This document shows, piece by piece, positions 1 to 64,000 of a DNA stretch of 64,000 nt. Each line of letters begins with the position of its first letter. Within the stretch, counting starts at the first letter, position 1. The position numbers and the translations under genes are program-made. The DNA comes from a virus, in IMG/VR virus record IMGVR_UViG_3300035670_000114, positions 1-64,000 of that record; one strand, given 5' to 3'. A model generated the notes under the pieces. That model was not told the DNA's origin. It saw only the letters and a list, made by a program, of their open reading frames with translations, and did no database searches.

Positions 1-2
1 CC

Positions 3-44
3 CTCTGCCGCGCCCGCGCCCGCACCACCCCCACCACGCCTTGA
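3..44 (+). CDS. 3' end of an unidentified upstream gene, cut by the window edge
   Basis: An open frame enters from the left edge and stops at TGA 42-44, overlapping the TTG start of the next gene in a TTGA arrangement typical of translational coupling. Only 13 residues are visible, so no product can be named. Its position before neck genes suggests another virion assembly gene. Confidence 0.4.
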   Translation, partial: LCRARARTTPTTP

Positions 45-541
45 CGTCCCCCCTCCTCCCCTACGCCAACGCCTACCTCCTGGTGCCCACCCTAGGCGCC
101 CCCTCTGTCGTCGCCGGCCGCATCACCCAGCCCGCCTCGACCCTCTACCTCCTCCACTGCTACCTAAAACGCCAAGACAGCACCGGCACGTCAACCGGCG
201 CCGACTACCTACCCACGCAACTCTCGCCAGGCGACCGCCTCCCCGGCACCAGCGGCGAGGCCTACCTCTACCGTGGCTACGCCCTGCGCCACCAAGCCGT
301 CGCCTCCGACTTCACCTTCACCTCCCCCATCCCCACCGCCAACTGGCTCCCCCTAACCTCGACCCCCACCTGGCTGCCCCCAGGCACCTCCTGCCAGCAC
401 CTGCAGGGCACCGAAACCCCCAAACCCTGCCGCATCGAGCGCAACACCGGCCGCTACGGCGGCACCCAGATCGACGCCCTCCTGGTAGCCGAAATCGGCG
501 GCATCCCCCTCACCATCCGCAGCGGAGACCTAACCGGCTAA
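41..541 (+). CDS. putative head-tail connector (neck) protein
   Basis: A 166-residue protein starting at TTG 41, coupled to the upstream gene by a TTGA overlap and to the next by TAATG at 539-543. It has no transmembrane segment or enzymatic motif and is rich in Pro, Thr and Leu. The next gene is HK97 gp10-like and the tail module follows, so a head-completion or adaptor role is inferred from position only. Codons end overwhelmingly in C, as in the neighbouring late genes. A later start at GTG 83 is possible. Confidence 0.6.
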   Translation: MTSPLLPYANAYLLVPTLGAPSVVAGRITQPASTLYLLHCYLKRQDSTGTSTGADYLPTQLSPGDRLPGTSGEAYLYRGYALRHQAVASDFTFTSPIPTANWLPLTSTPTWLPPGTSCQHLQGTETPKPCRIERNTGRYGGTQIDALLVAEIGGIPLTIRSGDLTG

Positions 542-1056
542 TGGCCTCCCGCCGCCCAGCCTTTACCATGGACGACCTCCTCCCGAAGGCCGCCATGGAA
601 CTGCGCCCCATCCAGGCCTCAACCAACACCTCCAACCTCCTCTCCTTCAACAAGGTCTCCTTCTCGGGCCCCAGCCTCACGACCCGCCTGGAGACCGCCA
701 TCAACCGTGCCAACCGCCGCATCGCCGTCGACCTGAAGCAGGCCCTGGATGCCGCCATGCGCTCCAGCAACTGGCCAACGCCCACCACCCCCTCGGCCGA
801 CATCTACGAAACCGGCGAGCTCCTCGAATCGGGCACCGTCCGCGTCACCCCCAACGGCGTCCACATCTCGTACGACGCCCCCTACGCCGCCCTCGTCCAC
901 TACGGCGGCTACATCAACCCCTACGGCAGCCAGTCGACCCGCATCTACCTGCCCGCCCGCCCCTGGGTCGACTCGGTCCTGCGTGGCGGCGCCGGCATCC
1001 CCGCCTTCGACTTCGGCCGCTACTACGCCGAAGAAATCGCAAAAGCCTTCAACTAA
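541..1056 (+). CDS. HK97 gp10-like tail-completion protein
   Basis: A 171-residue protein translationally coupled to its predecessor (TAATG). The second half carries the pattern usual for the HK97-gp10 neck family: a YAALVHYGGYI-type turn near residues 117-127, followed by an LPARPW segment before a C-terminal helix. In siphophages this family sits between the head connector and the tail terminator and helps complete the tail or join it to the head. The tail chaperone gene follows 41 nt downstream. Family assignment is by eye and moderately firm; the exact neck position is inferred. Confidence 0.7.
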   Translation: MASRRPAFTMDDLLPKAAMELRPIQASTNTSNLLSFNKVSFSGPSLTTRLETAINRANRRIAVDLKQALDAAMRSSNWPTPTTPSADIYETGELLESGTVRVTPNGVHISYDAPYAALVHYGGYINPYGSQSTRIYLPARPWVDSVLRGGAGIPAFDFGRYYAEEIAKAFN

Positions 1057-1076
1057 CCACCCCTTAGGCAAGCTAT

Positions 1077-1085
1077 CTCGCTCAA
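1077..1085 (+). promoter_or_regulatory. late-type promoter element GGCAAGCTA
   Basis: Matches the recurring GGHANNCTA element of the virion region. It lies 12 nt before the chaperone start codon, closer than the usual spacing of about 20 nt. Confidence 0.4.
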
Positions 1086-1097
1086 CTCGCCACCCCC

Positions 1098-1790
1098 ATG
1101 TCGAAGCTCCCCTTCGTGGTCCAGCCTCGCCGTCAGCCCATCTTGGAGCAACTCGGCACCGAGGAAACCGGAATCCTCGAAATCAAGCGCCTCGGCTACC
1201 TGACCGTCGGCGAGAAGTCTTTCGTCCAGCAGGTCCAGCAACTGGACGGCGGCACCTCCCAGATCATCACCGTAAGCCGCCAGGTCGCCCGCAAGTTCGC
1301 CCTCGGCATGGACCAGGCCTACTCGCTGGTCCTACAAATCATCAGCGGCTCAACGCCCCAACTTGTCGACGACCTCGACCCCACCCTGACCACCCAAGAG
1401 CGCACGGCCCTCCACGACCAAAACGCCAAAGCCCTCAAGCAACTCGACCTCATCAACCAGATCGAGCAGGAATTCGCCGAAGACCTCACCCGCGCCGTCC
1501 GCGAGATGTCGGCCGGCCAGGTCCGCGAGAAGATCGTTCACGCCTGCTGTCTCCTCAAGTACCGCATCAACACCGACATCACCATCGACGAGGTCGAGAG
1601 GGTCCACCCCGACCTAATCGACGCCCTGGATGCCCTCTTCCGCGACGAGGAGCGCAAGTGCCTCGACGCCTTCTCGCCACCCGACGACACCAGCAACGAC
1701 GAAACCACCTCAACCTCCTCCTTCGAGGAAGCCGAAAAAAAGCCCGCACCCAGAAGGGCTACCCGTTCGAGGACTACTACTGGCGACTGA
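1098..1790 (+). CDS. tail assembly chaperone, short form (gpG-like)
   Basis: A 230-residue soluble protein with a mainly alpha-helical core (about residues 60-190) and an acidic, Ser/Thr-rich tail leading into EEAEKK, where the slippery sequence lies. In siphophages the short chaperone coats the tape measure together with a frameshifted long form before tail-tube polymerisation. The frame ends 48 nt beyond the slip site. Unusually, the gene lies upstream of the tail terminator and tail tube instead of directly before the tape measure gene. The role rests on the frameshift architecture, not on sequence similarity. Confidence 0.7.
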   Translation: MSKLPFVVQPRRQPILEQLGTEETGILEIKRLGYLTVGEKSFVQQVQQLDGGTSQIITVSRQVARKFALGMDQAYSLVLQIISGSTPQLVDDLDPTLTTQERTALHDQNAKALKQLDLINQIEQEFAEDLTRAVREMSAGQVREKIVHACCLLKYRINTDITIDEVERVHPDLIDALDALFRDEERKCLDAFSPPDDTSNDETTSTSSFEEAEKKPAPRRATRSRTTTGD

Positions 1791-2365
1791 AGTTCTACTT
1801 CCCGGGTGACCCCGAGTTCACCCACGAAAACTACTGGCGCCTCCCCTACCCCTACATCTTGGGCGCCATCCTGCGCCTCAACACCCTAGATCGCGAGCGC
1901 CTCCACAACCTGGAGCGTCCAACGGCCTACATCTCCTGGCAGACGGCCGAACTCAACCGCGACCGCAAGAAACAGCGCAAACCCTTCAAACCCGAAGACT
2001 ACTACTTCTACGCCGACCGCGAAAAGCAAAACCTCCCCGACGCCAGGTACGGCGCCGCCGCCCTGGAGCTCATCCGCCTCGGCAGCTTCCCAACCTGGGC
2101 GCTCTTCGTTTATGCCGACCTCAAGAGCCGCGCCGCCGACGCCCTCCCGCCGGAACTCCTCTGCTTCCAGTGCGACGACGCCATCCTGCTAGCACCCTCC
2201 ACCGACGGCGAACACGTCAGCGGCATGCTGATCGCCACCATCTCGGCCTCCGGTGAACGCCGCAAGATGACGTCCCCCTGCGGACGCACCATCGACGTCC
2301 GCATGCCCACCCTCTCCAGCAAGTTCCAGGCCTTCGAGGACGCCGACCTACGCCTCCTCCGCTGA
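1098..2365 (+). CDS. tail assembly chaperone, -1 frameshift long form (gpG-T-like)
   Basis: Slipping by -1 at 1736-1742 joins the first 215 codons or so to a second open frame running to 2365, adding about 207 residues. The added domain is rich in Tyr, Trp and Arg (YYW near its start, then repeated aromatic-Pro segments) and has no start codon of its own near the junction, as expected of a T-domain expressed only by frameshifting. In lambda-like phages the long form recruits tail-tube protein to the tape measure. Its 3' end overlaps the convergent HNH gene by 18 nt. Confidence 0.7.
1736..1742 (+). other. programmed -1 ribosomal frameshift site (A AAA AAG)
   Basis: Seven A residues followed by G give the heptamer A AAA AAG in the correct zero-frame phase, the same type used in E. 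coli dnaX. The -1 frame stays open for more than 600 nt. A GCCC/GGGC pairing lies immediately downstream (1742-1759) and might act as a stimulator. Confidence 0.75.
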
Positions 2366-2758
2366 GGCCCACTCGTCGCCATCCGGCAGCCTCCCGTTCT
2401 CCAGCCAGAACCGAATCCTGGCTTCGCGCTCCAGCGAGTGAAACGCCTGCGCCCTGAACCACTCAACCCAATCACTCGACCCCTTGCTCTGGTTGTGCTC
2501 CAAGCACGCCGGCAAGCAGTTGTTACTCGTGTCCTCCCCACCCCGGCTCTTCGCCTTCAGGTGATCAATCGTGAGCGACTTATCATCAATCGGCGGCTCT
2601 CCACAAAAGCAACACCGATTCCCCCATGCTGCCTTAATCGCCCGGCGCCAACGCCTTTTTGCCTCTGAGCTCGTTAAGCATTCCATGGCCGCAAGATACT
2701 GGTGATACGACAAGGCCACCCCTTTGGGAGCCGACGTTTCGACCGAACGGTCAATCAT
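2348..2758 (-). CDS. HNH homing-type endonuclease
   Basis: A 136-residue protein on the opposite strand to every neighbour. It has a zinc-binding and catalytic HNH core: C49/C50-x-C52, then D65-H66, N79/N80, C81-x3-C85 and H88. Such free-standing HNH nucleases are mobile and cut related phage genomes. It overlaps the last 18 nt of the tail-chaperone long form and is more AT-rich than the flanking C-skewed genes, both signs of insertion. It splits the tail operon between chaperone and tail terminator. A packaging-associated HNH role is less likely because it is far from the terminase. Confidence 0.85.
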   Translation of the reverse strand: MIDRSVETSAPKGVALSYHQYLAAMECLTSSEAKRRWRRAIKAAWGNRCCFCGEPPIDDKSLTIDHLKAKSRGGEDTSNNCLPACLEHNQSKGSSDWVEWFRAQAFHSLEREARIRFWLENGRLPDGDEWASAEEA

Positions 2759-2873
2759 TTCGGGTCAGACCTAGGACCCAATTCCAACCAAAGACCCGAG
2801 CCGTGATGCAACAAAATCTTTGATCGGCATGACCCGCTTGCGGCTGCACCCTTATCTTACCGCAACCGACCAA

Positions 2874-2882
2874 GGAACACTA
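2874..2882 (+). promoter_or_regulatory. late-type promoter element GGAACACTA
   Basis: A GGHANNCTA match 21 nt before the TTG at 2904, supporting that codon as the tail terminator start and giving the tail genes downstream of the HNH insertion their own promoter. Confidence 0.5.
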
Positions 2883-2903
2883 CCAACCAGCAGGGAGCCC
2901 ATC

Positions 2904-3341
2904 TTGCCGCAGTCGCACCCCACCACCCCAACCGCCATCTACGACACCCTGCTGGCTGACGCCACCTTCATGGCCCTTGTCGGCACGCGCACCTTCGAGG
3001 CCGGCAACACCACCCTGCCCGCGCTAAGCGTCCACACCCCAGGCGCCGACCTCCCCAAAACCAGCTCCATCTCCGGCCTGGAGGTCCTGATCCACGACGT
3101 GGTCCCCCAACGCCGCCGCAACTACCTAACGGGCCCTGCCGACATCACCTTCCAGTGGAAGGTCTACCTGCTCGCCTGGCCACCCGCCAACGGCTCCACC
3201 ATGACGGCCGCCACCACCCGCGTCCTCGAACTCTTCTCGAACGCCGAATCCATCGAGGTAGGCCCCACACCAACCGGCCTCGGCTCAATCGCCCAATCCC
3301 TAATCCTCATCTCGTCCGATTCCGCCATAACCGCAACCTAA
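2904..3341 (+). CDS. putative tail terminator protein
   Basis: A 145-residue protein just before the tail tube gene. An N-terminal helix (AIYDTLLAD, ALVG) followed by a beta-rich body with paired strands (DITFQWKVYLLAW) and a final helix fits the gpU/gp37-like terminator fold, which caps the growing tail tube. TTG 2904 is chosen because a GGGAG ribosome-binding site ends 7 nt upstream and a late promoter element lies 21 nt upstream; an in-frame ATG exists at 2829. The call rests on size, predicted structure and gene order. Confidence 0.65.
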   Translation: MPQSHPTTPTAIYDTLLADATFMALVGTRTFEAGNTTLPALSVHTPGADLPKTSSISGLEVLIHDVVPQRRRNYLTGPADITFQWKVYLLAWPPANGSTMTAATTRVLELFSNAESIEVGPTPTGLGSIAQSLILISSDSAITAT

Positions 3342-3370
3342 ACCCAATCACAAATCGGAAGCCTAATGCA

Positions 3371-3388
3371 AGCAGGTAGGCACCTGCT
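3371..3388 (+). other. perfect hairpin in the leader before the tail tube gene
   Basis: AGCAGGT pairs with ACCTGCT across a 4-nt loop. No T-tract follows, so it is not a standard terminator; it could be an RNA processing or stability element for the abundant tail-tube mRNA. Confidence 0.4.
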
Positions 3389-3409
3389 CTATCCCCTTGC
3401 GCCTACCGA

Positions 3410-3438
3410 GGCGTTCCTACCTGAGCGTTCCTACCTGA
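3410..3438 (+). promoter_or_regulatory. tandem 14-bp repeat with late-promoter-like core
   Basis: GCGTTCCTACCTGA occurs twice head to tail at 3411-3424 and 3425-3438. The first copy, read with the preceding G, gives GGCGTTCCTA, a one-base-longer variant of the late element, ending 23 nt before the tail tube ATG. This may be a duplicated promoter for a highly expressed gene. Confidence 0.4.
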
Positions 3439-3442
3439 GCAC

Positions 3443-4045
3443 ATGGCAAACTTCTCCACCGGCTTCGGCTACGACTTCTACATTGTCCCCCTGGCAGCCG
3501 CCGAAGTGGACACCGCCTTCACGGGCGTAAGCAACGCCGCAGGCTTCATCTCGACGACCACCGTCCAGTCCCCCTCCGCCGTCATCAGCTACGCCAGCGG
3601 CGTCTTCAGCGTGGGCGCCACGGCCCTCGACATGGATGGCACCGACAACCCCTTCCGTCTGTACGGCCTGAACAACGCGGCCCTGGAGACCGACACCAAC
3701 ACCGAGGAAGTGGTCACCTACGACGACGAAACCAAGGGCTTCAACATCACGCTGCCGACCTCCAAAACCTGGAGCTTCTCGCTGTCCGGCGTGGCCGACT
3801 TCAAGGATGCCGGCTACCACGTGCTGCGTCTCACCGAGCAGAACACCGTGGCCGACGCCCTCCGCGTGAAGGTGCTCCGCATCGGCCCCACGGGCACCGA
3901 CGAGGCCATCTACGGCTACGGCACCCTGCAGGGCTACACCGAATCCAACGAAGCCGGCTCGATCGTCTCCTGGGAGGCCACCATCCAAGGCTACGGCCCC
4001 TACCGCATCGACATCGACGCCAACGTCGCCCCTCCGACCCCTTGA
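3443..4045 (+). CDS. major tail tube protein
   Basis: A 200-residue, almost entirely beta-rich, neutral protein with no cysteine, followed immediately by a strong terminator, as expected for an abundant structural protein. It sits between the tail terminator and the tape measure, the canonical place for a lambda gpV/TP901-type tube protein. The Gly/Thr/Ser-rich N-terminus (ANFSTGFGYDFY) and C-terminal strand pair fit a tube monomer. Recognition is by order, size and composition. Confidence 0.75.
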   Translation: MANFSTGFGYDFYIVPLAAAEVDTAFTGVSNAAGFISTTTVQSPSAVISYASGVFSVGATALDMDGTDNPFRLYGLNNAALETDTNTEEVVTYDDETKGFNITLPTSKTWSFSLSGVADFKDAGYHVLRLTEQNTVADALRVKVLRIGPTGTDEAIYGYGTLQGYTESNEAGSIVSWEATIQGYGPYRIDIDANVAPPTP

Positions 4046-4075
4046 GCCCTTTACGGCCCCAACCGACCAAGCCAC

Positions 4076-4100
4076 GAGCCCCAACCGGGGCTCTTTTTTT
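4076..4100 (+). terminator. intrinsic terminator after the tail tube gene
   Basis: GAGCCCC pairs with GGGGCTC across AACC and is followed by seven T residues, a textbook rho-independent terminator. Confidence 0.9.
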
Positions 4101-4101
4101 C

Positions 4102-4111
4102 GGCATCCATA
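4102..4111 (+). promoter_or_regulatory. late-type promoter element variant GGCATCCATA
   Basis: A near match to GGCATCCTA with one inserted base, directly after the terminator and 19 nt before the ATG at 4131. Confidence 0.35.
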
Positions 4112-4130
4112 GACCACCCACCACTACGCC

Positions 4131-4292
4131 ATGCCCTCCACGGCCCGCTCGATCGCCAAGCAAATCATCGCCGAACGCACGGCCGCCGCCAACAGTTGCC
4201 CGCTCTTTTTCGTCGAAGAAATCCGAGTCGACCCCGACACCGGCAAGCTCAAAACAACCATGAAATCTTGCCCACTCAAGACGGAAGACTAA
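4131..4292 (+). CDS. small hypothetical protein upstream of the tape measure
   Basis: A 53-residue protein beginning at ATG 4131, basic and helical at the N-terminus (ARSIAKQIIAERT) with three cysteines. It fills the space between the tail-tube terminator and the tape measure, where other siphophages encode chaperones. Codon usage ends in C like the neighbours, which supports it being real. No family recognised. Confidence 0.6.
   Translation: MPSTARSIAKQIIAERTAAANSCPLFFVEEIRVDPDTGKLKTTMKSCPLKTED
4283..4291 (+). promoter_or_regulatory. late-type promoter element GGAAGACTA
   Basis: Overlaps the stop codon of the preceding small gene and lies 22 nt before the GTG start of the tape measure gene. 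Confidence 0.45.
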
Positions 4293-4313
4293 CGGCGTTA
4301 AGCGCCGACCGCA

Positions 4314-7300
4314 GTGGCTACTCCTATTGAATTCGAGGCGGTACTGAATGCGGCTCAGCTTAACAAGTACCTCGCAGACCTACGCGCCAACGTAGAAGGA
4401 ACCGCCAAGGCTCTCAACACCTCCCTTGGCGGCACCGTAACCAAAAGAATCGCCCTCGAAACGGTCGCCGACGAATCCGGCGCCCGCAAGCTCGTCGCCG
4501 TCGAAAAGGAGCGCCTCTCGGTCGTCGACAAAATCATCCAAGCCCAGAAAAAACTCGACAAAACCGAAACCGGCAGCGTCATCAACCTCAGCCAGGCCGT
4601 CAATGAGGCAAAGCAGGCCCGCAACGGGATCGCTCGACTCATTCAAGAAACCGACCAGTACGGCAACCGAGTCACCAAAGTCAACGAGAGGTGGATCGCC
4701 CAAAACCAGCGTGTCCGCGAGCTCTCCCGCGAACTCGACCGAGCCGGCGCCTCCAACTTCTGGCAAAGACTAAAGGCCGACCTCAATATCCAGGGCCTCG
4801 CCAGCGCCTCCAACCAGCTCGTCCAGTTCACCCAAGGTCTCCAGGCCGTCAGCATCGTCGTCGGTCAACTCTCGTCGACCTTCAACCGCTTCGTCAACGA
4901 AGCCGCCGAGATCCAACAATTCGAGCTCGCCTTCAAGGCCATCGGCGCCGGCGCCGGTGCAGCCTTCTCGTCCCTCCGCGACGCCGAACGCATCGCCCTT
5001 GGCCTTGGCACCAACCTCGACACCGTCCAGTCCGGCTTCCAGCAGCTCAGCCCGGTCGTCCTAAACGTCGGCGGCAGTATGAGCGACGTCTCGGCCATCA
5101 CCGAGGCCCTGTCGAGCCGCTTCGCCGCCTTCGGCATCTCTGGCGACCGCGCCCGCCGCGTCATGAACGGCGTCATCCAAGCTTTCGCCAAGGGCAAACT
5201 TCAGGCAGAAGAGCTAACCCAGCAGATCTCCGAAGCCGACCCCGCCTTCAAGACAGACCTCGCCAAGTCGATCGGCAAAACCGTCCAAGAACTGGAGGCC
5301 ATGGTCAAGGCCGGTGAAGTCACCACCGACGTCCTGATCGAGTTCCTGCCTGAACTTTCAAAGGCTGACCTCCTCTTCGGCAAGCTCGGCCCCAGCGCCA
5401 CCTCGGCAGTCGATGCCCTGGCAAGCGGCAACGCCACCATCGACCAGGTCCGCAACAACCTCCAAACCCTAAGCCAGCTCAACCTCCGCAACCTGGCCAC
5501 CATCGGCCAGCCCATCATCGAGGTCTTCCTGCGCGTTCAGGCCGTCATCACCGACTTCCTGACCCGCCTCTCCGAGAGCGGCGCCACCTCCAACATCATC
5601 AACGTCTTCTCCCGCATCTCGCAGTCCGGCGTCCGCCTCCTGGAATCACTTCTCCTGATTGCCGACGGCGCCGTCCGCGTCATCGGCGTCATCACGCCAT
5701 TCATCGACCTCTTCACTCGAATCCCGGGCGTCGTCGAACTCGCCGGCCTCGCCCTAATCGGCAAGCTGCTCGGCCCACTTAAGTCACTGCAATTCGGCTG
5801 GACCGCCCAGATCGCCGCCATCGACAAGTTCCGCACCGCCGCCCGCCGCGCCTTCGCGGGCGTCCAACCGCCTCCCATCAAACCCTTCGACGACTTCCGC
5901 CGCGAGATCGGCCGCCCCGTCACCGCCGGCCGCGTCAACTTTGGCGATGCCCTCAATTCCGCCCAGGCTGCCGCCAACGCGACCACCTCAACCGTCTCTG
6001 CCGCCGAGCAAAAGATCCGCAACCAATACCGCGCCACCTACACCGAATTCGCCAAACTCCAGCAACAAAAGACCGCCGCTGCGGCCGGCGGCACCGCCTT
6101 CCCCGCCAAAGAAGAAGCTCGCCTCCAGCGCCTCCAAGGCCGCGTCCGCGACCTCCAGCTCGAACTGCGCGACTTCTCGTCCCCCCGCAACCAAATCAAC
6201 CTCGGCGCCGACGCCCAGACCCGACAAGTCAAGAACCTAACCAACCAGATCGACCAACTGCAGGCCCGTCTGAAGGTCCAGGTACTCGAATCCCAGAAGG
6301 CTGCCTTGGCTGCAGCGAAGGGTGTCTCCGTGCCCACCCTCGAACGCGCCCCCGTCATCCTAACCGGCGACGAGCTCAACGAGCTGCGCCGAATCAACGC
6401 CGAAATCGACACCCTCAGAGACAAGCTGACCGCCGTGCCGGCCTCAAGTCTTCTCGGCAACCAACTCGACGACGCCGACGCCCTTAACCGAAAGATCACC
6501 GAGCTAACCGAAAAGCGCGACCAGCTCGTTGGCGCCACCACCGCTGCCGAAGACAAGATCCGCAAGCAGTATCGCGCCACCTACACCGAATTCGCCAAGC
6601 TACAACAACAAAAAGCAGACGCGGCAACCAGCGGCGTCGCCTTCTCGGACAGGGAAGAGGCCCGCCTCCAGCGTCTGCAACGCCGCACCACCAACCTCCA
6701 GTCCCAACTGCGCGACCTCTTCACGGGTGGCGCCGAGTCTGCCGCTCGCTTCGGCGACAGCCTGGAGGGCTCCGTGTCGGCCTCCTACGACCGCGCCATC
6801 GCCGCATCACAGGCCTACGCCAGCACCGTCTCCAGCGGCGCCAGCAAGACCCAAGTCGCGACCAGCCTCAACGCCGCGCTAGCCGCCAGTAGCGAATACT
6901 ACACCGAAACCCTAGGCCTCGCCAACCAGCGCCTGAAGGAGTACAACGCCTCCTCCACCGCCGTCACTCAGCGCATCGGCGAACTGACCCAGCTCCAGGG
7001 CCGCCTCTCCGCCCAGCTTGCCAGCACCAGTTACGGCAGCGCCGACGCCGACCGCCTCCGCACCCAACTCAAGGGCGTCACGCAGGAAATCTCCACCCTC
7101 CAGTCCTCCCAGAATAACCTCCAGTCCTCGATCCAGGGCACCAACCAGACCATCTCCGACATCAACGAGAGGCTCTCCCAGAACCAGCGAGCCGCCGCCA
7201 CTGCTGCAGCCAGCACCAACCGCCTCGGCAGAGCCGCGACTCGCGTTGGCTCTGCTATCGACGGAGCCGTTGGCCTCGCCGGCAAGGGCATCCAGGGCAT

Positions 7301-10300
7301 CGCCGCCGCCCTTGGCCCCATCGGTATCGCCCTGCTAGCCATCGGCGCCGCCACCAAGCTTTATTCCGACGGCGTCGCCCGCGCCAATGCAGCCAGCAAA
7401 GAATTCAAAGATCAAACCGAGGCCCTCACCCGCAGCCTCGCCGAGCTCAAAGGCGCCCAATCCACCATCGCCCAAGCACCCCCAGAGAGTGCCCTTGAAA
7501 GCTTCTACGCCAAGATCGCCCTTGGCGCAGCCCAGGTCGGCGATGGTGTCATCGGCCTTGGCGAAAGAATAATCTCATTCTACAACCAAGTCACGTCCGC
7601 AATTGACGGAGCCATCGAGAAAACTGGTCCATTGGCCAACGTTTTACGAGTCGTTACTTCTCCTCTAATAACATTTGGCCTCTTTAACGTATTCGCCGGC
7701 GGCGACACTGAAGCCGCATCCCTGACCCGAGAAGTCGAATCCGTCGAAAAGCAGATCAAAAAAACAATCGTCCAAGCTAACCTACTCATCAACGCCCTGT
7801 CCCAGGACATCACTCCCGAGGGCATAAAAGAAGGTGCAGACGAACGAGTCAATGCCGCCTTCGGTACCCTCGACACTGCCATCACCGCAATCCAAAAGAA
7901 GATTGACGACTACAACCTATCTATCAAGAGCAACGAGTCCGCCATCAAGACACTTGGCGACGAATACACCGCAACCGCCGCCAAGCTAAAAGAGCTGGAA
8001 GCAGCCCGCGAAGCCGGCACCCTTCAACCTGAAGACGCTCCGAAGATCGACCAATACAAGCGAAGACTCCAATCCCTCTCAGAAGAGCAAGAAAAGACTC
8101 GCGCCAAAAACGTCATTCTCTCAAAAAGTGCCAACGAATTAAGCACAGTCTACGAAGCCCTGTCCAAGCGCTATGACGCCTTGGCCCAGGCCGCCGGCCG
8201 CGTCCAAACCAAAAACAAGGACCAACTCAACAGCCTCGGCCAGCTCGAAGAGCGTTACAAGTCCCTCAAGGACAGTGTTTCCGAACTTGACTTAACTACC
8301 CCTAAAGGCCGCTCCGAACTCAGACGTATCACAGAGGAGGCTGCCGAGGTTTCTCTCAAGATCCGCGAAATCAAGGAGTCCGCCGATCTGATCGAAAAAA
8401 TCAAAATCGAAGCGCAAGTCGACGAAGGCATCGAACGCGGCGAAATCGCTTCGTCCATCTCGAACCTTCAGTATCAGATTCAGTTGCTGGAGGGGATTAG
8501 CGCAACCGTAGACATCAACTCTCCAGAGCTCCCTGACCTAATCGCAAGGCTAACCAGGGCAAAACGCGACCTCGACGATCTGAACGGCCGTAGAGCGCAG
8601 ATCACCCTACAAGTTGTGCAGCAAGGCATCTCCAGCGGAGAGATCCCCCGGACCATCGCCAACCTCGAAGAACTGCAGCGTCTCCTATCGGAAAGACAAA
8701 AGGCAATCGACATTGACACGACTCAAGGTCGGAACGAACTAAACCTCTTGACCCAAGAGGCCGCCGAATTGTCGGTACAACTTCGTGCCATTAAAGAGCT
8801 GGCATCCTTCTCCGAAGCGATTGCAATTTCGATAGAAATAGACAAACAGATTACCAGCGGAAAGCTGGCCGAGTCAATATCCAACATAGAGACAAAGGTC
8901 CAGTCCCTCGAAAGCGCCAGCGCGAGTGTTGACATCAAGTCGCCTGAACTGCCTCGGATCATCTCCGAGCTGACCAAGGCCGGCGATCGGATTGATCAGC
9001 TCAATGGACGAAAGGCCCAGGTCACCGTCGAAATTCTACAACAAGGCATCTCGACCGGCGAAATCTCGAACACGGTTAGCAACCTCGAACGTATACAACA
9101 AGGACTGCAGCAGCAGCAGCGAACGGTCGACATCTACTCCCCGCAAGCCGATACAATTGCACAACAAATAGAGCAAAACAGGCGCCAGCAGGAATTCGCC
9201 ACTAAGTCCAACGACGAAATCGAGCGCGAACTACAAAGAGAAAGAGCCTCCCAGAAGCAGCAAGACCTGCAGATGGAGCACGATAGACAGCGCCAAATCA
9301 TCCAGGAGCGCAAGCAGGCGCTGCAGGATGAACTCAACAGATCCAAGGAAATCGCCGACGCCAGGGTCAAGGAGCTCCAACAGCTCACCTTCTCCGAAAG
9401 GGAGCTAGCAAGGCTGCGCGTCCAGGATCTACAAAAACAGGCTCAAGGCGGTGGACGCAGAGGCCTTGAGGCTCGCGCCCAGCTAGAAAGACTTGCCAGG
9501 GACGAGCAGATCGCCAGGATAAAAGAAGAGCAAGACCGCAAGGAGGCCCAGATCCAACAGAAGATCAGGCAAGAAGAAGCAATCGAACGCCAACTCGAAA
9601 AAACTTTCCGCGAGCAAATGCTTGCCATCCAGCAAGAGATGCTCAAACTCGAAAGGCAGAAGGCAGGACAGCAGATTACCGCCGCCGAGCAAACCCTGGA
9701 AGAAAGAAGGAAAGCAGAGGAGGCATCCAAGCAGGCCACATCCGCCGACGAGCAACGCCTTGCCAACCTGCGCGAGCAGGCCGGCCAGTGGGCTCGACAG
9801 GCAGCCAGCGCCAAGGAAACGGCCTCCATCTCTAAGCAGATTGTGGACGACACCAGTCGCTACCCGCAGGCGCTGTCGAACGGAGCCGACCAGGCGGATC
9901 GCTTCGCCGAATCCCTCAAGTCCTCGGCCGGAAGCGCCGAAATGATCGCGAAATACCTCAGAAGCGTCGCCAGCCTCAACGGCCAATCCGTCAACATCAA
10001 CGTCAACCAGGTCCCCGCCCGCTTCCTCGGCGGCCCAGTCTCTGCCGGCCAGACCTACCAGGTCAACGAAATCGGCACCGAGGGCTTTCTCTCCTCTGGC
10101 GGCGCCCTACGCGAAATCTCGCGCCCCCGCAACTCCCTCTGGCGTGCCCCCAGTTCCGGTACCGTGATCCCCGCCGACATCTGGAGCGCTATCAAGGCCC
10201 CCGACAACGCCATCTCCGTGAACCCCTCCCCCCTGCGCAACTCCAGCAAGGCCATCAGCAACAGCCGCGTCGAGCAGGCCGTCAAGGTAGCCATCGCCCG

Positions 10301-10481
10301 CTCGTCTTCCGACAGCCAGGCCATCCGCGAGCTCGCCTCCGTCCAGGTCCACCAATCCCAACAGATCGGCAAACTAAGCCGCGCAGTCACCGACCTCGCC
10401 CACAAAGACTGGAACGTCAACGTGGGCCTCAACAGCAGGGACGACGCCGTCTACCTCCGCGCCCTCAATAGCCGACTCTGA
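4314..10481 (+). CDS. tail tape measure protein
   Basis: At 2055 residues this is by far the longest gene, starting at GTG 4314. It is dominated by alpha-helical and coiled-coil segments rich in Gln, Glu, Lys and Ala. A hydrophobic Gly/Ala/Ile stretch lies near residues 990-1015, as is common in tape measures that insert into the host membrane. Two internal repeat sets are visible: about 60 residues repeated at 563 and 744, and a SGEI / INSPELP / LNGR pattern recurring between about 1370 and 1600. The length sets the tail length. The 7.5-9.5 kb part is noticeably less C-rich than the ends, suggesting modular growth. Confidence 0.95.
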   Translation: MATPIEFEAVLNAAQLNKYLADLRANVEGTAKALNTSLGGTVTKRIALETVADESGARKLVAVEKERLSVVDKIIQAQKKLDKTETGSVINLSQAVNEAKQARNGIARLIQETDQYGNRVTKVNERWIAQNQRVRELSRELDRAGASNFWQRLKADLNIQGLASASNQLVQFTQGLQAVSIVVGQLSSTFNRFVNEAAEIQQFELAFKAIGAGAGAAFSSLRDAERIALGLGTNLDTVQSGFQQLSPVVLNVGGSMSDVSAITEALSSRFAAFGISGDRARRVMNGVIQAFAKGKLQAEELTQQISEADPAFKTDLAKSIGKTVQELEAMVKAGEVTTDVLIEFLPELSKADLLFGKLGPSATSAVDALASGNATIDQVRNNLQTLSQLNLRNLATIGQPIIEVFLRVQAVITDFLTRLSESGATSNIINVFSRISQSGVRLLESLLLIADGAVRVIGVITPFIDLFTRIPGVVELAGLALIGKLLGPLKSLQFGWTAQIAAIDKFRTAARRAFAGVQPPPIKPFDDFRREIGRPVTAGRVNFGDALNSAQAAANATTSTVSAAEQKIRNQYRATYTEFAKLQQQKTAAAAGGTAFPAKEEARLQRLQGRVRDLQLELRDFSSPRNQINLGADAQTRQVKNLTNQIDQLQARLKVQVLESQKAALAAAKGVSVPTLERAPVILTGDELNELRRINAEIDTLRDKLTAVPASSLLGNQLDDADALNRKITELTEKRDQLVGATTAAEDKIRKQYRATYTEFAKLQQQKADAATSGVAFSDREEARLQRLQRRTTNLQSQLRDLFTGGAESAARFGDSLEGSVSASYDRAIAASQAYASTVSSGASKTQVATSLNAALAASSEYYTETLGLANQRLKEYNASSTAVTQRIGELTQLQGRLSAQLASTSYGSADADRLRTQLKGVTQEISTLQSSQNNLQSSIQGTNQTISDINERLSQNQRAAATAAASTNRLGRAATRVGSAIDGAVGLAGKGIQGIAAALGPIGIALLAIGAATKLYSDGVARANAASKEFKDQTEALTRSLAELKGAQSTIAQAPPESALESFYAKIALGAAQVGDGVIGLGERIISFYNQVTSAIDGAIEKTGPLANVLRVVTSPLITFGLFNVFAGGDTEAASLTREVESVEKQIKKTIVQANLLINALSQDITPEGIKEGADERVNAAFGTLDTAITAIQKKIDDYNLSIKSNESAIKTLGDEYTATAAKLKELEAAREAGTLQPEDAPKIDQYKRRLQSLSEEQEKTRAKNVILSKSANELSTVYEALSKRYDALAQAAGRVQTKNKDQLNSLGQLEERYKSLKDSVSELDLTTPKGRSELRRITEEAAEVSLKIREIKESADLIEKIKIEAQVDEGIERGEIASSISNLQYQIQLLEGISATVDINSPELPDLIARLTRAKRDLDDLNGRRAQITLQVVQQGISSGEIPRTIANLEELQRLLSERQKAIDIDTTQGRNELNLLTQEAAELSVQLRAIKELASFSEAIAISIEIDKQITSGKLAESISNIETKVQSLESASASVDIKSPELPRIISELTKAGDRIDQLNGRKAQVTVEILQQGISTGEISNTVSNLERIQQGLQQQQRTVDIYSPQADTIAQQIEQNRRQQEFATKSNDEIERELQRERASQKQQDLQMEHDRQRQIIQERKQALQDELNRSKEIADARVKELQQLTFSERELARLRVQDLQKQAQGGGRRGLEARAQLERLARDEQIARIKEEQDRKEAQIQQKIRQEEAIERQLEKTFREQMLAIQQEMLKLERQKAGQQITAAEQTLEERRKAEEASKQATSADEQRLANLREQAGQWARQAASAKETASISKQIVDDTSRYPQALSNGADQADRFAESLKSSAGSAEMIAKYLRSVASLNGQSVNINVNQVPARFLGGPVSAGQTYQVNEIGTEGFLSSGGALREISRPRNSLWRAPSSGTVIPADIWSAIKAPDNAISVNPSPLRNSSKAISNSRVEQAVKVAIARSSSDSQAIRELASVQVHQSQQIGKLSRAVTDLAHKDWNVNVGLNSRDDAVYLRALNSRL
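6000..6722 (+). repeat. internal duplication in the tape measure gene
   Basis: About 180 bp beginning at 6000 recur at 6543 with the same reading frame. Both encode a segment with YRATYTEFAKLQQQK followed by EEARLQRLQ and an amphipathic helix. The second copy has diverged by substitutions, so the duplication is not recent. Confidence 0.75.
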
Positions 10482-11230
10482 TGGCAGTCACGCTTGGAAC
10501 CGCAACATTTTCCAGGCTGACCGCCCAGCCCTTCGGCTACGAGGGCTCCGACATCCGCTCCGGCCTGAGCGCACGCCGCTGGTTGATTACCGGCCTCCTG
10601 ACCCCCTCCGAGTGGCTCACGCTACTCACTAACTACGACAACTGGCGCAACCTGCGCATCGACGACACACCCACCGAGGTCTCCCTCGCGGTCGGCACCA
10701 CAATCAACCTGACGGCCACCGGCCCCGGCGCCCAATCTTGGACCAACGTCCCTTGCTGGTTTTCGTCTGCCCCGGAGGCCTCTCAGCAGGGCGCCTACCT
10801 CAACGTCAGCGTCGAACTCGTTGACGCCAACCAGGCCCTGGCTGTCCTCGTCCGCAGCGCCGAGCGAGACGTCGAGCTCGAAGACCTCCCCAACTTCGGC
10901 ACCGTCACCGTCGGCACCACGACCTTGACCCTCCTGCGGCCGATGGAGTCCTACGGCCAGGGCCCCCAGCTCCAGCTAACGGCCTCCGGCGTCCACTACC
11001 TGAGCGGCCCCCTGGTCGTCGAACGCATCCGCGACATCGAGGGCACCACCAACGCCGCCGGCTGGGCCGCCATCCTGTCCTGGTACGAGTCGCAGATCGT
11101 CACGACCCCTGCTGCCGGCACCTGGTACCCCATCTCGATTCCAACCGTTCAGGCCTCTAACCGCATCTCCGACGGAGTCAAGAGCGTCCTCTACACCGTG
11201 TCGCTCCAACTCGGCCAGGTGATCGCATGA
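10481..11230 (+). CDS. tail protein, possible distal tail (Dit-like) component
   Basis: A 249-residue, beta-rich protein starting at ATG 10481, overlapping the tape measure stop. It is directly followed by a larger tail-tip candidate through an ATGA overlap. The gene just after a tape measure in siphophages usually encodes the distal tail protein forming the hub at the tail tip. It lacks cysteine-rich or catalytic motifs. The assignment is positional; I do not recognise the family by sequence. Confidence 0.55.
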   Translation: MAVTLGTATFSRLTAQPFGYEGSDIRSGLSARRWLITGLLTPSEWLTLLTNYDNWRNLRIDDTPTEVSLAVGTTINLTATGPGAQSWTNVPCWFSSAPEASQQGAYLNVSVELVDANQALAVLVRSAERDVELEDLPNFGTVTVGTTTLTLLRPMESYGQGPQLQLTASGVHYLSGPLVVERIRDIEGTTNAAGWAAILSWYESQIVTTPAAGTWYPISIPTVQASNRISDGVKSVLYTVSLQLGQVIA

Positions 11231-13272
11231 CCATAGACATTCGCGCCAACGTCCAGTCCACCCTGGGCCCAGTCATCAGCGCAAATATCAGCGACGACTA
11301 CATCCAGGGCAACGGCCTAATCAAGACCCGTGGCTCCTGCGTCATCGCCGGACTCGTCAACCCCAAAATCGGCACCCCCTTCAAGATCCGCTACACCAAA
11401 AACGGAATCACCAGGCAGATCCCCAGGACCCTGCGCATCCTGAGCTCCTTCGCCGACCCCTTCCGCCGCACCACCAGCCTCCAACTCGGCTGTAAGCTCA
11501 CCTACATGGAAGACCTGGCTGAGCCAATCAACTGGACGGCACTGCAGGACCAAGAGAAGAATTCTCAATACACAGCACAAGACGAAAAGAATATGGTTAT
11601 ACCAATCTACGCCTCTTCGATCATGGAGCGCTGCCTCGACATGATTGACGTAACCGCAACATCAATACCCCTGACAAGTATATTCAGTATTGCAGAATTT
11701 GACTTCAGCCCCGGCTATGTCCAGATCATAAACGATCTACTTGTCTCCGAAAACTACTGCGGCTACCTGGACCAGCAAGAGCGACTTGTTGTAATATCAT
11801 TAAATCAAGGAGGTGGCACCGGCCCTCTCATTTCTTCCTCGGACGTAATTGACATCGGCGAAATCAACGTTGGCCAAATACCAGGCGAAAGTGTCATCGT
11901 CAACTACTCAAGCTTCACGGCAACAGCACGCGACAATACCGCAATCGGCGAGGCCCCCGACGAAGAGTCCGACCCCTTCACCGGACTCGTCTCTAACGAG
12001 ACTTGGACCCGCTCAAGCGTCGCCATAAGCTACAAAAACAGACTCACCGGCGGCGAAGCCGTGCTAACCCAGGTATTCCCCGTCGTCAACGGTTCTCGCG
12101 AATCGACGGCCTACCAGGTATTTGATGTCATTGACAGGGACACAACCGGCAAGCGCTACCTGCAGGAAACCGAGCAACCATCTTACGAGTCTTCCGACTG
12201 GGAGCGGACATCCGTTCCTACAAACACCAAAAAAGTAAGTCTCGTAACAAGCAGAGAAATTACCGAATACTACTCCTACGTCTCCAAGCTTGGCGGCCTG
12301 GCAACCGACATGCTTTCGATCGGCGTGACGCCATCCAATGACATCTTGAGCGACTTTACCCGCGAGGAATTTTTTTACAACGAATTCGGCGAAGAATACC
12401 AACGAGTTTTGGAAAAAAGAACCAGCTTTACTAATCTTGCCGCATCCACCGGCCTAACAACCGTCTATGAATCAGAATTCGGCGGATCCTGGTCGAGAGC
12501 CATCCCCAGCACGGTTACCGTGCCCGCTGAAAAGATTGTCACTCAAACCTACAGATCCGGCAGATACTCAAAAATTGTAACAATCAAGTACATTCCCTGG
12601 CTTTACACTATATCCGGTCAGCAAGCCGTAGCCGCTGCGGCCGAATTCTGCGAAAGCGTCAACGATGTAACAACGATATGGAACGCAATTCTGGCACAAA
12701 GCGACAGGCTAATCCTGTCTGACACGAGCGTCGAGGTCCAGATAGGCGACCCCTCCTCACAGCAGGGCCCCAGCGACGCCGACCGAGTCAAGGGTAGCCT
12801 CGCCAGGCCCAACTCCGACCCATCTAGGGAATACACAAGGCCCGAGCAGGTCGAGATCGAGTTCGACCAACGCGGCCCCGCCGGCTACGAAACGACAAGC
12901 CAGGGCAGCGTGCAGCTCGTATCTGGCAGCGCCGAGGCCAAGCGCAGGGTCGAATTTTCGATGCCCTACGCGCCAGATGACAGCTTCTACAAGCTCGGCC
13001 TGACCTACTACCTCAAGTCCGGCGACGCCCCCGCGAAAGCAAAGCTTTTCGGCCTCGTCCAGAACCGCCTCCTCCTCGGCAACCGCAACGGCATCAACAT
13101 CCAAACGGCCCCCGAAAAGCTCCCCTCCGCACCTTTTAGCCCCCTCTACATCAACATGGCCGGGACCGCCGCCCTCTACCGAACCAACGGCACCTCCTGG
13201 ACCATCGACGGCAACGGCGTCATCGTCTCAACCGACGCCCTCTATTGGGGCCTAGCAGGTAAGCTCCAATGA
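11227..13272 (+). CDS. tail-tip / baseplate hub protein (Tal-like candidate)
   Basis: A 681-residue protein overlapping its predecessor by four bases. The N-terminal 200 residues are beta-rich with RILSSFADPFRR and KLTYMEDL segments that recall hub proteins of the gp27/Tal type. The middle is polar and beta-rich, and the C-terminal 150 residues revert to the C-skewed codon style. It probably forms the tail tip through which DNA exits. The central region (11.6-12.7 kb) is visibly richer in A and T than either end, so receptor or hub domains may have been exchanged. No peptidoglycan hydrolase motif is visible. Confidence 0.6.
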   Translation: MTIDIRANVQSTLGPVISANISDDYIQGNGLIKTRGSCVIAGLVNPKIGTPFKIRYTKNGITRQIPRTLRILSSFADPFRRTTSLQLGCKLTYMEDLAEPINWTALQDQEKNSQYTAQDEKNMVIPIYASSIMERCLDMIDVTATSIPLTSIFSIAEFDFSPGYVQIINDLLVSENYCGYLDQQERLVVISLNQGGGTGPLISSSDVIDIGEINVGQIPGESVIVNYSSFTATARDNTAIGEAPDEESDPFTGLVSNETWTRSSVAISYKNRLTGGEAVLTQVFPVVNGSRESTAYQVFDVIDRDTTGKRYLQETEQPSYESSDWERTSVPTNTKKVSLVTSREITEYYSYVSKLGGLATDMLSIGVTPSNDILSDFTREEFFYNEFGEEYQRVLEKRTSFTNLAASTGLTTVYESEFGGSWSRAIPSTVTVPAEKIVTQTYRSGRYSKIVTIKYIPWLYTISGQQAVAAAAEFCESVNDVTTIWNAILAQSDRLILSDTSVEVQIGDPSSQQGPSDADRVKGSLARPNSDPSREYTRPEQVEIEFDQRGPAGYETTSQGSVQLVSGSAEAKRRVEFSMPYAPDDSFYKLGLTYYLKSGDAPAKAKLFGLVQNRLLLGNRNGINIQTAPEKLPSAPFSPLYINMAGTAALYRTNGTSWTIDGNGVIVSTDALYWGLAGKLQ

Positions 13273-14627
13273 CCGACGTCATTACCACCGTCGTCCAGGT
13301 TTCGATCGCCGCCGGCCAGGCGAAGATCTACAACGGCCGCCTGCGCGTCCCGCCTCGACCGATCTCGGTCCTCCCCCTCCCTCCGAAGGTCCAGCCCAAC
13401 CAGGTCCAGGTTCCTGCAGCGGTTATCTCGACGGCAACCCCCAGCGCCGACGTCCTGCAGTCCTGCGTCCTCCTCAAGCCAATCCCCACGCCGACCCCAG
13501 GGCTCGACCCCATCGTCGACGAGGGAATCATTACGCCGGCCGCCCCGGGGGTCACCTACGCCTCACTAGAGACAATCACTGCGATTGTTGACACGTCCCC
13601 CAACCAGCTAATCGGCTGCATCAACGACGCAAGCGAGAACACCCAAAACCGTCTGAACCTCCTCTTCCCGTCCGCCATCGAAGGTGACGGCGTCGTCGAC
13701 CGCACCAGCACCGACATCTACGTCCTCAGAAGCTCCGTCTGGACGAACGTGGGCCCCACGCCAGGCCCTACCATCGTCTCGACCAACCTGGTGCCACCCT
13801 GGAACCAGATCGTCCCCCTCTACATCACCGTAAGGACGGCCACCTCAATCACCTCGATCGACTACTCGCTGGATCTCCAGACGATCGTCCCGAGCATCAC
13901 AACCCGGGGCTCCATCTTCGTCGAAAGTCGCACCGCAACCGTCGCTCGCTGTCCCTCGATCGGCCTCGATCTCGCTGTCTTCGAGCCCCGAGTCGCCATC
14001 GGCGGCGCCGCCATCTCGCCTGCGGCCCCCGTCCCCCTCACCACCCCCGCGCCCTCCATCAAGGCGGCCTCGATCGCCTACCCGGCGGCCTTCCCCATCG
14101 TCCTATCGACGCACGTCCCGATCGTACCCCGCCTGTCGACGGTCACCACCCCCGACGCACCCGCCGACATCTCGATCTCGACCCTGCCGCCATCCATCAC
14201 CGGCGGCAAGTCCTTCAACATTCCGCCTGCAGTCGTCGCGACCACGCCCCCCGTTCCCGAGATCTCGGCCGCCATCGTCGTCAACGTCCCCCTCACGACA
14301 ATCACCCCGTCGGCCGTCACCCCCCTCGTCGGCGTCAGCGCCACCACCAAGCCTCCAGCCGCTCAAACCACAACGACACCCATCACCCCAGTCCTCCAGA
14401 CGGGCGCCGCCGCCTACCCGCCGGCCGTCCAGATCACCACGACCCCCCGCTTACCCGACGCCCCGCGTCCCGCCACCAAGGTCGAGGTACCCCTCATCGT
14501 GGTCACCACAACTGCTCTCCCGCCCTCGTCCATGGTTGTCGACGAGCTCGCCAACTACTACCGCTCCTGGCCATTCCAGAACTACGACTGGCTGGCGGAC
14601 ATCATGCCCGAAGGCTGGGCGAACTAG
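13269..14627 (+). CDS. Pro/Thr-rich virion protein, tail appendage candidate
   Basis: A 452-residue protein coupled by ATGA overlap to the tail-tip gene. Residues 1-60 are a short beta/Pro segment, 60-220 look like a globular domain, and 225-420 form a low-complexity region dominated by Pro, Thr, Ala, Val and Ile with imperfect repeats of the form TTP-x3-PAP. An aromatic C-terminal cap (YYRSWPFQNYDWL) ends the protein. The extended region could be a stalk holding a tip domain. No enzyme motif is seen. Confidence 0.55.
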   Translation: MTDVITTVVQVSIAAGQAKIYNGRLRVPPRPISVLPLPPKVQPNQVQVPAAVISTATPSADVLQSCVLLKPIPTPTPGLDPIVDEGIITPAAPGVTYASLETITAIVDTSPNQLIGCINDASENTQNRLNLLFPSAIEGDGVVDRTSTDIYVLRSSVWTNVGPTPGPTIVSTNLVPPWNQIVPLYITVRTATSITSIDYSLDLQTIVPSITTRGSIFVESRTATVARCPSIGLDLAVFEPRVAIGGAAISPAAPVPLTTPAPSIKAASIAYPAAFPIVLSTHVPIVPRLSTVTTPDAPADISISTLPPSITGGKSFNIPPAVVATTPPVPEISAAIVVNVPLTTITPSAVTPLVGVSATTKPPAAQTTTTPITPVLQTGAAAYPPAVQITTTPRLPDAPRPATKVEVPLIVVTTTALPPSSMVVDELANYYRSWPFQNYDWLADIMPEGWAN

Positions 14628-14635
14628 GCACACTA
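14627..14635 (+). promoter_or_regulatory. late-type promoter element GGCACACTA
   Basis: Overlaps the end of the preceding gene and ends 19 nt before ATG 14655. Confidence 0.45.
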
Positions 14636-14654
14636 TCGGCACGAGTCGTCACCC

Positions 14655-15011
14655 ATGGCAGCACCGAACCTACGAGAACCGGCCGGCGTCTACGGCAACA
14701 CGGAGGGCTACGCGGTCTCCGACAGCCTGGCCGTCACGCTGTCGAACGCTGCTGCCAGCAACAAGGCCTTCAAGGTCACCACCGTTCGCGCCTGCAACGT
14801 CACCTCAAGCTCGGCAACCATCTCGGTCTCGATCTACCGTGGCACCACGCACCGCTACCTCGTCAAGGGCGTCTCCGTTGACGCCGGCGCCTCACTGATC
14901 ATCACCACCCGCGAGGACTACCTCTACCTGGAGGAGGGCGACGCCATCTACGCGCAGTCCTCCGTCAACAACGCCTTCGACCTCACCATCGCCTTCGAGG
15001 AAATCTCCTAA
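14655..15011 (+). CDS. small beta-sandwich virion protein
   Basis: A 118-residue protein predicted to be all beta, with alternating Ser/Thr strands and a YLYLEEGDAIYA turn near residue 95. Small single-domain proteins of this look are common among cyanophage tail-fibre and decoration genes. It is co-transcribed with the next gene through a TAATG overlap at 15009-15013. A virion role is inferred from neighbours and promoter class. Confidence 0.6.
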   Translation: MAAPNLREPAGVYGNTEGYAVSDSLAVTLSNAAASNKAFKVTTVRACNVTSSSATISVSIYRGTTHRYLVKGVSVDAGASLIITTREDYLYLEEGDAIYAQSSVNNAFDLTIAFEEIS

Positions 15012-15907
15012 TGGCCGTCGTCACCTCCGCCTGGTCAACTATAGTCAACCAGAACTGGGCCAGTCCGACCTGGTCTACCGACGACCCAAGCTACAAGCTC
15101 GACGTTCAGTTGACGAACTGGATCAACGCAATCAACGACACGTCGGTAATCGAAAAAATCTTCGACCCAGGCCAGGCTACATCCAGAGATACGAGTGCCA
15201 AAGTTTATTGGCTCCTCAGGGCGAGGTCAGACGGAGATACTTCCTCTGACTATGGAATCTATTTCTTCGGCAGAAATGGCGGTACCTCTCTTCAGGATTC
15301 CGACTCTGGAACTTACTACCAACGCTCGGCCTCTTCAGAAAATCTTGGTGGAGGAACTTTCCAACGCAATGCAAGCAGCAGTTTATCAAATATAAGCTTT
15401 ACTTCGCCAAGGTCTCACTTCACTGCATACGAAGCCGCCGGCACGCTTCCTTGGTTCGCCTATTCGACTGTTTTGAGCGACGGAAATGGAGTCACCCATC
15501 TGCTTGCGCGAGTTTCGACTGCCGGAATGACCACTGGTAGCTACTATCCTGCGAGCGGATTAGGGAAATGGGTTTATATTGCAGACAGTAGCGCCCTACA
15601 GTCAGGTTACATCTACACGCCTCAGTCCAGGATAAATACTCCTTATATCGGAATCCCGTCATCCAGTTGGTCCAGGAACATTGTGGCCCCCTCCCCGTCA
15701 CCCGGCTATGGCTCGAACTACTTTTTTTCCATGCCTGCCATGTATGCTCCAAATCATTTCATAGGACAAGCAAGTCAGGATATTCTTGTCACAACTTCAT
15801 CCTCGGGGGGCTGGGGTGATACCACTACCTTTAATGGGATAACCTATACATGCCTAAGGGCACATACGGGTAGCAGCTCGCCGGTGACCTGGGTTAGGAC
15901 AAGTTAA
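15011..15907 (+). CDS. putative tail appendage or fibre protein
   Basis: A 298-residue protein rich in Ser, Gly, Tyr and Asn, with no helix-rich domain. The first 50 codons share the C-skewed late style, while the DNA after about 15200 is clearly AT-richer. This suggests a conserved virion-attachment end fused to a horizontally exchanged tip, a common pattern in host-recognition proteins. A short conserved-looking C-terminus (GDTTTFNGITYTC) resembles the ends of carbohydrate-binding fibre tips. Specific function unknown. Confidence 0.55.
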   Translation: MAVVTSAWSTIVNQNWASPTWSTDDPSYKLDVQLTNWINAINDTSVIEKIFDPGQATSRDTSAKVYWLLRARSDGDTSSDYGIYFFGRNGGTSLQDSDSGTYYQRSASSENLGGGTFQRNASSSLSNISFTSPRSHFTAYEAAGTLPWFAYSTVLSDGNGVTHLLARVSTAGMTTGSYYPASGLGKWVYIADSSALQSGYIYTPQSRINTPYIGIPSSSWSRNIVAPSPSPGYGSNYFFSMPAMYAPNHFIGQASQDILVTTSSSGGWGDTTTFNGITYTCLRAHTGSSSPVTWVRTS

Positions 15908-16138
15908 ATGGCGGAAATCATCAGCCTCGGCCTCTCCTCGGCGTCCGAATCAGCTTCAATCTTCTCCGAACTTAACGGCGTAGAGCTTTTGACCACAGCC
16001 TCAGACCAGGCTCTCACTTATGAGATGGACGCAAATGCCTACGCCCCCATCTGGCAAAACCCCGCCTTCCAAGAAAGACCCTACCACCCCATCACCCCCT
16101 CCTGGCGACGCCCCCGCACCGTCGTGACCAACACCTAG
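15908..16138 (+). CDS. small hypothetical protein
   Basis: A 76-residue protein whose ATG follows directly on the TAA of the previous gene. The N-terminal half is Ser/Ala/Leu-rich and the C-terminal half Pro/Arg-rich. No recognisable motif. It completes the appendage gene pair and is followed by a new late promoter element. Confidence 0.5.
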   Translation: MAEIISLGLSSASESASIFSELNGVELLTTASDQALTYEMDANAYAPIWQNPAFQERPYHPITPSWRRPRTVVTNT

Positions 16139-16148
16139 CGCCGTTATT

Positions 16149-16157
16149 GGCATCCTA
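16149..16157 (+). promoter_or_regulatory. late-type promoter element GGCATCCTA
   Basis: Best-consensus late element, ending 20 nt before ATG 16178. Confidence 0.5.
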
Positions 16158-16177
16158 ACGCGCAGCACACAAAGGCC

Positions 16178-16612
16178 ATGGCCGTCACCGTCTCCCTGTT
16201 CAACCACTCCGCCAAGCGCTTCGCTGACGGATCCAACTTGGTTACGGACTTTTACAAAATCAATCTTTACTCGGCCTTCACCTTCGACGCCACGGCCACC
16301 ACCTTGGCTGCGGCCCAAACCGGCGCCACCCAGCTCCCCAACGCCTTCGGCTATAGCCAGGACTTCAAACTCCTGACCTCCGTAACTGTCACTCAGACCG
16401 GTAACGACGCCGCCTTCGACGCCGCCGACGTCACCTGGACCGCCACGGGCGGCCAGATCGCCGCAGCTCACGCCCTTGTCTATAACGTCAACGACGACGG
16501 CAACCCGCCGCTGCTCTACATCAACTTCGGTGAAACCAAGACCGCCGACGACGGCACCGACTTCAAGATCATTTGGGATGCCGCCGGCATCGTAACCTTC
16601 ACCGTCGCCTAA
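16178..16612 (+). CDS. virion structural protein
   Basis: A 144-residue beta-rich acidic protein starting VTVSLFNHSAKRFADG and continuing with strands rich in Thr, Ala and Asp. This layout is familiar from structural proteins of many cyanophages, where such genes pair with a second one like the next entry. It has its own late promoter. I infer a particle component without being able to place it in head or tail. Confidence 0.6.
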   Translation: MAVTVSLFNHSAKRFADGSNLVTDFYKINLYSAFTFDATATTLAAAQTGATQLPNAFGYSQDFKLLTSVTVTQTGNDAAFDAADVTWTATGGQIAAAHALVYNVNDDGNPPLLYINFGETKTADDGTDFKIIWDAAGIVTFTVA

Positions 16613-16616
16613 GGCA

Positions 16617-17018
16617 GTGGCAATCTCGCCCGTCGTCAGCCCCAAGGAGCTTGAGCGCCAGGCGCAGCTCGCCCTTGAGGGCCGCACCCTCTACGTGATG
16701 CTCTGCAACCCCAGTGTCACCGGCCTGGGGCCCGAGACCCCCGTCTCAACCTGGCAGACGCACGAAATCAGCGGCGGCGGCTACTCGCGCTTCTCGGCTG
16801 TGATTCAACCCGGCACCTACTCAACTATCTCGGGCTCCTACGAGTTCCCCGAAATCGTCGCCGAATTCAGCGCCACGGGCGGTCTGTCATTCACTAACGT
16901 CATTCTTTACATCGACAACTCGACGTATCCGCATACCGTGGGCACCGAGAACCCCAACATTGTCCTGCTCCCCGGTCAAACTCAAACCTACAAGATCAAT
17001 CTGCGCTACAACGACTAA
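16617..17018 (+). CDS. virion structural protein paired with the preceding gene
   Basis: A 133-residue protein from GTG 16617, 4 nt after the previous stop. It has a short N-terminal helix (PKELERQAQLALEG) and then beta strands including SGGGYSRFSAVI and FTNVILYID. The arrangement matches small tail-associated proteins common in cyanophages. The downstream gene overlaps by TAATG, indicating one transcription unit. Confidence 0.6.
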   Translation: MAISPVVSPKELERQAQLALEGRTLYVMLCNPSVTGLGPETPVSTWQTHEISGGGYSRFSAVIQPGTYSTISGSYEFPEIVAEFSATGGLSFTNVILYIDNSTYPHTVGTENPNIVLLPGQTQTYKINLRYND

Positions 17019-17977
17019 TGGCGCTGAACGTCAACATCAACGTCCAAGCCGAGTCCCTGCGCTCGACCGACAGCCAGCTCCGCCAAGCCCAGCGTCACGA
17101 CCTATCCCGCAAGACCGACCAGGTCAAGACGGCCGAAAAGGCCTCAAAGCTTATTCTACCGCAATCCCAGCAAAACCCCAAGACCCCACCAAACACCAGA
17201 CCCTCGCCTTCCTCAACAGCCAACCCCAAGTCACCAACCAACTCCTCGGGCAACTCCCTGGTCCTGACGCCCACCGCGTCCTCCTACACCTCACCTATCC
17301 AAAGACCTCAGCGAGTCTCTCAGCAACTTTCCGCGAGGCGCAAGGATGGCGGGGAGTTCGATTTCGCTGTATTCCTATCCGAGAGTAATTTCTTAGATGG
17401 AGAGTCTGGTGCCAACAGGTCTGTGCAGTATCAGCTAGGAAACTACGTGCGCATTTCCGGGGAATCCCTTGAGACGACTCCAGCGGATTACTATTCCTTG
17501 CAATCTCCGGCCTGGAAAGTTCCCATATTTGATAAAGAAAATAAAGTAATTCAAGTAAGACTTGATTGGGAAAAAAGCCAAAACTGCGGAGGTAGAAATA
17601 ATTTTATTCAGTCAGCCTCGACTAAGGTCGCGATTGTCGCGCAAAAAAAAATGACCATAAAGGCTAGGGTAGACGGAAAGGGGGAGAAGCAGTCCAGGAA
17701 CTTCGAGGTAATGATTGTTTATCTGAGTGGTCGGAGTGGGACGACACGGCCGCTGCTGGAGAGTACGTCCCCCGGAGGACTGCTTGGCTGCGTTCCTGGA
17801 GGCGCGGTGATCTATAGAGCAAATACTGACGGTTTGAATTTATCGGTCAACGAAAGCGTGGCAACTTTTGATGTGTCAATACCAAAAGCAGGCTTATTCT
17901 TCTTGAATTTCTTTTTTAGTACCGTGGATAGTCTTTTCCATATTGATTGTTACTACGACATTACTTTGGAATTTTGA
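17018..17977 (+). CDS. chimeric tail appendage protein
   Basis: A 319-residue protein. Residues 1-108 are a polar linker rich in Gln, Pro, Ser and Thr encoded by C-rich DNA. From about nucleotide 17345 the DNA turns AT-richer and loses the C bias, and residues 109-319 form a compact beta-rich domain with few repeats. The sharp change inside one open frame points to domain exchange, expected of receptor-binding tips. It is the last gene before the scaffold/capsid block. Confidence 0.55.
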   Translation: MALNVNINVQAESLRSTDSQLRQAQRHDLSRKTDQVKTAEKASKLILPQSQQNPKTPPNTRPSPSSTANPKSPTNSSGNSLVLTPTASSYTSPIQRPQRVSQQLSARRKDGGEFDFAVFLSESNFLDGESGANRSVQYQLGNYVRISGESLETTPADYYSLQSPAWKVPIFDKENKVIQVRLDWEKSQNCGGRNNFIQSASTKVAIVAQKKMTIKARVDGKGEKQSRNFEVMIVYLSGRSGTTRPLLESTSPGGLLGCVPGGAVIYRANTDGLNLSVNESVATFDVSIPKAGLFFLNFFFSTVDSLFHIDCYYDITLEF

Positions 17978-17990
17978 AATTCGTGCCAAA

Positions 17991-17999
17991 GGTATTATA
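17991..17999 (+). promoter_or_regulatory. late-type promoter element variant GGTATTATA
   Basis: Ends exactly 20 nt before ATG 18020; matches the late element except for CTA to ATA. Confidence 0.4.
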
Positions 18000-18019
18000 T
18001 GGACAGAATCACCTCACCC

Positions 18020-18136
18020 ATGATCCAACCCCTCTCCCAATCCGCCAAAGCCCAAACCCAAGCCAACCGCTACGCCTTCCTCGTCCAAGCCAGCAACAAG
18101 CGCCTCCTCGAACAGCTCCTAAAGAAGGTTAAGTAG
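18020..18136 (+). CDS. 38-residue basic helical protein
   Basis: A short frame from ATG 18020 to TAG 18134-18136. It encodes a Gln/Ala-rich helix ending in a Lys/Arg-rich tail (LLEQLLKKVK). Support comes from C-skewed codons like its neighbours and a late promoter element at the standard distance. It may assist capsid assembly given the following scaffold gene, but no function is known. Confidence 0.5.
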   Translation: MIQPLSQSAKAQTQANRYAFLVQASNKRLLEQLLKKVK

Positions 18137-18144
18137 GTATCCTA
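18136..18144 (+). promoter_or_regulatory. late-type promoter element GGTATCCTA
   Basis: Part of the palindromic TAGGTATCCTA (18134-18144), 30 nt before the scaffold gene start. The same 11-mer recurs at 19019-19029 before the capsid gene. Confidence 0.5.
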
Positions 18145-18174
18145 CTCCGCAACCCGGGTGAGACACCCCTTCGC

Positions 18175-18939
18175 ATGGCCACCGACAACCAATCCCAGCA
18201 GCCCTCCGTGACGGACGGCCCCTCCGACGAAGCCCTCAACCAAGGCGGCGCAGGCAGCGGCGAGAACACCGAGCCCACCGGAGACCTGGTCCCCAAGTCC
18301 GAAATCGACAACCTCCTCAAGGCCCTCAAGGCTGAACGGGAGTCCCGCAAACAATTCGAGCGCGACGCCCGCGAGAAGGCCGCCCAGCTCGAAAAGTTCG
18401 CCCAGATCAACCCCGACGAATACCGCCGCCTCCAGGAAGAGGCCGCCATCGCCGAGCGCGAGCGCCTGGCAGCCGAGGAGCGCACCTCCCTCCTTGAGGA
18501 GAAGTACGGCGCCCAGACCGCCGAAGCCAAGCGCCTCGCCGAGCAGCGCGAAGCCGAACTGCGCGAGTTCCGCAAGCGCTATGCCCTCGAAAAGGTCTTC
18601 TTCGAGGCCGGCGGCCGAACCGACGCCGCCGAAGGCGTCTCCTTCTTCGACATGCTGGCCGACCGCCTGGGCCCCAGCTTCCGCCTGGAAGCCAACGGCT
18701 CCATCACCGTAATCGACTCCAACGGCGATCCCGTGCTCGACAGCGACACCGGCAAGCGCATCGCCCCCGTTGACTACCTCTCGAAGTTCAAGACCCACAC
18801 CATCTACGGCACCTTCTTCAAGGGCGCCCGTGGTTCTGGCGCCGGCATCGGCTTTGGCGGCACCGACGCCAACGGCCTGACCGCCGAAAACTTCTCCGAA
18901 CTGCCGACCGACGAGCAGTTCGAGCAAGCCTTCGGCTAA
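18175..18939 (+). CDS. capsid scaffolding protein
   Basis: A 254-residue acidic protein. An unstructured Gln/Ser/Gly-rich start (1-38) is followed by a long charged coiled coil (about 40-145) rich in Glu, Lys, Arg and Ala, then a globular C-terminal part ending in a short acidic helix (LPTDEQFEQAFG). This layout and the position directly before the major capsid gene fit a scaffold that guides procapsid assembly. A strong terminator follows. No protease motif is visible, so maturation cleavage would need another protein. Confidence 0.8.
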   Translation: MATDNQSQQPSVTDGPSDEALNQGGAGSGENTEPTGDLVPKSEIDNLLKALKAERESRKQFERDAREKAAQLEKFAQINPDEYRRLQEEAAIAERERLAAEERTSLLEEKYGAQTAEAKRLAEQREAELREFRKRYALEKVFFEAGGRTDAAEGVSFFDMLADRLGPSFRLEANGSITVIDSNGDPVLDSDTGKRIAPVDYLSKFKTHTIYGTFFKGARGSGAGIGFGGTDANGLTAENFSELPTDEQFEQAFG

Positions 18940-18967
18940 CCACCCGCCACCCAACCAGTCACAAACA

Positions 18968-18989
18968 AGAGGGGGCGACCCCTCTTTTT
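18968..18989 (+). terminator. intrinsic terminator after the scaffold gene
   Basis: AGAGGGG pairs with CCCCTCT across GCGA and is followed by a run of T. It separates scaffold from capsid expression. Confidence 0.85.
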
Positions 18990-19020
18990 GCTGCCAATTC
19001 CGGCTCAAAAAAGTTCAATA

Positions 19021-19029
19021 GGTATCCTA
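19021..19029 (+). promoter_or_regulatory. late-type promoter element GGTATCCTA before the capsid gene
   Basis: Identical to the scaffold promoter core, including the TAGGTATCCTA palindrome and a following TC. It would give the capsid mRNA an unusually long leader of over 110 nt (to ATG 19155), unlike the other late genes. Confidence 0.5.
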
Positions 19030-19154
19030 TCGACGAGGAGATGCCCTGAAGTCCCAGGTCGAGATGACCGGATCAGACGGGTGTCGGGCCACGGATGACG
19101 CGAAGTCTACCTGGTCATTCACCCACTCTTTCCCGTTTACTCGGACATCCTATC

Positions 19155-20066
19155 ATGGGTCTCAGTCTCGTTGAGGCGAAGAAGCACAGCCGCAATCCTC
19201 AGGAAATCGCGGTCATTACCGAGCTCTCCGCCGGCCCCCTTCTCAGCACCATCCCCTTTCGCAACATCCAAGGCTCGGGCCTCTTCTACAAGCGTGAAGA
19301 GAGCCTCGGCGACGTCGGCTTCCGCTCGTTCAACGAAGGCTACGACGAGAGCTACGCCGAAATCCGCCAGTACAGCGAGGCGCTGAAGCTCTTCGGTGGC
19401 GACATCCGCGTTGACCGCGCCATGGTCGAACTGGAGGGTGCCCAAGCCCGCGCTTACCAGATCCAAGCCAAGGTTCGCGCCATGCGCCTGGCATGGGAAG
19501 GCCTCTTCATCAACGGCGACAGTAACAGCACCGCCGCCGAATTCGACGGCCTCGCCCTGCGCCTGCCCGCCGCCGAGGCTGGGAGCCACTCCCAGGTGAT
19601 CGCCAACGGCAGCTCCGCCGCTGCCCTCAACCTGAACAAGCTGGACGAAGCCATCGACGCCGTGGACGCCCAGGGCGGCCAGAAGTACCTGGTGATGTCC
19701 AAGAGCGCCCGCCGCCACCTGTCCGCCGTGGCTCGTGCCTCCGGCCAGATCGACATCCAGCGCTCCGAGTTCGGCGGCCAGCAGCTCGTGTACGGTGGCC
19801 TGCCCGTCCTGGAGATCGACCGCGACCACAAGAACCTGCCCATCCTGGACGGCACCCCGACCGACCAGTCGATCTACGTGGTGTCCTTCGGCAACGACCA
19901 CGTGACCGGCATCCAGAACGGCGGCCCTCAGGTCCGCGACCTGGGTGAGGCCACCGAGGGCCCCTACCTCGTGACCCGCGTCGAGTGGCTCTGCGGCCTG
20001 GCCGTCATCAACGGCCGCTCCGCCGCCCGCCTGACCAAGGTGAACGCCAACGCCTCGATCGTCTGA
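19155..20066 (+). CDS. major capsid protein
   Basis: A 303-residue protein. ATG 19155 is preferred over the in-frame ATG 19095 because the family begins with a short helix of the type MGLSLVEAKK. Typical HK97-fold features follow: an N-terminal arm leading to a loop (FRNIQGSGLFYKREESLGD), a spine helix with RVDRAMVELEGAQARAYQIQ, an FINGDS strand, and C-terminal A-domain strands ending in RLTKVNANASIV. It is flanked by scaffold and strong terminators. It forms the icosahedral shell; no processing site is obvious. Confidence 0.88.
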   Translation: MGLSLVEAKKHSRNPQEIAVITELSAGPLLSTIPFRNIQGSGLFYKREESLGDVGFRSFNEGYDESYAEIRQYSEALKLFGGDIRVDRAMVELEGAQARAYQIQAKVRAMRLAWEGLFINGDSNSTAAEFDGLALRLPAAEAGSHSQVIANGSSAAALNLNKLDEAIDAVDAQGGQKYLVMSKSARRHLSAVARASGQIDIQRSEFGGQQLVYGGLPVLEIDRDHKNLPILDGTPTDQSIYVVSFGNDHVTGIQNGGPQVRDLGEATEGPYLVTRVEWLCGLAVINGRSAARLTKVNANASIV

Positions 20067-20086
20067 TCGCTGCACCAGCAACCAAC

Positions 20087-20115
20087 GGAGGGGCTTCGGC
20101 CCCTCCTTTTTATTA
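20087..20115 (+). terminator. intrinsic terminator after the capsid gene
   Basis: GGAGGGGC pairs with GCCCCTCC across a stable TTCG tetraloop, followed by five T residues. Confidence 0.92.
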
Positions 20116-20180
20116 CCCACCCGTAATCACCATAAAAACACCCAACGTCACCACGCGCCCCTCGGACCCACCCCAAAAAA

Positions 20181-20189
20181 GGAATACTA
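20181..20189 (+). promoter_or_regulatory. late-type promoter element GGAATACTA
   Basis: Located 22 nt before ATG 20212; an AGGAG ribosome-binding site lies between them. Confidence 0.5.
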
Positions 20190-20211
20190 AGACAGCCCCA
20201 GGAGTTGGTCC

Positions 20212-20553
20212 ATGATCGGAACGCTCGGCCAATTTGTTCGCGAGATCCGCGACAAGCTTGCCGGCGTCGGTGACCCGATTCCTGTAACCGGAAGCTTTGC
20301 CGCGCCCGTCGGCGGCGCCACCGAAGCCAAGCAAGACGCCCAGCTCGCCAAGATGCCTGACCTGGTATCTGGCAGCGTCCCAGTGGTCACCGGCCTGGAG
20401 ATTCCCGAGCACGACCACATCTCACTCTCCTACACGTCCGGCAACCTGACCGGCGTCACCTACCGAACCGGCGGCTCCGGCGGCACCGTCGTCGCAACCC
20501 TGACCCTGGCCTACGACGGCAGCAACAACCTGCTAACGGTCACGAAGTCATAA
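20212..20553 (+). CDS. small virion protein downstream of capsid
   Basis: A 113-residue protein: an N-terminal helix (TLGQFVREIRDKLAG), a Gly/Ala-rich hinge and a beta-rich C-terminal half (VSGSVPVVTGL, LTLAYDGSNN). It resembles structural proteins with a short anchoring helix and a beta tip. An AGGAG site precedes the ATG. It forms a unit with the next gene, 10 nt away. Function unassigned. Confidence 0.55.
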   Translation: MIGTLGQFVREIRDKLAGVGDPIPVTGSFAAPVGGATEAKQDAQLAKMPDLVSGSVPVVTGLEIPEHDHISLSYTSGNLTGVTYRTGGSGGTVVATLTLAYDGSNNLLTVTKS

Positions 20554-20563
20554 GGAGGCACCC

Positions 20564-21709
20564 ATGGGTATCCAGTTCAACCCATTCACCGGCAACCTCG
20601 ACTTCGTCGGCACCGTCCCCGACCCGCTGACGCTCAACGAGCTGACGGTCAACACCCTGCTAACCGCCGCCCACATCCACGGCAACATTGCAGGCTCCTT
20701 CTACATCCACATCAAGAACACCGACACCGTCGAGCTCCCGAAGGGCACGCCCTTCTACCTGAGTGGCACCGTCGGCGGTAGCGACCGCGTCGAAGTCAAG
20801 GCCGCTCGTGGCGACGACCCCGCCAAGGGTCCCGCGATCGGTCTCCTCGAAACCACCCTAGCCGTCAACGGCGAAGGCAACGGCGTCATCCTCGGCGAAA
20901 TCTTCACCTACGACACCGCCACCCCGGGCTGGACCACCAACCAGCCCCTCTACGTGTCGGCCACCGGCGGCCTCACCAACGTCCGCCCAACCACCGGTTA
21001 CCGCCAGGTGGTCGCCTACGCCGGCCGCATCCACGCCAGTACCGGCACCATCGTCGTCGTCGGCAACCAGCGCGAGAACGTCCAGGGTAACACCGGCGAG
21101 GTCCAGATCAACCTGGACGGCGGCATCGGCACCATCGCCGGCTTCCGCTGGAACTCCTCCACGGGAACCCTCGAAGTCCCCGGCGACATCGAGCTCGACG
21201 ACGGCGGCACCTACACGACCACCCTTCAGATGGTCACCCCAACCGCCGATCGGGTGATCAGCTTCCCAGACCGCACCGGCACCCTCGCCCTAGTCTCCGG
21301 CTCTAATGGGCAGGTTGCCTACAACCTCAATGGCGCCCAAGCCGGCGGCGCCCTGATCGTCGACCCGACAACCGGCGCCTTCGGGTACGGCTCTGGCACC
21401 GGTGGCGCCGTCACGCAGGCCACCAACAAGGCCACTGGCGTCACCCTCAATACCCAGTGCGGCCAGATCACCATGAACGCCGCCGCCCTGGCGGCCGACA
21501 CCTCGGTGTCGTTCGTCCTAGCCAACAGCAAAATCGCCGCCAACGATCTCCTCCTAATCAACCACATCTCGGGTGGCACATTCATGGCGTACGTGGTTGA
21601 TAGCAGATGCGCCGCAGGCTCGGCGACAATCGGCATCCGAAACGTGACGCCGGGGTCGTTGAGCGAGGCCATCGTCCTTGCCTTCGCGGTCATCAAAGCC
21701 ACCACCTGA
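20564..21709 (+). CDS. tail fibre-like virion protein
   Basis: A 381-residue protein with a strong Shine-Dalgarno (TAAGGAGG) ending 6 nt before ATG 20564. The N-terminus (IQFNPFTGNLDFVG) is a phrase I associate with phage structural proteins. The middle holds beta-helix-like strands with Gly/Thr/Asp turns (STGTLEVPGD, RVISFPDRTG), and the end is a compact beta domain. The pattern fits a trimeric fibre or shaft with a C-terminal knob. Codon style matches the other late genes. Confidence 0.6.
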   Translation: MGIQFNPFTGNLDFVGTVPDPLTLNELTVNTLLTAAHIHGNIAGSFYIHIKNTDTVELPKGTPFYLSGTVGGSDRVEVKAARGDDPAKGPAIGLLETTLAVNGEGNGVILGEIFTYDTATPGWTTNQPLYVSATGGLTNVRPTTGYRQVVAYAGRIHASTGTIVVVGNQRENVQGNTGEVQINLDGGIGTIAGFRWNSSTGTLEVPGDIELDDGGTYTTTLQMVTPTADRVISFPDRTGTLALVSGSNGQVAYNLNGAQAGGALIVDPTTGAFGYGSGTGGAVTQATNKATGVTLNTQCGQITMNAAALAADTSVSFVLANSKIAANDLLLINHISGGTFMAYVVDSRCAAGSATIGIRNVTPGSLSEAIVLAFAVIKATT

Positions 21710-21722
21710 TCCCTCTGATCCC

Positions 21723-22208
21723 ATGGCCAGCGTCACAATTACAGTCGCCATCGACGAAGCCTTCATCCCTGGGCTGCGAGCCGAACTGCATTTGCAGGCG
21801 CAAGGCGGCAACTTTTGGGATTCGGCGGAAGCGTACGTGCAAGCCAGCGCGAACGAACTCATGCGCCAAGCCTGCGAACGCTATCGAGTTGGCCCCTACT
21901 GGCGCCCATCAGAGCCGCCAGTATTCAACCAGGACGGCACCCTCAACGTGCCCCCGCCAGAAGAGACGCTACCCGGCGGCGGCACGGACGAGCTGATTGA
22001 CCCCCTGGCAGACGAAGTCGTTGACCCAACGGCAGAACCCCTCGATCCTCCGGCTGACACAACTGAGCCCACCCTCGTCCGCGCTCGCAACGAAGAGGGC
22101 GAGTACGTCGGCGACGACCCAACCACCCCCGAGAACGAGGCCTGGGTCGCCGTAGCCGAGCCCCCCATCGAAGACAGCAACACTACCAGCGAGGGGCCGA
22201 TCGAATGA
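21723..22208 (+). CDS. acidic Pro-rich protein, possible fibre chaperone or adaptor
   Basis: A 161-residue protein. Residues 1-65 form a small alpha/beta domain with an amphipathic helix (FWDSAEAYVQASANELMRQACERYR), and residues 66-161 are a highly acidic Pro/Glu/Thr-rich tail. It is coupled by ATGA overlap to the receptor-binding candidate downstream, so an assembly or attachment role for that protein is plausible. No family recognised. Confidence 0.5.
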   Translation: MASVTITVAIDEAFIPGLRAELHLQAQGGNFWDSAEAYVQASANELMRQACERYRVGPYWRPSEPPVFNQDGTLNVPPPEETLPGGGTDELIDPLADEVVDPTAEPLDPPADTTEPTLVRARNEEGEYVGDDPTTPENEAWVAVAEPPIEDSNTTSEGPIE

Positions 22209-23017
22209 GCATGATCTGGCGGCCTGGCTATGTCACATCATTTGCTGATCCAGATGTTCAGGCGTATCTGACTGCCGTAGAAGAGGCAGATAATGCGTCC
22301 CTTGAATACCCGGTAGCAGTCCTGATTGACGAGTTTATTCGTGGCTGCAAGTTTGATGGAATATGGGATGCTATCAAGGCCGCTTGCATCATGGCAGGTG
22401 CTCGTACACTTGCCGGAGCGCTTGTGCCATTAAAAGGGGCAGCGCCGACGAATGTTGGCTTTGTGGCAGGTGACTATGACCGGAAGACGGGGCTGGGTGA
22501 TCCCTTTAATACCGCAAAATATCTGAACAGCAACCGCGTCGGCTCGGATCAGCCCCAAAATAATGCACACATCAGCGCATACGTTTCCCAGGTGGCCACA
22601 AGCGGCCCAACCTCTTATCCCGTTTATATTGGTTCATACGGAAGCACTGCTAACGTCCTAACTGGCTCCTTGCACTTTGGCAGAAACAATAACAATGGAA
22701 CACTTTTCGGAAGAGGCGTATCTAGCGTTTACGAAGCAAATCTAGGGAGCGGTTCTGCCGTGGGGTTTAAGGGTATCAGCAGATCATCGTCAGCCAATTT
22801 CGTCTATAGAAATAACTCAACCAGCGCGACGATTACAAGAACCTCGGAGGCGCCGGGCAATGCGCCTGTATTGGTTTTTGCCGTAGGCGGCTCGGCTGCG
22901 CTAGAGATTTCAAACGCCCGACTCTCCTGCTACTCCATCGGCGAGTCACTAAATCTAGCCCTGCTCGACGCCAGGATAACCACCCTGATGCAAGCACTGT
23001 CCATTGCAATCCCATGA
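22205..23017 (+). CDS. receptor-binding / tail fibre tip candidate
   Basis: A 270-residue protein. An N-terminal helical module (residues 12-75: AYLTAVEEAD, FIRGCKFDGIWDAIKAACIMAGA) looks like an attachment domain. A Gly/Ser/Asn-rich beta domain (75-230) and a final helix follow. The AT-richer DNA, unlike the upstream late genes, together with the run of lectin-like genes next door, points to a host-range cassette. GVSS, GSGSAVGF and similar strands suggest a lectin-type sandwich. Inference from composition and context. Confidence 0.6.
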   Translation: MSMIWRPGYVTSFADPDVQAYLTAVEEADNASLEYPVAVLIDEFIRGCKFDGIWDAIKAACIMAGARTLAGALVPLKGAAPTNVGFVAGDYDRKTGLGDPFNTAKYLNSNRVGSDQPQNNAHISAYVSQVATSGPTSYPVYIGSYGSTANVLTGSLHFGRNNNNGTLFGRGVSSVYEANLGSGSAVGFKGISRSSSANFVYRNNSTSATITRTSEAPGNAPVLVFAVGGSAALEISNARLSCYSIGESLNLALLDARITTLMQALSIAIP

Positions 23018-23030
23018 CACTAACCCATAG

Positions 23031-23041
23031 CACTACGAGGA
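23031..23041 (+). repeat. repeated leader CACTACGAGGA (second copy 23785-23795)
   Basis: The same 11-mer, preceded in both cases by CTAACC about 10 nt upstream, stands just before the start codons of the two lectin-like genes at 23043 and 23800. It includes a GAGGA ribosome-binding site and suggests that the genes moved or were duplicated together with their leaders. Confidence 0.6.
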
Positions 23042-23042
23042 A

Positions 23043-23765
23043 ATGACGATCTACGTCCCCGGAAAGCTGACGTTTCGGAAGCAGACCGTATCTGCAGATC
23101 CGTACTACAACAACGTCTCGCTGCTGCTTCACGGCGATGGTGTTAACGGCAGCACGACCATCGTGGATAGCAGCCCATCGCCCAAGATTGTCACTGCTGT
23201 AGGAAACGCGCAGATCGGCACTGCGCAAAGCAAGTTTGGTGGGGCAAGTATTGCGTTTGATGGTGCGGGAGATTACTTGCAGTCGCCATCTAATTCAGGT
23301 TTTCAAATTGGTACAGGCGATTTCACCCTCGAAGCCTGGATACATCCTCTTGCGTTCGCAAGTGAGCCTAATTTCAACGATTTCGGTTCTATTTTTGATT
23401 TTCGCACCGCAGGCGTTAGCCAAGTAAACATACTTTTGACATTTTTGGGTAGTTCTAATCTTGTTTTTTTTGTAGATGGCCTAACTCGCATCACCGGAGC
23501 CGCAATATCCGTAAATCAATGGACACACGTTGCATTATGTAAATCAAGCGGAACCACCAGACTATTTATTAACGGTGCGCAATCCGGGGTAAATTATTCA
23601 GACGCAAACAATTATACATCATCTGCATTCAGGATAGCAGGCAATGTCAGCGCGAATGCTTTTTTCCACGGCTACATAGATGACGTAAGAATTACGAAAG
23701 GAATCGCCCGCTATCAATCGGCGTTCACCCCGCCCACCGCACCGTTCCCCGAGGTACTCGGATGA
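23043..23765 (+). CDS. LamG / concanavalin-A-like lectin domain protein
   Basis: A 240-residue protein with a complete laminin-G-like jellyroll. Visible pieces are VSLLLHGDG near the start, the GGASIAFDGAGDYLQ strand, DFTLEAWIHP, the QWTHVALCKSSGTTRLFINGA hairpin and HGYIDDVRITKG near the end. These are diagnostic for LamG_3-type domains that bind glycans, common in phage receptor-binding proteins. The DNA is AT-richer than the late-gene average. It probably recognises host surface polysaccharide. No hydrolase residues are evident. Confidence 0.85.
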   Translation: MTIYVPGKLTFRKQTVSADPYYNNVSLLLHGDGVNGSTTIVDSSPSPKIVTAVGNAQIGTAQSKFGGASIAFDGAGDYLQSPSNSGFQIGTGDFTLEAWIHPLAFASEPNFNDFGSIFDFRTAGVSQVNILLTFLGSSNLVFFVDGLTRITGAAISVNQWTHVALCKSSGTTRLFINGAQSGVNYSDANNYTSSAFRIAGNVSANAFFHGYIDDVRITKGIARYQSAFTPPTAPFPEVLG

Positions 23766-23799
23766 CCCCCACCCTAACCATTGCCACTACGAGGACGCC

Positions 23800-24636
23800 A
23801 TGAGCTGGATTATCACGCCGCAGCAGAAGCATCCGGTTTCACCATTCCTCCTTGACACTTATCCCGGCGCTGCTGCTGCATACAGCCTAAGACAGCTTCG
23901 CACAGGCGTTACAAATGTTGTCCGCGTACGTCGCAGTAGCGATAACGCAGAACTGGACTTCACGGCTGCGCAAGTCACTAATGGCACGCTAACTGGATGG
24001 GTTGGAGCTGGGAATAATGGGTTTGTGCGGACGTGGTATGACCAAAGCGGCAACGGAAGGGATGCTTCACAAACCACAACAAGCCAGCAGCCCGAAATTG
24101 TCTTAAATGGAGCGTTAATAACCGAAGGCTTAAAACCTGCCCTAAGTTTTAATGGAATCAGCCATTCATTCAACCATAATTATTCAATAACTACTGCCTC
24201 AACGATATTGGCCGTCGCCAAACTAACTGCTGTAGCAAGCTCAGTTGAGCCAATCTACGAAGCTACAGCCCCAAATACATCTTTAAGAAATGGGATGATT
24301 GGTGACGCCAACAACTCTGGCCAATGGGGCACATATATGAATAGTTGGAAACTGTCAGGCTATTCGGCGCAAGGCACTCGCCGACTAATGATTAGCATTA
24401 GCGATGGCTTGACATCAGGAACAGTTCAAAACACTTTAGCCACAAACGGGGCAGTTACAACAGTTACGGATACTGGACGCTATGCAGGTGACGCACTGGA
24501 TAGGCGGTCAATTATGCGAACCTCACTCGATTTTACCCGAGGCGTTGTCCAAGAGATAATTGTATGGCCAACAGCGCAAACCTCAAGCAGGGTTGGGATT
24601 GAATCCAACATCAACGGCCACTACGCCATCTACTGA
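23800..24636 (+). CDS. arabinofuranosidase-B-like LamG lectin protein
   Basis: A 278-residue protein with the pattern of AkAbfB-type concanavalin folds found in phage tails: AAYSLRQL, VVRVRRSSDNAELDF, a GNNGFVRTWYDQSGNGRDA segment, and late strands with GVVQEIIVWP and SNINGHYAIY. The catalytic role in the fungal relatives is not secure here; glycan binding is more likely. It shares its leader sequence with the preceding lectin gene and is likewise AT-richer. Confidence 0.8.
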   Translation: MSWIITPQQKHPVSPFLLDTYPGAAAAYSLRQLRTGVTNVVRVRRSSDNAELDFTAAQVTNGTLTGWVGAGNNGFVRTWYDQSGNGRDASQTTTSQQPEIVLNGALITEGLKPALSFNGISHSFNHNYSITTASTILAVAKLTAVASSVEPIYEATAPNTSLRNGMIGDANNSGQWGTYMNSWKLSGYSAQGTRRLMISISDGLTSGTVQNTLATNGAVTTVTDTGRYAGDALDRRSIMRTSLDFTRGVVQEIIVWPTAQTSSRVGIESNINGHYAIY

Positions 24637-24678
24637 CACCTCCTAGTGTCCCCGTCTAAGGCGACCACCTGACGCCAA

Positions 24679-24687
24679 GGAACCCTA
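24679..24687 (+). promoter_or_regulatory. late-type promoter element GGAACCCTA
   Basis: GGHANNCTA match 47 nt before ATG 24735. If the TTG at 24690 were used the element would be too close, which favours the later start. Confidence 0.35.
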
Positions 24688-24734
24688 GCTTGCGCCCGCC
24701 GCGTCGTGCGCCAAGCTTCCCTCGCCTCATACCG

Positions 24735-25289
24735 ATGTCCGCTCCAACCGTCCCGCCGGCCATCCGCGCCTCACTGCTCGCCCTGGCGCTCCCCCTGCTC
24801 GCCGGCGGCTCCTACGTCTGGATCAGTTGCGAGCGATTCGCCTCCAAGCCTGGCGAGTGCGCCCTGCAGTGGACTCAGGCCGCTGGCGTTATCAGCACCG
24901 GCGTCGGCTGGGTCCAAGGCTTCTGGCAACCCAACCAGGTGCTCCGCAAGCGCGAACAAGAGCTCCTGCTCACGCCTCCGCCGGTTGCCGCCGGCCCCGC
25001 GCCCGAGCCGCCCGCCTCGCCCTCCTTCTCGTTCTCGACGCAGCCCTACTCTCCGCCCTCTCTTTCGCTTACCCCTGTTCCACCCGCAAGCGACGACGTC
25101 TCCTGGTCCTTCCCGGAGCCAACCCCTCCCCCGGCGGCCGACACCTATTCGACCGACGAGCTGGAGGCCATGACCGTAGTCGAGCTGCGCGAACTCGGCC
25201 GCAGGCTTGAGCTGCGCCCCCTCCACTCGAACGCCAGAAAGGGCGAGCTTGTCGAGTGGATCGCCGGCCAGCCCAAGCTCGTCGACTGA
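24735..25289 (+). CDS. membrane-anchored protein with C-terminal SAP/HeH-type motif
   Basis: A 184-residue protein from ATG 24735. A hydrophobic helix (about residues 9-27, LLALALPLLAGGSYVW) is followed by a Pro/Ser-rich linker (75-140) and a C-terminal helix-extended-helix pattern: YSTDELEAMTVVELRELGRR, then ARKGELVEWI. SAP/HeH modules usually bind nucleic acid. A second protein with the same ending is encoded at 26777. Pairing a membrane helix with such a module is odd; it could tether DNA at the envelope or be a spanin-like or virion protein. Confidence 0.6.
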   Translation: MSAPTVPPAIRASLLALALPLLAGGSYVWISCERFASKPGECALQWTQAAGVISTGVGWVQGFWQPNQVLRKREQELLLTPPPVAAGPAPEPPASPSFSFSTQPYSPPSLSLTPVPPASDDVSWSFPEPTPPPAADTYSTDELEAMTVVELRELGRRLELRPLHSNARKGELVEWIAGQPKLVD

Positions 25290-25307
25290 CGACTACGAGT
25301 GGGGTCG

Positions 25308-25316
25308 TGATAGGGT
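25308..25316 (+). promoter_or_regulatory. extended -10 promoter TGATAGGGT for integrase
   Basis: TG-n-TAGGGT ends 22 nt before the integrase ATG, the spacing seen for early/middle-type promoters, so integrase may be expressed independently of the late genes around it. Confidence 0.4.
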
Positions 25317-25338
25317 GTGAGCAGCACCCCAAGGCATC

Positions 25339-26199
25339 ATGACCCCAACCCTGCAGCAGACCTGGCACCAGTTTCTGGAGGAGCGCAAGATCTCGCTGTC
25401 GCCCACCAGCGTGGTCACCGACTACACGCAGGTGACCAAGTGGCTTGCTCGCTGCCCCGTCCAGGACCTCGAACAGGGCCGACGCATCTTGATCTGGATC
25501 CTCCAGCAGGAACCCGTCAAGTCGTCCCGCCGCGTCTGCATGTTTGTGCGCTCCATGTACAAGTGGGCCTCCTCGGAGGACGTCGGCATCCTGCAGCGCA
25601 ATCCCGTCGGCAACTTCAAGATGCCCAAGGCCCCTCAGGGCAACGGGGAGATCGTCGTCATCAACAAACAGGAACTCAACCTGATCATGATCGCCCTGCG
25701 CGTCAAGTCTCACCACCGCAGCGTCGACTGGTCACTGTTTGCCGAATTCATGCTCCAGACCGGCATGCGCACCGGCGAGGTACGCGCCCTTAAGTGGTCC
25801 GACATCCCGTCAGACGAGAACCGCATCCTGGTCCACAGCAACTACACCCTGACCCACGGCCACAAGCCCAGCACCAAAACCAACAAGCAGCGCTGGGTGC
25901 CGCTCAACGAGAGGTGTCTCGAAATCCTGCAGGAGCTCCCCCGCTCCAGCGAATACATCTTCCCCTGGAACCGTTACACCTTCCAGTCCTTCTTCCGCAC
26001 CAAGGTCGACCAACTCCATCGCGCCGGCTTGATCAAGGGCCGCTATCGCCCCTACGACCTGCGCCACGTCGCCATCAGTCGCTGGCTTGAAGCCGGCATC
26101 CCCGTCACGCAGGCCGCGTCGTGGGCCGGCAACACCAGCGAGGTCATCTGGAAGCACTACGCCAACAGCACCCAAGACTACGCCATGCCCGTCCTGTAA
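25339..26199 (+). CDS. int: tyrosine recombinase / phage integrase
   Basis: A 286-residue protein with an N-terminal SAM-like core-binding domain (to about residue 105) and a C-terminal catalytic domain. Catalytic positions visible are R144 in the TGMRTGEVRALKW box, R242 in YDLRH (Tyr replacing the first His, a common variant) and the nucleophile Y274 in WKHYA. The usual GH before it is GN. The protein looks intact. It is placed unusually between receptor-binding and virion-type genes, with an AAGG ribosome-binding site. It would integrate phage DNA into a host site; no attP core could be identified. Confidence 0.9.
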   Translation: MTPTLQQTWHQFLEERKISLSPTSVVTDYTQVTKWLARCPVQDLEQGRRILIWILQQEPVKSSRRVCMFVRSMYKWASSEDVGILQRNPVGNFKMPKAPQGNGEIVVINKQELNLIMIALRVKSHHRSVDWSLFAEFMLQTGMRTGEVRALKWSDIPSDENRILVHSNYTLTHGHKPSTKTNKQRWVPLNERCLEILQELPRSSEYIFPWNRYTFQSFFRTKVDQLHRAGLIKGRYRPYDLRHVAISRWLEAGIPVTQAASWAGNTSEVIWKHYANSTQDYAMPVL

Positions 26200-26222
26200 C
26201 TCGCCCCTACCGAGCTCCCTTT

Positions 26223-26231
26223 GGCAACCTA
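26223..26231 (+). promoter_or_regulatory. late-type promoter element GGCAACCTA
   Basis: GGHANNCTA match in the gap after integrase, 57 nt before ATG 26289. Confidence 0.4.
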
Positions 26232-26288
26232 ATGTGACGGCGCCAAACCTCTACGAGGCGCGTCTACGTTCACCTCTGGAGACCCACA

Positions 26289-26693
26289 ATGGGAGCCCGC
26301 TCTACTTATCCGATTCGCGAGGCGTTTCATCTCGACGAAAACACCCGCATCACCACGACCGCCAAGGACCTGGGTGTTGACCTCGGCAACATCAAGACCA
26401 TCCGCCTGATCGTCCTGGATGCCACCGTGGTGCAGGCGGCCGGCGGCGGCACCAACGCCACCATCCAACTGCAAGACGCCGACAACTCCGACGCCGTCTT
26501 CCACACCATCACCTCCGCCGACCTGGCCAACGTGGACGCCAATGGCGTGTACCTGGAGCACGTGCGCGGCGCCCTCTGGGAAGGCATCCGCAACGTGAAG
26601 TACGTCTACACCGCCGGCACCGCTGGCGGCGGCACCGCTGGCGCCATCTCCGGCTTCTCGGTGTACGTGGACGCAGTGGAAGTCAACTACTGA
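26289..26693 (+). CDS. small virion protein (decoration or fibre-associated candidate)
   Basis: A 134-residue beta-rich protein with alternating strands (TIRLIVLDATVV, TIQLQDADNSD, VKYVYTAGTAGGG) and no cysteine. Codons revert to the strong C bias of highly expressed late genes. Its own promoter and terminator suggest high, separate expression, typical of a decoration or major minor-capsid protein. The placement right after integrase indicates that int was inserted into a late block. Confidence 0.6.
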   Translation: MGARSTYPIREAFHLDENTRITTTAKDLGVDLGNIKTIRLIVLDATVVQAAGGGTNATIQLQDADNSDAVFHTITSADLANVDANGVYLEHVRGALWEGIRNVKYVYTAGTAGGGTAGAISGFSVYVDAVEVNY

Positions 26694-26718
26694 TCTCCCC
26701 ACTCAAATCAGCCAACCA

Positions 26719-26743
26719 AGCCCCGGCCACCCGGGGCTCTTTT
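26719..26743 (+). terminator. intrinsic terminator
   Basis: AGCCCCGG pairs with CCGGGGCT across CCAC, followed by CTTTT. It directly precedes a late promoter element. Confidence 0.88.
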
Positions 26744-26745
26744 GT

Positions 26746-26754
26746 GGAAACCTA
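26746..26754 (+). promoter_or_regulatory. late-type promoter element GGAAACCTA
   Basis: Starts three bases after the terminator T-tract and ends 22 nt before ATG 26777. Confidence 0.5.
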
Positions 26755-26776
26755 AGTCACCGCACCCGCGCCTTCA

Positions 26777-27169
26777 ATGCACCTGCAGCCGTACCCCCAA
26801 TACTTCCTCAAGGACGGTGAACGCCGTGCGGCCAACTACACCGTCGAGGCCCGCGAGCTGCTCGAAACCGGCTGGGTCGCCGAGAAGAACGCCCTGATCG
26901 AGGCCCTCTCCTCCGCACCCACCACCGAACCCGCCCCCGAGCCCGAACCCGCTGAGCCGGCCGAGCCCGCCGAGCAAGTCGACGCCGACGTCGTCGAAGA
27001 CGAAGACGCCGAGCCCGCGCCGATCGACGAGCGCATCGAGGACGCCGACGTCGTCGACTTCGCCGCCATGACCAGGCTCCAGCTCCTGGCCTACGCCGAG
27101 AAGCGCGGCGTTGACCTGCGCAACAACCTCTCGAAGGCCGAGCTGATCGAAGCCTGTCAAGCCCTCTGA
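26777..27169 (+). CDS. SAP/HeH-motif protein with acidic Pro-rich linker
   Basis: A 130-residue protein: an N-terminal segment with an amphipathic helix (NYTVEARELLETGWV), a highly acidic Glu/Pro/Ala linker (about 50-95), and a C-terminal helix-extended-helix motif (MTRLQLLAYAEKRG, then LSKAELIEACQAL). The ending parallels that of the membrane-anchored protein at 24735. HeH/SAP modules bind DNA or RNA, and in phages they also occur in head proteins. Likely a virion or DNA-organising protein. Confidence 0.6.
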   Translation: MHLQPYPQYFLKDGERRAANYTVEARELLETGWVAEKNALIEALSSAPTTEPAPEPEPAEPAEPAEQVDADVVEDEDAEPAPIDERIEDADVVDFAAMTRLQLLAYAEKRGVDLRNNLSKAELIEACQAL

Positions 27170-27351
27170 TGGAATTCGAGTACACCACAGGGCCCCGCTA
27201 CCTGGAGGACGGCCGAAACCTCGACTCCGACGTCTCCGCCGTCCACCCGGTCGTAACCCGCCGCGAGATCAATCAGCCAGTGTCTGACGGCTCCCTCGGC
27301 GAACCCGGCTACGAACCAGGCCAGTTCAACAAGGACAACCTGCCCCTCTGA
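27169..27351 (+). CDS. small hypothetical protein
   Basis: A 60-residue acidic protein starting in a TGATG overlap. It has no hydrophobic segment and is rich in Gly, Pro and Asp towards the end. It forms a tight unit with flanking small genes. No family recognised. Confidence 0.55.
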   Translation: MEFEYTTGPRYLEDGRNLDSDVSAVHPVVTRREINQPVSDGSLGEPGYEPGQFNKDNLPL

Positions 27352-27353
27352 CC

Positions 27354-27434
27354 ATGGCAATGAGCAAAATCGCCGCCTCGGCCCACGGCTCCACCAAGAA
27401 GAAGCCCGCCCCCAAGACGACCAAAGGCAAATGA
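27354..27434 (+). CDS. 26-residue Lys-rich peptide
   Basis: A short frame from ATG 27354 ending in ATGA overlap with the next gene. The product is basic (TKKKPAPKTTKGK) and could bind DNA or the virion interior. Its place between two coupled genes and its codon style support translation, but it remains tentative. Confidence 0.4.
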   Translation: MAMSKIAASAHGSTKKKPAPKTTKGK

Positions 27435-27706
27435 CCATCAAGTACAGGGGCGAAACCTTCGAGGACTACAACACGCCCAAGGCGACCCCGAATCACCCGA
27501 CGAAGTCCCACGCCGTCTTGGCCCGAGAGAAGGGCAAAGTCAAGCTGATTCGCTTCGGCGAGCAGGGCGCTACCGGCTCGCCATACCGCAAGGGCGAGAG
27601 CAAGGCCGACACCCAGCGCCGCCGCGATTGGCTGAACAGGCACGAAGAGAACATCAAGAAAGGCAAGCTGTTCCCAGCCTGGTGGGCCAAGAAGGTCAAG
27701 TGGTAG
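27431..27706 (+). CDS. conserved phage protein, DUF5872-like
   Basis: A 91-residue basic protein with the distinctive order KYRGETFEDYN-P, THPTKSHAVLARE-type centre, KVKLIRFGEQGATGSP, KGESKADTQRRRDW, and an AWWAKKVKW end. This pattern is very widespread in phages of aquatic bacteria and I recognise it as the DUF5872-type family. Its function is unknown; it is usually found among virion or packaging genes. Confidence 0.75.
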   Translation: MTIKYRGETFEDYNTPKATPNHPTKSHAVLAREKGKVKLIRFGEQGATGSPYRKGESKADTQRRRDWLNRHEENIKKGKLFPAWWAKKVKW

Positions 27707-27717
27707 CCCCACACAAA

Positions 27718-27726
27718 GGCAGCCTA
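27718..27726 (+). promoter_or_regulatory. late-type promoter element GGCAGCCTA
   Basis: Ends 22 nt before ATG 27749. Confidence 0.5.
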
Positions 27727-27748
27727 CTGCATGTTGCGGTGACCTCCA

Positions 27749-28045
27749 ATGGCTGAGGCAAAACGAAAGAGATCAACCGCTGACTTCTACGCCAGCAACC
27801 CCGAGGCCTACGCCAAGAAGCTTCGCTACGACAAGAAGCGAAACGCCAAGCCCGACCGCAAGAAGTACCGCGCCGAGCTCGCCCGCGAGCGTCGCGCACG
27901 CGGCATCATGGGCAAGGGCGGTCCAGACGTCAGCCACACCGCTGGCGGTGGCTTCAAGCTCGAAAATCCCTCTCGCAACCGCGCCCGAAACGGCCACGGC
28001 AACAACGGCCGCCTCGCGCCAGGCAAGGGCACCAGGCGCTCCTGA
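27749..28045 (+). CDS. basic conserved phage protein of unknown function
   Basis: A 98-residue, very basic protein with a Tyr/Lys/Arg-rich N-terminal helix region (ADFYASNPEAYAKKLRYDKKRN) and a Gly/Asn/Arg tail (MGKGGPDVSHTAGGG). I recall similar small basic proteins accompanying the DUF5872-like gene in cyanophages. High charge suggests nucleic-acid contact, perhaps packaged in the capsid. Own late promoter. Confidence 0.6.
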   Translation: MAEAKRKRSTADFYASNPEAYAKKLRYDKKRNAKPDRKKYRAELARERRARGIMGKGGPDVSHTAGGGFKLENPSRNRARNGHGNNGRLAPGKGTRRS

Positions 28046-28060
28046 CCCAGTTGATCGACA

Positions 28061-28069
28061 GGCATCCTA
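28061..28069 (+). promoter_or_regulatory. late-type promoter element GGCATCCTA before the lysis genes
   Basis: Perfect consensus; 43 nt before ATG 28113. It would place lysis under late control. Confidence 0.45.
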
Positions 28070-28112
28070 GTTGGTAGCAAACGCCGAAGCGGAGCCCGGC
28101 CTGGTCAGCCCT

Positions 28113-28544
28113 ATGTCCAACGAGAATCCCGTCTTCGGCTCCGCTCCAGCCACCGAACAGGCTCACGGCGTGCCATACGAACACCAGTCAATCTCGCCCG
28201 CCGACCTGTACCACAGACTCGGCAAGCTCGAAGGCCTGATGCAGGGCATGATGGGCAGCGTCGACTCCTTCGGGCAGGCGATCAAGGACATCCACGCACG
28301 CATCGACAGAGTCGAACAACGCCAGGGCATACTGGAAAAAAGCCAATCCCAGGAAGCCGGATCGGACTCCGTCTTGCGCTCCATTTCCAAGGACTACGTC
28401 ATCCCGATCGCAGCAATCGTCATCACCTGGTTCGCCGCCAAGTCAGGCACCGTGCCCTCCGAGCACCACCCGAACAAGAGGTCGCAATACATCCTCGAAA
28501 GCAGACCCACGGCGATCATCACAACCCGCTCCACCATCTCGTGA
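28113..28544 (+). CDS. coiled-coil membrane protein, holin-like (XhlA-type candidate)
   Basis: A 143-residue protein. A heptad coiled coil (about residues 28-85, with LGKLEGLMQGMM and IHARIDRVEQRQ) is followed by one hydrophobic helix (about 96-109, VIPIAAIVITWFAA). This single-helix-after-coil design resembles XhlA holin accessory proteins, and the endolysin overlaps its stop codon (GTGA). ATG 28113 is preferred to an upstream TTG 28071. The last 20 or so residues contain QYILES, copied from the endolysin gene (see the repeat). Confidence 0.6.
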   Translation: MSNENPVFGSAPATEQAHGVPYEHQSISPADLYHRLGKLEGLMQGMMGSVDSFGQAIKDIHARIDRVEQRQGILEKSQSQEAGSDSVLRSISKDYVIPIAAIVITWFAAKSGTVPSEHHPNKRSQYILESRPTAIITTRSTIS

Positions 28545-28627
28545 ACCGCCAAACGATCTTCGATCTCGCCCAGCAAGCTGGCGCCAAGTTCCCTCAGCTC
28601 GTCGTAGCCCAATACATCCTCGAAAGC
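28485..28627 (+). repeat. 18-bp exact direct repeat shared by holin-like and endolysin genes
   Basis: CAATACATCCTCGAAAGC occurs at 28485-28502 and 28610-28627, both in the frame reading QYILES. In the endolysin it encodes the catalytic Glu region. The first copy lies near the C-terminus of the holin-like protein, which has no need of it, so a small duplication or recombination event is likely. Confidence 0.75.
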
Positions 28628-29668
28628 GGAGACGGCCAACACCTCAGCGGCAAATTCAACTACTTCGGCCTCAAGGGGCCTGGCACCCTCAAGACCACGG
28701 ACGAATACTACAACGGAGTCAGGACAACCATTAAGGACCGCTTCAAGGACTTCTCGTCCCCGCAGGAAGCCGTCAACTACCTCGTCGAACGCTGGTACAA
28801 AAACTGGAAAGGCTACTCCGGCGTCAACAGAGCAAAGGCCCCCGAAGAGGCCGCCAACCTCCTGTATTCGGAAGGATATGCTACTGACCCGAACTACGCC
28901 GCAAAGCTCATCAGGATCATGTCTCAGCTCCCCGCCCAGCAACCCGAGTACGCCAACATCCTGGATGCGGCCAAGAACTACGAAGGCAAGCCCTGGCAGG
29001 ACAAAGCCTTCTCCGACCTCGACGCCAGCCTGACCACCGAGCAGCGCAAGCTGTTCACCACCCTCTGGCGCCAGGGCCCACCCGCCACCGCCTCAAAACC
29101 CGCCGCCAGCAAGCCTTCTACCGGCAAGCCTTCGTTCCCACTCAAGGTCCCCTACTTCTACCAGCGCGACAGTAAGACGGGCCACGGCGAGCGCATGTGC
29201 TTCAGCAGCAGCATGGCGATGGCCATGGACTACCTCGACCCGTCGGCCATCGAGGGCGACGACGACTCCTATCTGCGCGTCGTCTTCCGCTACGGCGACA
29301 CCGTATCCTCCGATGCCCAGATCAAGGCCGCCAGGTCCCTGGGCTTCGACGCTCAGTTCCGCAACAACCTGACGCAGGCCGACCTCCTGTCCCAGCTCGA
29401 CAAAGGCATCCCGGTCCCCATCGGCGTGCTCCACAAGGGCAGCGTCAGCAACCCCACCGGCGGCGGCCACTGGATCTGCTTGACCGGCTACAACACTACC
29501 CACTTCTGGGTCTGCGACCCGTTCGGCGAAATGGACGTCGTCAACGGTGGCTACGTTCGCACCGGCAAGAATGACGGCAACCAGGTTCGCTACACACGCA
29601 AAAACCTGATGCGCCGCTGGCTGATTCAATCCAACAACGATGGCTGGGGGGTGATCTTCAAGAAATGA
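28541..29668 (+). CDS. bifunctional endolysin: glucosaminidase plus C39-like peptidase
   Basis: A 375-residue protein from GTG 28541. The N-terminal domain (1-130) is glucosaminidase-like, with catalytic E28 in QYILESGDG and the NYFGLKG signature. A Pro/Ala/Lys linker (about 185-200) leads to a C39-type cysteine peptidase domain (about 203-375) with C220 (ERMCFSSS), H310 (GGHW) and D326 (CDPFG) as a likely triad. Together they would cut glycan strands and peptide cross-links of the cell wall. No signal peptide is visible, so release needs a holin. It is coupled to the upstream holin-like gene. Confidence 0.88.
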   Translation: MNRQTIFDLAQQAGAKFPQLVVAQYILESGDGQHLSGKFNYFGLKGPGTLKTTDEYYNGVRTTIKDRFKDFSSPQEAVNYLVERWYKNWKGYSGVNRAKAPEEAANLLYSEGYATDPNYAAKLIRIMSQLPAQQPEYANILDAAKNYEGKPWQDKAFSDLDASLTTEQRKLFTTLWRQGPPATASKPAASKPSTGKPSFPLKVPYFYQRDSKTGHGERMCFSSSMAMAMDYLDPSAIEGDDDSYLRVVFRYGDTVSSDAQIKAARSLGFDAQFRNNLTQADLLSQLDKGIPVPIGVLHKGSVSNPTGGGHWICLTGYNTTHFWVCDPFGEMDVVNGGYVRTGKNDGNQVRYTRKNLMRRWLIQSNNDGWGVIFKK

Positions 29669-29886
29669 CACAAGTCATCCTCGATTATCTCCCGGGCTAC
29701 ATGTTCGACGGAGCCAGGGTCGTGTCAACCGGCTCTGCGCTACCCCCAACCCAACACATCAATCGCCGCAACGGCGAGATCATGTACTACGTCAGGCCTC
29801 TATTCGACGGCCAAACGAACGTCGGAATGTTCATCCGCCACAAGGGAATCGTCGACTCCATCAAGAACAGGCTATCTTCGACCTAG
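29665..29886 (+). CDS. small hypothetical protein of the lysis unit
   Basis: A 73-residue soluble protein overlapping the endolysin stop (ATGA). It begins with a hydrophobic strand (VILDYLPGY) and ends in a basic helix. It is the last gene of the rightward block; its stop codon overlaps that of the leftward gene after it. No family recognised; an inhibitor or virion role is possible. Confidence 0.55.
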   Translation: MTQVILDYLPGYMFDGARVVSTGSALPPTQHINRRNGEIMYYVRPLFDGQTNVGMFIRHKGIVDSIKNRLSST

Positions 29887-30305
29887 CCGTTGCTGCCGTA
29901 GTAGCTCAGCCCCGGAATGTTGCTAACAAGGCCGCCGAGGTACTCATGCACGCTATCTGCCTGCCATCCACAGCGCAAGCATAGGCCATTGGCGATCTGA
30001 TTGAACGCGATGGTGTGATACCTGGTCCACATTCCGCGTTGAACGGCGTCGTCACAAACCTGGCTAGCCGAGCGCAGGAGCGCCAGCTCGGTCATCTCGT
30101 GATACTGCAGACGCATGGCGGTACTGTGCTCGTACCGACGCTTGTCGATCAACTTCAGCGCAAATCCAGAAACGTAAGCCATGGCCACCGTCAGGCCATT
30201 CGACAACCCGGCAACCAGGTTGGCGACCGCAGTGCCTGCAGACACGTTGGCGGCAATCAGGCCACCGCTGGCCGTCAGGATAACGCCAAAGAGCCAATTC
30301 TTCAC
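29883..30305 (-). CDS. small membrane protein with two N-terminal helices
   Basis: A 140-residue leftward protein. Residues 3-20 (LFGVILTASGGLIAANVSA) and 26-52 (VANLVAGLSNGLTVAMAYVSGFALKL) are hydrophobic, followed by a basic turn (KRRYEH) and a soluble domain with four cysteines. It is coupled by ATGA overlap to the helicase gene, which is odd for a holin. It may anchor replication to the membrane or act in lysis or superinfection exclusion. No family recognised. Confidence 0.6.
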   Translation of the reverse strand: MKNWLFGVILTASGGLIAANVSAGTAVANLVAGLSNGLTVAMAYVSGFALKLIDKRRYEHSTAMRLQYHEMTELALLRSASQVCDDAVQRGMWTRYHTIAFNQIANGLCLRCGWQADSVHEYLGGLVSNIPGLSYYGSNG

Positions 30306-32086
30306 GAAATCGTTCTCCGTGCTTTCAGGATCAAAGAATGCTGAAGGGTGTCGTCCGACTTTAGGCTGCAGGTCTTGTAGTCGATCTGCACCACAGACTT
30401 GTCGACCATGCCACCCTCAAGCATTGTAAGGCGATCATCGAGGCCGGAGGAGTGCCAGATAACCTGACCGTCCCGTGCCTTATTGTGCCAAACCTCGACC
30501 CTCTGGTTTGACGGTTCACCGACCACCTGCTTTTGCTTGCGCACCAACCACACGGCATGCGACACGTGGCTCAAGGCGTCGGTCCCCCTGATCTGGTCAG
30601 CGGTCGGCGGTGGCGGTGGTGCGTCCCCCCTGGTCCCGGCTTCGGCCTTCAGGCTTACCTGGTTCATCTGTGCAGCAACAAATAGATCAACTCCAAGCTC
30701 CTTGGCCGCGCCAGTCAACTTGTAGGCCCTCTCCTCAAGCATCGAGGCATCGTTCGACGGCGCACCCTTATGCCTGGCAAGGCAATGAAAGTGGTCAAGA
30801 ATCACCACCCGTAACTCAGGATTCTTCGCCTTCATCGACCGCATCGAGTTGATCGCCGCATCAACGCACGCGCCCCACGGCGCATCAACCAGTAACTTGC
30901 CGCCAATCGCCTGCAGCTCTCCGGCCAGCCTCCCCAGCAAGCTTGCAATTCCGGCCCTCCTCTCCTTCTCGGGATTCAACAACTCCACCACCGTGACGTA
31001 CCCAAGTCCCTCCTGACTTGCGGTCCAGTGGTATCCCTGCCTGCCGAAGATCTTCCTGGTCAACGACGCAAACAGCCTGGCCTCGACCGCCTTCAACCCC
31101 AGCTCCGCCGATATAAACCCAACCGTCAACCCACCGGCCGCCAGCGACGTGGCAATATGACACGCGCAAGCGGTCTTACCCGTCGAAGGCCGCGCCGCAA
31201 AGGTAAACAACCTCCCCTCTGCCGGCGCATTGATCTTCGGTCTACTGACGCCACCGCCAATATCCAGATCAATCGCGGGAAAGCCCGTCGACACTGGCCT
31301 CTCGATGTCTTCGGCAACCATGAGGCCGTCCACCCAGTTCTTCCTCTTGTTACCTGGCGACCCAATAATCGAGTCGATTGCGCTGATCGCATGCCCCTGC
31401 GATCCAATGGCGCCACGAATCATGCCGACGCCCTCCATCGCCCGATGTTGGAGGAACTCCAGCGCCCGCTCAAGTTTCTCCTCGGCCTTGATATTTTGCG
31501 CCGCAACGTGCAGCGTCTCCGCATACAAGGAGCGAACCCTGTATTGCTTCAGCACATCCAGCGCCGTAGCCCACTCCGAGTTGCCGTCGCCATAGGACTC
31601 CATCAGCATGGGATCCGACAACTCGTAGATCGCCTTGTTGAAGTCCAGCACCGACACAAATCGACTGCTGTCCGACCTCATCGAATAGCTAGCAATCAGT
31701 GACTCCCTGGAAATCAACTGGCTGACATTTTGCCCCACAAAAGTCAGATCAATTTCATGCGATATGGCCCGAAACCGATAATCCGACCACAGGCTCATGG
31801 GCACCGACTGCCCGTGCCCAACTCCAAACGCACTCCTGAGCTCAGCCCACAACTCACGCGCCATGCCCGACGGACATGTCAGCACTCTGCTGAGAACGAT
31901 TGCCTCCTGCTGGGTGGTGTCTTCTCGCTCGCGCACGCTCGTCGGCTGAAGCTTGTCGACGATCCGCGCAACCAGCACCGCCTGATCCAGGGCCTCGTGG
32001 TTACACGACGAAATGCGCCCATCCTTGACCTCAAGCAGGCCGAGCTCGGCGGCCCGCTGTATGTAGTGCGGCAGCTCAGCCTGCAT
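30302..32086 (-). CDS. DnaB-type replicative helicase
   Basis: A 594-residue protein whose C-terminal half carries a RecA-like helicase core: Walker A in ARPSTGKTA, Walker B in VVILDHFH, then a sensor and arginine-finger region (QIRGTDALSHVSHAVWLVRK). The N-terminal 250 residues are helical and divergent, as expected for the collar and primase-interaction domain of phage homologues. It unwinds DNA at the fork with the primase encoded at 44320. It overlaps the upstream initiator gene by 11 nt in one leftward operon. Confidence 0.88.
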   Translation of the reverse strand: MQAELPHYIQRAAELGLLEVKDGRISSCNHEALDQAVLVARIVDKLQPTSVREREDTTQQEAIVLSRVLTCPSGMARELWAELRSAFGVGHGQSVPMSLWSDYRFRAISHEIDLTFVGQNVSQLISRESLIASYSMRSDSSRFVSVLDFNKAIYELSDPMLMESYGDGNSEWATALDVLKQYRVRSLYAETLHVAAQNIKAEEKLERALEFLQHRAMEGVGMIRGAIGSQGHAISAIDSIIGSPGNKRKNWVDGLMVAEDIERPVSTGFPAIDLDIGGGVSRPKINAPAEGRLFTFAARPSTGKTACACHIATSLAAGGLTVGFISAELGLKAVEARLFASLTRKIFGRQGYHWTASQEGLGYVTVVELLNPEKERRAGIASLLGRLAGELQAIGGKLLVDAPWGACVDAAINSMRSMKAKNPELRVVILDHFHCLARHKGAPSNDASMLEERAYKLTGAAKELGVDLFVAAQMNQVSLKAEAGTRGDAPPPPPTADQIRGTDALSHVSHAVWLVRKQKQVVGEPSNQRVEVWHNKARDGQVIWHSSGLDDRLTMLEGGMVDKSVVQIDYKTCSLKSDDTLQHSLILKARRTIS

Positions 32087-33086
32087 ACCCGACCTCGTCT
32101 GCGAAGGTCCAGTTTATCACTCGCGACTCTTCGGGCTCAGGCGTGCCAGTTGGCCAACGGTCCAATCCGTACTTGAACCGGAACCGCGCCGGATCCAGTC
32201 CCGCCTCAACCAGATTGGTCTCTGTCCTGATCACGAATAGCTCCACGTCCCGGGTGATGGTCCCCTGCGACCAAGCCTGCTGGTAACTGTGCTGCGCATC
32301 CTCGTAGTCCGAGATCAGCTTCCTGACGGAGGGGTCGTACACGATGGTATCACTCCGATCCTCCTCCTTGGTCGGCTCGGCCGGGGAGTCGACGCCCGCG
32401 TTGAACAGGTTGTAGACGTTCGAGCGCTTGGTGTCGCTAGGCGTGCCAACCCCCGTGATGCTGTTCAGCGTCCTGCTTCTGTTCTGGTTGGACCAGAAGT
32501 CAGACGATTCCACGCCGGCCTTAATAACCGAGAAGAATTCCTCGTAGTCGTGCGCCTTGATACCAAGATCCTTCATGTGTATGTCGATTGCCCTCACCAA
32601 CTGCATGCTAATCCGCCTGATCTTGGCGTAATCCTTGGGCCTGTACTTATTCCAGGCATCAGTAGCCTCCTGCAGGTAGTCGCGCTTGGCCCTCTGCACA
32701 CCCAAGTCGCCACCAGTCTGCTCACCTTCGGTTACTGCGCTCTTGCACGCAATCATCTTGTCGTACTCCTCTTCCACCCTCGCCTTGTCCCTCTTGAGCT
32801 TGTCGATAATCGGCGCAGGATCAGCCAACATCGGATGAGAATCCGGCCCACTAATGAAGCCGAGCTGCCTTAGCTCATCCATGCACCTAATCCTCGTTGA
32901 GCGATGTACCCCAACACAGCGATCAACAAAGGTTATGCCTCTAGTCTTGAACCCAACGTGATTCAGCAACGCCAAATAAATCACCCTAGAGGTTGGGTGC
33001 AATTCCTGGCAAAACAGGATGGCAATTGGGCACTTCACGTATGGCGTGCTGTCCCAATCTGACTCCTTTGAAACAGTGAAAGTCAT
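32076..33086 (-). CDS. putative replication initiator with winged-helix N-terminus
   Basis: A 336-residue protein. The N-terminal 90 residues look like a helix-turn-helix replication domain (SRVIYLALLNHVG, then FVDRCVGVHRSTRIRCMDELRQLGFI), followed by a charged coiled segment (100-180) and a C-terminal helical part. It is the first gene of the helicase operon and adjoins seven palindromic iterons 76 nt upstream of its start, an arrangement typical of initiator plus origin (lambda O or plasmid Rep style). It could bind the iterons and load the helicase. The family assignment is tentative; the HTH reading is fair. Confidence 0.65.
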   Translation of the reverse strand: MTFTVSKESDWDSTPYVKCPIAILFCQELHPTSRVIYLALLNHVGFKTRGITFVDRCVGVHRSTRIRCMDELRQLGFISGPDSHPMLADPAPIIDKLKRDKARVEEEYDKMIACKSAVTEGEQTGGDLGVQRAKRDYLQEATDAWNKYRPKDYAKIRRISMQLVRAIDIHMKDLGIKAHDYEEFFSVIKAGVESSDFWSNQNRSRTLNSITGVGTPSDTKRSNVYNLFNAGVDSPAEPTKEEDRSDTIVYDPSVRKLISDYEDAQHSYQQAWSQGTITRDVELFVIRTETNLVEAGLDPARFRFKYGLDRWPTGTPEPEESRVINWTFADEVGYAG

Positions 33087-33118
33087 TAAACGCTTTTACA
33101 GAACAGGGGCGTATCCAG

Positions 33119-33127
33119 ATCCTAGCA
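33119..33127 (-). promoter_or_regulatory. extended -10 promoter TGCTAGGAT of the leftward replication operon
   Basis: Read on the minus strand from 33127 to 33119, 32 nt before the initiator start. It belongs to the TGCTANNNT class found upstream of the replication and metabolic genes and lies beside the first iteron. Confidence 0.5.
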
Positions 33128-33161
33128 CCGCCGAAATCAACCCGCCAGGCGGCTCGATCTG

Positions 33162-33360
33162 GTTGCATTTTGCAACCGAGCACGTTGCATTTTGCAACAG
33201 GCATCCGAAAAAACGGTATCACCACGGCACCAAAGCCTGGCAAGCGGTTGCATTTTGCAACTACACACGTTGCATTTTGCAACCAAGGACGTTGCATTTT
33301 GCAACCACACACGTTGCATTTTGCAACAGCACCCCCTGCCGACCTGTTGCATTTTGCAAC
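33162..33360. repeat. seven palindromic iterons, candidate replication origin
   Basis: GTTGCATTTTGCAAC (GTTGCA and TGCAAC arms around TTT) is repeated without mismatch at 33162, 33184, 33247, 33269, 33291, 33313 and 33346. Start-to-start distances are 22, 63, 22, 22, 22 and 33 bp, so the sites lie on nearly the same DNA face. They occupy the divergent gap next to an initiator-helicase operon. Both origin function and autoregulatory operator function are plausible. No coding sequence overlaps them. Confidence 0.9.
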
Positions 33361-33496
33361 GTGATTAAGAGATCTCTGCTTAGAAAGCAATCTCTAAAGG
33401 GTTTCTTCCTCTAAGGCTGTTCCCCTTGAATACCAAACCACTACTAAGACCTCCTTCTAACGCGGGCATGCGCTCCGCGCCTTCTTGTCGAGGTAG
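33361..33496. other. A/T-richer flank of the iteron array, possible unwinding region
   Basis: About 80 bp right after the last iteron are markedly poorer in G+C than the surroundings, with many TCTCT/AGAGA tracts, before GC-rich sequence returns near 33460. Placement next to iterons fits a DNA unwinding element. No gene is seen here. Confidence 0.4.
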
Positions 33497-33525
33497 TTGA
33501 CCACACGGGGAAATCCGGCTAACCT
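33497..33525 (+). promoter_or_regulatory. rightward promoter TTGACC-17 bp-TAACCT
   Basis: A -35 box at 33497-33502, a 17-bp spacer and a -10 box at 33520-33525 preceded by GGC. It ends 25 nt before ATG 33551 and would be the first rightward promoter beside the iterons. Confidence 0.6.
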
Positions 33526-33550
33526 TCAGACCGTGCCCCTTGCCCAGCCC

Positions 33551-33886
33551 ATGGATCAAGCCCCGGAGGTCGACGCCGGCTACGACGAGGTCGGCAGGAT
33601 CGTCGTCCCACCCGTGCTTGAGGGCATCAAGTCCCGCTCCTGGGCCTGCGAGCTGATCTCGCTAGCCGAACACGACCCCAACCAACTCGACGCATGGATC
33701 AAGCGCTACCGACGCGAAAACCGCGAGTCCCTGAAGGCCCAAGCACGCAAGCGCAAGCGCCGCGCCGCCAAGATCGAACGCCTCAAGGCCGAAGCCAACA
33801 AGCTCGTCGTCGAAGGACTACATCAAAACCTCGACTCCAGGGAACCACCAACCGCACGAAACCAACGGCCTGGATGCTCGACGTGA
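33551..33886 (+). CDS. basic helical protein, first rightward early gene
   Basis: A 111-residue protein from ATG 33551. Residues 1-45 are acidic and Pro/Val-rich; residues 46-105 form a very basic helix (WIKRYRRENRESLKAQARKRKRR). Upstream in-frame TTG/GTG codons at 33497 and 33533 fall inside the promoter and are rejected as starts. Being first after the iteron/promoter region, it may be an early DNA-binding or host-takeover protein. No family recognised. Confidence 0.6.
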   Translation: MDQAPEVDAGYDEVGRIVVPPVLEGIKSRSWACELISLAEHDPNQLDAWIKRYRRENRESLKAQARKRKRRAAKIERLKAEANKLVVEGLHQNLDSREPPTARNQRPGCST

Positions 33887-34098
33887 CGGTGCCAAGTTGC
33901 CCAACCTTTGCGCCACTCGCCGTCGACGGCTCGCCCAACTACCGCGTTGCTGTTGCCCTCGACCGCAGCCCCGGCCCACTCGTCGGCGTGTGCTCCGAAG
34001 CCGGCCCCGAAGACTGCGCCGCCTGGGTCGCCGAGAATCCATCCTGGTTGCTCGACTTCGGACCCAGTCGCACCGCAAGGCACCAAACACACCGCTAA
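33874..34098 (+). CDS. small hypothetical protein
   Basis: A 74-residue frame starting at ATG 33874, overlapping the previous stop by 13 nt. It contains an alternating strand pattern (YRVAVALD, LVGVCSEAG) and a WVAENPSWLLDFG segment that look protein-like. Tentative because the GC-rich DNA leaves other frames open as well. Confidence 0.4.
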   Translation: MLDVTVPSCPTFAPLAVDGSPNYRVAVALDRSPGPLVGVCSEAGPEDCAAWVAENPSWLLDFGPSRTARHQTHR

Positions 34099-34132
34099 GC
34101 TTCAGGGCGGAACCCGAAAGACACCCACCCCA

Positions 34133-34894
34133 ATGCCGGAAGCCATCCCAAACCTTGCAGGAGTCGCCACCAAGGGCCTGGTTGAGTCCATCGGCAGCGG
34201 AAGCTACAAGGCCGACTACATCAACTGGTCCCGCACCATGAACCTCCTGCGGGACTACGCCCCGGGCTGGATGGCCGAGGCGGTGCCCACGACCGACGGC
34301 GCCCTCGTCCACCCGTCCTCGGGTCCTGGCGGCTACCTGCTGATCCGCTTCCGCCACGTCGACGGCACCGTGACGCCATCCGTGCCCCAGGCGGTGATGG
34401 ACCACAAAAACAAGGCGATTGCCCTCGACAACATCACGGCCCGCGACATCACCGACACCCACCGTCGCGGCTGCTGCCTGGCTGCAGCCTTCACCTTCGG
34501 CCTGGCCTACGAACTCTGGGCCAAGATGCCCCTGGAGGCCGCCGCACCGCCGATCCCCTCCGAAGACGCCCCCGCCGACACCCAGCCCGCCACGCGCCCC
34601 ACCCGCCGCGCCGCAGCTTCTGCGTTGGCCACCCCGGCACCCGCCACCAGCGCCGAGTCGCAGGCCGCCCCGACCACCGAGCAGCCACCGGCAGATGAAG
34701 CGATTAGCGACAAACAGCGCTTCATGGAGGCCGCCATCGAGAAGGGCCTCACGACGCACGCCATCGAGAGCCTGATCAGTCGCATCGGCTCCGACTTCCT
34801 CGGCGGCATCGAGAAGCTCAAGGAGAAGGACGCCGCCTGGGTGCGCAGCTACAACGAAGCCAGCGACCCGGCCAACGACGCAAAAAAGTTCTAA
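34133..34894 (+). CDS. putative single-strand annealing protein (DUF1071/ERF-like)
   Basis: A 253-residue protein from ATG 34133. The N-terminal 125 residues hold an alpha/beta domain with DYINWSRTMNLLRDYAP, a beta sheet (YLLIRFRHVDGT), and a helix ITDTHRRGCCLAAAFTFGL followed by YELW, reminiscent of the helix that closes the DUF1071/ERF annealase core. A Pro/Ala linker (140-195) and a C-terminal helical domain follow. A RecE-like exonuclease is encoded 4 kb downstream, which fits a two-component recombination system. Assignment by pattern; moderate confidence. Confidence 0.55.
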   Translation: MPEAIPNLAGVATKGLVESIGSGSYKADYINWSRTMNLLRDYAPGWMAEAVPTTDGALVHPSSGPGGYLLIRFRHVDGTVTPSVPQAVMDHKNKAIALDNITARDITDTHRRGCCLAAAFTFGLAYELWAKMPLEAAAPPIPSEDAPADTQPATRPTRRAAASALATPAPATSAESQAAPTTEQPPADEAISDKQRFMEAAIEKGLTTHAIESLISRIGSDFLGGIEKLKEKDAAWVRSYNEASDPANDAKKF

Positions 34895-34906
34895 CCTCAG
34901 CGTTCC

Positions 34907-34940
34907 CCAGGCTCCCGGTTGTCGTCGACACGGAGCCTGG
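34907..34940 (+). terminator. 9-bp hairpin, weak terminator candidate
   Basis: CCAGGCTCC pairs with GGAGCCTGG across 16 nt. There is no T-tract, so it may be an attenuating or protective hairpin before the sigma factor gene. Confidence 0.4.
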
Positions 34941-34958
34941 CCCGCCCTGCATCGACTC

Positions 34959-34967
34959 TGCTAGTAT
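34959..34967 (+). promoter_or_regulatory. extended -10 promoter TGCTAGTAT
   Basis: Good extended -10 match 49 nt upstream of the sigma factor start. Confidence 0.45.
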
Positions 34968-35016
34968 TGCCTTTGCTGCCGCCTTTGGTGGCGCCATTGT
35001 CCCTCCCGAGTAGTCG

Positions 35017-35853
35017 ATGCAGTCAAACCATCAGTCCGAGATCACCGCCTGGCTGAACGCCGCTGGTCGCTTCCCCTTGATCCCCCCGGAAGAGATCAAC
35101 CTGATCGCCAGGCGCATCCAGGCGATGCCTGAGTCTCGTGCCCGCCGCAGGCTGATCAACAAGCTCGTAAGCCACAACCTGCGTCTCGTGGTCAGGCTGA
35201 CCAAGACCTACATGCAGGGACACGGCCGCCACCGCTGGGGCAGCATCGAAACCCTCGACTTCCTACAGGTCGGCGTCATGGGCTTGATCCGAGCCGCCGA
35301 AAAGTTTGACCCGGCTCGCGGCTACACCTTCTCGACGTACGCGGCCCACTGGATTCGCTCCACCATAGGCCGTCACAACATCCGCACCATCACCCCCGTG
35401 TACGTGCCCGAATCCGCGTCACGACGGATGGTCTTCTTCGAGCGCAACGGACACATCAAGACCCGGGGCGGCAGCGGCCTGATGCCCGAGCGGCAGATCG
35501 ACCAACTGATCGACAACATCCGCCTGGCCTACAGTTGCGTCTCGACCGACTATCGCATTGACCCGCGCACGACCATCGGCGAGCTAATCCCCGACACCAA
35601 CACCTCCCACGGCACCAACGAGGTCTCCTACACCATCGAGGAGTCGCTTCGTGAGGCCGGCGTGGATCCAATCGGTTGCCAGATCCTGATCCGCAACTAC
35701 GTCATGAGCCAAAGCCTTCAGGTGATCGCCAAGGACCTCGACATGACCGTCGACCAGGTCAGGATCAAGAAGAAGAAAGCGATGAATGTCGCTCGCCGAC
35801 ACCCAGATGCCTTCCAGAACGCCTACACTGAGCTTGTACCAACAGCCCCATAG
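35017..35853 (+). CDS. sigma-70 family RNA polymerase sigma factor
   Basis: A 278-residue protein with a clear sigma region 2: LVSHNLRLVVRLTKTY (about 48-63), then DFLQVGVMGLIRAAEKFDP and YTFSTYAAHWIRSTIGRH (core-binding and -10 recognition). Region 3 is shortened and divergent, and a region 4 helix-turn-helix (LQVIAKDLDMTVDQVRIKKKKAM) is near the end. The region 2 wording resembles cyanobacterial group 1/2 factors, suggesting capture from the host. It could redirect host RNA polymerase to phage promoters. It precedes the SSB gene by 8 nt. Confidence 0.88.
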   Translation: MQSNHQSEITAWLNAAGRFPLIPPEEINLIARRIQAMPESRARRRLINKLVSHNLRLVVRLTKTYMQGHGRHRWGSIETLDFLQVGVMGLIRAAEKFDPARGYTFSTYAAHWIRSTIGRHNIRTITPVYVPESASRRMVFFERNGHIKTRGGSGLMPERQIDQLIDNIRLAYSCVSTDYRIDPRTTIGELIPDTNTSHGTNEVSYTIEESLREAGVDPIGCQILIRNYVMSQSLQVIAKDLDMTVDQVRIKKKKAMNVARRHPDAFQNAYTELVPTAP

Positions 35854-35861
35854 GGGAACCG

Positions 35862-36215
35862 ATGGCCTCAATTTCAATCGCCGGCAAAGTCGTCTGCAAA
35901 GAAGGCACCGCACCGGTGGCACTCAAGACCTTCGACAACGGCGGCACGCTCGCCAAGTTCTCGGTGGTCGACAACGAATACTTCTACGTGAAGGAAGGCG
36001 ACGACCGCGCCGGCCAGTTCTACGAGGTCGAAGTCAACGGCAAGGCCGCCGAGATCTTCGCCGAACGACTCCTGCGTGGCGACCGCGTCGCGGTTCACGG
36101 CCAGCTCGTCCAGCGGGTCTACAACGACAAGACCTACCTGACCGTCAAGAACGCTCGCGTCACCTCCCTGGAGCCCCGACGCGACCAATCCGCTAATCAG
36201 GAAATCCCTTTCTGA
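35862..36215 (+). CDS. ssb: single-stranded DNA-binding protein
   Basis: A 117-residue OB-fold protein: ISIAGKVV, ATLAKFSVVDNEYF-type strands, GQFYEVEVNGKAAEIFAERLLRGDRVAVHGQLVQR and a final NARVTSLEP strand are typical of SSB. It ends in QEIPF, matching the acidic-Pro-Phe tip by which SSBs recruit partners, though with a short linker. It follows the sigma factor and is closed by a terminator. It protects single strands during replication and recombination. Confidence 0.85.
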   Translation: MASISIAGKVVCKEGTAPVALKTFDNGGTLAKFSVVDNEYFYVKEGDDRAGQFYEVEVNGKAAEIFAERLLRGDRVAVHGQLVQRVYNDKTYLTVKNARVTSLEPRRDQSANQEIPF

Positions 36216-36240
36216 CACGCGGTTTTATCGCTTTCGCCCC

Positions 36241-36264
36241 GGCCCCGGTCGGGGCCTTTTCTTT
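36241..36264 (+). terminator. intrinsic terminator after SSB
   Basis: GGCCCC pairs with GGGGCC across GGTC, followed by TTTTCTTT. Confidence 0.88.
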
Positions 36265-36271
36265 GGAGCCG

Positions 36272-36280
36272 TGCTACGCT
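36272..36280 (+). promoter_or_regulatory. extended -10 promoter TGCTACGCT
   Basis: Right after the terminator and 24 nt before ATG 36305. Confidence 0.5.
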
Positions 36281-36304
36281 TGACGGGTCACCACACGGCT
36301 AGTC

Positions 36305-36655
36305 ATGCCCGAGTCACCCGAACTGATCATCAACGAAGAGGCCTTGGCCCTCCTGAAAACCTGGAACGGAGCAAACCAGCTCGAAAACCAGGAAAAGCAC
36401 ACCGCACTGCAGGCCCTTGCCTACTGCCTTGGCCGCAACTACCGCGCCGCCGCCGAGGGAGCCAAGGACGGCGTCTTCACCTTGAGCTTCCGCGTCAAGT
36501 TTGACCGCAACGAGGTCCCGACTGCCATCAAGGCCGTCTCTCGCTGCTCAACCGTGTCGACGGCCGACATCGACCTCACCTGCCCCTTCCCCGACAACGA
36601 AGACGACGCCAGCTCCGAGGCCCAGGCCAACGAAGGCACCCCTTCGCTTTTCTGA
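36305..36655 (+). CDS. hypothetical protein with acidic tail
   Basis: A 116-residue protein. A helical start (EEALALLKTWN, LQALAYCLGRNYRAAAEGA) is followed by a beta pair (FTLSFRVKFDRNEVPTAIKAVSRC) and a strongly acidic end. The fold resembles small DNA-metabolism accessory proteins, but no family is recognised. It has its own promoter after a terminator. Confidence 0.6.
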   Translation: MPESPELIINEEALALLKTWNGANQLENQEKHTALQALAYCLGRNYRAAAEGAKDGVFTLSFRVKFDRNEVPTAIKAVSRCSTVSTADIDLTCPFPDNEDDASSEAQANEGTPSLF

Positions 36656-36722
36656 TCCACTAGCCACCGGGCGACGTCCAACCGGTGTCGCCCACCACTT
36701 ATTCATCCCCTAGATCAAAGCG

Positions 36723-37172
36723 ATGGAGCAAATCGACCCCTACGAGGTCGCCCCCAGTACCGTTGGCGCCCTCTTCGACGACGTGCCACGCCTGACCACG
36801 GCCCTCGTGCGACCGCACGTCATCGCCGGCCTGATTCACCGTGGCGCCATTCGCTATTCGGAAATACTGGCCTCCATCACCCCATACTGCAGTGTCGAAG
36901 ACCTGAAGGTCGGCAACTGGGATCCACTCGAAGGCGACTACTGCGACGACTGCACCCGTCTCGAAAGGCTGCTGGACGAGGTCCTCGGCGAATTCGTTGG
37001 CGCAGGACTGGTGCGCTACAACGAAGAGAAGGAACTCTGGGTCTTGACCGCCAAAGACATCCCCAAGGTCATCTCCTGGGTCTCAGTCCTTGGCGGCCGG
37101 ATGCCCGATCACTTCCTCCTCTACCTCAGCCAACAGCAGACACTGCGCTACAAGCAGAATGATCAAGCGTAG
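36723..37172 (+). CDS. hypothetical protein, possible winged-helix
   Basis: A 149-residue acidic protein with helical segments (ALVRPHVIAGLIHRG, RLERLLDEVLGEFVGAGLV) and a hairpin VRYNEEKELWVL, an order compatible with a winged-helix fold. It has a CDDC pair around residue 75. The next gene overlaps by 14 nt. No family recognised. Confidence 0.55.
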   Translation: MEQIDPYEVAPSTVGALFDDVPRLTTALVRPHVIAGLIHRGAIRYSEILASITPYCSVEDLKVGNWDPLEGDYCDDCTRLERLLDEVLGEFVGAGLVRYNEEKELWVLTAKDIPKVISWVSVLGGRMPDHFLLYLSQQQTLRYKQNDQA

Positions 37173-37398
37173 CCATGCCTCCAAGTCCACCAAACCAAGG
37201 GACCACGAACGGCTGGCCGCTCGACCGACGCCTGTTCGCATCTACGCACGCCACTCAAGCGTCGAGGTCTACCTTGGCTGCGGCTGGAAGAAGGGCAGCG
37301 TGATCTCAAGCGATCGGGACGGCTGCTCCGTCTGGCTCGGCTCGGAGCAGCGCATGACCCGCTGCTTCGACAACCGTAACATCCGTCCAGCCTCCTAA
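37159..37398 (+). CDS. small SH3/KOW-like beta-barrel protein
   Basis: A 79-residue basic protein from ATG 37159. After a Lys/Arg-rich start it shows a five-strand pattern (VRIYARHSSVEVYLG, WKKGSVISSD, GCSVWLG, RMTRCFDNRNIRP) like small SH3- or Tudor-type barrels that bind DNA or protein tails. The overlap with the preceding gene suggests coupling. Function unknown. Confidence 0.5.
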   Translation: MIKRSHASKSTKPRDHERLAARPTPVRIYARHSSVEVYLGCGWKKGSVISSDRDGCSVWLGSEQRMTRCFDNRNIRPAS

Positions 37399-37416
37399 CG
37401 GCCAGCGCCAGCAATC

Positions 37417-37425
37417 TGCTAGACT
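37417..37425 (+). promoter_or_regulatory. extended -10 promoter TGCTAGACT
   Basis: Ends 18 nt before ATG 37444. Confidence 0.5.
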
Positions 37426-37443
37426 CTATCCAAGCCTGCAACC

Positions 37444-37740
37444 ATGGAAGTATCACAAGCCAACAAATTTGTCGGCCAAGACGTGATCATTCGCGTCATT
37501 GCCGGAATCGACTACGTCAGGGACATCCGTTGTCAAATCGTTTCACGAGAAGGCCGCAATCTTTACATTGACATCCTCGGCATGAAGGACTATATCTGGC
37601 TACCGGACGTCATCAGCATCACCCCAGACCCGAACCCTCCTGTCGAGCAATGGGACGGCACCGACGTCGAGCCAACCTTCCGCTTCACGTCCAATGGCGG
37701 CTCCACCACGCCGACAACTCCTTCCAGCCAGCAAGCCTGA
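37444..37740 (+). CDS. small beta-rich hypothetical protein
   Basis: A 98-residue protein with a compact beta pattern (QDVIIRVIAG, IRCQIVSREGRNLYIDIL, YIWLPDVISI) and an unstructured Thr/Pro/Ser tail. The barrel-like pattern is similar to the preceding small protein, and both may be RNA- or DNA-contacting. No family recognised. Confidence 0.55.
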   Translation: MEVSQANKFVGQDVIIRVIAGIDYVRDIRCQIVSREGRNLYIDILGMKDYIWLPDVISITPDPNPPVEQWDGTDVEPTFRFTSNGGSTTPTTPSSQQA

Positions 37741-37750
37741 AGCCCGGCCC

Positions 37751-37759
37751 ACTTAGACT
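37751..37759 (+). promoter_or_regulatory. -10 promoter variant ACTTAGACT
   Basis: Resembles the TGCTAGACT elements elsewhere but lacks the TG; 27 nt before TTG 37787. Confidence 0.35.
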
Positions 37760-37786
37760 CTGTGGTCCGCCAATAGAGTCACGGCC

Positions 37787-38218
37787 TTGAGTCCCACGCA
37801 AGCCGATCCAACCTTTCCGGGCGAGTCCTATGAGCTGCGCGTGCGAATGCCGCTGTGGTCCAAGCAGCGACCGAGGTTTACCCGCGCTGGCCATGCCTAC
37901 AAGAACCCCGCCTACGACCAGGCCTTGAAGGACATGCGAAGCTCGCTGTCCGAGCTGTGGCCGTACCCGCCGATCGACTACCCCATATCGGTCCACCTCC
38001 ACCTTTGCGGCGAAGGCCGAGGCGACCTCGACAACATTGCTGGCTTCATCCTGGACGCCGCAGGCCCCGTCAGAGCCACCAAAAAGAAGGAGGCCCTCCC
38101 TGGCGTCTTGTGGGTCGACGACCGGGTGTCGATCATCAGCCACCTCTCGATTTCCTGGACAAAGGGCGAGAAGGCTGACTCCTGCTGGGATCTGCGAATC
38201 GTTAAACTGAGGCCCTGA
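37787..38218 (+). CDS. rusA: RusA-like Holliday junction resolvase
   Basis: A 143-residue protein from TTG 37787. It has the RusA layout: SKQRPRFTRAGHAYKNPAY near the start, the acidic centre D80/D82 in GDLDN, and D111-D112 in LWVDDRV. RusA enzymes cut four-way junctions during phage recombination and before packaging. Length is normal for the family. It is grouped with the RecE-like exonuclease, 11 nt downstream. Confidence 0.85.
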   Translation: MSPTQADPTFPGESYELRVRMPLWSKQRPRFTRAGHAYKNPAYDQALKDMRSSLSELWPYPPIDYPISVHLHLCGEGRGDLDNIAGFILDAAGPVRATKKKEALPGVLWVDDRVSIISHLSISWTKGEKADSCWDLRIVKLRP

Positions 38219-38229
38219 GCTACGTCGCC

Positions 38230-39111
38230 GTGTCCGCTTCGGTCAGCTACCTCCAGGCCGACCCCTCCTACCGGAAGGACCCTGGGCATGCGCAATCGAG
38301 TGTCAAGCACATCCTCAAGTCGCCAGCGCACTACCAGGCCGAGAAAAAGAAGAAGATCGCCCCAACCCTGACGATGCAGATCGGCACCGGGGCCCACTGC
38401 CTAACGCTTGAGGGCAAGGAGCAATTCGAGAAAGACTTCGTCCTCAAGCCGGATGGCCTGAGCCTGGCGACCAGGGAAGGCAAGGCCTGGAAAGAAGAAA
38501 ACAAGTCGAAGACGATACTCTCGCAAACGGACCAATACCAGTCCTGGGACGCCGTTCACGGCATGGCCGCCGCCCTGCAGGAGCTCGACTGGTTCGACCC
38601 ATCTCAAGCCGACTACCGCAAATTCAACGAAGTCAGCCTGTACTGGCGCTCGGAGGGCCTCGACTGCAAGGCCCGCATAGACAGGCTGCTGCTGTCGGAC
38701 ACTCACGCAACCATTCTGGACGTCAAGAGTACCGACGGCGTCAAGATGGAGGACTTCAGGAAGAAGGTCATCGGTGACTTCAACTACATGTTTCAGGCCG
38801 CCTGGTACACCGACGGCGTCGAGCAATACTACAAGCTGCCGACAAACTTCATCTTCGTCGCCATCGAGCGAACCCCTCCCTACCAGATCGGCATCTTCGA
38901 CATCAGCGACGAGATGATCGACGAGGGCTTCCGTCAGATCAGGCACGCCAGACGACTCCTGAAGCACTGCCTCCAAACGAAAGACTGGGGGCGTCCTCCC
39001 ATCGTCTCCGGCACCCTGGAGCTTCCGCCCTACTACCGTTCGCCACTGGGCGATGCTACACTTGGCTCGTCAATGGAAGCTCTCGAAGAGGCCTTCTCGA
39101 TCCCCGCCTGA
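38230..39111 (+). CDS. RecE-like PD-(D/E)XK exonuclease
   Basis: A 293-residue protein from GTG 38230. The N-terminus (SSVKHILKSPAHYQAE, MQIGTGAHCLTLEG) and the nuclease core (LDCKARIDRLL, then ILDVKSTDGVK with the D-x-K pair, then FNYMFQAAWYTDGV) match exonuclease VIII/YqaJ-type nucleases. It would resect double-strand ends so that an annealing protein can pair strands, working with the candidate at 34133. The end of the gene contains the promoter element for thyX. Confidence 0.82.
   Translation: MSASVSYLQADPSYRKDPGHAQSSVKHILKSPAHYQAEKKKKIAPTLTMQIGTGAHCLTLEGKEQFEKDFVLKPDGLSLATREGKAWKEENKSKTILSQTDQYQSWDAVHGMAAALQELDWFDPSQADYRKFNEVSLYWRSEGLDCKARIDRLLLSDTHATILDVKSTDGVKMEDFRKKVIGDFNYMFQAAWYTDGVEQYYKLPTNFIFVAIERTPPYQIGIFDISDEMIDEGFRQIRHARRLLKHCLQTKDWGRPPIVSGTLELPPYYRSPLGDATLGSSMEALEEAFSIPA
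39054..39062 (+). promoter_or_regulatory. extended -10 promoter TGCTACACT
   Basis: Inside the end of the exonuclease gene, 54 nt before thyX ATG 39117. Confidence 0.35.
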
Positions 39112-39116
39112 CCCAT

Positions 39117-40850
39117 ATGGTGCGACCGGCCACTAGAGACCCACGCTTCCGGGTCGACCTGATTTTCGCCACACCCAATCCCCAGCAGTGCATCTATGCC
39201 GCGATGCACCAGGACTACAGCGAAGGGTTCGTGGCGGCCGACCGCGCCGACTGGCCGGATGAGACCCGCGCCGGCGAAATCTGCGTGAAACGGCTGCTGG
39301 CCGGCGAGCGGGGCCACTACGGCTGCTACTCGGCCGACACCGAGGTCTTGACGGAAGCAGGCTGGACTCCCTGGCCGGACGTGACGACGTCAACAATGCT
39401 TGCTGCCGTCGACATCAGCAGTGGCGCAGTCAACTTTGAAGTCCCAACCGCGATCCAGTGCATTCCCATCAAAGAAGGCGACAGCCTCTACAGTTTTGAA
39501 TCCCAGCGTCTAAGCCTCGCCGTCACGCAAGATCACCGGATGGCCATATCCAGCCGCAAGTCGACCGGATGGAGCCAGTGGCGCTTCGAGCCAGCCTCTT
39601 CTGTAGCCGGCAAAGCTGTTCGCTACAGGCTTGCCGGAAATCTTAAGAAGCGCAGCATCCCCGACGACTGTCCGCAAGGCGTTGATCTCGTCAGTCTATT
39701 CAAGGTCGCCGGCTTCTTCTTCGGCGATGGCTGCCGCAGCCAGTCAAAAGATCCTAAATGCCTCAGATTCCGCTTGCGTCGCGCTCGTAAGATTGCTTAC
39801 CTGAAGAGCTGCGGCTTCGCTGTCAAAGAAACGAAAGGCGATCGGTTTGTTCTCAGAGATGCAACCGTTTCCCGGTGGATCCACAAGCACTTCCAGGCTG
39901 AAGAGGGCAAGCGTGTGCCGTCCTTCATCATGTCTCTTCCTGAGGGCCTGTTTCAAGCATTCGCCGATGGATTGAAAAACAGCGACGGCACAGCCAAGCG
40001 GCAAACGTGGGCATTTGACTCCGTGGAAAAGGCCGCCCTGGACGTCATTCAGGCCGCCTTCCACCTCAACAACCAGGCCGCCTCCTTAACGCTGAACAAC
40101 TCGAACGAGGGAGACATCCACAAGAATCATAAGCCTTGCTGGCGCCTGCACGTCTCGTCTCGCGAGCCCTACGCCCGGGCTGAGGTCAATCAACAAGGAC
40201 GCACTCGCGGAACCGAAAAGCTGATCCCGTACGAAGGCAACGTCTACTGCGCAACTGTCTCAACTGGAGCGCTCCTTGTACGTCGCAACAACAAGCCAGT
40301 GGTTTGTGGGAACTGCCTGGAACATCCCAGTATCACCTTGAACACTGGCTGGTTCCCCCATTCCGTTCTCCAGCAGGCACGAACCCACCGTGTGGGAATT
40401 TCGTTTGATTGTCAAAGTCTGAGATATACTGGAAAGCGTATATCTCAAGTCGCAAATGGAGAGCTAGATGCGGAAGAGGTATTTTACCTGCGACCAGTTG
40501 GCAGTTATAGCGACCGCAAAGGCAAGAAGTATTCCTACACCCAGCAACAGCGCGACATAGACCTTGCTTTATGCCGCAACGCCGCGAGGCGCTACGATGA
40601 ACTCATCCAACTCGGATACGCCGAAGAGCACGCCCGTGGTATCCTGCCGTTCGACTATCGCCAGCACTTCGTGGTGAGCTTCTCCCTGAGAGCCTTTCTG
40701 CATTTCCTGGACCTGCGTGCCAAGCTTGACGCCCAAGAAGAGATCCGCGCCCTCTGCGACCTGATGTGGCCTCACCTGCAGGCCTGGACACCAGAGATTG
40801 CCGCCTGGTACGAGTCCGCCCGCCTTCACAAGGCAAGGCTTGCGCCCTAG
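39117..40850 (+). CDS. thyX: flavin-dependent thymidylate synthase ThyX interrupted by an intein
   Basis: A 577-residue precursor. Extein residues 1-69 and 400-577 join to a 247-residue ThyX. The join restores GHYG-CLEHPSITL, followed by the ThyX signature region ARTHRVGISFDCQSLRY (variant of RHRxxSxNxxSxRY). ThyX makes dTMP from dUMP with FAD and methylene-tetrahydrofolate, as in many cyanobacteria. The insert sits immediately beside a conserved active-site region, a typical intein location. It lies between recombination and nucleotide-kinase genes. Confidence 0.93.
   Translation: MVRPATRDPRFRVDLIFATPNPQQCIYAAMHQDYSEGFVAADRADWPDETRAGEICVKRLLAGERGHYGCYSADTEVLTEAGWTPWPDVTTSTMLAAVDISSGAVNFEVPTAIQCIPIKEGDSLYSFESQRLSLAVTQDHRMAISSRKSTGWSQWRFEPASSVAGKAVRYRLAGNLKKRSIPDDCPQGVDLVSLFKVAGFFFGDGCRSQSKDPKCLRFRLRRARKIAYLKSCGFAVKETKGDRFVLRDATVSRWIHKHFQAEEGKRVPSFIMSLPEGLFQAFADGLKNSDGTAKRQTWAFDSVEKAALDVIQAAFHLNNQAASLTLNNSNEGDIHKNHKPCWRLHVSSREPYARAEVNQQGRTRGTEKLIPYEGNVYCATVSTGALLVRRNNKPVVCGNCLEHPSITLNTGWFPHSVLQQARTHRVGISFDCQSLRYTGKRISQVANGELDAEEVFYLRPVGSYSDRKGKKYSYTQQQRDIDLALCRNAARRYDELIQLGYAEEHARGILPFDYRQHFVVSFSLRAFLHFLDLRAKLDAQEEIRALCDLMWPHLQAWTPEIAAWYESARLHKARLAP
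39324..40313 (+). mobile_element. intein with DOD (LAGLIDADG) homing endonuclease in ThyX
   Basis: Residues 70-399 of the precursor (330 residues). Block A starts with C70 (CYSADTEVL), block B has TQDHR, the endonuclease blocks are VAGFFFGDG and LFQAFADG, block F is NVYCATVSTG, and block G ends with CGN before extein C400. Terminal N399 and the +1 Cys are present, so splicing chemistry looks intact. The penultimate residue is Gly where His is usual, a known but less common variant. The second DOD block contains ADG as expected. Confidence 0.9.
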
Positions 40851-40853
40851 ACT
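40845..40853 (+). promoter_or_regulatory. -10 promoter variant CCCTAGACT
   Basis: Overlaps the thyX stop codon; 22 nt before ATG 40876. Shares CTAGACT with other elements but lacks the TG. Confidence 0.35.
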
Positions 40854-40875
40854 TCACCCAAGCTTGCTGATCCCC

Positions 40876-41451
40876 ATGGCCCCGAAGCTCGTTCTGTTCA
40901 ACGGCCCCCGCCACTCCGGCAAGGACACCGCTGCAGCGAAGTGCGTCGAGCGCTTCAATGCGCTTCACTTCAAGATGTCAGGTCCAATCAAGGCAGCCAT
41001 CAAGGCCACCTTTTCGTTGACTAACGAAGACGTCGAGTACCTGGAGTCCATCAAGACCGAGCCCTGCGACCTCCTATTTGGCAAGAGCTACGTCGACGTC
41101 CAGATCACCTTCAGTGAAAAGTGGGGCAAGAAGCAGTTCGGCGAGCAGTTCTTCGGCAACCTGGCGGTGCGCCACGTCCGGCAACTGCTGGCAGATGATC
41201 AGCGCCCAAGCCCACTCGTGGTGTGCAGCGACTCCGGCTTCTCCCATGAAGCCAAACCGCTACTGAACACCATCTTCGACGTCGAAGACGTCCTGCTTGT
41301 CAGACTCCATCGCCCCGACAAAAGCTTTGATGGCGACAGTCGCGGCTACATCAAGCTCGATGACGTTGCCACCATTGAGGTCTGCAACGATGGCGACATC
41401 GACCTGTTCCACAAGCGAATCGTCGACGTCGTCTCCGTATTCGCCGAGTAG
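40876..41451 (+). CDS. deoxynucleoside monophosphate kinase-like protein
   Basis: A 191-residue P-loop protein. Walker A is in FNGPRHSGKDTA (about residues 8-19). The rest has a lid-like Arg/Lys region and VVCSDSGFSHEA and LLVRLHRPDKSF segments, as in phage dNMP kinases of the T4 gp1 type. It would convert dTMP and other monophosphates to diphosphates, following ThyX in the pathway. ATG 40876 is favoured by the promoter-like element and the immediate P-loop strand. Confidence 0.7.
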   Translation: MAPKLVLFNGPRHSGKDTAAAKCVERFNALHFKMSGPIKAAIKATFSLTNEDVEYLESIKTEPCDLLFGKSYVDVQITFSEKWGKKQFGEQFFGNLAVRHVRQLLADDQRPSPLVVCSDSGFSHEAKPLLNTIFDVEDVLLVRLHRPDKSFDGDSRGYIKLDDVATIEVCNDGDIDLFHKRIVDVVSVFAE

Positions 41452-41470
41452 CCGCGCAGGCGGCTTCTGT
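41450..41470 (+). terminator. weak hairpin terminator candidate
   Basis: AGCCGC pairs with GCGGCT across GCAG and is followed by TCTGT; the T-tract is poor. Confidence 0.35.
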
Positions 41471-41488
41471 CGGCACAATAATGTGCCG
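41471..41488 (+). promoter_or_regulatory. hairpin covering the terminase small subunit start codon
   Basis: CGGCACA pairs perfectly with TGTGCCG across ATAA, and the ATG at 41481-41483 straddles the loop and 3' arm. If 41481 is the start, the hairpin would restrict initiation. If GTG 41505 is the start, AATAAT here would act as a -10 box 24 nt upstream. Confidence 0.45.
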
Positions 41489-42119
41489 AAACTCGCTGTG
41501 CCAGGTGGAATGGAAGGAAGCCAAGCCCCCAAAGCGCACGCCTGGCCCGATCTATAACTTCAGGCGCGGCTACAACCTGTCGAGCTCAGGTAGGCACGAG
41601 ACCGCTGATCAGTACGCGGCCTTCCAGGTCTACCTGAAGCTCAACGGCAACAGAACCTTCATCGACACCGCCAAGCTCTCCGGCTACGACGACAGGACGA
41701 TCGCACGATGGTGCAAGACGTTCTGCTGGGAGTCACGCGCCGCCAGGTGGGACAGGGACCAAATGGCGATCGTCTGGAAAGAAGCCGAGGCCCTCAAGCG
41801 CAACGCACACAAGGAAGCCATCGTCGAGTTCCGCGACGCGGCACAGCGTCAGGCCGAGATGATGTCGAAGGTCTCCGAGGACCTCGTGGGCCTGCTCAGC
41901 AACCGCATCGAAAAGGCCATCGAGAAGAAGGAAGACATCCCCATGGGGATGGTCGCCGGACTCCTGAAGGCGGCCTCTAGCGTCTCCGAACAATCCCGTC
42001 AAGCTTGGGCCAACTCCCTGGGCGTGAACGAACTTCTGTCCGTCGTCGACTCCGACATCCAGCAGGTGCGGGTTGACGACGTCACCCACGACCCGTACGA
42101 ATTCGAGATCGAGGAATAA
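41481..42119 (+). CDS. terS: terminase small subunit
   Basis: A 212-residue protein immediately before the large subunit. An N-terminal Pro/Arg-rich region leads to a helix-turn-helix (FIDTAKLSGYDDRTIARWCKTFCWESRAARWD, about 55-90). A long helical oligomerisation core (95-160) and a C-terminal acidic peptide (VTHDPYEFEIEE) follow. This is the standard plan of phage TerS, which recognises the packaging site. The start is uncertain between ATG 41481 and GTG 41505. Confidence 0.78.
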   Translation: MCRNSLCQVEWKEAKPPKRTPGPIYNFRRGYNLSSSGRHETADQYAAFQVYLKLNGNRTFIDTAKLSGYDDRTIARWCKTFCWESRAARWDRDQMAIVWKEAEALKRNAHKEAIVEFRDAAQRQAEMMSKVSEDLVGLLSNRIEKAIEKKEDIPMGMVAGLLKAASSVSEQSRQAWANSLGVNELLSVVDSDIQQVRVDDVTHDPYEFEIEE

Positions 42120-42125
42120 CCATTC

Positions 42126-43655
42126 ATGGTCAGAAGAATTGGCGACGACTTCCTGGGTCACGCCGCCAGTCAACTCGATCTCGTCCGAGAGGCCAAGGCC
42201 AAGAGGGAGTACGAAAGCGAGAACGGCAAGGAGGTCATCTTCCACCGGTTCATCAAGCAGATCAACCCCAACTACCGCTTCTACAGGTTCCACGGCGAGC
42301 TCGTCAAGCAACTGCAGCTCGTCATCAGTGGCCAATGCAAGAGGCTCATCGTCAGCACGCACCCCAGGATCGGCAAGAGCCTGCTCTCCTCTAAGCTCCT
42401 GCCTGCCGCCTACCTGCTCGCGCATCCAGAGCGCTACGTCGCCATCTGCTCCTACAGCGCCGAGCTGGCCGAGGGCTTTTCCAAGGACGCCAGAGAATAC
42501 TACGAGCAGGCCGGCGGCCGACTGGACCCCAGCAGCAAATCCGTCAACCAGTGGGGCACAACTGGCGGCGGCGGCTGCTGGGCGGCAGGCATCGGTGGCT
42601 CCGTGGTGGGCCGCTCAGCAAGCCTGATCATCGCCGACGACACCATCAAGGGCAGACAGGAGGCCGACAGCGAGGCCGCCATGGACAAGCTCTGGGGCTT
42701 CTACCAGGGCTCTCTCTATACCCGCCTCGAACCCGGGGGCGCCGTCGTGGTGGTGGCCACCCGCTGGACCGAGCTCGACCTGACCGGTCGCCTGCTGGAG
42801 TTGGAGGCCTCCGTCCCCGAAAGCCAGCGAGAAAACTGGACAATCATCGACTGGCCGGCAATCAGCGAGGACTCCGGCGATCGACCACCACTGCCGCAGC
42901 ACTGCAACATCGTCAAAGACTGGCGAGAGGAACCCGGCCTGCCGCTGTGCCCTCAACGCTATGGCGTCGAAGACCTGGAGCGGATCCGTCACGTCGTCGG
43001 CGTCAGGGAGTGGTCGTCACAATACCAGCAACGGCCGGCGCCAATCGGCGGCAACATGTTCAACCCCGAGTGGTGGCAATACTACGAGTCGAGGGATACC
43101 CTGCCGACCATGGATCGCGTCATCATGAGCGTCGACTGCACCTTCACCGACAACAATGATTCCGACTACGTGGTAGCAACCGTCGTCGGGCAGTGCGCGA
43201 CGAAGTTCTACGTCATCGACATGCTGCGCCGCAAGACCGACATCGTCGGCACCATCTCGATGATCATCTCGATGCTGCAGGAGCACTCCATCGACGGCAC
43301 CATCATCGAGTTGGCCGCCAACGGATACGCCGTCTACCAGATGATGAAGACTCGCATCCCCGGCCTGATCGGCTACAAGACCGGCAACAGGCGCAAGGAC
43401 GACCCCAGTCGCTTGGCAGCTATCGTGCCGTTAGTTGAAGCTGGCGACGTCTACCTGCCAGAAAACGTGTCCTGGCTCGACACATTCATCAACGAATTCA
43501 GCCTCTTCCCGGCGGCCAGGAACGACGACATTTGCGACAGCATCTCCATGGCAATCAACTACATGAGTCAGCGCACTCCGCCACAAATTACTCCCGTACA
43601 CTGGGGGCGCTCGTCCGCGCTTCCGAGCCCAGTGGAGCGCAACATGCCCTGGTAA
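42126..43655 (+). CDS. terL: terminase large subunit
   Basis: A 509-residue packaging motor. The ATPase has Walker A STHPRIGKS (K84) and Walker B SLIIADD (D171-D172), with a coupling motif near VVVVATRW. The nuclease domain begins at MSVDCTF (D337), with a later acidic cluster around IIELAANG and NDDICDS. It pumps DNA through the portal and cuts at headful or cohesive sites. Portal is not adjacent but about 6.7 kb downstream, which is unusual. Confidence 0.95.
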   Translation: MVRRIGDDFLGHAASQLDLVREAKAKREYESENGKEVIFHRFIKQINPNYRFYRFHGELVKQLQLVISGQCKRLIVSTHPRIGKSLLSSKLLPAAYLLAHPERYVAICSYSAELAEGFSKDAREYYEQAGGRLDPSSKSVNQWGTTGGGGCWAAGIGGSVVGRSASLIIADDTIKGRQEADSEAAMDKLWGFYQGSLYTRLEPGGAVVVVATRWTELDLTGRLLELEASVPESQRENWTIIDWPAISEDSGDRPPLPQHCNIVKDWREEPGLPLCPQRYGVEDLERIRHVVGVREWSSQYQQRPAPIGGNMFNPEWWQYYESRDTLPTMDRVIMSVDCTFTDNNDSDYVVATVVGQCATKFYVIDMLRRKTDIVGTISMIISMLQEHSIDGTIIELAANGYAVYQMMKTRIPGLIGYKTGNRRKDDPSRLAAIVPLVEAGDVYLPENVSWLDTFINEFSLFPAARNDDICDSISMAINYMSQRTPPQITPVHWGRSSALPSPVERNMPW

Positions 43656-43656
43656 G

Positions 43657-44295
43657 ATGAGACGGATCACGAAATTCCAGCTCACACCCGAGCAACGGGA
43701 TCTCGCGGAGCGCAACATGGATCTAGCCAGGCACCAAGCCTGGATCTACAAGCGCAAAACCGGCATCGAGTACAAGGTGCTCGAAAGCGAAGCCTTCCTG
43801 GGCCTTTGCCAGGCTGCCGCCAAGTACGACATCAATCGCCTGCACGAGCAAACTGGCCAACCTCTCAAGTTCTCGTCCCTGGCGGTCCCCTATATCAGGG
43901 GCAGTATCCTGCATTACATCAGGGACAAGACGTACGCCATGCGTCTGACCTACGAAACCAGGGACATCTGGACGCGAGGCAAGCGCTACCTATATGCCGG
44001 CTTCACCGACCTGGAGGTCTGTGAGCTCCTTGGCATCGAGCTGTCGAAGTGGCAGGAGGCCAAGTCTGCCTGCTCGGGTCCTCCCCTTGAGCTCGCCGAC
44101 CACGCCACGCCCTCCGAGCCCCTTGAGCCCGACGAGGTCGACAACCTGACCATCTTCCGTCAGGATGCCGCCGAACTCCTCTCCAAGCTGACGCCAGCCA
44201 CGCGGCAGCGCCTGGATCGCTTCATGGAGGCCCGGGCCAGTGACGTGCCCAAGACCGTCATCAACGAGTTGCGGCAACTGGTCTTCGGGGGCTAG
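43657..44295 (+). CDS. second sigma-like factor (region 2 containing)
   Basis: A 212-residue protein starting 1 nt after terL. Region 2 is visible: ERNMDLARHQAWIYKRKTG (about 18-36), SEAFLGLCQAAAKYDINR (44-61), then FSSLAVPYIRGSILHYIRDK (72-91). A possible short region 3 and a degenerate C-terminal helix pair (TRQRLDRFMEARASDVPKTVINELRQL) stand where region 4 would be. It resembles group 3 or SigF-like factors more than the first sigma factor. Its linkage to packaging genes makes a late-transcription role attractive. Confidence 0.75.
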   Translation: MRRITKFQLTPEQRDLAERNMDLARHQAWIYKRKTGIEYKVLESEAFLGLCQAAAKYDINRLHEQTGQPLKFSSLAVPYIRGSILHYIRDKTYAMRLTYETRDIWTRGKRYLYAGFTDLEVCELLGIELSKWQEAKSACSGPPLELADHATPSEPLEPDEVDNLTIFRQDAAELLSKLTPATRQRLDRFMEARASDVPKTVINELRQLVFGG

Positions 44296-44298
44296 ACT
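44290..44298 (+). promoter_or_regulatory. extended -10 promoter variant GGCTAGACT
   Basis: Overlaps the stop of the sigma-like gene and ends 21 nt before the primase TTG 44320. Confidence 0.45.
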
Positions 44299-44319
44299 GC
44301 GGCCAGTCGCCCAAACCGA

Positions 44320-45903
44320 TTGGCAATCAGGGACAGCACCGTTGAGCAGGTGCGCCAGGTGCCCGTCACGCAGGTACTCAAAAACGAAGGCATCGAGATG
44401 AAGCGTGTCGGCCGCGAGGCCGTCACCTTGTGTCCCTGGCACAACGACTCCAACCCATCTCTGACGCTCAACGACGACAAGAATATCTGCTTCTGCTTCG
44501 CCTGCGGCGGCGGCAGTGACGCCATCGCCTACATCCAGCAATATCACAGCCTCAGCTTTTCTGATGCCGTCGCACGCATCGCCGAGAAGAACGGCATCGA
44601 CGTCCTGTTCGACGACCTCGATCCCGCCGAAGCCCTGCGGGCCGCCGAAGAGCGCCGCAGGCGACAGGAGGCCATCGACAAGCAGCAGGACGCCTTCCGA
44701 AGCGGCATACAGTCGAGGCACGGTATCGACGCCCGCGCCTGGCTGCTTTCTCGCGGCATCAGACCCGAAACCTGCCGAGAATTCGGCATCGGTTGGGCCC
44801 GGGACGGCCGCTTTGCCCGCCGCGTCACGGTGCCAATCCATGACCACAGGGGCTCCCTGGTCGGCTTCACCGGCAGGACAATCGACGACGTCACCGACGA
44901 AAACAGGAAGTACGTCAACTCGTCATCGAGCGACCTCTTCCAGAAGGGCGCACTCGTCTACAACGAACACAAGGCAATCCGCGCCGCCAGGTCAAACGGC
45001 TTCCTGGTGTTCGTCGAGGGTCACTTCGACGTCATTCAGATGTGGCAGTACGGGATACCGAACACCGTTGCCATCCAGGGCACCGCAGCGCCCATGCTGC
45101 AGTCCATCAAGAGGTTGTCGAGGTACTGCAAGCGCTTTGTGCTCTGCTACGACGGCGACAGCGGCGGCCGAAAGGCCATCCAGAACTTCGTGGACGTCTG
45201 CGGCCTAATGGCCTGTAAGGGTGAAGTCAGCATCACGGTTGCCAGCCTTCCTGAAGGCAGCGACCCCGACGACTGCATCAGAAACAACGTCGACCTGCAC
45301 GGCATCATCGAGTCGGCTCCGCAGTGGCTCGACTGGCAGATCGACAACTGGCTGAATGAAGTCGACAGGTCCGACACCCACCGCTTCTCGCAGATCGAGA
45401 CCGCCATCCGCAAGCTCGTCGAGTCGATCACGTCCCCGGCCCTCCGGCAGCACTACATCGACAAGGCCTCCAAGGTGCTCACCGACAACCAGAAGTCGGC
45501 CGTCAGGCTGGCCCAGAAGTGGCGCCAGGACCTGCCAGCCATTCGCGTGTCGGCGCAATGGGAAAAGCCGGATCCGGCGTGGACCCGCCACCAGGTGGAG
45601 AAGCGTGCAATTCGCGCCTACATCCACGTCCCCGAGTGCCGCGAGAGGCTGGCGCCCCTGATGCATCACCTGCAGACGCCCTCCTTCTCGTGGCTGTGGG
45701 GTCGCATCCAAGAGCTCGAACGGCTCACCGAAAACCTCGACTCGCACTTACTTATGTCGGTGTTGGTCGTGGCAGAGCCGCAGTACCTCAGGACCCTGCG
45801 CCCGATTGTCGTGCCAACCATTGAGGTCTCGATGGACGACGGAACCTACTCCCATATCGAGCGTACAATGTCAAGCACGCTTGCGATGGACCTTCGACTG
45901 TGA
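44320..45903 (+). CDS. DnaG-type DNA primase
   Basis: A 527-residue protein from TTG 44320. A CHC2 zinc finger is present (C38, H41, C59, C62). A catalytic core follows with RRVTVPIHDHRGSLVGFTGR, and a TOPRIM domain with E233 in VEGHFD and D278-G-D280 in CYDGD. The C-terminal 150 residues are helical and divergent, likely for helicase contact. It synthesises RNA primers and would pair with the DnaB-type helicase. The next gene overlaps by GTGA. Confidence 0.9.
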   Translation: MAIRDSTVEQVRQVPVTQVLKNEGIEMKRVGREAVTLCPWHNDSNPSLTLNDDKNICFCFACGGGSDAIAYIQQYHSLSFSDAVARIAEKNGIDVLFDDLDPAEALRAAEERRRRQEAIDKQQDAFRSGIQSRHGIDARAWLLSRGIRPETCREFGIGWARDGRFARRVTVPIHDHRGSLVGFTGRTIDDVTDENRKYVNSSSSDLFQKGALVYNEHKAIRAARSNGFLVFVEGHFDVIQMWQYGIPNTVAIQGTAAPMLQSIKRLSRYCKRFVLCYDGDSGGRKAIQNFVDVCGLMACKGEVSITVASLPEGSDPDDCIRNNVDLHGIIESAPQWLDWQIDNWLNEVDRSDTHRFSQIETAIRKLVESITSPALRQHYIDKASKVLTDNQKSAVRLAQKWRQDLPAIRVSAQWEKPDPAWTRHQVEKRAIRAYIHVPECRERLAPLMHHLQTPSFSWLWGRIQELERLTENLDSHLLMSVLVVAEPQYLRTLRPIVVPTIEVSMDDGTYSHIERTMSSTLAMDLRL

Positions 45904-46118
45904 CGCCCTTCTACGTCATTCACGTCATCCCCGACTGCCCCTGGTGTACTAGGGCTAAGGCGCTACTGGAGGCCTACTCGCTGGACTACTCGACGACCTC
46001 CGAGCCCTGCGACGAGTGGCCGACTTGGCCGGCAATCTACCTTACCACCGAAAACACCAAGGAGCTAATCGGCGGCTATGACCAACTGTGCTCCCACCTG
46101 TCGTCGCGGAACGCTTGA
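45900..46118 (+). CDS. glutaredoxin
   Basis: A 72-residue thioredoxin-fold protein from GTG 45900 with the redox motif C13-P-W-C16 directly after the first strand, a TWPAIYL cis-Pro region and a GGYDQL end, all typical of glutaredoxin. It would supply electrons to the ribonucleotide reductase encoded 0.9 kb downstream. Confidence 0.88.
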   Translation: MTPFYVIHVIPDCPWCTRAKALLEAYSLDYSTTSEPCDEWPTWPAIYLTTENTKELIGGYDQLCSHLSSRNA

Positions 46119-46254
46119 GTCCTACCAGGACGCCGTCGACAGCCTGACGATGTTCGCGGCATCGCATCCCGAGTGGCGCCGCCCACTGGAGGACATCGTC
46201 CTCTACGTCGAAACTCTTCGACCTGGCGCAATCCTTCACGAACCAGGCCTCTAG
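46078..46254 (+). CDS. 58-residue hypothetical protein
   Basis: An open frame from ATG 46078, overlapping the end of the glutaredoxin gene, to TAG 46252-46254. The core (SYQDAVDSLTMFAASHPEWRRPLEDIVLYVETLRPG) reads as a credible amphipathic helical pair. It fills what would otherwise be a 180-bp gap before the next promoter. No family recognised. Confidence 0.5.
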   Translation: MTNCAPTCRRGTLESYQDAVDSLTMFAASHPEWRRPLEDIVLYVETLRPGAILHEPGL

Positions 46255-46267
46255 CAAAGGCACCCTA

Positions 46268-46276
46268 TGCTACTGT
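46268..46276 (+). promoter_or_regulatory. extended -10 promoter TGCTACTGT
   Basis: Ends 21 nt before ATG 46298, supporting that start over the GTG at 46283. Confidence 0.5.
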
Positions 46277-46297
46277 GCTCGGGTGCCGGATTCTTTT

Positions 46298-46558
46298 ATG
46301 ATCGACCCGATGAGCCTGAGCCTCGCTCAAAAGTTTGAGCTTGAGCGTTCGCTGCGAGCCATTGACGAGGCCAGGGACATCGAGGAGCTCCGCCGCTTGG
46401 CGAAACAGCTCGCTCATTCCTGGTTCTCCCAGAAGGCAGCCACTCAGTGGATGATGAAGCAAACGCTTGGAGCACCTCCAACCGTCTGCGCAAGTGCTAC
46501 CATGACGACTGCCACCCACCCTCATTCAAATGAAGCAGACCACCAAGAAGACGCTTAA
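46298..46558 (+). CDS. small helical protein of cyanobacterial/cyanophage type
   Basis: An 86-residue protein from ATG 46298. Two helices (LSLAQKFELERSLRAIDEARDIEELRRLAKQLAHSWFSQKAATQWMMKQ) precede a disordered tail. Proteins with this LAKQL-x6-Q-KAAT-x-W pattern are, to my recollection, widespread in cyanobacteria and their phages. The length and helical hairpin loosely recall NblA, but the known NblA signature is not evident, so no function is assigned. Confidence 0.6.
   Translation: MIDPMSLSLAQKFELERSLRAIDEARDIEELRRLAKQLAHSWFSQKAATQWMMKQTLGAPPTVCASATMTTATHPHSNEADHQEDA
46495..46503 (+). promoter_or_regulatory. extended -10 promoter TGCTACCAT
   Basis: Inside the previous gene and 26 nt before ATG 46530. 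Confidence 0.4.
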
Positions 46559-46667
46559 CGGTGCCTCCGTCCAGATCTCGCCTGGTCGCAAGAAGACCCG
46601 CCAAGGTAACGGCCTCAACTCGAAGCCACGTGGCACCCGCAAGCTAAAGGTGGGGCAAGGTGGCTGA
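46530..46667 (+). CDS. 45-residue highly basic protein
   Basis: A frame from ATG 46530 to TGA 46665-46667, overlapping the genes on both sides. The product carries about 13 Lys/Arg in 45 residues (SPGRKKTRQGNG, KPRGTRKLKVGQGG), a style seen in small cyanophage proteins of unknown function. A promoter element at the standard distance supports it. It may bind nucleic acid. Confidence 0.55.
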   Translation: MKQTTKKTLNGASVQISPGRKKTRQGNGLNSKPRGTRKLKVGQGG

Positions 46668-46959
46668 GGTCGTTACGTCGCAACAAGTCCACCGATCAAC
46701 TTCAGTTCTCCTGAGGATGTTTGAGGAGCTTCGTTACGACGAAGCATGCCTCTTTTTGCACAATCTGCATACCCATCACCTCGAAGAGTGGCTTCAGGTC
46801 AAGAGAATCCTTCTTGACATGAGGCTGAGAACGAGCCCAACACTCATTGCGACCCTGATCGACTGCTCCTCCAGGAAGGACCTGTCCTCCTGCGATCCGG
46901 TCGTGCCGGGTCTTTTCCTCTACTCCAGAGACCGCGAACCAGGCGAGCTGCTGGATTGA
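46660..46959 (+). CDS. helical hypothetical protein
   Basis: A 99-residue protein from GTG 46660, overlapping the preceding small gene by 8 nt. It is largely alpha-helical (STSVLLRMFEELRYDEACLFLHNLHTHHLEEWLQVKRIL) with His-rich segments. No family recognised. It precedes the reductase gene by 19 nt and may be co-transcribed with it. Confidence 0.5.
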   Translation: MAEVVTSQQVHRSTSVLLRMFEELRYDEACLFLHNLHTHHLEEWLQVKRILLDMRLRTSPTLIATLIDCSSRKDLSSCDPVVPGLFLYSRDREPGELLD

Positions 46960-46978
46960 TCTTATCCCTCCATACCTA

Positions 46979-49354
46979 ATGTCTGAATTTCGCGATTCGG
47001 CCCCTTCCGCGTCCGCTGTTTTTTACAGAAGCTACTCCCGCCGGAGGCCCGACGGCCGTCGTGAGTCCTTCTCGGAAGCCGTCACCAGGACGGTCACCGA
47101 CCTCGCCCAAATTGGCGGCCTGAGCCAGGAGCAGTTCAACCTCTGCCTCGACATGGCGCTGAATCAGCACACGCTGCCCAGCGGTCGTGCCATGTGGGTC
47201 GCCGGCACCGAGTGGAGCAAGAAGCCGCAAAACTTCCCCGGCTACTACAACTGTTGCTCACTCCAGGTCGGCGACCCCTCGATCTTCGGCCTGCTAATGG
47301 AGCTGGCCATGATGGGTGTCGGCACCGGCGCCGTCCTGGAGCAACATGTCGTCGACAAGTTGCCGATCGTCACGGCCTCCATCAACGTCGTCAACGTCTT
47401 CGAGAATCCCGGCAAGTCCGGCGGCCAGGAGCTCACCACCCTGACGCTGGAGCGCGACGACGCCGACGAGGCCGCCCTGCGCCTGACCGTCGGCGACTCG
47501 CGGGAGGGCTGGGCCAGTGCCTACCAATACCTGATCCAACTGGCCTACCGTAACCTCTACGACCCCGATCTGTTTTCCAAGGAGGTCTACGACTTTGCGT
47601 CTGCCAGCAACAAGCTTGACGTCATCCTTGACCTCACACAGGTTCGCCAGGCCGGCGAAAGACTCAAGGGCTTCGGTGGCGTCGCAAACCCCGTCAGACT
47701 GAGGGCCTCCCTGGAAAACGCAGCCAAGCTGCTGTCCAAGGCCCGGGGGCGCCGCCTCGCACCGATTGAGTGTTGCCTGTTGATCGACGAGGCCGCTAGT
47801 GCCGTGGTTGCCGGAAACGTGCGTCGCTCGGCGGGCATGAAGCAGTTCTCGTCTGACGACGTCGAGGCCGCATCCGCCAAGGAGGGCCTCTACCGCCAGT
47901 CGGAAGACGGCTCGTGGTCCGTCGACCCGGAGCGCGAGGCCCTGCGGATGTCCAACCACACCCTCTGCTTCCACCGCAAGCCAACCCTGGACGAGGTCAC
48001 GGCGTCCGTCACCAAGCAGTTCTACAGCGGCGAAGGCGCCATTCAGTATGTCCCCGAGGCCATCGCTCGCGCCAACGCCGACCTGCTGACGACCCCTCGC
48101 CTGAAGCAGCGTTTCCTCGACACCTACGTCACCGCAGGCCCCTACCTCGCCCGCGAGCTGCTGTGCGACCTGGCCATGGCTGCAGGCCTGCCGTCCGACG
48201 AGCGCATCCTGGATCACCGCATCTCGCGCTACGGCCTCAACCCCTGTGGCGAGATCCTGATTCGCGACAACCTCTGCAACCTGGCGGAAGTCAACGTCAA
48301 CACAATCGACCCCAGCAACGTCTCCCTGCAGCGGCGTGCCTTCTATGCCGCCGGCCTGCAGGTTGCCTCCCTCCTGCAGCACAAGTTCGTACCCGAGCCA
48401 CTGGCCTACAGCAGGCGCGTCGACCCGATCGTCGGCGTCGGCCTGACTGGCGGCTTTGACTTCATGGTCCACGCCCTTGGCGCCGACTGGCTGGAGTGGA
48501 TGATGCGCGGTCGCCCGACCGGGGCCCGTTATCGTCGCTACACGGACGTCGAGCGCGACTTCCTCGTGGCCTGGAGGAACTACGCCGAGGCCGGCGTCAA
48601 GGACTACTGCCGCGAACACGGCATCGAGGCACCCAACCGCTTCACCGACCTCCAGCCCAGTGGCTCCAAGAGCCTGCTGACCGGCGCCTCTCCTGGCTGG
48701 CATCCGCCGAAGGCTCAGCGATTCATTCGCCGCATCACCTTTGGCCGCAACGATCCGTTGGTGGCCGCCCTGCGCGACTACGGCTACTCCGTCATTCCCG
48801 CCCAGAGCGCTCGCGACGAGAGCGGTAACCTGCTCGACGACATCGCGGATCCCCGGGTCACCGAGGTGCTGGTCGAGATCCCAACCGAGGTCAGTTGGGC
48901 GAACCTGCCTGGCTGCGATCAGCACGACCTGTCTCGCCTGCCGGTCGAGGCCCAGTGGGGCTTCTACATGCAGTTCCAGAACCACTACACCACCCACAAC
49001 ACGTCCGCCACAATCGAATTCCGGCAAGACGAGATCCCGGCGCTTTCGCGTCTGATCTACGACAACATCCAAGCTGACGGCGGCTACATCTCGGCCGCTC
49101 TGCTCGCCCGATTCGACGCCAACGAGACGTTCCCTCGCCTCCCCTTTGAGCCAATCTCGAAGCAGACCTACGACTCCATGATGCTCCAGATCAAGGCGTA
49201 TCGCTCGACGCTGGCGCCAGGCACCACCGTGCTTGACCTACTGGAGCAATACGACCACCCCGATCACATCCTGGCTCCGCAAGATTCGGCCTGCGCCTCT
49301 GCAGCCTGCATCGCTCGGGCCGACAAGGACGAATCACTGGGCATCGGCGCCTGA
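46979..49354 (+). CDS. nrdJ: class II (B12-dependent) ribonucleotide reductase
   Basis: A 791-residue monomeric ribonucleoside-triphosphate reductase. Visible features are YYNCCSLQV (C92/C93, one being the substrate-side redox cysteine), the PCGEI active-site motif (C423, E425) in GLNPCGEILI, and a C-terminal redox pair in DSACASAAC. There is no partner small subunit or radical-activase gene, consistent with an adenosylcobalamin enzyme. It makes dNTPs for phage DNA and is common in cyanobacteria and their phages. It is closed by a strong terminator. Confidence 0.93.
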   Translation: MSEFRDSAPSASAVFYRSYSRRRPDGRRESFSEAVTRTVTDLAQIGGLSQEQFNLCLDMALNQHTLPSGRAMWVAGTEWSKKPQNFPGYYNCCSLQVGDPSIFGLLMELAMMGVGTGAVLEQHVVDKLPIVTASINVVNVFENPGKSGGQELTTLTLERDDADEAALRLTVGDSREGWASAYQYLIQLAYRNLYDPDLFSKEVYDFASASNKLDVILDLTQVRQAGERLKGFGGVANPVRLRASLENAAKLLSKARGRRLAPIECCLLIDEAASAVVAGNVRRSAGMKQFSSDDVEAASAKEGLYRQSEDGSWSVDPEREALRMSNHTLCFHRKPTLDEVTASVTKQFYSGEGAIQYVPEAIARANADLLTTPRLKQRFLDTYVTAGPYLARELLCDLAMAAGLPSDERILDHRISRYGLNPCGEILIRDNLCNLAEVNVNTIDPSNVSLQRRAFYAAGLQVASLLQHKFVPEPLAYSRRVDPIVGVGLTGGFDFMVHALGADWLEWMMRGRPTGARYRRYTDVERDFLVAWRNYAEAGVKDYCREHGIEAPNRFTDLQPSGSKSLLTGASPGWHPPKAQRFIRRITFGRNDPLVAALRDYGYSVIPAQSARDESGNLLDDIADPRVTEVLVEIPTEVSWANLPGCDQHDLSRLPVEAQWGFYMQFQNHYTTHNTSATIEFRQDEIPALSRLIYDNIQADGGYISAALLARFDANETFPRLPFEPISKQTYDSMMLQIKAYRSTLAPGTTVLDLLEQYDHPDHILAPQDSACASAACIARADKDESLGIGA

Positions 49355-49371
49355 CGCCCGCCGCAACTCCT

Positions 49372-49400
49372 GGCCACCTCTCCGGGGTGGCCTTTGTTTT
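49372..49400 (+). terminator. intrinsic terminator after nrdJ
   Basis: GGCCACC pairs with GGTGGCC across seven bases, followed by TTTGTTTT. Confidence 0.85.
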
Positions 49401-49436
49401 GGCCCCTAAACTTTCCACTGGGACTCGTAACTCGCC

Positions 49437-49856
49437 ATGCCAAGGAAGGAGCGCGAATACCGCGCCGAGTCGCACGACCACTACTGCCACGAGGTCCGCG
49501 AAAGGCTCTACCACTGGGAGCGCGACTGCATGGGCATGTATCTTTGCCACAAGGTCGAATTCAGGGAGAGGATCCTACTGATCGAAAGGATTCAATCCTC
49601 CTGGAATCGCCTGGCAAAGGCCCGCAAGCTTCACACCGGCACCGGCTTCTACCTGAACAAGGAGCAGTATGACGCCGCCGTGGAGAAGATGCTAGAGTCT
49701 GGGGCGAATCAGTCAACAGACGGCCATGCTTCTCTCGGACCAGCAGATCGCGCAAAGGGCAGCGGGGGGGATGATAACCCCGTGGGTGCCGAGTCTGATC
49801 CGCCAAGTAGAAGACCCTACAGGCCAATGCTGCAAGGTCTTAAGCTACGGTCTTAG
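49437..49856 (+). CDS. hypothetical protein overlapping dCTP deaminase
   Basis: A 139-residue frame. The first 96 residues are a plausible charged helical protein (RAESHDHYCHEVRERLYHWERDCMG, FRERILLIERIQSSWNRLAKARKL). The last 43 overlap the dCTP deaminase gene in another frame for 131 nt and look disordered (Gly/Ser/Arg/Pro), so the true end may simply be unconstrained. No SD or promoter is obvious. No family recognised. Confidence 0.5.
   Translation: MPRKEREYRAESHDHYCHEVRERLYHWERDCMGMYLCHKVEFRERILLIERIQSSWNRLAKARKLHTGTGFYLNKEQYDAAVEKMLESGANQSTDGHASLGPADRAKGSGGDDNPVGAESDPPSRRPYRPMLQGLKLRS
49690..49698 (+). promoter_or_regulatory. extended -10 promoter TGCTAGAGT
   Basis: Inside the preceding frame, 27 nt before the dCTP deaminase ATG. 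Confidence 0.45.
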
Positions 49857-50322
49857 CTCCTACGGCTACGACCTGCGTCTGTCTGGTCGACAGTTCCTGG
49901 TGTTCCGTCACGTCCCCGGAACTGTCATGAACCCCAAGCGGTTCAATCCTGCAAACCTGGAGCCCGTCCCGTTGCATCGAGACGAAGACGGCGAGTTCTT
50001 CATCCTGCCAGCCCACTCCTATGGACTGGGTGTAGCACTGGAGAGGCTCAAGATCCCCAGCAACATAACCGTGATCTGTCTAGGCAAGAGCACCTACGCT
50101 CGCCTGGGGATCATCGCCAACACCACACCAGGCGAGGCCGGATGGGAGGGCCACCTGACCCTTGAATTCAGCAACTCCAGCAGCGCCGACTGCAGGCTGT
50201 ACGTCAACGAGGGAATCGCCCAGGCGCTCTTCTGCGAGGGCCAGCCCTGCTTGACGTCGTACGAGGATCGCAACGGCAAGTACCAGGGGCAGTCTGAGGA
50301 GGTAACGCTGCCCAAGGTGTAG
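49726..50322 (+). CDS. dcd: dCTP deaminase (Dcd/dUTPase family)
   Basis: A 198-residue protein with the family features: LLSDQQIAQRA start, SYGLSSYGYDLRLS, the KSTYARLGI motif and the catalytic-site segment GEAGWEGHLTLEFSN (Glu in GWEGH). It converts dCTP to dUTP (or dUMP in bifunctional forms), feeding ThyX. It belongs to the nucleotide block with RNR and glutaredoxin. Confidence 0.92.
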   Translation: MLLSDQQIAQRAAGGMITPWVPSLIRQVEDPTGQCCKVLSYGLSSYGYDLRLSGRQFLVFRHVPGTVMNPKRFNPANLEPVPLHRDEDGEFFILPAHSYGLGVALERLKIPSNITVICLGKSTYARLGIIANTTPGEAGWEGHLTLEFSNSSSADCRLYVNEGIAQALFCEGQPCLTSYEDRNGKYQGQSEEVTLPKV

Positions 50323-50380
50323 CCGTCAGCTAACTTGCCGGCAGACTAAACGAGGCCGCAAGTGACGGCCCCAAGCTGGC

Positions 50381-51844
50381 ATGGACATCACGCATCCGAC
50401 GAACGATCCGGCGCTGGTCAGTTACCACCGCCCAGAGCTGATGTCCCTGTTGAGTGGACTTGAGCTTGCCCTCGATTGCTGGAGCCTGCTAAGCACCGCC
50501 TCCCGTGGCTCTGAAAAGAGCAAGTATCTCCCCAAGGAGCCAGGCGAGCCCACCTCTGCCTACAAGAGCCGCCTTCACCGCTCGACCTACACGCCAATCT
50601 TCCGCGATAGCGTCAGGGCGTACGCCGGCCTCTTGAGCCGGTTTCAACTCATCGACCCTCCACCAAGTCTACTGGAGTCACAGCACGACGTCGACCTGCG
50701 CGGATCGAGTATCCACGGCTTCTCAAGTCGATGCGATGAACTCGCCATCAGGGATGCCGGCGTCTACGTGATGGTCGACATGCCCCCGGCTGGCGGCACC
50801 AACAACTTCGTCGACGAGCTCGCCGAAGGCCGCAGGCCCTATTGCATGATTGTGGAGCGCAAGGACGTCATTAACTGGTCGCTTCGCTACGTCAACGGCA
50901 GGGAGGTCCTCGAAAGGGTGACGGTCCGGCAACTGCGTGCCATCTCCAACTCTGACGGCTACGGCTCAACGCTTGAACCCGTCTACCTCGTAATGAGGCC
51001 CGGGTCCGTCGAGGTCTTCCGCGTCGAGAAGAGCCAGTCGGGCTGGAGAAATGTCTCCCTTGGCCCACCGATTCAAACCAGTCTGGACTACATTCCGATT
51101 CGCTGGTACGGCCTATCGACGTCGTCCTTTGCCCAGGGCGAGCTCGCCATGAACGGCCTCGCAGAGATGAGCATCCAGCACTTTCAGATGCGATCTGACC
51201 TGCAGGAGCTGCTGCACAAGTGCGCCATGCCGGTCCCCGTCCGAAAGGGCGCTCCGGTTGGTTCTGATGGGCGGTCTGCGCCAATGATTATTGGCTCCAA
51301 CAGCGGCATGGATCTACCCGAAAACGGCGAGTTCCTCTTTGCCGAGCCAACCGGTCGTAGTATCGAGCGCCATCAAGCCGAAATCGCCCACCTTGAGGCC
51401 TTGATGGACAGGTCTGGTCTCAACTTCCTCTACGGCGCCAACGTCAAGACGGCAACCGAGGCATCCCTTCGCGCATCCCAGATCAGCAGTCAGGTGAACT
51501 CGCTGATCAGAAACAAGGTCGCCACCATGACATGGCTTTTCCGCGTCTGGGCCGAATACGCTGGTGAGACCGATAAGTTGACGTCGGAGTCGGGCATCCA
51601 GGTCAACGACTCGCTCATCAACCGACCCATCGACCCCAGTGGTATCGCCCAAATGATCAACCTCCACAAAGCTAGGCTATCGAGCAAGAGGGTCGTGCTT
51701 GAGGAGCTGCAGCGCGGCGGCGTGCTTGATCCCGACATGAATATCGACGACGAACTCAAGAGAATTGCCAAGGAGGAGCGCGAAGAGTCCTCGCCGCCAG
51801 GCGTCGCGCCTCAGCTCCAAGACCCCTCTACCGTGAGGCCGTAA
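50381..51844 (+). CDS. portal protein (DUF4055-like)
   Basis: A 487-residue protein. The N-terminus (KSKYLPKEPGEPTSAYKSRLHRSTYTPIFRDSVRAYAGLLSR) matches the DUF4055 portal group. The middle contains wing and stem strands and helices, including the AHLEALMDRSGLNFLYGANVKTATEASLR segment found near the stem of this family. An acidic, disordered C-terminus ends in Pro-rich sequence. It forms the dodecameric DNA gate. TerL is 6.7 kb upstream and the capsid gene about 30 kb away. Confidence 0.88.
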   Translation: MDITHPTNDPALVSYHRPELMSLLSGLELALDCWSLLSTASRGSEKSKYLPKEPGEPTSAYKSRLHRSTYTPIFRDSVRAYAGLLSRFQLIDPPPSLLESQHDVDLRGSSIHGFSSRCDELAIRDAGVYVMVDMPPAGGTNNFVDELAEGRRPYCMIVERKDVINWSLRYVNGREVLERVTVRQLRAISNSDGYGSTLEPVYLVMRPGSVEVFRVEKSQSGWRNVSLGPPIQTSLDYIPIRWYGLSTSSFAQGELAMNGLAEMSIQHFQMRSDLQELLHKCAMPVPVRKGAPVGSDGRSAPMIIGSNSGMDLPENGEFLFAEPTGRSIERHQAEIAHLEALMDRSGLNFLYGANVKTATEASLRASQISSQVNSLIRNKVATMTWLFRVWAEYAGETDKLTSESGIQVNDSLINRPIDPSGIAQMINLHKARLSSKRVVLEELQRGGVLDPDMNIDDELKRIAKEEREESSPPGVAPQLQDPSTVRP

Positions 51845-52056
51845 TGATCGTCGCCCGCTTCGAGTTCAAGGAGTCGTGCAGCGACTACTTCTGCCCCGGC
51901 CCCAACCAGACCGTCATCGAGATCCTCTTCGAGAGCCCCGAGGCCCTGGTTTCTACGGCCGAGGGGTTTGGCCCTAACCTGTCCAACTGCTTGGCCCTGG
52001 TCAATGGTAAGGTGTGTGACTTGAGAGAGATTTCGGGTCTCAGTGCATCCCCTTGA
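51844..52056 (+). CDS. small hypothetical protein coupled to portal
   Basis: A 70-residue protein starting in the portal stop (TAATG). It is beta-rich with five cysteines (SCSDYFCPG, NCLALVNGKVC). The location suggests a head-associated or regulatory role, but no family is recognised. Confidence 0.55.
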   Translation: MIVARFEFKESCSDYFCPGPNQTVIEILFESPEALVSTAEGFGPNLSNCLALVNGKVCDLREISGLSASP

Positions 52057-52402
52057 GCACGGCGACTGCCTCTCGTCACCCGGCGGCGGCTTCGTCTATC
52101 GCATCGTGGCCCCCTGCTGTCGTCTCTTCGACCGCGAAGAGTTGCCGTGGCCCTGCTGCTCTCTGACTTGGAGGGGAAAGCAGCCAAGCTGGAATCGGGT
52201 GGGGCGCAGACTCGTGGCCGACCTTGCTTCCTCAAGGTGCCCGAGCTATGTTGTTGAGGCTCGCGACAGATGGGGACACCAGTGGACGCAGATTCTGACC
52301 GTCTACAATCACAGGTTGACTCCAGAGGAGCGGCAGTGGTGGGTCACCAAGAAGCCACTGGCCGGGGAGTGGCCGGAGCCCCCCTCGCAAGCCGGCCAAT
52401 AA
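52043..52402 (+). CDS. Cys/Trp-rich hypothetical protein
   Basis: A 119-residue protein from GTG 52043, overlapping the previous gene by 14 nt. It shows PCCRLF and PWPCCSLTW Cys pairs that could bind metal, then a beta segment (YVVEARDRWGHQWTQILTVYN) and a WWVTKK end. Start uncertain. No family recognised. Confidence 0.5.
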   Translation: MHPLEHGDCLSSPGGGFVYRIVAPCCRLFDREELPWPCCSLTWRGKQPSWNRVGRRLVADLASSRCPSYVVEARDRWGHQWTQILTVYNHRLTPEERQWWVTKKPLAGEWPEPPSQAGQ

Positions 52403-52518
52403 GGGGCATCAACTGGCCTGCCATTTTCAGTTTGAGACCCGAGCTGACGCCACCCGGCTACGCCGAGGTCGCGGCCATCATGAGGGCCAAGAGGAACCCC
52501 GCCCACCCCGGCGCCTAG
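52369..52518 (+). CDS. 49-residue hypothetical protein
   Basis: A frame from GTG 52369 to TAG 52516-52518, overlapping the preceding gene. The C-terminal part (INWPAIFSLRPELTPPGYAE) is a phrase I associate with small cyanophage proteins, which supports translation despite the weak start. Confidence 0.45.
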   Translation: MAGAPLASRPIRGINWPAIFSLRPELTPPGYAEVAAIMRAKRNPAHPGA

Positions 52519-52545
52519 GTACCTATTGCTTCATGGCGCCTGAGC

Positions 52546-52554
52546 TGCTACGAT
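52546..52554 (+). promoter_or_regulatory. extended -10 promoter TGCTACGAT
   Basis: Ends 22 nt before ATG 52577 in an otherwise empty gap. Confidence 0.55.
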
Positions 52555-52576
52555 CTTTTGGCAACTGGAGCACTCC

Positions 52577-53077
52577 ATGAAGGACTACAAGACCAGATCA
52601 AACCGACCCCTCACCGAATTCGCCTGCGACGGCTTCGACAGGTTCGCCGAAAGCGGACGCTCCCTGCCGTACAAAAGGGTCAACGGCAACACGACCATCG
52701 AAGTCCTGCCCGAGGACACGGTCAACGGCGACAGATGCAGTGTCTTTGTCGTCTCGCTGTTCGGCAGCCCAATCTTCGAGGCCAGGAAGACCTCCGACGG
52801 CATCGACTCACTCAAGATTGCCTTCACCGACTTCTTCGACGTCTGGGGTCAGCCGACCACCACAACGGCCGAACGCCTCAATGGCCTGCTCGATCGCGCC
52901 GGGAACCACGAGGTAATCCCGAAAAACGTGCGAGTCTTCCGCTGCAAGGCCCCGGAAGCGTCTCTTACCTACATCGGTAGAGGCGAGGAGCGGGTGGCGG
53001 TTGGCCGTCAATATGTCAAGGCCGTTGCGATTCAGCCCGACCCGAACGACCTCAAGCTCCTCCACTCCCCGGTCTGA
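52577..53077 (+). CDS. hypothetical protein
   Basis: A 166-residue alpha/beta protein with a basic start (DYKTRSNRPLTEF) and strands FVVSLFGSPIFEARK and VRVFRCKAPEASL. A central helix (SLKIAFTDFFDVWG) separates two beta halves. It has its own promoter. No motif or family recognised; a regulatory or DNA-modification accessory role cannot be excluded. Confidence 0.6.
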   Translation: MKDYKTRSNRPLTEFACDGFDRFAESGRSLPYKRVNGNTTIEVLPEDTVNGDRCSVFVVSLFGSPIFEARKTSDGIDSLKIAFTDFFDVWGQPTTTTAERLNGLLDRAGNHEVIPKNVRVFRCKAPEASLTYIGRGEERVAVGRQYVKAVAIQPDPNDLKLLHSPV

Positions 53078-53078
53078 C

Positions 53079-53249
53079 ATGCAAATGAGACGCAAACCAA
53101 AGCAGTACCTGGTCGACTTCGCCGACGGCTCCAGCGAGCTGGTGCCAGCCTATTACCTGTCACACGCCAGGGCTGTTGCGGCTCACCTGTATCCATCTCG
53201 ATCCATCAAATCCATCTCCTTGGCCACACAAAGGCCTCCTGGAGAATGA
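53079..53249 (+). CDS. 56-residue hypothetical protein
   Basis: A small basic protein from ATG 53079, 1 nt after the previous stop. It contains YLVDFADGSSELVPAYYLSHARAVAAHL, a beta hairpin followed by a helix. I regard it as real because of tight spacing and sensible composition. Function unknown. Confidence 0.5.
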   Translation: MQMRRKPKQYLVDFADGSSELVPAYYLSHARAVAAHLYPSRSIKSISLATQRPPGE

Positions 53250-53275
53250 AGCGGCAGACTACTTCTGCTATAATC

Positions 53276-53284
53276 TAGCAACGA
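53276..53284 (+). promoter_or_regulatory. consensus extended -10 promoter TGCTATAAT
   Basis: The best extended -10 match in the window. It precedes the RlpA-like gene, 82 nt before ATG 53367 (or 7 nt before an unlikely TTG start). Confidence 0.65.
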
Positions 53285-53366
53285 GTCTCATTTGAGCGAG
53301 GCTTCCGATCATTTCCGGCGGTTGACGTTGACCGGCTTCAGCGTCGTCGAGTTCTCTACCTCCCTC

Positions 53367-53822
53367 ATGCTCTCGAAAAAACTTCTGACCATCTTGGCCG
53401 CTATCGCGGTGGCTCCGTCTCAAGCCTTGGCGATTCAGCCAGACCTCAACTTCCCCAAACCTTTCCAGCTCAGTCCCGGCCCACACCTGCATCAGTGGAC
53501 CCCACCTGGAGCAAGAGACTTCAACTCGTCTGCGCTGGTAGCCTCGGTTGCTTCCTGGTACGGCCCCGGCTTTCATGGCAGACTCACCGCCAACGGCGAG
53601 GTCTACAACTCTTGGGCAATGACCGCCGCCCACCCCTCGCTACCGTTCGGCACATTGGTCCGTGTCACCAATCGCAACAACGGCCGAGCTGTAGTCGTTC
53701 GCATCAACGACAGAGGTCCCTTCTACGGAGGCAGAGCCATTGATCTGTCACAGGCCGCCGCCGCCGCCATCGGCATGACCGCCACCGGCGTGGCGCCGGT
53801 AAGCATTCAGGTGCTTCGATAG
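53367..53822 (+). CDS. secreted RlpA-like double-psi beta-barrel protein
   Basis: A 151-residue protein. ATG 53367 begins a good signal peptide ([21 protein letters not shown], cleavage near residue 22). The mature part holds the RlpA DPBB domain: [42 protein letters not shown], then [19 protein letters not shown]. RlpA proteins cleave denuded peptidoglycan glycans or organise septa. In a phage this could weaken or remodel the wall or help lysis, and is probably host-derived. Confidence 0.82.
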
Positions 53823-53831
53823 GGCGACTTA

Positions 53832-53849
53832 CAACAGTTGCAACTGTTG
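53832..53849. promoter_or_regulatory. 18-bp palindromic operator sharing the iteron half-site
   Basis: CAACAGTTGCAACTGTTG is a perfect palindrome. The centre GTTGCAAC, repeated at 53846-53853, shares the GTTGCA/TGCAAC half-sites of the 33.2-kb iterons. It overlaps the -35 box of the next promoter, so a bound protein should repress (or otherwise control) it. Confidence 0.65.
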
Positions 53850-53875
53850 CAACAATTGCGATTGGCTGCTACATT
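53847..53875 (+). promoter_or_regulatory. promoter TTGCAA-17 bp-TACATT with TG extension
   Basis: The -35 lies at 53847-53852 and the -10 at 53870-53875, preceded by TGC. It is 22 nt upstream of GTG 53898, the start chosen on that basis. Confidence 0.6.
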
Positions 53876-53897
53876 TGAGGATGTGGCAGCCTTTCGC

Positions 53898-54425
53898 GTG
53901 TCCATCAAAATTTTTCTGACTCAGGCGCAGCTTCAGCGTGCAGAGTCTGAAGCCGCAAGACGTCAGTCCTTCAACGCTGCGCGGGGAATGCGAGGTCGAA
54001 ACGGTGCCCCGTCACTCGGCGCGAAGGCGATGGAGATGCACCGCATCGGCTGCATCGGCGAGATGGCGGTCGCCGCCCACCTGGGCCTTGACGAATCCAT
54101 CTACTCCGACGTCAGCCCCAACAGGAAAAGAACCGACCTACCGGGGCGCATCGAGGTCAAGACTCGCGCCAAGCACCACTACGACCTGCTCGTGCAGCTC
54201 GACGACAGCGCCGACAAACTCTACGTCTTGGTCACGTACGAGGCGGGCGAGGCTCGCCTGGCTGGCTGGATCGACGGCTCAGAGGTGTCAAGCAAGGGGT
54301 CGGTGGTCGAATACGTCAGGGGACGCCCATGTCGAGCCGTGCGTCAATCAAGCCTGAACGACCCGACCTTGTTGATCGCCGAGGTTCAGGCTAGGCTTAG
54401 CAAGGAACACTCTGGCGATTCCTGA
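53898..54425 (+). CDS. putative PD-(D/E)XK nuclease
   Basis: A 175-residue protein from GTG 53898. After a basic helical start, GCIGEMAVAAHLGL, TDLPGRIEVKTR and the following strand HHYDLLVQLDD reproduce the E...D...E-x-K core of PD-(D/E)XK nucleases. A YVLVTYEAGEARLAGWID strand pair follows. Such small phage nucleases degrade host DNA or act in recombination. The operator-bearing promoter suggests tight control, as would suit a toxic nuclease. An upstream TTG at 53838 would put the start inside the operator and is rejected. Confidence 0.65.
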   Translation: MSIKIFLTQAQLQRAESEAARRQSFNAARGMRGRNGAPSLGAKAMEMHRIGCIGEMAVAAHLGLDESIYSDVSPNRKRTDLPGRIEVKTRAKHHYDLLVQLDDSADKLYVLVTYEAGEARLAGWIDGSEVSSKGSVVEYVRGRPCRAVRQSSLNDPTLLIAEVQARLSKEHSGDS

Positions 54426-54440
54426 TTCGCCGTCTCACCG

Positions 54441-54689
54441 ATGGACGAAAGACGCACCTGGAACACCCCGGCCAGGGAGCCCTGGAACACCAAGATTCAT
54501 TCGTTGCTCAACACGATAGACCTCCACACCAGGCTGCATTTACAGGCTAGCAACAGCGTTGACGCCGAGTTTCATGCTAGGATGGCCGAGAGCCTTAGGT
54601 CGTACGTTTCTGACCTCAAAACCTGGATTCATGCTCAGGAGCGCTTACCGAACCGTCTTGAGGCCTTAAAACATGACACCCACGCCTGA
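54441..54689 (+). CDS. small helical hypothetical protein
   Basis: An 82-residue protein, strongly alpha-helical (KIHSLLNTIDLHTRLHLQASNS, ESLRSYVSDLKTWIHAQERL), 15 nt after the nuclease gene and overlapping the next by 17 nt. It could be an accessory or inhibitor of the nuclease, but this is only inferred from adjacency. No family recognised. Confidence 0.5.
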   Translation: MDERRTWNTPAREPWNTKIHSLLNTIDLHTRLHLQASNSVDAEFHARMAESLRSYVSDLKTWIHAQERLPNRLEALKHDTHA

Positions 54690-54903
54690 AGATGCTTACA
54701 AAGAGCTGACAGAGCTCTATCGGAGTACGAATTTATGCGCTCCGCCTAGTCGCGAAGCGTTGCTGAGGTGGGCTGTTCACGCTGAAGAGTGGGCCACTGT
54801 CATGATTTCTCACTATGGCTGGACTTATCGTCGCGCTGAAAAAGTGGTCAACCGCTGCCGCGTGCTCCAGCCTTTGGCCCAACAGCACCAGCTACCAGGC
54901 TAG
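54673..54903 (+). CDS. small helical hypothetical protein
   Basis: A 76-residue protein with three helices (PEDAYKELTELYRS, SREALLRWAVHAEEWATVMI, RRAEKVVNRCRVLQPLAQ). Its stop overlaps the stop of a leftward gene at 54900-54903. No family recognised; part of a short unit with the nuclease candidate. Confidence 0.5.
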   Translation: MTPTPEDAYKELTELYRSTNLCAPPSREALLRWAVHAEEWATVMISHYGWTYRRAEKVVNRCRVLQPLAQQHQLPG

Positions 54904-55157
54904 CCGTTTTGCCCAGGATGCCCTTGCAGGTACTTGGCAGCGCTGGTGATTGAGTGCGACCTCATCGGCGCGGTGTCGCTGGTGCCTTCCGAGATCCTGA
55001 CGTCGTGAGCTCCACCCCTTTCCTCGAAGAAGACGTCGTACCCCTTCTTTTGTGCCAAGTCGATCAACTGGCGGGTGCTGCCATAATGCTTGGCTCTACT
55101 ATGTATGTACAGCTTCGGCCTGCTGGTGTAGAGCAGGGAGAACGGATTGCTCGACAT
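54900..55157 (-). CDS. small hypothetical protein, leftward
   Basis: An 85-residue basic protein on the minus strand, starting at ATG 55157. It has a beta start (LLYTSRPKLYIHSR), a helix (STRQLIDLAQKKGYDVFF) and a strand containing GGAHDVRI. The helix-strand order loosely recalls HicA-type RNA-binding folds, but the catalytic His context is not convincing. It lies downstream of a small conserved gene on the same strand. Confidence 0.5.
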   Translation of the reverse strand: MSSNPFSLLYTSRPKLYIHSRAKHYGSTRQLIDLAQKKGYDVFFEERGGAHDVRISEGTSDTAPMRSHSITSAAKYLQGHPGQNG

Positions 55158-55195
55158 CGCTGCTTTCCTGATGCTTTCCACAGTCTAGCCGTCGA

Positions 55196-55342
55196 TCAAG
55201 CCTTCTTACGTCTCTTCTTCTTGGCCTTGGAAGCCTGACTGAGGGCTATGGCCACCGCTTGACCCTGCGACCTGCCCTCCTTCATCAACTTCTGAATGTT
55301 ACTGGACACGGTTTTCTTGCCGTATCCTTTCTTGAGCGGCAT
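55196..55342 (-). CDS. 48-residue conserved basic phage protein (DUF6496-like)
   Basis: Minus-strand frame starting at ATG 55342 and ending at 55196. The sequence begins [22 protein letters not shown], continues [12 protein letters not shown] and ends in a Lys/Arg cluster. This pattern (PLKKG-x-SKKTIS-x-NI ... QAVAIAL) is very common in phages and I recognise it with confidence as the small DUF6496-type family. Function unknown; possibly nucleic-acid binding. Confidence 0.75.
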
Positions 55343-55362
55343 CGCAGTCACCCGGCTTCTAC

Positions 55363-55368
55363 TATGAT
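55363..55368 (+). promoter_or_regulatory. -10 promoter element TATGAT
   Basis: Within CTACTATGATT, 21 nt before ATG 55390. Confidence 0.45.
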
Positions 55369-55389
55369 TCCCGATAAGCGGCTTTTATC

Positions 55390-55611
55390 ATGATTCCAAC
55401 TGACGACCAGGATTCCCTCGACCATGCGATGCTGATGCTTTTCACGGCGAGGTGGTCAATACCGACCGCAGCGGCGCACCTCAGCATGAAAGCAACCGAG
55501 GAATCCTGGAGCCAACTCAAGGCACTATTCGCCGAATACTGCAAAATTCACGGCACGACCTACAAAGAAGAGCACCCCGGGAAGGATTCAAACCTTCGAC
55601 CATCGGATTAG
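55390..55611 (+). CDS. small protein of cyanophage type, 3' end antisense to tRNA-Arg
   Basis: A 73-residue protein with DDQDSLDHAMLMLFTARWSIPTAAAHLSM and ELK/LKALFAEYC features that I associate with small cyanophage proteins of unknown function. The last 13 residues or so (HPGKDSNLRPSD) are only the reverse reading of the tRNA on the other strand, so the gene's end has been extended into the tRNA. Real in its first 60 residues. Confidence 0.6.
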   Translation: MIPTDDQDSLDHAMLMLFTARWSIPTAAAHLSMKATEESWSQLKALFAEYCKIHGTTYKEEHPGKDSNLRPSD

Positions 55612-55645
55612 AAGTCCGTTGCTCTGTTCGCTGAGCTACCGGGGC
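55573..55645 (-). tRNA. tRNA-Arg (anticodon UCU)
   Basis: On the minus strand the sequence folds as a full cloverleaf: a 7-bp acceptor starting GCCCCGG (closing pair G-U), D-arm GCTC/GAGC with the loop AGCGAACA, an anticodon loop CTTCTAA with anticodon TCT, a short variable region, and a T-arm with TTTGAATC. CCA is not encoded. It reads AGA and probably AGG, codons used more in the 35-58 kb genes than in the C-ending late genes. Confidence 0.9.
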
Positions 55646-55671
55646 GATTGCCTCTTGGCCATCAGATTCTA

Positions 55672-56205
55672 CTACATTTGGCCGGGAAGCGTGTACACCA
55701 GCCTTTGCTTGATGAAGTCCAGGCTGACCGGAGCAAACCCATGGTTTTCGACGCAGGCATTAAAGTACCTGCCGTCTGGTACGCCATCAGCCAAGACCTG
55801 ACCGCGATGTAGGTGGCCATGCACGTTTGCCCGATAACTTGGCCTTGCGAGGCAGTCGGGATGGACTGGAAAGTGCGAAAAGACGAGGCCATCCCTGTAG
55901 AAGCATCCACGCACGTCCTCGAAATACTTGCAATACTCCTTCAGTTCGTAGATGTCATGATTACCCCTCGCCAAAACCTTTCGGCCATTCAATCTCGACA
56001 GTATATCCAATCCCTTGCGCGAAAACGATACGTCGCCGAGATGGTAAACTCGATCGCGTGGAGACACAACCGAGTTCCACTGCTCGACGATAAATTCATT
56101 CATCTCTTCGACCGAATCAAATGGTCTTAGCTTCAAATTGTTGTCCTTAGCTTCCACAATTCGCGTGTGATGGAAGTGTGTGTCTGATGTGACGAACGTC
56201 GTCAT
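55672..56205 (-). CDS. calcineurin-like metallophosphoesterase
   Basis: A 177-residue protein on the minus strand with the full metal-site set: DTHFHH (10-13 region), GDVSF, GNHD, SHFP and HGHLH. This is the small phage/bacterial phosphoesterase type. Substrate unknown; it may act on nucleotides, 2'-3' cyclic phosphates or phosphoproteins. It lies upstream of the tRNA in the leftward accessory group. Confidence 0.88.
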   Translation of the reverse strand: MTTFVTSDTHFHHTRIVEAKDNNLKLRPFDSVEEMNEFIVEQWNSVVSPRDRVYHLGDVSFSRKGLDILSRLNGRKVLARGNHDIYELKEYCKYFEDVRGCFYRDGLVFSHFPVHPDCLARPSYRANVHGHLHRGQVLADGVPDGRYFNACVENHGFAPVSLDFIKQRLVYTLPGQM

Positions 56206-56258
56206 GGTTGGCTTGCGAGTAAGGTCGAGTGTAGCACGCCGTCCAGTGCGGCGGCCTC

Positions 56259-56495
56259 TTGTCTTACCGCTTGCGCGGTGTTACCATCGCAAGACACGCC
56301 GCGAAGACCTTGATCAGCGAAGCGCCGATTCAAGCACTGCCCAAACTGTACGATTACGTCATTCACGGCCTAATCGACGGCAAGTCGGCAACAGGCTTAC
56401 TGGTTGACCACAGCAGGGATGCCGCCATACTGACAGCCAACGAGCTCTGGCCCGACATGCAGATCGTTCGAGTCGAACTCGAAGGCGACTGGTGA
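56259..56495 (+). CDS. small hypothetical protein
   Basis: A 78-residue protein, probably from TTG 56259 (TTG 56271 possible). It contains helices (PIQALPKLYDYVIHGLIDG, AAILTANELWPDM) and a final strand IVRVELEGDW. It is bounded by leftward genes on both sides. No family recognised. Confidence 0.45.
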   Translation: MSYRLRGVTIARHAAKTLISEAPIQALPKLYDYVIHGLIDGKSATGLLVDHSRDAAILTANELWPDMQIVRVELEGDW

Positions 56496-56502
56496 CCCGG
56501 AC

Positions 56503-56688
56503 TCAATTCCCTCCGGCCTCCTCTCGCCCCATGGCCTCAAGCATGCGCTTCATCGCTAGCCTATCGGCCATGGCGTCCTCCTTCCAGTGCTCCGGCAGGT
56601 CAAGCGACTCCCAGGCCTTCTTTCTCGCCAGGTCCCGCCTCTGTTGAACAGAAAGCCGATTCGCCTTGTATCCGGTTTTCGCCGTCAC
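56503..56688 (-). CDS. small charged helical protein
   Basis: A 61-residue leftward protein rich in Arg, Lys and Glu (SVQQRRDLARKKAWESLDLPEHWKEDAMADRLAMKRMLEAMG), almost surely a helical pair. Its stop lies 7 nt from the stop of the rightward gene before it. No family recognised. Confidence 0.5.
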   Translation of the reverse strand: MTAKTGYKANRLSVQQRRDLARKKAWESLDLPEHWKEDAMADRLAMKRMLEAMGREEAGGN

Positions 56689-56743
56689 GCGAGCTGGTCG
56701 TCTCGGCTTATGATTCCATCTCTACTCGTTTGTACGCACAAAA

Positions 56744-56781
56744 GCCGCCAGTACCGAAGTATTGGCGGCCTCCTTGTTTTT
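56744..56781. terminator. bidirectional intrinsic terminator
   Basis: GCCGCCAGTAC pairs with GTATTGGCGGC across CGAA (one G-T pair). On the plus strand CTCCTTGTTTTT follows. On the minus strand TTTTG follows, so it can also end the leftward gene at 56801-57010. Confidence 0.75.
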
Positions 56782-56800
56782 GCCAATACACGTCAATACG

Positions 56801-57010
56801 TCAGGCCCTGGCTCTGTAGCTCGGCGGATTTTTGCCCTCCATCACTACAATTCTCCTGTTTTTGACCAGGAAAGAGATGCTTTTTGCCTGCCTCTCCAGG
56901 ATCATTCGACTTGTGGACTCCCCTTGGAGGTGCCATCGCGGGTTGTCGCAGGGCAGGATGTCCGACATCCACAAGGTAAAGGCCGGCGATCGGTCAAGCG
57001 TTGCCGCCAT
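56801..57010 (-). CDS. small hypothetical protein, leftward
   Basis: A 69-residue protein from ATG 57010 on the minus strand. It has an aromatic helical start (FTLWMSDILP), NPRWHLQGE, then a basic helix (MILERQAKSISFLVKNRR). The sequence is well composed and followed by a terminator in its own direction. No family recognised; the opposite strand shows no credible gene here. Confidence 0.5.
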   Translation of the reverse strand: MAATLDRSPAFTLWMSDILPCDNPRWHLQGESTSRMILERQAKSISFLVKNRRIVVMEGKNPPSYRARA

Positions 57011-57134
57011 GAAGAAGACCTCAAACTGAGCCAAAGCCTAGCATGCCGTCAACCTGGTCGCCGTTGCATCGCTTGACACAACTCCCACTTACCAACGGGC
57101 GTACACTTGCGGTACTGCACACAAGGCTTCAGTC

Positions 57135-58058
57135 GTGAGCGAGGTCGTAGTCAAGGGCAACTGGTTCGAGCAGGATGGCGACCGCCTGCTGCTTGGCGGC
57201 TCTCACACCTGGAACAACGTGGTCTCAATGGGTGGAGTCCAGGCGCCTCTTGGCATCGGCAACGTCGAAAGGCTCTGGACCTACGAGGCGCGAGCGGTCA
57301 ACACCGACTACGGCGCCCCCTGGGACACCGACGACATCAAGCGTGCCTCGCCGATCCCCTGGCGCTCAAGCAAGAAAGGCTTCGACCTCTCCTCGGTCAG
57401 CGAGGCCTACCTCACCAGGTTGAAGCAGGTCGTCAAGAGGGCTGCCCGAGCGGGCAAGATCGCCATCGTCAACCTCTTCGAGGGCTCCCTGGCCTCCAGG
57501 AGCTGGAAATACCACGCCTTCAACCCATCCAACAACATCCAGCGCATCGGGCCCGCCGCCGCAAACCTGGTTCACACCCGTGGACCTTGGAACAGTTATC
57601 AGTTTCGATACGCCAAGGCAGTTGTCAGGGCCTTGCGAGAGCAGGACAACGTCATCTTTGAGACCGGCAACGAGTTCCAAGGTCGGGCCTCGTCGATTCC
57701 GTTCGCCAGGGCCCTCATCAACAAGGTCTCGGGTTGGACCGACAAGCCGATTGGCGCCAGTCATATTCCATCCACCCACTGGGGCTGGATGCGGTCGACG
57801 GGCGCCGACTGGTTTGCCCCGCAGACACCCTCTTCGATCAGGCCGGATCTCCCTGGCCCCGTGATCTGGGACGACGACCACCACTCCCCAGGCAGAAGCG
57901 TACCCCAGCAACTCCTGGATGCCCGCAGGGTTGGCATGATTCCGATCCTGATGGACTCCTACCGCAACTCTGTGCTGTCGTTCCCGTCCTTGCGTGCCGA
58001 GCGAGACGCCATAACTGGCCTGCCACTGAGTCGACTCAATTTCAAGAAGTCTCCCTAA
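57135..58058 (+). CDS. glycoside hydrolase-like (TIM-barrel, cellulase clan) protein
   Basis: A 307-residue protein from GTG 57135. The start (GNWFEQDGDRLLLGGSHTWNN) is the opening of many clan-A glycosidase-like barrels. VIFETGNEF carries the asparagine-glutamate pair (E180) at the strand-4 position, and a GPVIWDDDHH loop occupies the region where the second catalytic residue would lie. There is no signal peptide. It could degrade host or extracellular polysaccharide or be a virion depolymerase, though it lies far from the tail genes. Function inferred from motif layout. Confidence 0.65.
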   Translation: MSEVVVKGNWFEQDGDRLLLGGSHTWNNVVSMGGVQAPLGIGNVERLWTYEARAVNTDYGAPWDTDDIKRASPIPWRSSKKGFDLSSVSEAYLTRLKQVVKRAARAGKIAIVNLFEGSLASRSWKYHAFNPSNNIQRIGPAAANLVHTRGPWNSYQFRYAKAVVRALREQDNVIFETGNEFQGRASSIPFARALINKVSGWTDKPIGASHIPSTHWGWMRSTGADWFAPQTPSSIRPDLPGPVIWDDDHHSPGRSVPQQLLDARRVGMIPILMDSYRNSVLSFPSLRAERDAITGLPLSRLNFKKSP

Positions 58059-58060
58059 GG

Positions 58061-58069
58061 TGCTAGAAT
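58061..58069 (+). promoter_or_regulatory. extended -10 promoter TGCTAGAAT
   Basis: Two bases after the previous stop, 24 nt before ATG 58094. Confidence 0.55.
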
Positions 58070-58093
58070 CGACAAAGCCCTCCACCTGGGACC

Positions 58094-58294
58094 ATGTCGA
58101 AGGTCAGAACACCCACCCTGTACGGAATCCGTGTAGCCTGGCGAACCACTGGGCACGAAAACGGCTTCTTTGTATTCCCTGCCACCGACCCTCCGGTCGT
58201 TGGCGACCTGCTGCAACGCGGCACCGGTGAAGCCGTTCTCCGGGTATCCGACGTCAAGGCCGATGCACTGTCTTTGGTTGTGAGCCGCGCCTAA
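58094..58294 (+). CDS. small beta-rich hypothetical protein
   Basis: A 66-residue protein with a tight beta pattern (LYGIRVAWRTTG, NGFFVFPATD, EAVLRVSDVKADALSLVVSR), suggesting a small barrel. It has its own promoter and is followed 5 nt later by the next gene. No family recognised. Confidence 0.5.
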   Translation: MSKVRTPTLYGIRVAWRTTGHENGFFVFPATDPPVVGDLLQRGTGEAVLRVSDVKADALSLVVSRA

Positions 58295-58299
58295 TTAGC

Positions 58300-58764
58300 A
58301 TGCTTCAGCGTCCCCTGCTACTGGGATCCTCGGACCCGGACCCCGTTCTACCGTCCGTTCACTCCCTCGCGGGGGACCGAGTCCCCGTCGCCGGTGAAAT
58401 TGATCCAATAGGCCTGCATCCGGGGCTCGAACCCGGCGCGACGATGATGAGGATCATGAGGCGACTGGGAATGAGCAGGCGTCTCTGTCACTGTTATTCA
58501 GATTTTTCCTTACTGGCTCTCAATGGATCCGTTGGCCTTCACGATGACCCTGGACTCGGCTTAATCCTCAACTGGATTGTTGTTGACATCAGCCCGAGCA
58601 ACATGGAGCCAGAAATAATAACCATTTCACCGAAGAATACGCAGCAAAAATACAACTTACAACTTGCCGTGGGGGACATCTTTCTGTTCGATGCCGACCA
58701 GCCTCATGCCTGGGTATCGAACGGCGAATCCATCCTCGTCCAGGTATCCGTTGACTGCAAGTAA
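58300..58764 (+). CDS. HxD...H protein, cupin/2OG-oxygenase-like (first of two)
   Basis: A 154-residue protein. Residues from about 70 form a beta barrel core with LHDDPGLGLILNW (an H-x-D type pair), a VGDIFLFDADQPHAW strand and a final VQVSVD. The order HxD followed by GD-x-F-x-F-x-A-x-x-HAW recurs in the protein at 59761. The first 60 residues are Pro/Arg-rich and coincide with a tRNA-like element on the other strand, so the true start may be later (ATG 58443). Metal-dependent activity is inferred, not shown. Confidence 0.55.
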   Translation: MLQRPLLLGSSDPDPVLPSVHSLAGDRVPVAGEIDPIGLHPGLEPGATMMRIMRRLGMSRRLCHCYSDFSLLALNGSVGLHDDPGLGLILNWIVVDISPSNMEPEIITISPKNTQQKYNLQLAVGDIFLFDADQPHAWVSNGESILVQVSVDCK

Positions 58765-58771
58765 CCAGCCC

Positions 58772-59362
58772 ATGAAAACCAGATTGAGCGGCAACAAGAT
58801 CTACGCCGGAATCGGCGCCCGAAAGACGCCGCCAGAGATACTCTCAACCATTGAGACGTTCTCCGCCGTCATGGCCGCCGCCGGCTGGCGCCTAAGAAGC
58901 GGCGGGGCCGAGGGCGCCGACGAATCCTTCCTCAAGGGCGCCGACTACCTGCCCTTGCAGCGAGCGATCTACCTCCCCGGCGCATCCTTCAACGGCAAGA
59001 CCGCCGGCTCGGGTGGCTGTCACGACGCCACCAAGCTACCTGGCTGGAGCAAGGCCCTCGAAACCGTTGACCGCTATCACCCTCGTCCATCCGGCCTTTC
59101 CCCCTTTGCTAGGAAGCTGATGGCGAGAAACGCCATGCAGATCCTCGGCCCGTCCCTTGATTCGCCAGCAAACCTAGTGGTGGCCTGGACCCTCTGGGGG
59201 CAGGTCGTTGGCGGAACCGGCCAAGCCCTTCGTATCGCCATCGCCCACGGCATCCCCATCCTCAACCTCGGACTACCAAAGGACCTTGAACGGGTGGAGG
59301 CAATCATCTCGGCCTGGGCCAAGAAGGTCGCCTCGCTCAGCGACCCAAAACAGACGCGATAG
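58772..59362 (+). CDS. DprA/SLOG-like Rossmann protein
   Basis: A 196-residue protein from ATG 58772. IYAGIGARKTP, then GWRLRSGGAEGADESF, then NLVVAWTLWG and TGQALRIAIAHGIPILNLG follow the DprA/SLOG nucleotide-binding fold (a GIG or GSR start and GG-x-EGAD loop). In phages these may bind single strands, nucleotides or signalling molecules. It is the last gene before a 400-bp non-coding stretch. Confidence 0.75.
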   Translation: MKTRLSGNKIYAGIGARKTPPEILSTIETFSAVMAAAGWRLRSGGAEGADESFLKGADYLPLQRAIYLPGASFNGKTAGSGGCHDATKLPGWSKALETVDRYHPRPSGLSPFARKLMARNAMQILGPSLDSPANLVVAWTLWGQVVGGTGQALRIAIAHGIPILNLGLPKDLERVEAIISAWAKKVASLSDPKQTR

Positions 59363-59760
59363 GCCCCCTCGAACCCCGACCAAAGTCCACCGTCCCCTCC
59401 TTGTACGCCAAGCGCCCCAGAGGCCGACTCCCGCTCCCCGACCACGGCCGAAACACTCGCGCCATCGGCGAGTCGATTTGAGAGCGGGCAAGGGAAACGG
59501 GTTCCTCCCTTCCCCACCTACCCACCTCCAGCTATCTAGCTCCTGTAGATTGCTAGTCTACTGTTCATATATCTTCTTTTATATATAAGAACTATCTACC
59601 TATAAAACCTACTTTGGTAAAGGGGGTAGTCTGAAGGGGGAAACCCCTTTGTTGCCGAATTCCGGCATTTCGGGGTAGTGACCCTAGTGGTAGCAAGGCT
59701 TTTCGGCGATTGCCCTTGTCAATCGCCCGTGCTAGAGTTCGCCAAGCAACCGCCCCACTG
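59363..59760. other. 398-bp non-coding region with AT-rich core and orphan promoter
   Basis: No convincing gene is seen on either strand. From 59517 to 59620 the DNA is strongly AT-rich with repeated CTATCTA/TATATA tracts. An extended -10 TGCTAGTCT stands at 59551-59559 with no start codon at the usual distance. An AAGGGG/CCCCTT hairpin lies near 59632-59649, followed by GGGGTAGTGACCCTA (59673-59687). It may encode a small RNA or be a second regulatory or origin region. Confidence 0.5.
59730..59738 (+). promoter_or_regulatory. promoter TGCTAGAGT with -35 TTGCCC
   Basis: The -10 hexamer at 59733-59738 follows TTGCCC (59710-59715) with a 17-bp spacer and ends 22 nt before ATG 59761. Confidence 0.55.
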
Positions 59761-60306
59761 ATGCCGACCCCGCTTGCCCACCACCTGCCACCACCACTGC
59801 AGGATGTACTTACCGAGCATCGAGAAGACATCGAAATCAAGGCCACCACCTACTTTCGGCGACCCGGAACTCTCTTGTCTTTGGATCACGCTTTTGTAGG
59901 CCCAAGTTTAGGAGAATGCTCTATACCGTTAGACTCGCAAATGTCACGCATATTTACTGGATTACTGGGCGCCCACGGCTATCGTTTGCGTAACTCAAGG
60001 CACATCATGCACAGTGGAGTCGCTATAATTGAAACAAGGCTAAATGTGCTTCCGCACGTCGACGCTGGCTTCGGCCTGACTGCCGCCTGGTTCATCGGCG
60101 CCATGTCGTCGACCGGAGACTGCATGCCATCATGGCTTCGGGACGGCTTCGCTGCCCTGGTCACGAAGAGCGGATACCTCAAGCTCTGTCCCGGCGACCT
60201 TTTCTTCTTCAACGCCAACAGGGAGCATGCGTGGATGTGCAACCATTACGCCTATCTCCTCGTGGCTCCCGTTACAAAGATTGACAGGTACGCCAGCCAC
60301 GGCTAA
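59761..60306 (+). CDS. HxD...H protein, cupin/2OG-oxygenase-like (second of two)
   Basis: A 181-residue protein from ATG 59761. After a Pro/His-rich start and a beta half (residues 24-95), VLPHVDAGFGLTAAWF gives an H-x-D pair and GDLFFFNANREHAW the distal His, the same order as in the protein at 58300. The segment around FRRPGTLLSLD and SIPLDSQMSRIFTG may be the N-terminal barrel strands. An Fe(II)-dependent role is plausible, but substrate and fold are unproven. Confidence 0.6.
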   Translation: MPTPLAHHLPPPLQDVLTEHREDIEIKATTYFRRPGTLLSLDHAFVGPSLGECSIPLDSQMSRIFTGLLGAHGYRLRNSRHIMHSGVAIIETRLNVLPHVDAGFGLTAAWFIGAMSSTGDCMPSWLRDGFAALVTKSGYLKLCPGDLFFFNANREHAWMCNHYAYLLVAPVTKIDRYASHG

Positions 60307-60330
60307 GCTGCCGCAACCCACTCGCCCCCC

Positions 60331-60612
60331 ATGTTCAAGTTTCAAGTCGGAACGATCGAGGACGCCTTCGTCTACGTGTGCGACTGCAACCTGGCCACCG
60401 TTGCTGATCTGGCTGGAAAGAGGTCCAGGACGAAGCATGAGTACGAAAGGCAGATCCAGATTGCTCAAACGGCGATCAACTGGATGCGCAGCTTTGGCGT
60501 CCGACCTTCTGGCAGGTCTTCCGATGTCCTGCAGGATTTCGGCGGCTCCGTCAAGAAGTGGGCTAGCCAGTGGGATGTGCTATCATCGGACAAGTCACAA
60601 TCCTCCACATGA
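60331..60612 (+). CDS. small hypothetical protein
   Basis: A 93-residue protein. A beta pair (FQVGTIEDAFVYVCDCNLATV) is followed by basic helices (KRSRTKHEYERQIQIAQTAINWMRSFG) and a polar tail. It overlaps the next gene's start by four bases. No family recognised. Confidence 0.55.
   Translation: MFKFQVGTIEDAFVYVCDCNLATVADLAGKRSRTKHEYERQIQIAQTAINWMRSFGVRPSGRSSDVLQDFGGSVKKWASQWDVLSSDKSQSST
60578..60586 (+). promoter_or_regulatory. extended -10 promoter TGCTATCAT
   Basis: Ends 22 nt before ATG 60609, inside the end of the preceding gene. Confidence 0.5.
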
Positions 60613-60950
60613 GCCAGTTATCCGAAATGAGCTCCCCGATCGCCCCAATGATTTTACACGCCTCCGACCCAGAGTTCTCCCGGCTTTACCCGTACGGAGC
60701 GAACGTCCACGACCGATTCGGTCGAAGGCTGCCTCAAGTGGTGTGGTGTAATCCCTTAACTGGTGAGGTTGATAGGGTTTGGATAACCCGAAATCCTCTT
60801 TTGCTCTTACCGAGTCTTCTTGGCTTACGGCTCAAGCCAAGGTCTTTCATGGGCTGGTATGAGTATCAGGTTTCCCATCGCCATGGTTTCTGGCCTGCCC
60901 CTTTGACTATTACACCGCGAACTTGCGACGAGGCTGCCAGGGGCTGTTGA
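60609..60950 (+). CDS. hypothetical protein
   Basis: A 113-residue protein from ATG 60609. RVWITRNPLLLLPSLLGLRLKPRSFMGWYEYQVSH contains a moderately hydrophobic Leu-rich segment, too short and Pro-broken for a confident membrane helix. FGRRLPQVVWCNPLTGEVDR resembles a beta hairpin. It overlaps the next gene (TTGA). No family recognised. Confidence 0.5.
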   Translation: MSQLSEMSSPIAPMILHASDPEFSRLYPYGANVHDRFGRRLPQVVWCNPLTGEVDRVWITRNPLLLLPSLLGLRLKPRSFMGWYEYQVSHRHGFWPAPLTITPRTCDEAARGC

Positions 60951-61207
60951 CGGTGGATCCCCTGCCTGAGCGCCTGTTTCGTTGCCTGCAAGCCTTGAAA
61001 CAGCGATTCCCTGTGACCATCTCCTCCGACCACGGCCGAATCGGACCCTTCTGGTGGGTCAACGGCGTCACCAGTAGTTCCATCCTGCGAAATGCCGTGT
61101 ATGATGGATCTGTTCACACTGTCTGGCGCCCTGGTGTCTCCGGGTGGGGCAACCCCCTCGGCCGCACCTTCCGGTGGCGGACCATCAACACTAACCAAGA
61201 GGTCTAA
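60947..61207 (+). CDS. hypothetical protein
   Basis: An 86-residue protein, start taken as TTG 60947 because it overlaps the previous stop as TTGA (an upstream TTG 60923 is also open). It has a helix (PLPERLFRCLQALKQRF) and beta segments ending in a Trp/Arg-rich tail. Coupled to the next gene by TAATG. No family recognised. Confidence 0.5.
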   Translation: MTVDPLPERLFRCLQALKQRFPVTISSDHGRIGPFWWVNGVTSSSILRNAVYDGSVHTVWRPGVSGWGNPLGRTFRWRTINTNQEV

Positions 61208-61482
61208 TGGCTGTAACTGGTTTACCTGATCAAGTGGAACTGGCCGCACTTCTTGAGTCTTCAAGAAATCGCGAGCCTATTGAGCTGATGCAATTCCGCG
61301 CAAAGCCGTGTGATGACTGTGCAGTTGTTTGTGGGTTTTATCTTGACTATAGTGAAGCGCTAAGACTGGCACCACGAAACGAGCAACTCATTCTATCGCG
61401 TCAGTGGTTTTGTCATCAAACACCAAGGCTTGCGTGTCGTGGTAATGCCGACAATCTCAAACTGATTAACAAGGAGAGCTAG
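61207..61482 (+). CDS. hypothetical protein
   Basis: A 91-residue protein starting in the previous stop. DQVELAALLESSRNREPIELMQF forms a helix and five cysteines are scattered (CDDCAVVC, FCHQ, ACRG). The DNA is AT-richer than upstream genes and AAGGAG lies before the following gene, marking a switch to Shine-Dalgarno-led translation. No family recognised. Confidence 0.5.
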   Translation: MAVTGLPDQVELAALLESSRNREPIELMQFRAKPCDDCAVVCGFYLDYSEALRLAPRNEQLILSRQWFCHQTPRLACRGNADNLKLINKES

Positions 61483-61487
61483 GACCA

Positions 61488-61793
61488 ATGAGCACCGATT
61501 TCAAAATTGAGCCTCCGTGGCAAGAAGAGGGAGGAAGAGTCAACATACCATCCAGGTACACCGTTGTCGCCGAGCTGCCGTGCATCACATGGGGGTGGGA
61601 GCTTGATCGCTACTATTGGATTCTCAAGGACCAAAATGGCGCTTTGGTCCTTGGGGGATCTGATCATGGACGTTTTTGTGTCGCCAATACTGATTCGCTG
61701 AGGGAGCAAATCAGTACCTTGTCTGGCTACATCGAAGCCACTAAATCAGCGCTGCAATTGCTTGAGTCCTCTGATGGAGAACTAAGACCATGA
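61488..61793 (+). CDS. hypothetical protein
   Basis: A 101-residue alpha/beta protein with a Trp/Tyr-rich centre (CITWGWELDRYYWILKDQNGALVLGG) and a C-terminal helix (SLREQISTLSGYIEATKSALQLLESS). Start ATG 61488 follows AAGGAG at about 11 nt. It overlaps the next gene by four bases. Function unknown. Confidence 0.55.
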   Translation: MSTDFKIEPPWQEEGGRVNIPSRYTVVAELPCITWGWELDRYYWILKDQNGALVLGGSDHGRFCVANTDSLREQISTLSGYIEATKSALQLLESSDGELRP

Positions 61794-62050
61794 ACAATTC
61801 GCGTTATCCCTACACCTACGCCTGCGATTTTATCCGCATGGCTGGGCCAGTCAGCTCGGACGGCGTTGTCCTTTCCCGCTCTGACGCATCCCAAATTCGT
61901 CAACACATCGCCAATGCTCTTGGTATGGACGACCATGAGCTGGCTTGTAAGCTGGCTGATGCTGAGCTTGCTAGGGAAAACGATCCAGAAGCCCTGAAGC
62001 AGCAAACAGATCGACTCCTGGCTGCTATGCGACTCGGATTCGCCTCGTAG
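61790..62050 (+). CDS. helical hypothetical protein
   Basis: An 86-residue protein, mostly helical (SDASQIRQHIANALGMDDHELACKLADAELARENDPEALKQQTDRLLAAMR), in ATGA overlap with the preceding gene. No family recognised. Confidence 0.55.
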   Translation: MNNSRYPYTYACDFIRMAGPVSSDGVVLSRSDASQIRQHIANALGMDDHELACKLADAELARENDPEALKQQTDRLLAAMRLGFAS

Positions 62051-62060
62051 TGACCGCCTA

Positions 62061-62312
62061 ATGACTGAACTTTCACCAGCAGCATTAAAAGTCCGCGAAG
62101 CCGCCGAAAGGGAAACGGACCTTGATTTTCGGTATGCGTCACAGATTGCCGCCGCCATCATCGAAGCGCTGGCGAATCAGGTGGTGCCGACAAACTTGCT
62201 CGGACCTCCGGAGAACGCTGCTGCGGCACAGCGCGAGATCACGCGAGCAAGCATCCTCGACATTGCCGCCGAACTGCGCGGCACCGCGATTCCTGAAACC
62301 CGGACACGTTGA
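62061..62312 (+). CDS. helical hypothetical protein
   Basis: An 83-residue Ala-rich helical protein (SPAALKVREAAERETDLDFRYASQIAAAIIEALANQ). Its stop overlaps the ATG of the next gene. No family recognised. Confidence 0.5.
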   Translation: MTELSPAALKVREAAERETDLDFRYASQIAAAIIEALANQVVPTNLLGPPENAAAAQREITRASILDIAAELRGTAIPETRTR

Positions 62313-62533
62313 TGACTGAAAACGCCAACCTGTTCCGAACGATGGACGCAAGGGCGTGGGCTGCTGAGTTCATGCGAGTCACGGGCGGCACTGTCGACGA
62401 GCCAACTATGGCCTCCTGGTTCGCTAATGCGATCATGTGCGGTTGGGATCATCACTACTGGCAGTCCGAGGAATACAGGCAAACGATCGCTCGTGTGCTA
62501 CCATTGGATGGTCCCGCAGGCGAAGGAGGTTGA
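62312..62533 (+). CDS. hypothetical protein
   Basis: A 73-residue protein from ATG 62312 in a TGATG overlap. It is helical with aromatic residues (RAWAAEFMRVTGG, MASWFANAIMCGWDHHYW). A strong GGAGGT site at its 3' end serves the next gene. No family recognised. Confidence 0.5.
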   Translation: MTENANLFRTMDARAWAAEFMRVTGGTVDEPTMASWFANAIMCGWDHHYWQSEEYRQTIARVLPLDGPAGEGG

Positions 62534-62539
62534 TTCTCC

Positions 62540-62797
62540 GTGAAAATCTACTGCTTGTTTGCCCAGCAAAGATGTCACTACCAGAACGAATACGCCCCTG
62601 ACCTGAGGGCCGCTATTGACGAGTATGGCAATAGCGACAATCCACGTTACCTTGATAACGAGGAAGAAAAGCTGCGCAAGGACAGCACCATCGCGTTCTG
62701 GAGGCGCATCATCATTGAAATTGATGACGCTGAGTTCGACCGACTGTTCCATCCCTCTTCAGACGTGCTCAAACCGATCAGTGTCAACCACTCTTAA
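62540..62797 (+). CDS. hypothetical protein
   Basis: An 85-residue acidic protein from GTG 62540 with a good AAGGAGGTT site upstream. It begins with a strand (KIYCLFAQQR) and continues as charged helices (STIAFWRRIIIEIDDAEFDRLF). No family recognised. Confidence 0.55.
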   Translation: MKIYCLFAQQRCHYQNEYAPDLRAAIDEYGNSDNPRYLDNEEEKLRKDSTIAFWRRIIIEIDDAEFDRLFHPSSDVLKPISVNHS

Positions 62798-62813
62798 AAG
62801 AAAAAAGACATCA

Positions 62814-63332
62814 ATGACTCAACTCCTGATTACTCCACCTATTGCGCCTTGCGCAAAATGCGGTGCGCAGGCCAAATGTGTTGATTGGTTTTACCGGGAC
62901 CTGTGGCGTGTCATGTGTGACAATAATCACACATCGACCGAGGAATGCGCTACCCCGCATCGGGCAATCTGTAAATGGAACAACAGGCAAGCCGAGTACG
63001 CAGGGCTAAAGACAGCTTCTGCCACAAGTGAAGGAGTCGCTAGTTACCCCATGAAAGAACAAGTCACCATCTACTGCACCAAGTACGCCTTGACACGAGG
63101 CATTTTCCAATTGACTGGCCATTTATTGGAAAACGGCAAGTATTTTAGCGAGGATGCCGGCACTGGAATTGGCATTTTTTTGAACAGCAAAGAGTTCTGT
63201 TTCACAGAAGAGGAGGCCGTGTCCCAGTTCGAGCAAAAGAAGGCGGCAAAAATCGCCTCGGCTCGCGAGCAGCTCGCAAAACTGGAGGCGACTCAGCCAG
63301 TTTTCAATGATTCCCCAGGAGGGGTACGCTAA
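62814..63332 (+). CDS. Lar-like zinc-ribbon protein
   Basis: A 172-residue protein from ATG 62814. The N-terminal 60 residues match the Lar-type zinc ribbon: PCAKCGAQAKC, a Trp/Arg strand, MCDNNHTSTEEC, then AICKWNNRQ. Lar proteins alleviate host type I restriction. The remaining 110 residues are an extra domain with a Tyr/Phe-rich beta segment and a final charged helix. An AGGAGG site at its end serves the following gene. Confidence 0.65.
   Translation: MTQLLITPPIAPCAKCGAQAKCVDWFYRDLWRVMCDNNHTSTEECATPHRAICKWNNRQAEYAGLKTASATSEGVASYPMKEQVTIYCTKYALTRGIFQLTGHLLENGKYFSEDAGTGIGIFLNSKEFCFTEEEAVSQFEQKKAAKIASAREQLAKLEATQPVFNDSPGGVR
62913..62934. repeat. 22-bp inverted repeat with CRP-like core
   Basis: ATGTGTGA and TCACACAT are perfect arms around CAATAA inside the Lar-like gene; the core TGTGA-N6-TCACA equals the bacterial CRP consensus. 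It is probably fortuitous because it lies in coding sequence. Confidence 0.3.
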
Positions 63333-63754
63333 TGGCTGAGGTCATCCTAAATGGCGGCAACCCGCTAAAAGACTGTCCAACCGACTGGGCCGAAGCCAGC
63401 AGATGGGAGGCCGAGGTGAATGGCGGGAATCAGGCATTTGAAGCCCCAATCTGGAAATGGGACTGCGGTTTTAAGCTTGACTTTGACGGACCACTGCTTC
63501 GCTTTAGTAGTCGCTTTTACCCTCCCAAGACTCATTATGGCAGCACCTGGAGTGGAACCTTGAGTGTTATCGTGCTCGGCCAAGAAATTGAAAAAAAGAA
63601 CTTTGAATGTGAAACACTCGATGTACTCCGCACTCAGGTCGAAGCATTTAAGGACTCTTACGCACAAAAACTTGTCAGGGTTTTATCCCCTACCGAGGAG
63701 AGCATCGCTGTCGAACTGGATTGCGCTTCCACTACCACGAACGACCACCACTAA
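63332..63754 (+). CDS. hypothetical protein
   Basis: A 140-residue beta-rich protein starting in the previous stop (TAATG) with an AGGAGGGG site. It has Trp-rich strands (SRWEAEVNGG, APIWKWDCGFKLDFDG) and a helix (DVLRTQVEAFKDSYAQKLVR). No family recognised. Confidence 0.55.
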   Translation: MAEVILNGGNPLKDCPTDWAEASRWEAEVNGGNQAFEAPIWKWDCGFKLDFDGPLLRFSSRFYPPKTHYGSTWSGTLSVIVLGQEIEKKNFECETLDVLRTQVEAFKDSYAQKLVRVLSPTEESIAVELDCASTTTNDHH

Positions 63755-63759
63755 TCACT

Positions 63760-64000
63760 ATGGCAAACGCATCAACCGACACGTTTCGCTCTCTGTGCGC
63801 TGAACTAGCAAAGACCCTGGCCGAACACCAGCGCCAGTTAGAGGAGTTGTATCACCCTGACAACCCAAAGGCCGCTTGGCTAGACGCGGCCGCCCGACTG
63901 CTCGACCGCGCTGAGGTCGCCCTGGCCCAGTCCGAGTCAAGGGGGCCGGTAAGTCAAGAGCTACTGGATGCGTGGGAAGAATGCAAAAGCGCTGAGCCAG
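63760..64000 (+). CDS. hypothetical protein, truncated by the window end
   Basis: ATG 63760 opens a frame that is still open at 64000 (80 codons). It is an acidic helical protein (FRSLCAELAKTLAEHQRQLEELYHP, KAAWLDAAARLLDRAEVALAQ). The pattern is common in small phage proteins of unknown function. The true end lies outside the window. Confidence 0.6.
   Translation, partial: MANASTDTFRSLCAELAKTLAEHQRQLEELYHPDNPKAAWLDAAARLLDRAEVALAQSESRGPVSQELLDAWEECKSAEP

Follow-up and report, generated by a model that had tools for sequence, protein, structure and literature searches.

The window analysed here is a stretch of 64,000 nucleotides of DNA of a cyanobacterial virus, a cyanosiphovirus, taken from the start of an 86.9-kb contig. 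It encodes two sigma factors of its own, one of which lies between the genes for the terminase large subunit and a primase:

35017..35853, + strand: second sigma factor of the phage, 278 aa, of the group-2/RpoD-like kind (phrog_351, E 3e-34; Pfam Sigma70_r2, 2.6e-12)
42126..43655, + strand: large subunit of the terminase, next to the group-3 sigma gene on its upstream side
43657..44295, + strand: phage "group-3/SigF" sigma factor, 212 aa (phrog_36098, E 4e-62, residues 2-180)
44320..45903, + strand: DnaG-type primase, downstream neighbour of the group-3 sigma gene

The group-3 sigma factor is 49% identical to gp21 of S-CRES3. Its region 2, the part for core binding and -10 melting in the sigma70 family, gave only a weak Pfam match (E 0.007), and profile matches to PDB entries over this part of the protein were to SigB, SigA, and FliA. 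The AlphaFold2 model (pLDDT 79.5) returned sigma factors as its top Foldseek matches, with low TM-scores. No Sigma70_r4 match was observed at E<=1 in three homologues or at E<=0.01 in the window protein; nevertheless, the three C-terminal helices of the predicted model could be a remnant of region 4, which is not excluded. A search of the GTDB genome collection for a cellular donor gave a single match, on a metagenome-assembled contig; therefore, no close cellular donor was found, and a cellular origin was set aside.

An earlier note on this DNA had described a recurring element, GGHANNCTA, about 20 nt before late genes. The copies of this putative late promoter element are as follows:

1067..1075, + strand: element GGCAAGCTA, 22 nt before ATG 1098
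2874..2882, + strand: element GGAACACTA, 21 nt before an in-frame TTG at 2904 (start codon uncertain)
4283..4291, + strand: element GGAAGACTA, 22 nt before GTG 4314 (tape measure protein)
14627..14635, + strand: element GGCACACTA, 19 nt before ATG 14655
16149..16157, + strand: element GGCATCCTA, 20 nt before ATG 16178
17991..17999, + strand: one-base variant GGTATTATA, overlapping ATG 17999; doubtful
18136..18144, + strand: element GGTATCCTA, 30 nt before ATG 18175 (head scaffolding protein)
19021..19029, + strand: element GGTATCCTA, within the leader that precedes ATG 19095 of the major head protein gene
20181..20189, + strand: element GGAATACTA, 22 nt before ATG 20212; top score with the profile trained on relatives
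24679..24687, + strand: element GGAACCCTA, 18 nt before GTG 24706 (uncertain) or 47 nt before ATG 24735
26223..26231, + strand: element GGCAACCTA, 57 nt before ATG 26289
26746..26754, + strand: element GGAAACCTA, with an intrinsic terminator immediately 5'; 22 nt before ATG 26777
27718..27726, + strand: element GGCAGCCTA, 22 nt before ATG 27749
28061..28069, + strand: element GGCATCCTA, with ATG 28113 and then the endolysin gene (28541) downstream
46259..46267, + strand: element GGCACCCTA, 30 nt before ATG 46298; not within the span of the earlier note
50340..50348, + strand: element GGCAGACTA, followed after 32 nt by the portal protein gene (50381)
53253..53261, + strand: element GGCAGACTA, with TGCTATAAT close behind at 53266
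3357, 10368, and 23983: further exact copies within the 1077-28069 span, the one at 10368 inside a called gene
46031 and 63323: further exact copies outside the coordinates of the earlier note

Twelve of the 14 sites first listed carry an exact GGHANNCTA where it had been placed; the copy listed under 1077 in fact lies at 1067, and 17991 is the one-base variant above. Two looser variants had also been proposed, of which 4102 (GGCATCCAT) is off by two bases, while 3410 (GGCGTTCCT) resembles the motif too weakly to be included. The statement that nine sites lie 19-22 nt from a start is about right, with gaps of 18-22 nt to a plausible start at 1067, 2874, 4283, 14627, 16149, 20181, 24679, 26746, and 27718, although two of these start codons are uncertain. 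The palindrome TAGGTATCCTA, 11 bp long, was correctly reported as common to the copies at 18136 and 19021, and of the two terminators said to stand just before copies, the one directly 5' of 26746 was confirmed and that before 4102 was seen by eye only. The sites at 19021, 26223, 28061, and 3357 lie 40-80 nt away from a called start. Exact copies that had been missed are those at 46259, 50340, 53253, 46031, 63323, 3357, 10368, and 23983.

The occurrence, position, and strand of the element in the contig depart from expectation. Exact GGHANNCTA occurs 21 times on the forward strand and twice on the reverse, while the reversed pattern, used as a control, occurs 10 times on each. Intergenic sites account for 20 of the 23 copies (25% expected), so that the motif is not equally frequent inside genes and away from starts, as the refuting condition of the earlier note would have required; moreover, 8 of the 23 lie 17-26 nt 5' of a called start, where 0.15 would be expected (p 2e-12). 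Within the window, both strands together hold 22 copies against 10.3 expected, and 0 of 100 shuffles reached 22. The chance rate had previously been put at about a dozen per strand, which is too high; by chance, each strand of the window should hold about 5, and the case is therefore stronger than had been thought. No exact forward copy was found in the contig from 64 to 86.8 kb. With a profile built from relatives only, the window's late-gene sites rank top. The possibility that the pattern reflects chance or the way sites were picked out beforehand has hardly any standing left, since it is contradicted by the shuffles, by the reversed motif, and by the genomes of relatives without the sigma gene; no evidence for it remained after these tests, and it was rejected.

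The logo of the element resembles a -10 element, with GG at -14 and -13, A at -11, C at -8, T at -7, and A at -6. As the earlier note had also remarked, there is no constant -35 box: no such signal was detectable in 82 aligned sites from isolates or in 82 environmental sites, which gave two largely independent logos. Initiator-like purines are enriched 5-6 nt past the motif, at the predicted start; in the 17 window sites alone, this purine signal was not significant. The earlier note had placed the expected starts about 7 nt past the motif. Promoters of the sigma70 type showed no excess in the window from 14 to 30 kb (5 found, 3.9 expected), and host sigma70 promoters were rejected as drivers of the late block. 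A second element, TGCTANANT, which looks like the sigma70/group-2 class, is confined to the region outside the 1-30 kb late block. Judged by its letters, TGCTATAAT at 53266 would be a sigma70-type extended -10, making a double promoter with the element at 53253 possible.

Conservation of the element and its co-occurrence with the sigma gene were observed among relatives. In isolates that carry the phrog_36098 sigma, the motif stands before 20 of 102 annotated starts in S-CBS2, 18 of 111 in S-CRES1, 21 of 122 in S-CRES3, and 11 of 131 in P-SS2 (70/466 pooled), and the reversed motif before none in each. Cyanosiphoviruses without this sigma gave 1/214 in total (S-CBS4 0/105, KBS2A 1/63, S-CBS3 0/46), and all relatives in which the motif was found in use encode a sigma of their own. 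An unseeded dyad search placed sub-patterns of the motif first or near first in all four sigma-bearing isolates. Late genes carry the motif far more often than other genes (63/184 vs 11/282; odds ratio 12.8, p 2e-18); still, about two-thirds of late genes have no exact copy within 14-30 nt, and operons or weaker sites must therefore be assumed. An intrinsic terminator precedes or spans the element at 12 of 74 motif genes, compared with 18 of 339 others. Among 31 environmental phages with the phrog_36098 sigma, motif copies favour the sigma strand by 591 to 166, as in 30 of the 31 records, and 107 copies, compared with 15 of the reversed motif, lie at 17-26 nt from a start. The suggestion of a phage-directed sigma factor is supported, in that the contig encodes a phrog_36098 sigma and the motif tracks it in isolates and environmental phages alike.

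Because the motif stands before virion genes and every motif-using relative has its own sigma, GGHANNCTA very probably serves to switch on the late virus genes, a reading without experimental data so far. We hold with good confidence, in the absence of binding or transcript-start data, that late promoters in this cyanosiphovirus lineage have it as their sole detectable specificity element, read as a -10-type element by the host RNA polymerase core with the phrog_36098 sigma. The host core would take up this sigma factor (43657-44295), and the holoenzyme would recognize G-14 G-13 H-12 A-11 N N C-8 T-7 A-6; transcription would begin at a purine 5-6 nt beyond the last A, giving virion-gene leaders of ~14-17 nt. 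No -35 box would be needed because the module that reads such a box, region 4, appears to be missing from the sigma factor. That the phrog_36098 sigma and no other binds the element, and that the element fires late, are both inferred.

A promoter element could also be read by a different factor, either the group-2/RpoD-like sigma (35017-35853) or a host factor of the SigF type. Nearly all records with the group-3 sigma have the group-2 sigma too, as do nearly all motif-bearing phages, and co-occurrence alone therefore cannot fully separate the two. However, S-CBS3 and KBS2A also encode a group-2 sigma, yet their genes are not preceded by the motif but for one start in KBS2A, and the group-2-like TGCTANANT avoids the late block; on these sequence comparisons, the group-2 sigma is probably not the reader, although it is not excluded. 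As for SigF, its core promoter in Synechocystis has GGTAA at -12 (PMC2758279), which resembles GGHA, but SigF promoters also require TAGGC at -32, and no conserved upstream box was seen here. Overall, we consider a different reader unlikely, if still worth keeping in mind.

The tight spacing to start codons would also suit an RNA-level signal, such as a translation enhancer or a processing site. This is very improbable, given that only about one-third of late genes have the element, that it follows or overlaps intrinsic terminators, that its invariant positions, A-11 and T-7, are those expected of a -10 element, that purines stand where transcription is predicted to begin, that no Rfam match was found in the late block, and that the motif tracks the sigma gene. 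An operator or stoperator for a phage repressor might be suspected from the many dispersed copies 5' of genes and from the two palindromic copies in the window, but most copies are asymmetric, with strong strand bias and fixed spacing to starts, and we give this idea almost no credence. Stoperators of the mycobacteriophage type are not known to be tied to start codons in such a manner.

An unexpected feature is the C-terminus of many phrog_36098 sigmas. Endings of the QxxLF type, a bacterial beta-clamp-binding peptide, occur in 34 of 65 distinct sigma C-termini, being present in the sigmas of many relatives and absent from some clades. The window's sigma ends in RQLVFGG, which is no clean match and was not counted as a clamp peptide. 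No match to the bacterial beta clamp (PF02768) was found in 12 records, no PCNA-like clamp is annotated in the isolates (annotations only), and no DNA polymerase (PF00476, PF07733) was found. Among other proteins of seven phages, only RusA of S-CBS2 has such a tail. The tails in many relatives and the lack of a clamp in the phages tested suggest that, much as in T4, the host clamp couples late transcription to replication. In much of the lineage, a QGSLF-type tail may tether the late sigma to the host beta sliding clamp, so that late promoters would be active only on replicating DNA, an independent T4-style invention with a bacterial clamp and apparently one phage protein. Without binding data, this proposal is tentative, and we lean slightly towards doubting it.

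Cyanosiphoviruses have been known to carry sigma genes of the group-3 type since 2009, from P-SS2, whose ORF003 is a group-3 sigma factor of the same family as that of the window (PMC2784084). That study searched for sigma70-type promoters only and assigned no element to ORF003 (PMC2784084), whereas GGHANNCTA was found before P-SS2 genes here. No earlier report of an element or promoter for such sigmas was found in the open-licence literature. With the element, regulons can be mapped in several cultured cyanophages and in dozens of uncultured ones. Promoters of cyanobacterial SigF (group 3) have the form TAGGC-N-GGTAA (PMC2758279); the phage element likewise has GG where the -10 region has its upstream edge, and the phage sigma is annotated as SigF-like. 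In contrast to SigF promoters, there is no -32 box, CTA is added at -8 to -6, and the sigma lacks a detected region 4; when the sites were compared with SigF regulon promoters, GG..A was shared and no TAGGC was seen at -32.

Further parallels lie in other phages, and the proposed single-element mechanism would resemble those of phiEco32 gp36 and T4 gp55. The phiEco32 gp36 protein is a phage sigma without region 4 that uses the host polymerase at single-element middle/late promoters (tAATGTAtA), with starts 6-8 bp downstream (PMC8948821). The cyanophage system differs in its element, in its unrelated hosts, and in a sigma of the phrog_36098 family, and the clamp-binding tail of many cyanophage sigmas is not known to have a counterpart in gp36 (PMC8948821). 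The likeness to T4 gp55/gp33/gp45 lies in late promoters limited to a -10-like element, a sigma cut down to a region-2 part plus extra helices, and, in many relatives though without a clean copy in the window's sigma, a C-terminal sliding-clamp-binding peptide on a linker (PMC2988020, PMC7892883). Unlike gp55, the cyanophage sigma keeps region-3-like helices and a finger loop, and its clamp peptide, missing in some clades including that of the window, fits the bacterial beta-clamp motif. Also unlike T4, no phage clamp was found (PF02768, 12 records) and no gp33-like partner was seen, although gp33 homology was not directly searched. Judged from sequence, the phrog_36098 sigma looks like another natural example of a reduced, single-element late sigma, with a clamp-binding tail in many relatives; the authors of the T4 structure foresaw further cases of clamp-activated transcription (PMC7892883).

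The recurring GGHANNCTA element, which the earlier note had proposed as a phage-specific late promoter, was borne out in the window, with 22 copies against 10.3 expected. Over the whole 86.9-kb IMG/VR virus contig to which the window belongs, the motif occurs 21 times on the forward strand and twice on the reverse, and the reversed pattern, used as a control, occurs 10 times on each. A simple codon model was used to call genes; by these calls, 20 of the 23 sites were intergenic (25% expected), and eight lay 17-26 nt upstream of a called start, where 0.15 would be expected. Two entries in the note's site list need correction: the copy given at 1077 was off by ten (1067), and the weak variant at 3410 should be dropped. 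Five further exact copies, one of them upstream of the portal gene, lie beyond the span it covered.

The distant kin of this contig are the Synechococcus siphoviruses S-CRES3, S-CRES1 and S-CBS2. Using the starts of the published annotations, the element was found 10-26 nt upstream of 20/102 starts in S-CBS2, 18/111 in S-CRES1, 21/122 in S-CRES3 and 11/131 in P-SS2, and the reversed motif preceded none in these four isolates at that distance. For the gap between element and start, the peak lay at 22-24 nt in P-SS2; the Synechococcus phages peaked at 19-22 nt. The element is a late-gene feature: within the virion blocks (our own delimitation) it stands before 63 of 184 genes, elsewhere before 11 of 282. 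When spaced trinucleotide pairs were searched for without a seed, pieces of the element ranked first or nearly so in each of the four isolates, and only mid-list in the window's contig, where CTA-N1-ACT and GTGCTA led. A profile built from the relatives only ranked the window's late-gene sites among its top-scoring matches. It is the relatives that decide that the element is real. Divergent pairs on opposite strands, overlapping or close, were also seen in S-CRES3 (L004 34942/34970 and L001 2707/2715) and S-CBS2 (L011 7382/7387).

The presence of the element follows one gene:

43657-44295, + strand: phrog_36098 sigma gene, flanked by terminase large subunit and primase

Its product is 49% identical to S-CRES3 gp21 ('SigF'), and close relatives were found only in S-CBS2, S-CRES1-3 and P-SS2 (tblastn, 50,697 phage records). 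In three cyanosiphoviruses without this sigma, of which KBS2A and S-CBS3 do have a group-2 sigma, the motif preceded 0/105, 1/63 and 0/46 starts. Across 31 sigma-bearing records of environmental phages, element copies on the sigma strand outnumbered those on the other by 591 versus 166 (30/31 records), compared with 383 versus 312 for the control pattern. The surroundings of 79 sigma genes contained 107 element copies with an ATG or GTG 17-26 nt downstream, versus 15 such copies of the reversed motif.

Judged from its bases, the anatomy of the element is that of a putative -10 element. When the invariant A is set to -11, the invariant T falls at -7 and GG at -14/-13, an A-11/T-7 placement common to bacterial -10 elements. 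At the position of a -35 box, both the isolate and the environmental logos are nearly flat. Five to six bases past the element, pyrimidines give way to purines, with a purine share at those two positions of 76-79% in isolates and 57-74% at environmental sites; the purine signal was not significant when only the 17 window sites were considered. An intrinsic terminator often precedes copies of the element, and twice a copy spans it. A terminator straddles the predicted start at L011 33353 (S-CBS2) and L001 24934 (S-CRES3). Initiation at the element would therefore yield transcripts missing the 5' portion of the stem, and read-through would be terminated there, which may serve as an insulator.

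Other promoter classes were also observed. A second element, a sigma70-type extended -10, has nine forward and two reverse copies. It lies outside the 1-30 kb late block, mostly in the replication/early part, and may be the promoter class of either the phage group-2 sigma or the host's:

Window 37417, 39054, 49690, 53266, 53867, 58061, 59730; contig 76335, 79853: TGCTANANT sites

Four bases separate GGCAGACTA from a downstream TGCTATAAT at window 53253-53274, and both classes appear to be stacked. P-SS2 (GQ334450) carries a separate TTGACA-type set whose spacer has a conserved CGCC, with a conserved GTCGAGA-AACACCACC stretch upstream of the start:

P-SS2 record 12247, 12609, 12897, 13220, 27244: examples of TTGACA-type promoters

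The phrog_36098 sigma itself is reduced. Pfam detected region 2 only. Among solved structures, SigB, SigA and FliA were matched by profile, and the hits fell on their region-2/3 part. Two AlphaFold2 models (pLDDT 79.5 and 75.6; pTM 0.46 and 0.42) gave region-2 and region-3-like helices, with a low-confidence loop at the finger position; three short C-terminal helices in these models may be what is left of region 4.

The tail of this sigma family was unexpected: 34 of 65 distinct C-termini close, right at the end of the chain, with Qx(x)[LMI][FL], mostly QGSLF, and the bacterial beta-clamp motif is a C-terminal QL(S/D)LF (PMC9690074). Among 750 proteins of seven phages, one protein besides the sigma has a clamp-type ending:

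L012 (S-CBS2) 15103-15474: RusA-like endonuclease, C-terminal QEPLF

In tail-bearing sigmas Q and F are invariant, L is present in 30/31 and the linker is variable and sometimes shorter; this invariance is partly a selection effect, because the group was picked largely for having the tail. No bacterial-type clamp gene was found in 12 phage records, and seven records showed neither a family A polymerase nor a Pol III alpha one, so these phages presumably use the host replisome. A clean tail is missing in P-SS2, in the window's own sigma and in the closest kin of the latter (L005-L008), so the suggested coupling of late transcription to replication through the host clamp applies to the family and not necessarily to the window phage. 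At the S-CBS2 sigma gene (L012 20350-20600), the annotated product stops early (...VPQGRC) and a different frame runs on into the family tail and ends QGSLF, which suggests a frameshift, in the record or in the phage; relatives have intact forms.

P-SS2 was reported to have group-2 and group-3 sigmas, the latter expected to recognize its own regulon, and the promoter search covered sigma70-type promoters only (PMC2784084). In the open-licence literature we found no report assigning an element to the group-3 sigma. On the reading given here, the sigma and the element would together form a single-element late promoter system directed by a phage sigma, and such systems are already known in kind. 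T4 gp55 has the same tail design, but is paired with T4's own clamp (PMC7892883, PMC2988020). The apparent lack here of both region 4 and a -35 box has a parallel in phiEco32 gp36 (PMC8948821).

Follow-up and report, generated by a model that had tools for sequence, protein, structure and literature searches.

The late sigma factor of phage T4, gp55, lacks region 4 and serves a short promoter consisting of a -10 element only, with the motif TATAAATA. Its dependence on the coactivator gp33 and the sliding clamp gp45 is a feature of T4. The Escherichia phage phiEco32 encodes gp36, which also has no region 4 and directs the host core polymerase to single-element middle and late promoters without a -35 box, where transcription starts 6 to 8 bp downstream of the element (PMC8948821). 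Late promoters of Kayvirus, which infects Staphylococcus, have a long -10 box, TGTTATATTA, and no -35 box (PMC7698491). Among cellular factors, S. aureus SigB contacts -15G, -14G and -13G through R110, R100 and R97, respectively (PMC11156646). In 2009 a scheme was proposed for cyanophage P-SS2 in which canonical promoters are served by a group 2 factor and a specific regulon by a group 3 factor; the portion of that paper considered here assigns the latter neither a motif nor a gene class (PMC2784084).

The window analyzed here comprises the first 64,000 nucleotides of a virus record (IMGVR_UViG_3300035670_000114, positions 1 to 64,000) and contains two sigma-like genes, sigma1 and sigma2, both of which are also present, in this order, in P-SS2. 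The arrangement sigma1-ssb ... exonuclease-thyX-terS-terL-sigma2 is common to this phage, S-CBS2, the S-CRES phages and P-SS2. By this measure the phage groups with the cyanosiphoviruses S-CBS2, S-CRES1-3 and P-SS2, all of which carry both sigma genes. A megablast search against INPHARED found no phage related at the DNA level. The only candidate prophage copy was on one MAG contig labelled Proteobacteria, which is probably a misbinned phage.

The sigma1 gene (35017-35853, + strand, 278 amino acids) adjoins ssb in the early/middle block. Judged by profile matches, its product is a divergent sigma factor of the RpoD/RpoS type that has regions 1.2, 2, 3 and 4. It matches the Pfam Sigma70_r2 model (E 2.6e-12; 46.8 bits, cut-off 24), the PHROG 'RNA polymerase sigma factor' (E 3e-34) and, across regions 2-4, the cyanobacterial RpoD-type model TIGR02997 (E 2e-26). 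The sigma1 family profile aligns to SigA and RpoS chains over regions 1.2-4; the Pfam region 4 model alone scores under its cut-off. The coordinates and the regions 2 and 4 proposed in a sequence-only reading of this DNA are confirmed. That reading also described sigma1 as a captured cyanobacterial factor. The RpoD/RpoS likeness stands, but the protein is far diverged and common to the entire phage group, and therefore shows no sign of recent capture.

The sigma2 gene (43657-44295, + strand, 212 amino acids) begins directly after terL (42126-43655, + strand), as had been noted, and this synteny is shared with S-CBS2, S-CRES1-3 and P-SS2. Its product matches the PHROG sigma factor family (E 4e-62), and its top curated models are cyanobacterial SigF (PRK07408, E 4e-17) and SigB/SigF/SigG; SigF PRK07408 and SigBFG were the best models for all five sigma2 sequences scanned. 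These matches are confined to residues 15-139, which correspond to regions 2 and 3, and the score of 62.6 bits lies below the cut-off of 261 for the full-length SigB/SigF/SigG-type subfamily. A conserved CSGPPLEL linker occupies the expected place of region 3.2. Neither curated models nor structure-chain and family alignments revealed a recognizable region 4, and the C-terminus is unconserved. The protein had been described as having region 2 but a degenerate region 4; region 2 is indeed present, but region 3 is recognizable as well, and region 4 is unrecognizable rather than merely degenerate. Three short C-terminal helices (residues 165-210) could be a remnant of region 4 and still grip the beta flap. 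Of the solved chains, S. aureus SigB (8x6g_H) is the closest. Whole-model fold comparison, using a 51-sequence AF2 model (pLDDT 83, pTM 0.48) that replaced a first, shallow one (pLDDT 71), matched sigma factors generally and did not single out SigB.

The window has 22 occurrences of the motif GGHANNCTA, 21 of them on the + strand, compared with 10.3 +/- 3.3 in shuffled sequences, and none of 100 shuffles reached 22. Genome-wide, 17 of 23 occurrences are intergenic (p=8e-12), where intergenic DNA makes up 12% of the total. An extended -10 motif, TGCTANNNT (TGCTAnnnT), is intergenic in 17 of 31 cases (p=8e-9), and the proposal that one genome contains two promoter classes is thereby upheld. De novo EM on upstream regions returned GGnAnnCTA as the top motif independently in S-CBS2, S-CRES1, S-CRES3 and P-SS2, with log-likelihood ratios of 73-123 versus 31-48 in dinucleotide shuffles, and the same core was recovered in environmental clades with sigma2 identity of about 42-57%. 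With this genome alone, EM ranked the extended -10 class first, and not the GG class. A permuted-motif control under a loose spacing rule indicated weak enrichment, with 15 of 200 permutations reaching the value of this genome and 12 of 200 that of P-SS2.

The two classes precede different genes, the GG..CTA class mostly those for structural proteins. Across five genomes, the GG..CTA class is found before 79 late and 10 other genes, and GGTAnnMTG before 2 late and 16 other genes (Fisher p=1.5e-10); the corresponding counts in this genome are 13 and 4 for GGHANNCTA, and 0 and 17 for TGCTANNNT. The sites listed below are all on the + strand. Late-class sites lie 5' of the genes for the major tail protein (GGAAGCCTA, 3357-3365), the head scaffolding protein (GGTATCCTA, 18136-18144), the major head protein (GGTATCCTA, 19021-19029) and the portal protein (GGCAGACTA, 50340-50348; gene at 50381). 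The site for the tape measure gene (GGAAGACTA, 4283-4291) is 22-23 nt before that gene (4314) and inside a weak, small called ORF. Others are GGCACACTA (14627-14635), GGCATCCTA (16149-16157 and 28061-28069), GGAATACTA (20181-20189), GGAACCCTA (24679-24687), GGCAACCTA (26223-26231), GGAAACCTA (26746-26754) and GGCAGCCTA (27718-27726). Sites of the extended -10 class comprise TGCTAGTAT (34959-34967), located 5' of sigma1, and the early/middle sites TGCTACGCT (36272-36280), TGCTAGACT (37417-37425), TGCTAGAGT (49690-49698 and 59730-59738), TGCTACGAT (52546-52554), TGCTATAAT (53266-53274) and TGCTAGAAT (58061-58069).

Late genes are thus preceded by a single, phage-specific -10 element without a -35 box, as expected if a phage late sigma factor that has no region 4 serves them. 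No -35 information was seen at fixed spacing 5' of the GG class. A -35 element at variable spacing was rejected, as the EM signals, although above those of shuffles (30 versus 14-24 for W6, and 43.5 versus 21-30 for W8), were weak and came with no coherent consensus. The earlier suggestion that a missing region 4 explains the missing late -35 box is supported by both comparative and structural evidence from sequence.

Measured from the end of the motif, start codons lie at a sharply defined distance of 19-26 nt in the four relatives; in this genome most distances are 20-31 nt. Such a tight distance would also suit a motif that works in RNA, as a processing site or translation element fixed relative to start codons, and not as a promoter. 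However, in several cases an intrinsic terminator stops a few bases 5' of the late motif, which means that transcription must restart within about 30 nt. One example is GGAAACCTA, which is directly behind the terminator AGCCCCGG-CCAC-CCGGGGCT-CTTTTGT and is followed by the next start codon after 22-23 nt. Terminators are not enriched 5' of the motif overall (20 of 103 versus 42 of 220 in the control), and therefore we use only the individual cases. The motif is also rare before non-late genes, and it shares its register, with similar spacing, with the extended -10 class that precedes those genes. A role in RNA is, in our view, very improbable.

The late motif can be written in register as G-14 G-13 H-12 A-11 n n C-8 T-7 A-6, where we infer the numbering relative to +1, and purines prevail at the positions where +1 is expected. 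Position -15 is G in only 8 of 89 late sites, and T-12, a hallmark of SigA promoters, is present in only 14 of 89. When sigma2 is aligned to SigB, R100 and R97 correspond to R89 and H86, both invariant in 85 of 85 relatives, so the residues that read -14G and -13G in SigB have counterparts in sigma2. SigB R110 aligns with H/Y99 of the sigma2 family and is thus replaced, and the late motif correspondingly lacks the -15G that SigB reads. Relative to the SigB -10 element, C-8 T-7 A-6 is an addition of the phage motif. Two features count against the contact model: the change from R97 to His is non-conservative, and the A-11 pocket residue F86 of SigB aligns with Leu75. Also, residues 99-101 in region 3.0 are YET in this phage versus H-K/R-M in the family, although the motif here retains GG. 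We rejected covariation of A-6 stringency with the insert at residues 64-70, because the clade motifs are too alike to tell.

The GG could instead be read by a phage DNA-binding activator or appropriator that brings the host SigA holoenzyme to late promoters. Phage activators of such a kind are common. The T4 late system requires a coactivator and a sliding clamp (PMC7892883). Against this explanation, the GG stands in a fixed register with A-11 and T-7, the spacing being invariable, it is placed where regions 2.4/3.0 of a SigB-type factor contact DNA, and the scarcity of T-12 does not fit SigA; we consider an activator decidedly unlikely. It is the least probable of the alternatives that a SigF/SigB-type factor of the host reads the late promoters and sigma2 has a different role. 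Cyanobacterial SigF exists and is of the SigB type (PMC2758279), but group 3 sigma factors are mostly absent from marine Prochlorococcus, as stated by the P-SS2 authors (PMC2784084), and S-CBS3, S-LBS1 and Cr-LKS4, cyanophages without this sigma2 that are not close relatives, show no enrichment of the motif.

Upstream regions of sigma2 bear on the order of events. GGTAnAMTG is found in 27 of 67 distinct sigma2 upstreams (0.1 expected) and the late class in none of the 67, which is what a cascade predicts. Autoregulation of sigma2 through the late motif was likewise rejected, given that GGTAGACTG upstream of sigma2 belongs to the non-late class (T-12, G-6). The idea that sigma1 covaries with the -13 base of the middle class was dropped, since the counts were too small.

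A further explanation is that sigma1 reads GGHANNCTA and sigma2 reads another class or merely modulates the polymerase. Because the cores of the two promoter classes are similar, adaptation to the late class is conceivable for either factor, and all records tested that have sigma2 have sigma1 as well. Neither gene was found on its own in any record; co-occurrence is therefore unable to tell the factors apart, and phylogenetic profiling was rejected for this reason. However, the region 2.4/3.0 surface of sigma1 differs between clades (top-residue frequency 0.37-0.61), in contrast to a constant late motif, the position equivalent to SigB R100 is Ile in sigma1 of this phage, the region 4 that sigma1 keeps would predict a -35 element, and sigma2 itself sits behind the extended -10 class that sigma1 or a host sigma factor would read. 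We find this explanation unlikely, if slightly less so than an activator. The sequence-only reading had left open which factor reads GGHANNCTA, and the evidence favours sigma2.

Sigma2 is thus likely to be the late sigma factor of the phage group, starting transcription at GG..CTA single-element promoters, with early and middle genes on the extended -10 class. We infer that sigma2 binds the host core polymerase, and its region 2.4 helix (R89, H86) would read both G-C pairs as double-stranded DNA, like S. aureus SigB; no -35 box would be needed because region 4 is absent. Late transcription would start ~14 nt 3' of the first G, and the leaders would be short, at about 14-20 nt. The class used by early and middle genes, sigma1 and sigma2 included, would be TGnTAnnMT, with the variants TGCTAnnnT in this genome and, in relatives, TGGTAnAMTG 5' of sigma2; a host sigma factor and/or sigma1 would read it. 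In the predicted course of events, host sigma (and sigma1) acts first and sigma2 next, followed by expression of the structural genes. The idea that a phage sigma factor switches host RNA polymerase between promoter classes thus gains support from comparative and structural sequence evidence.

Sigma2 would resemble phiEco32 gp36 in function, but phiEco32 has the motif tAATGTAtA and one sigma factor, as opposed to GGHANNCTA and two here. It would likewise resemble T4 gp55, although sigma2 retains a SigF-like region 3. Kayvirus late promoters are alike in their long -10 box without -35, and differ in motif, host group and presumed sigma factor. Regions 2-3 of S. aureus SigB and cyanobacterial SigF align with sigma2 and a GG-led -10 element is common to them, but the cellular factors possess a region 4 and work with a -35 element. 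Relative to the 2009 P-SS2 proposal, the late promoter class and its assignment to sigma2 appear to be new; the motif, the restriction to late genes and the residue match are what is added.

More speculatively, and with somewhat less than even confidence, a cyanophage lineage captured a SigB/SigF-type factor, which lost its region 4 and came to act as an obligate late factor on a 9-bp, -10-only promoter combining double-stranded GG contacts with a CTA end. A three-step cascade of host factor, sigma1 and sigma2 would then operate across a family infecting picocyanobacteria, and the invariant CSGPPLEL would be a specialized sigma finger. The 2009 suggestion becomes a concrete prediction: for this entire cyanosiphovirus group, a late promoter that can be searched for, together with the factor and the contact residues by name. 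The motif could be used to mark late promoters in metagenomic contigs, and sigma2, as a minimal factor without region 4, may be useful for testing -10-only promoter recognition of the SigB type.

The window covers 1-64000 of an 86,866-base virus record. Megablast against 50,697 phage records matched nothing, but in protein content and gene order the phage agrees with the cyanosiphoviruses S-CBS2, S-CRES1-3 and P-SS2. The common order is sigma1, ssb, exonuclease, thyX, terS, terL, sigma2, and both sigma genes are present in the annotated genomes of S-CBS2, S-CRES1, S-CRES3 and P-SS2. The two ORFs that a sequence-only reading had singled out as sigma-like factors are both present: sigma1 (35017-35853, plus strand; 278 amino acids) and sigma2 (43657-44295, plus strand; 212 amino acids), whose first base lies 1 nucleotide past the end of terL.

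Genes were called with a simple in-house caller, and an EM motif finder was run on their upstream regions. The top motif in each of S-CBS2, S-CRES1, S-CRES3 and P-SS2 was GGnAnnCTA (the late motif), with log-likelihood ratios of 73-123 versus 31-48 for dinucleotide shuffles. In the window phage's genome an extended -10, gCTAnnnT, ranked first and the GG motif appeared beside it; the GGnAnnCTA core was recovered from environmental clades. The four relatives have a tight 19-26 nucleotides between motif end and start codon, the window phage mostly 20-31; under a looser spacing rule enrichment is only modest in the window phage's genome and P-SS2. S-CBS3, S-LBS1 and Cr-LKS4, which lack sigma2 and none of which is a close relative, show no enrichment. 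A purine excess occurs where +1 is expected downstream. At several sites (26746 in the window, 39641 of S-CRES3 and 12421 of S-CBS2 among them) the motif follows the end of an intrinsic terminator by about 10 nucleotides or less, so the transcript has to start within the following 30 nucleotides. Because transcription must restart behind these terminators, a promoter is the natural reading of the late motif.

Two putative promoter classes divide the genes. With late and other blocks delimited by us from annotation and synteny, GGnAnnCTA at leader spacing occurs 79 times in structural blocks and 10 times elsewhere in five genomes, versus 2 and 16 times for GGTAnnMTG (Fisher p=1.5e-10). In the whole genome of the window phage, 17 of 23 GGHANNCTA sites are intergenic (13 late, 4 other), as are 17 of 31 TGCTANNNT sites (0 late, 17 other); late-class targets there include the tape measure, major tail, scaffolding, major head and portal genes. 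Among 67 distinct sequences upstream of sigma2 in relatives, GGTAnAMTG is found in 27 (0.1 expected) and the late class in none. Spacing and register are common to the two classes, suggesting the numbering G-14 G-13 H-12 A-11 n n C-8 T-7 A-6 for the late motif. Set against an extended -10, this motif no longer has T-12 (present at 14 of 89 sites) and has gained G-13, C-8 and A-6.

Judged from its sequence and alignments, sigma2 is quite probably the late sigma factor. Its closest curated model is cyanobacterial SigF, followed by the SigB/SigF/SigG subfamily. An AlphaFold2 model built from 51 relatives (mean pLDDT 83, pTM 0.48) contains region 2 and region 3 helices and three short helices at the C-terminal end, with low confidence in the linker around an invariant CSGPPLE. 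Its domain 2 overlays known sigma domain 2 structures with Z of ~12 and rmsd of 1.2-1.9 A over ~75 residues. Region 2.3/2.4 and the linker are conserved at ~0.9, but values drop to 0.3-0.5 beyond residue 160, so no conserved -35-reading helix is present. Of the region 2 and degenerate region 4 first proposed, region 2 stands, and the curated-model match is confined to regions 2 and 3. The accompanying proposal that a missing region 4 accounts for the absent late -35 agrees with this, and the 38 bases upstream of the late motif show no strong conservation at fixed positions. The CSGPPLE sequence (residues 139-145, 44071-44091) is identical in 85 of 85 sigma2 proteins and stands where the region 3.2 finger would be.

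Among solved structures, the best relative of the sigma2 profile is the open complex of Staphylococcus aureus SigB (8x6g), in which -15G, -14G and -13G are read as double-stranded DNA by R110, R100 and R97 (PMC11156646). In the profile alignment R100 corresponds to R89 and R97 to H86, two residues that all 85 of the 85 phage sequences have, and the late motif carries G-14 and G-13. Finding the motif made no use of this agreement between residues and bases. SigB also reads -15G, whereas -15 is G in just 8 of 89 late-motif sites; R110 aligns with residue 99, a His in 84 sequences and a Tyr in the window phage. Two differences from SigB are not conservative: the residue for -13 is His instead of Arg, and Leu75 sits at the A-11 pocket. 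The window phage is unlike its family at residues 99-101 (43951-43959, region 3.0), with Y-E-T versus H-[KR]-M in nearly all 84 relatives, and its late motif keeps GG despite this.

Sigma1 is a sigma-70 family member with regions 1.2 to 4, closest to RpoD- and RpoS-type curated models, the cyanobacterial RpoD subfamily ranking first. It has Ile at the SigB R100 position, and its region 2.4/3.0 surface differs among relatives. The extended -10 class may be read by sigma1 or by host SigA. TGCTAGTAT lies upstream of sigma1 at 34959, and the late class is absent from the relatives' sigma1 upstream regions scanned. A profile search found 96 sigma2 relatives in IMG/VR, of which 80 loci were kept; sigma1 was also present in 18 of 18 sigma2-bearing records tested, so co-occurrence cannot tell the two factors apart. 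Among 84,980 cellular genomes, sigma2 occurs once, on a MAG contig.

Other features accompany these genes. An inverted repeat, GTTGCATTTTGCAAC, occurs seven times at mostly 22-nucleotide spacing (33151-33360) in the intergenic stretch that separates the helicase operon (minus strand) from the divergent early genes (plus strand); candidate readings are an operator array or replication-origin iterons. The 577-amino-acid ThyX protein (39117-40850) matches its profile only in its outer parts. Between GHYG and CLEHPS it carries an insertion of ~325 amino acids with intein hallmarks, beginning CYSADTEVLTEAGW and ending NNKPVVCGN ahead of C, and this is probably an intein in thymidylate synthase. A single tRNA-Arg (TCT; 55572-55645, minus strand) possibly serves host-rare codons or marks an attachment site. 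In the record of cyanophage Cr-LKS4 (OQ625504), two features at 37526-39093 bear the annotation CRISPR array.

T4 gp55 is a phage sigma factor that lacks region 4 and uses single-element promoters. So is phiEco32 gp36 (PMC8948821), and Kayvirus late promoters also have no -35 (PMC7698491). For P-SS2, group 2 and group 3 phage sigmas were proposed in 2009 to divide canonical and specific promoters (PMC2784084). We found no report of a GGnAnnCTA promoter class in the literature searched, outside which most subscription papers lie; the combination of a phage sigma without region 4 and a single-element promoter is itself an already known type.
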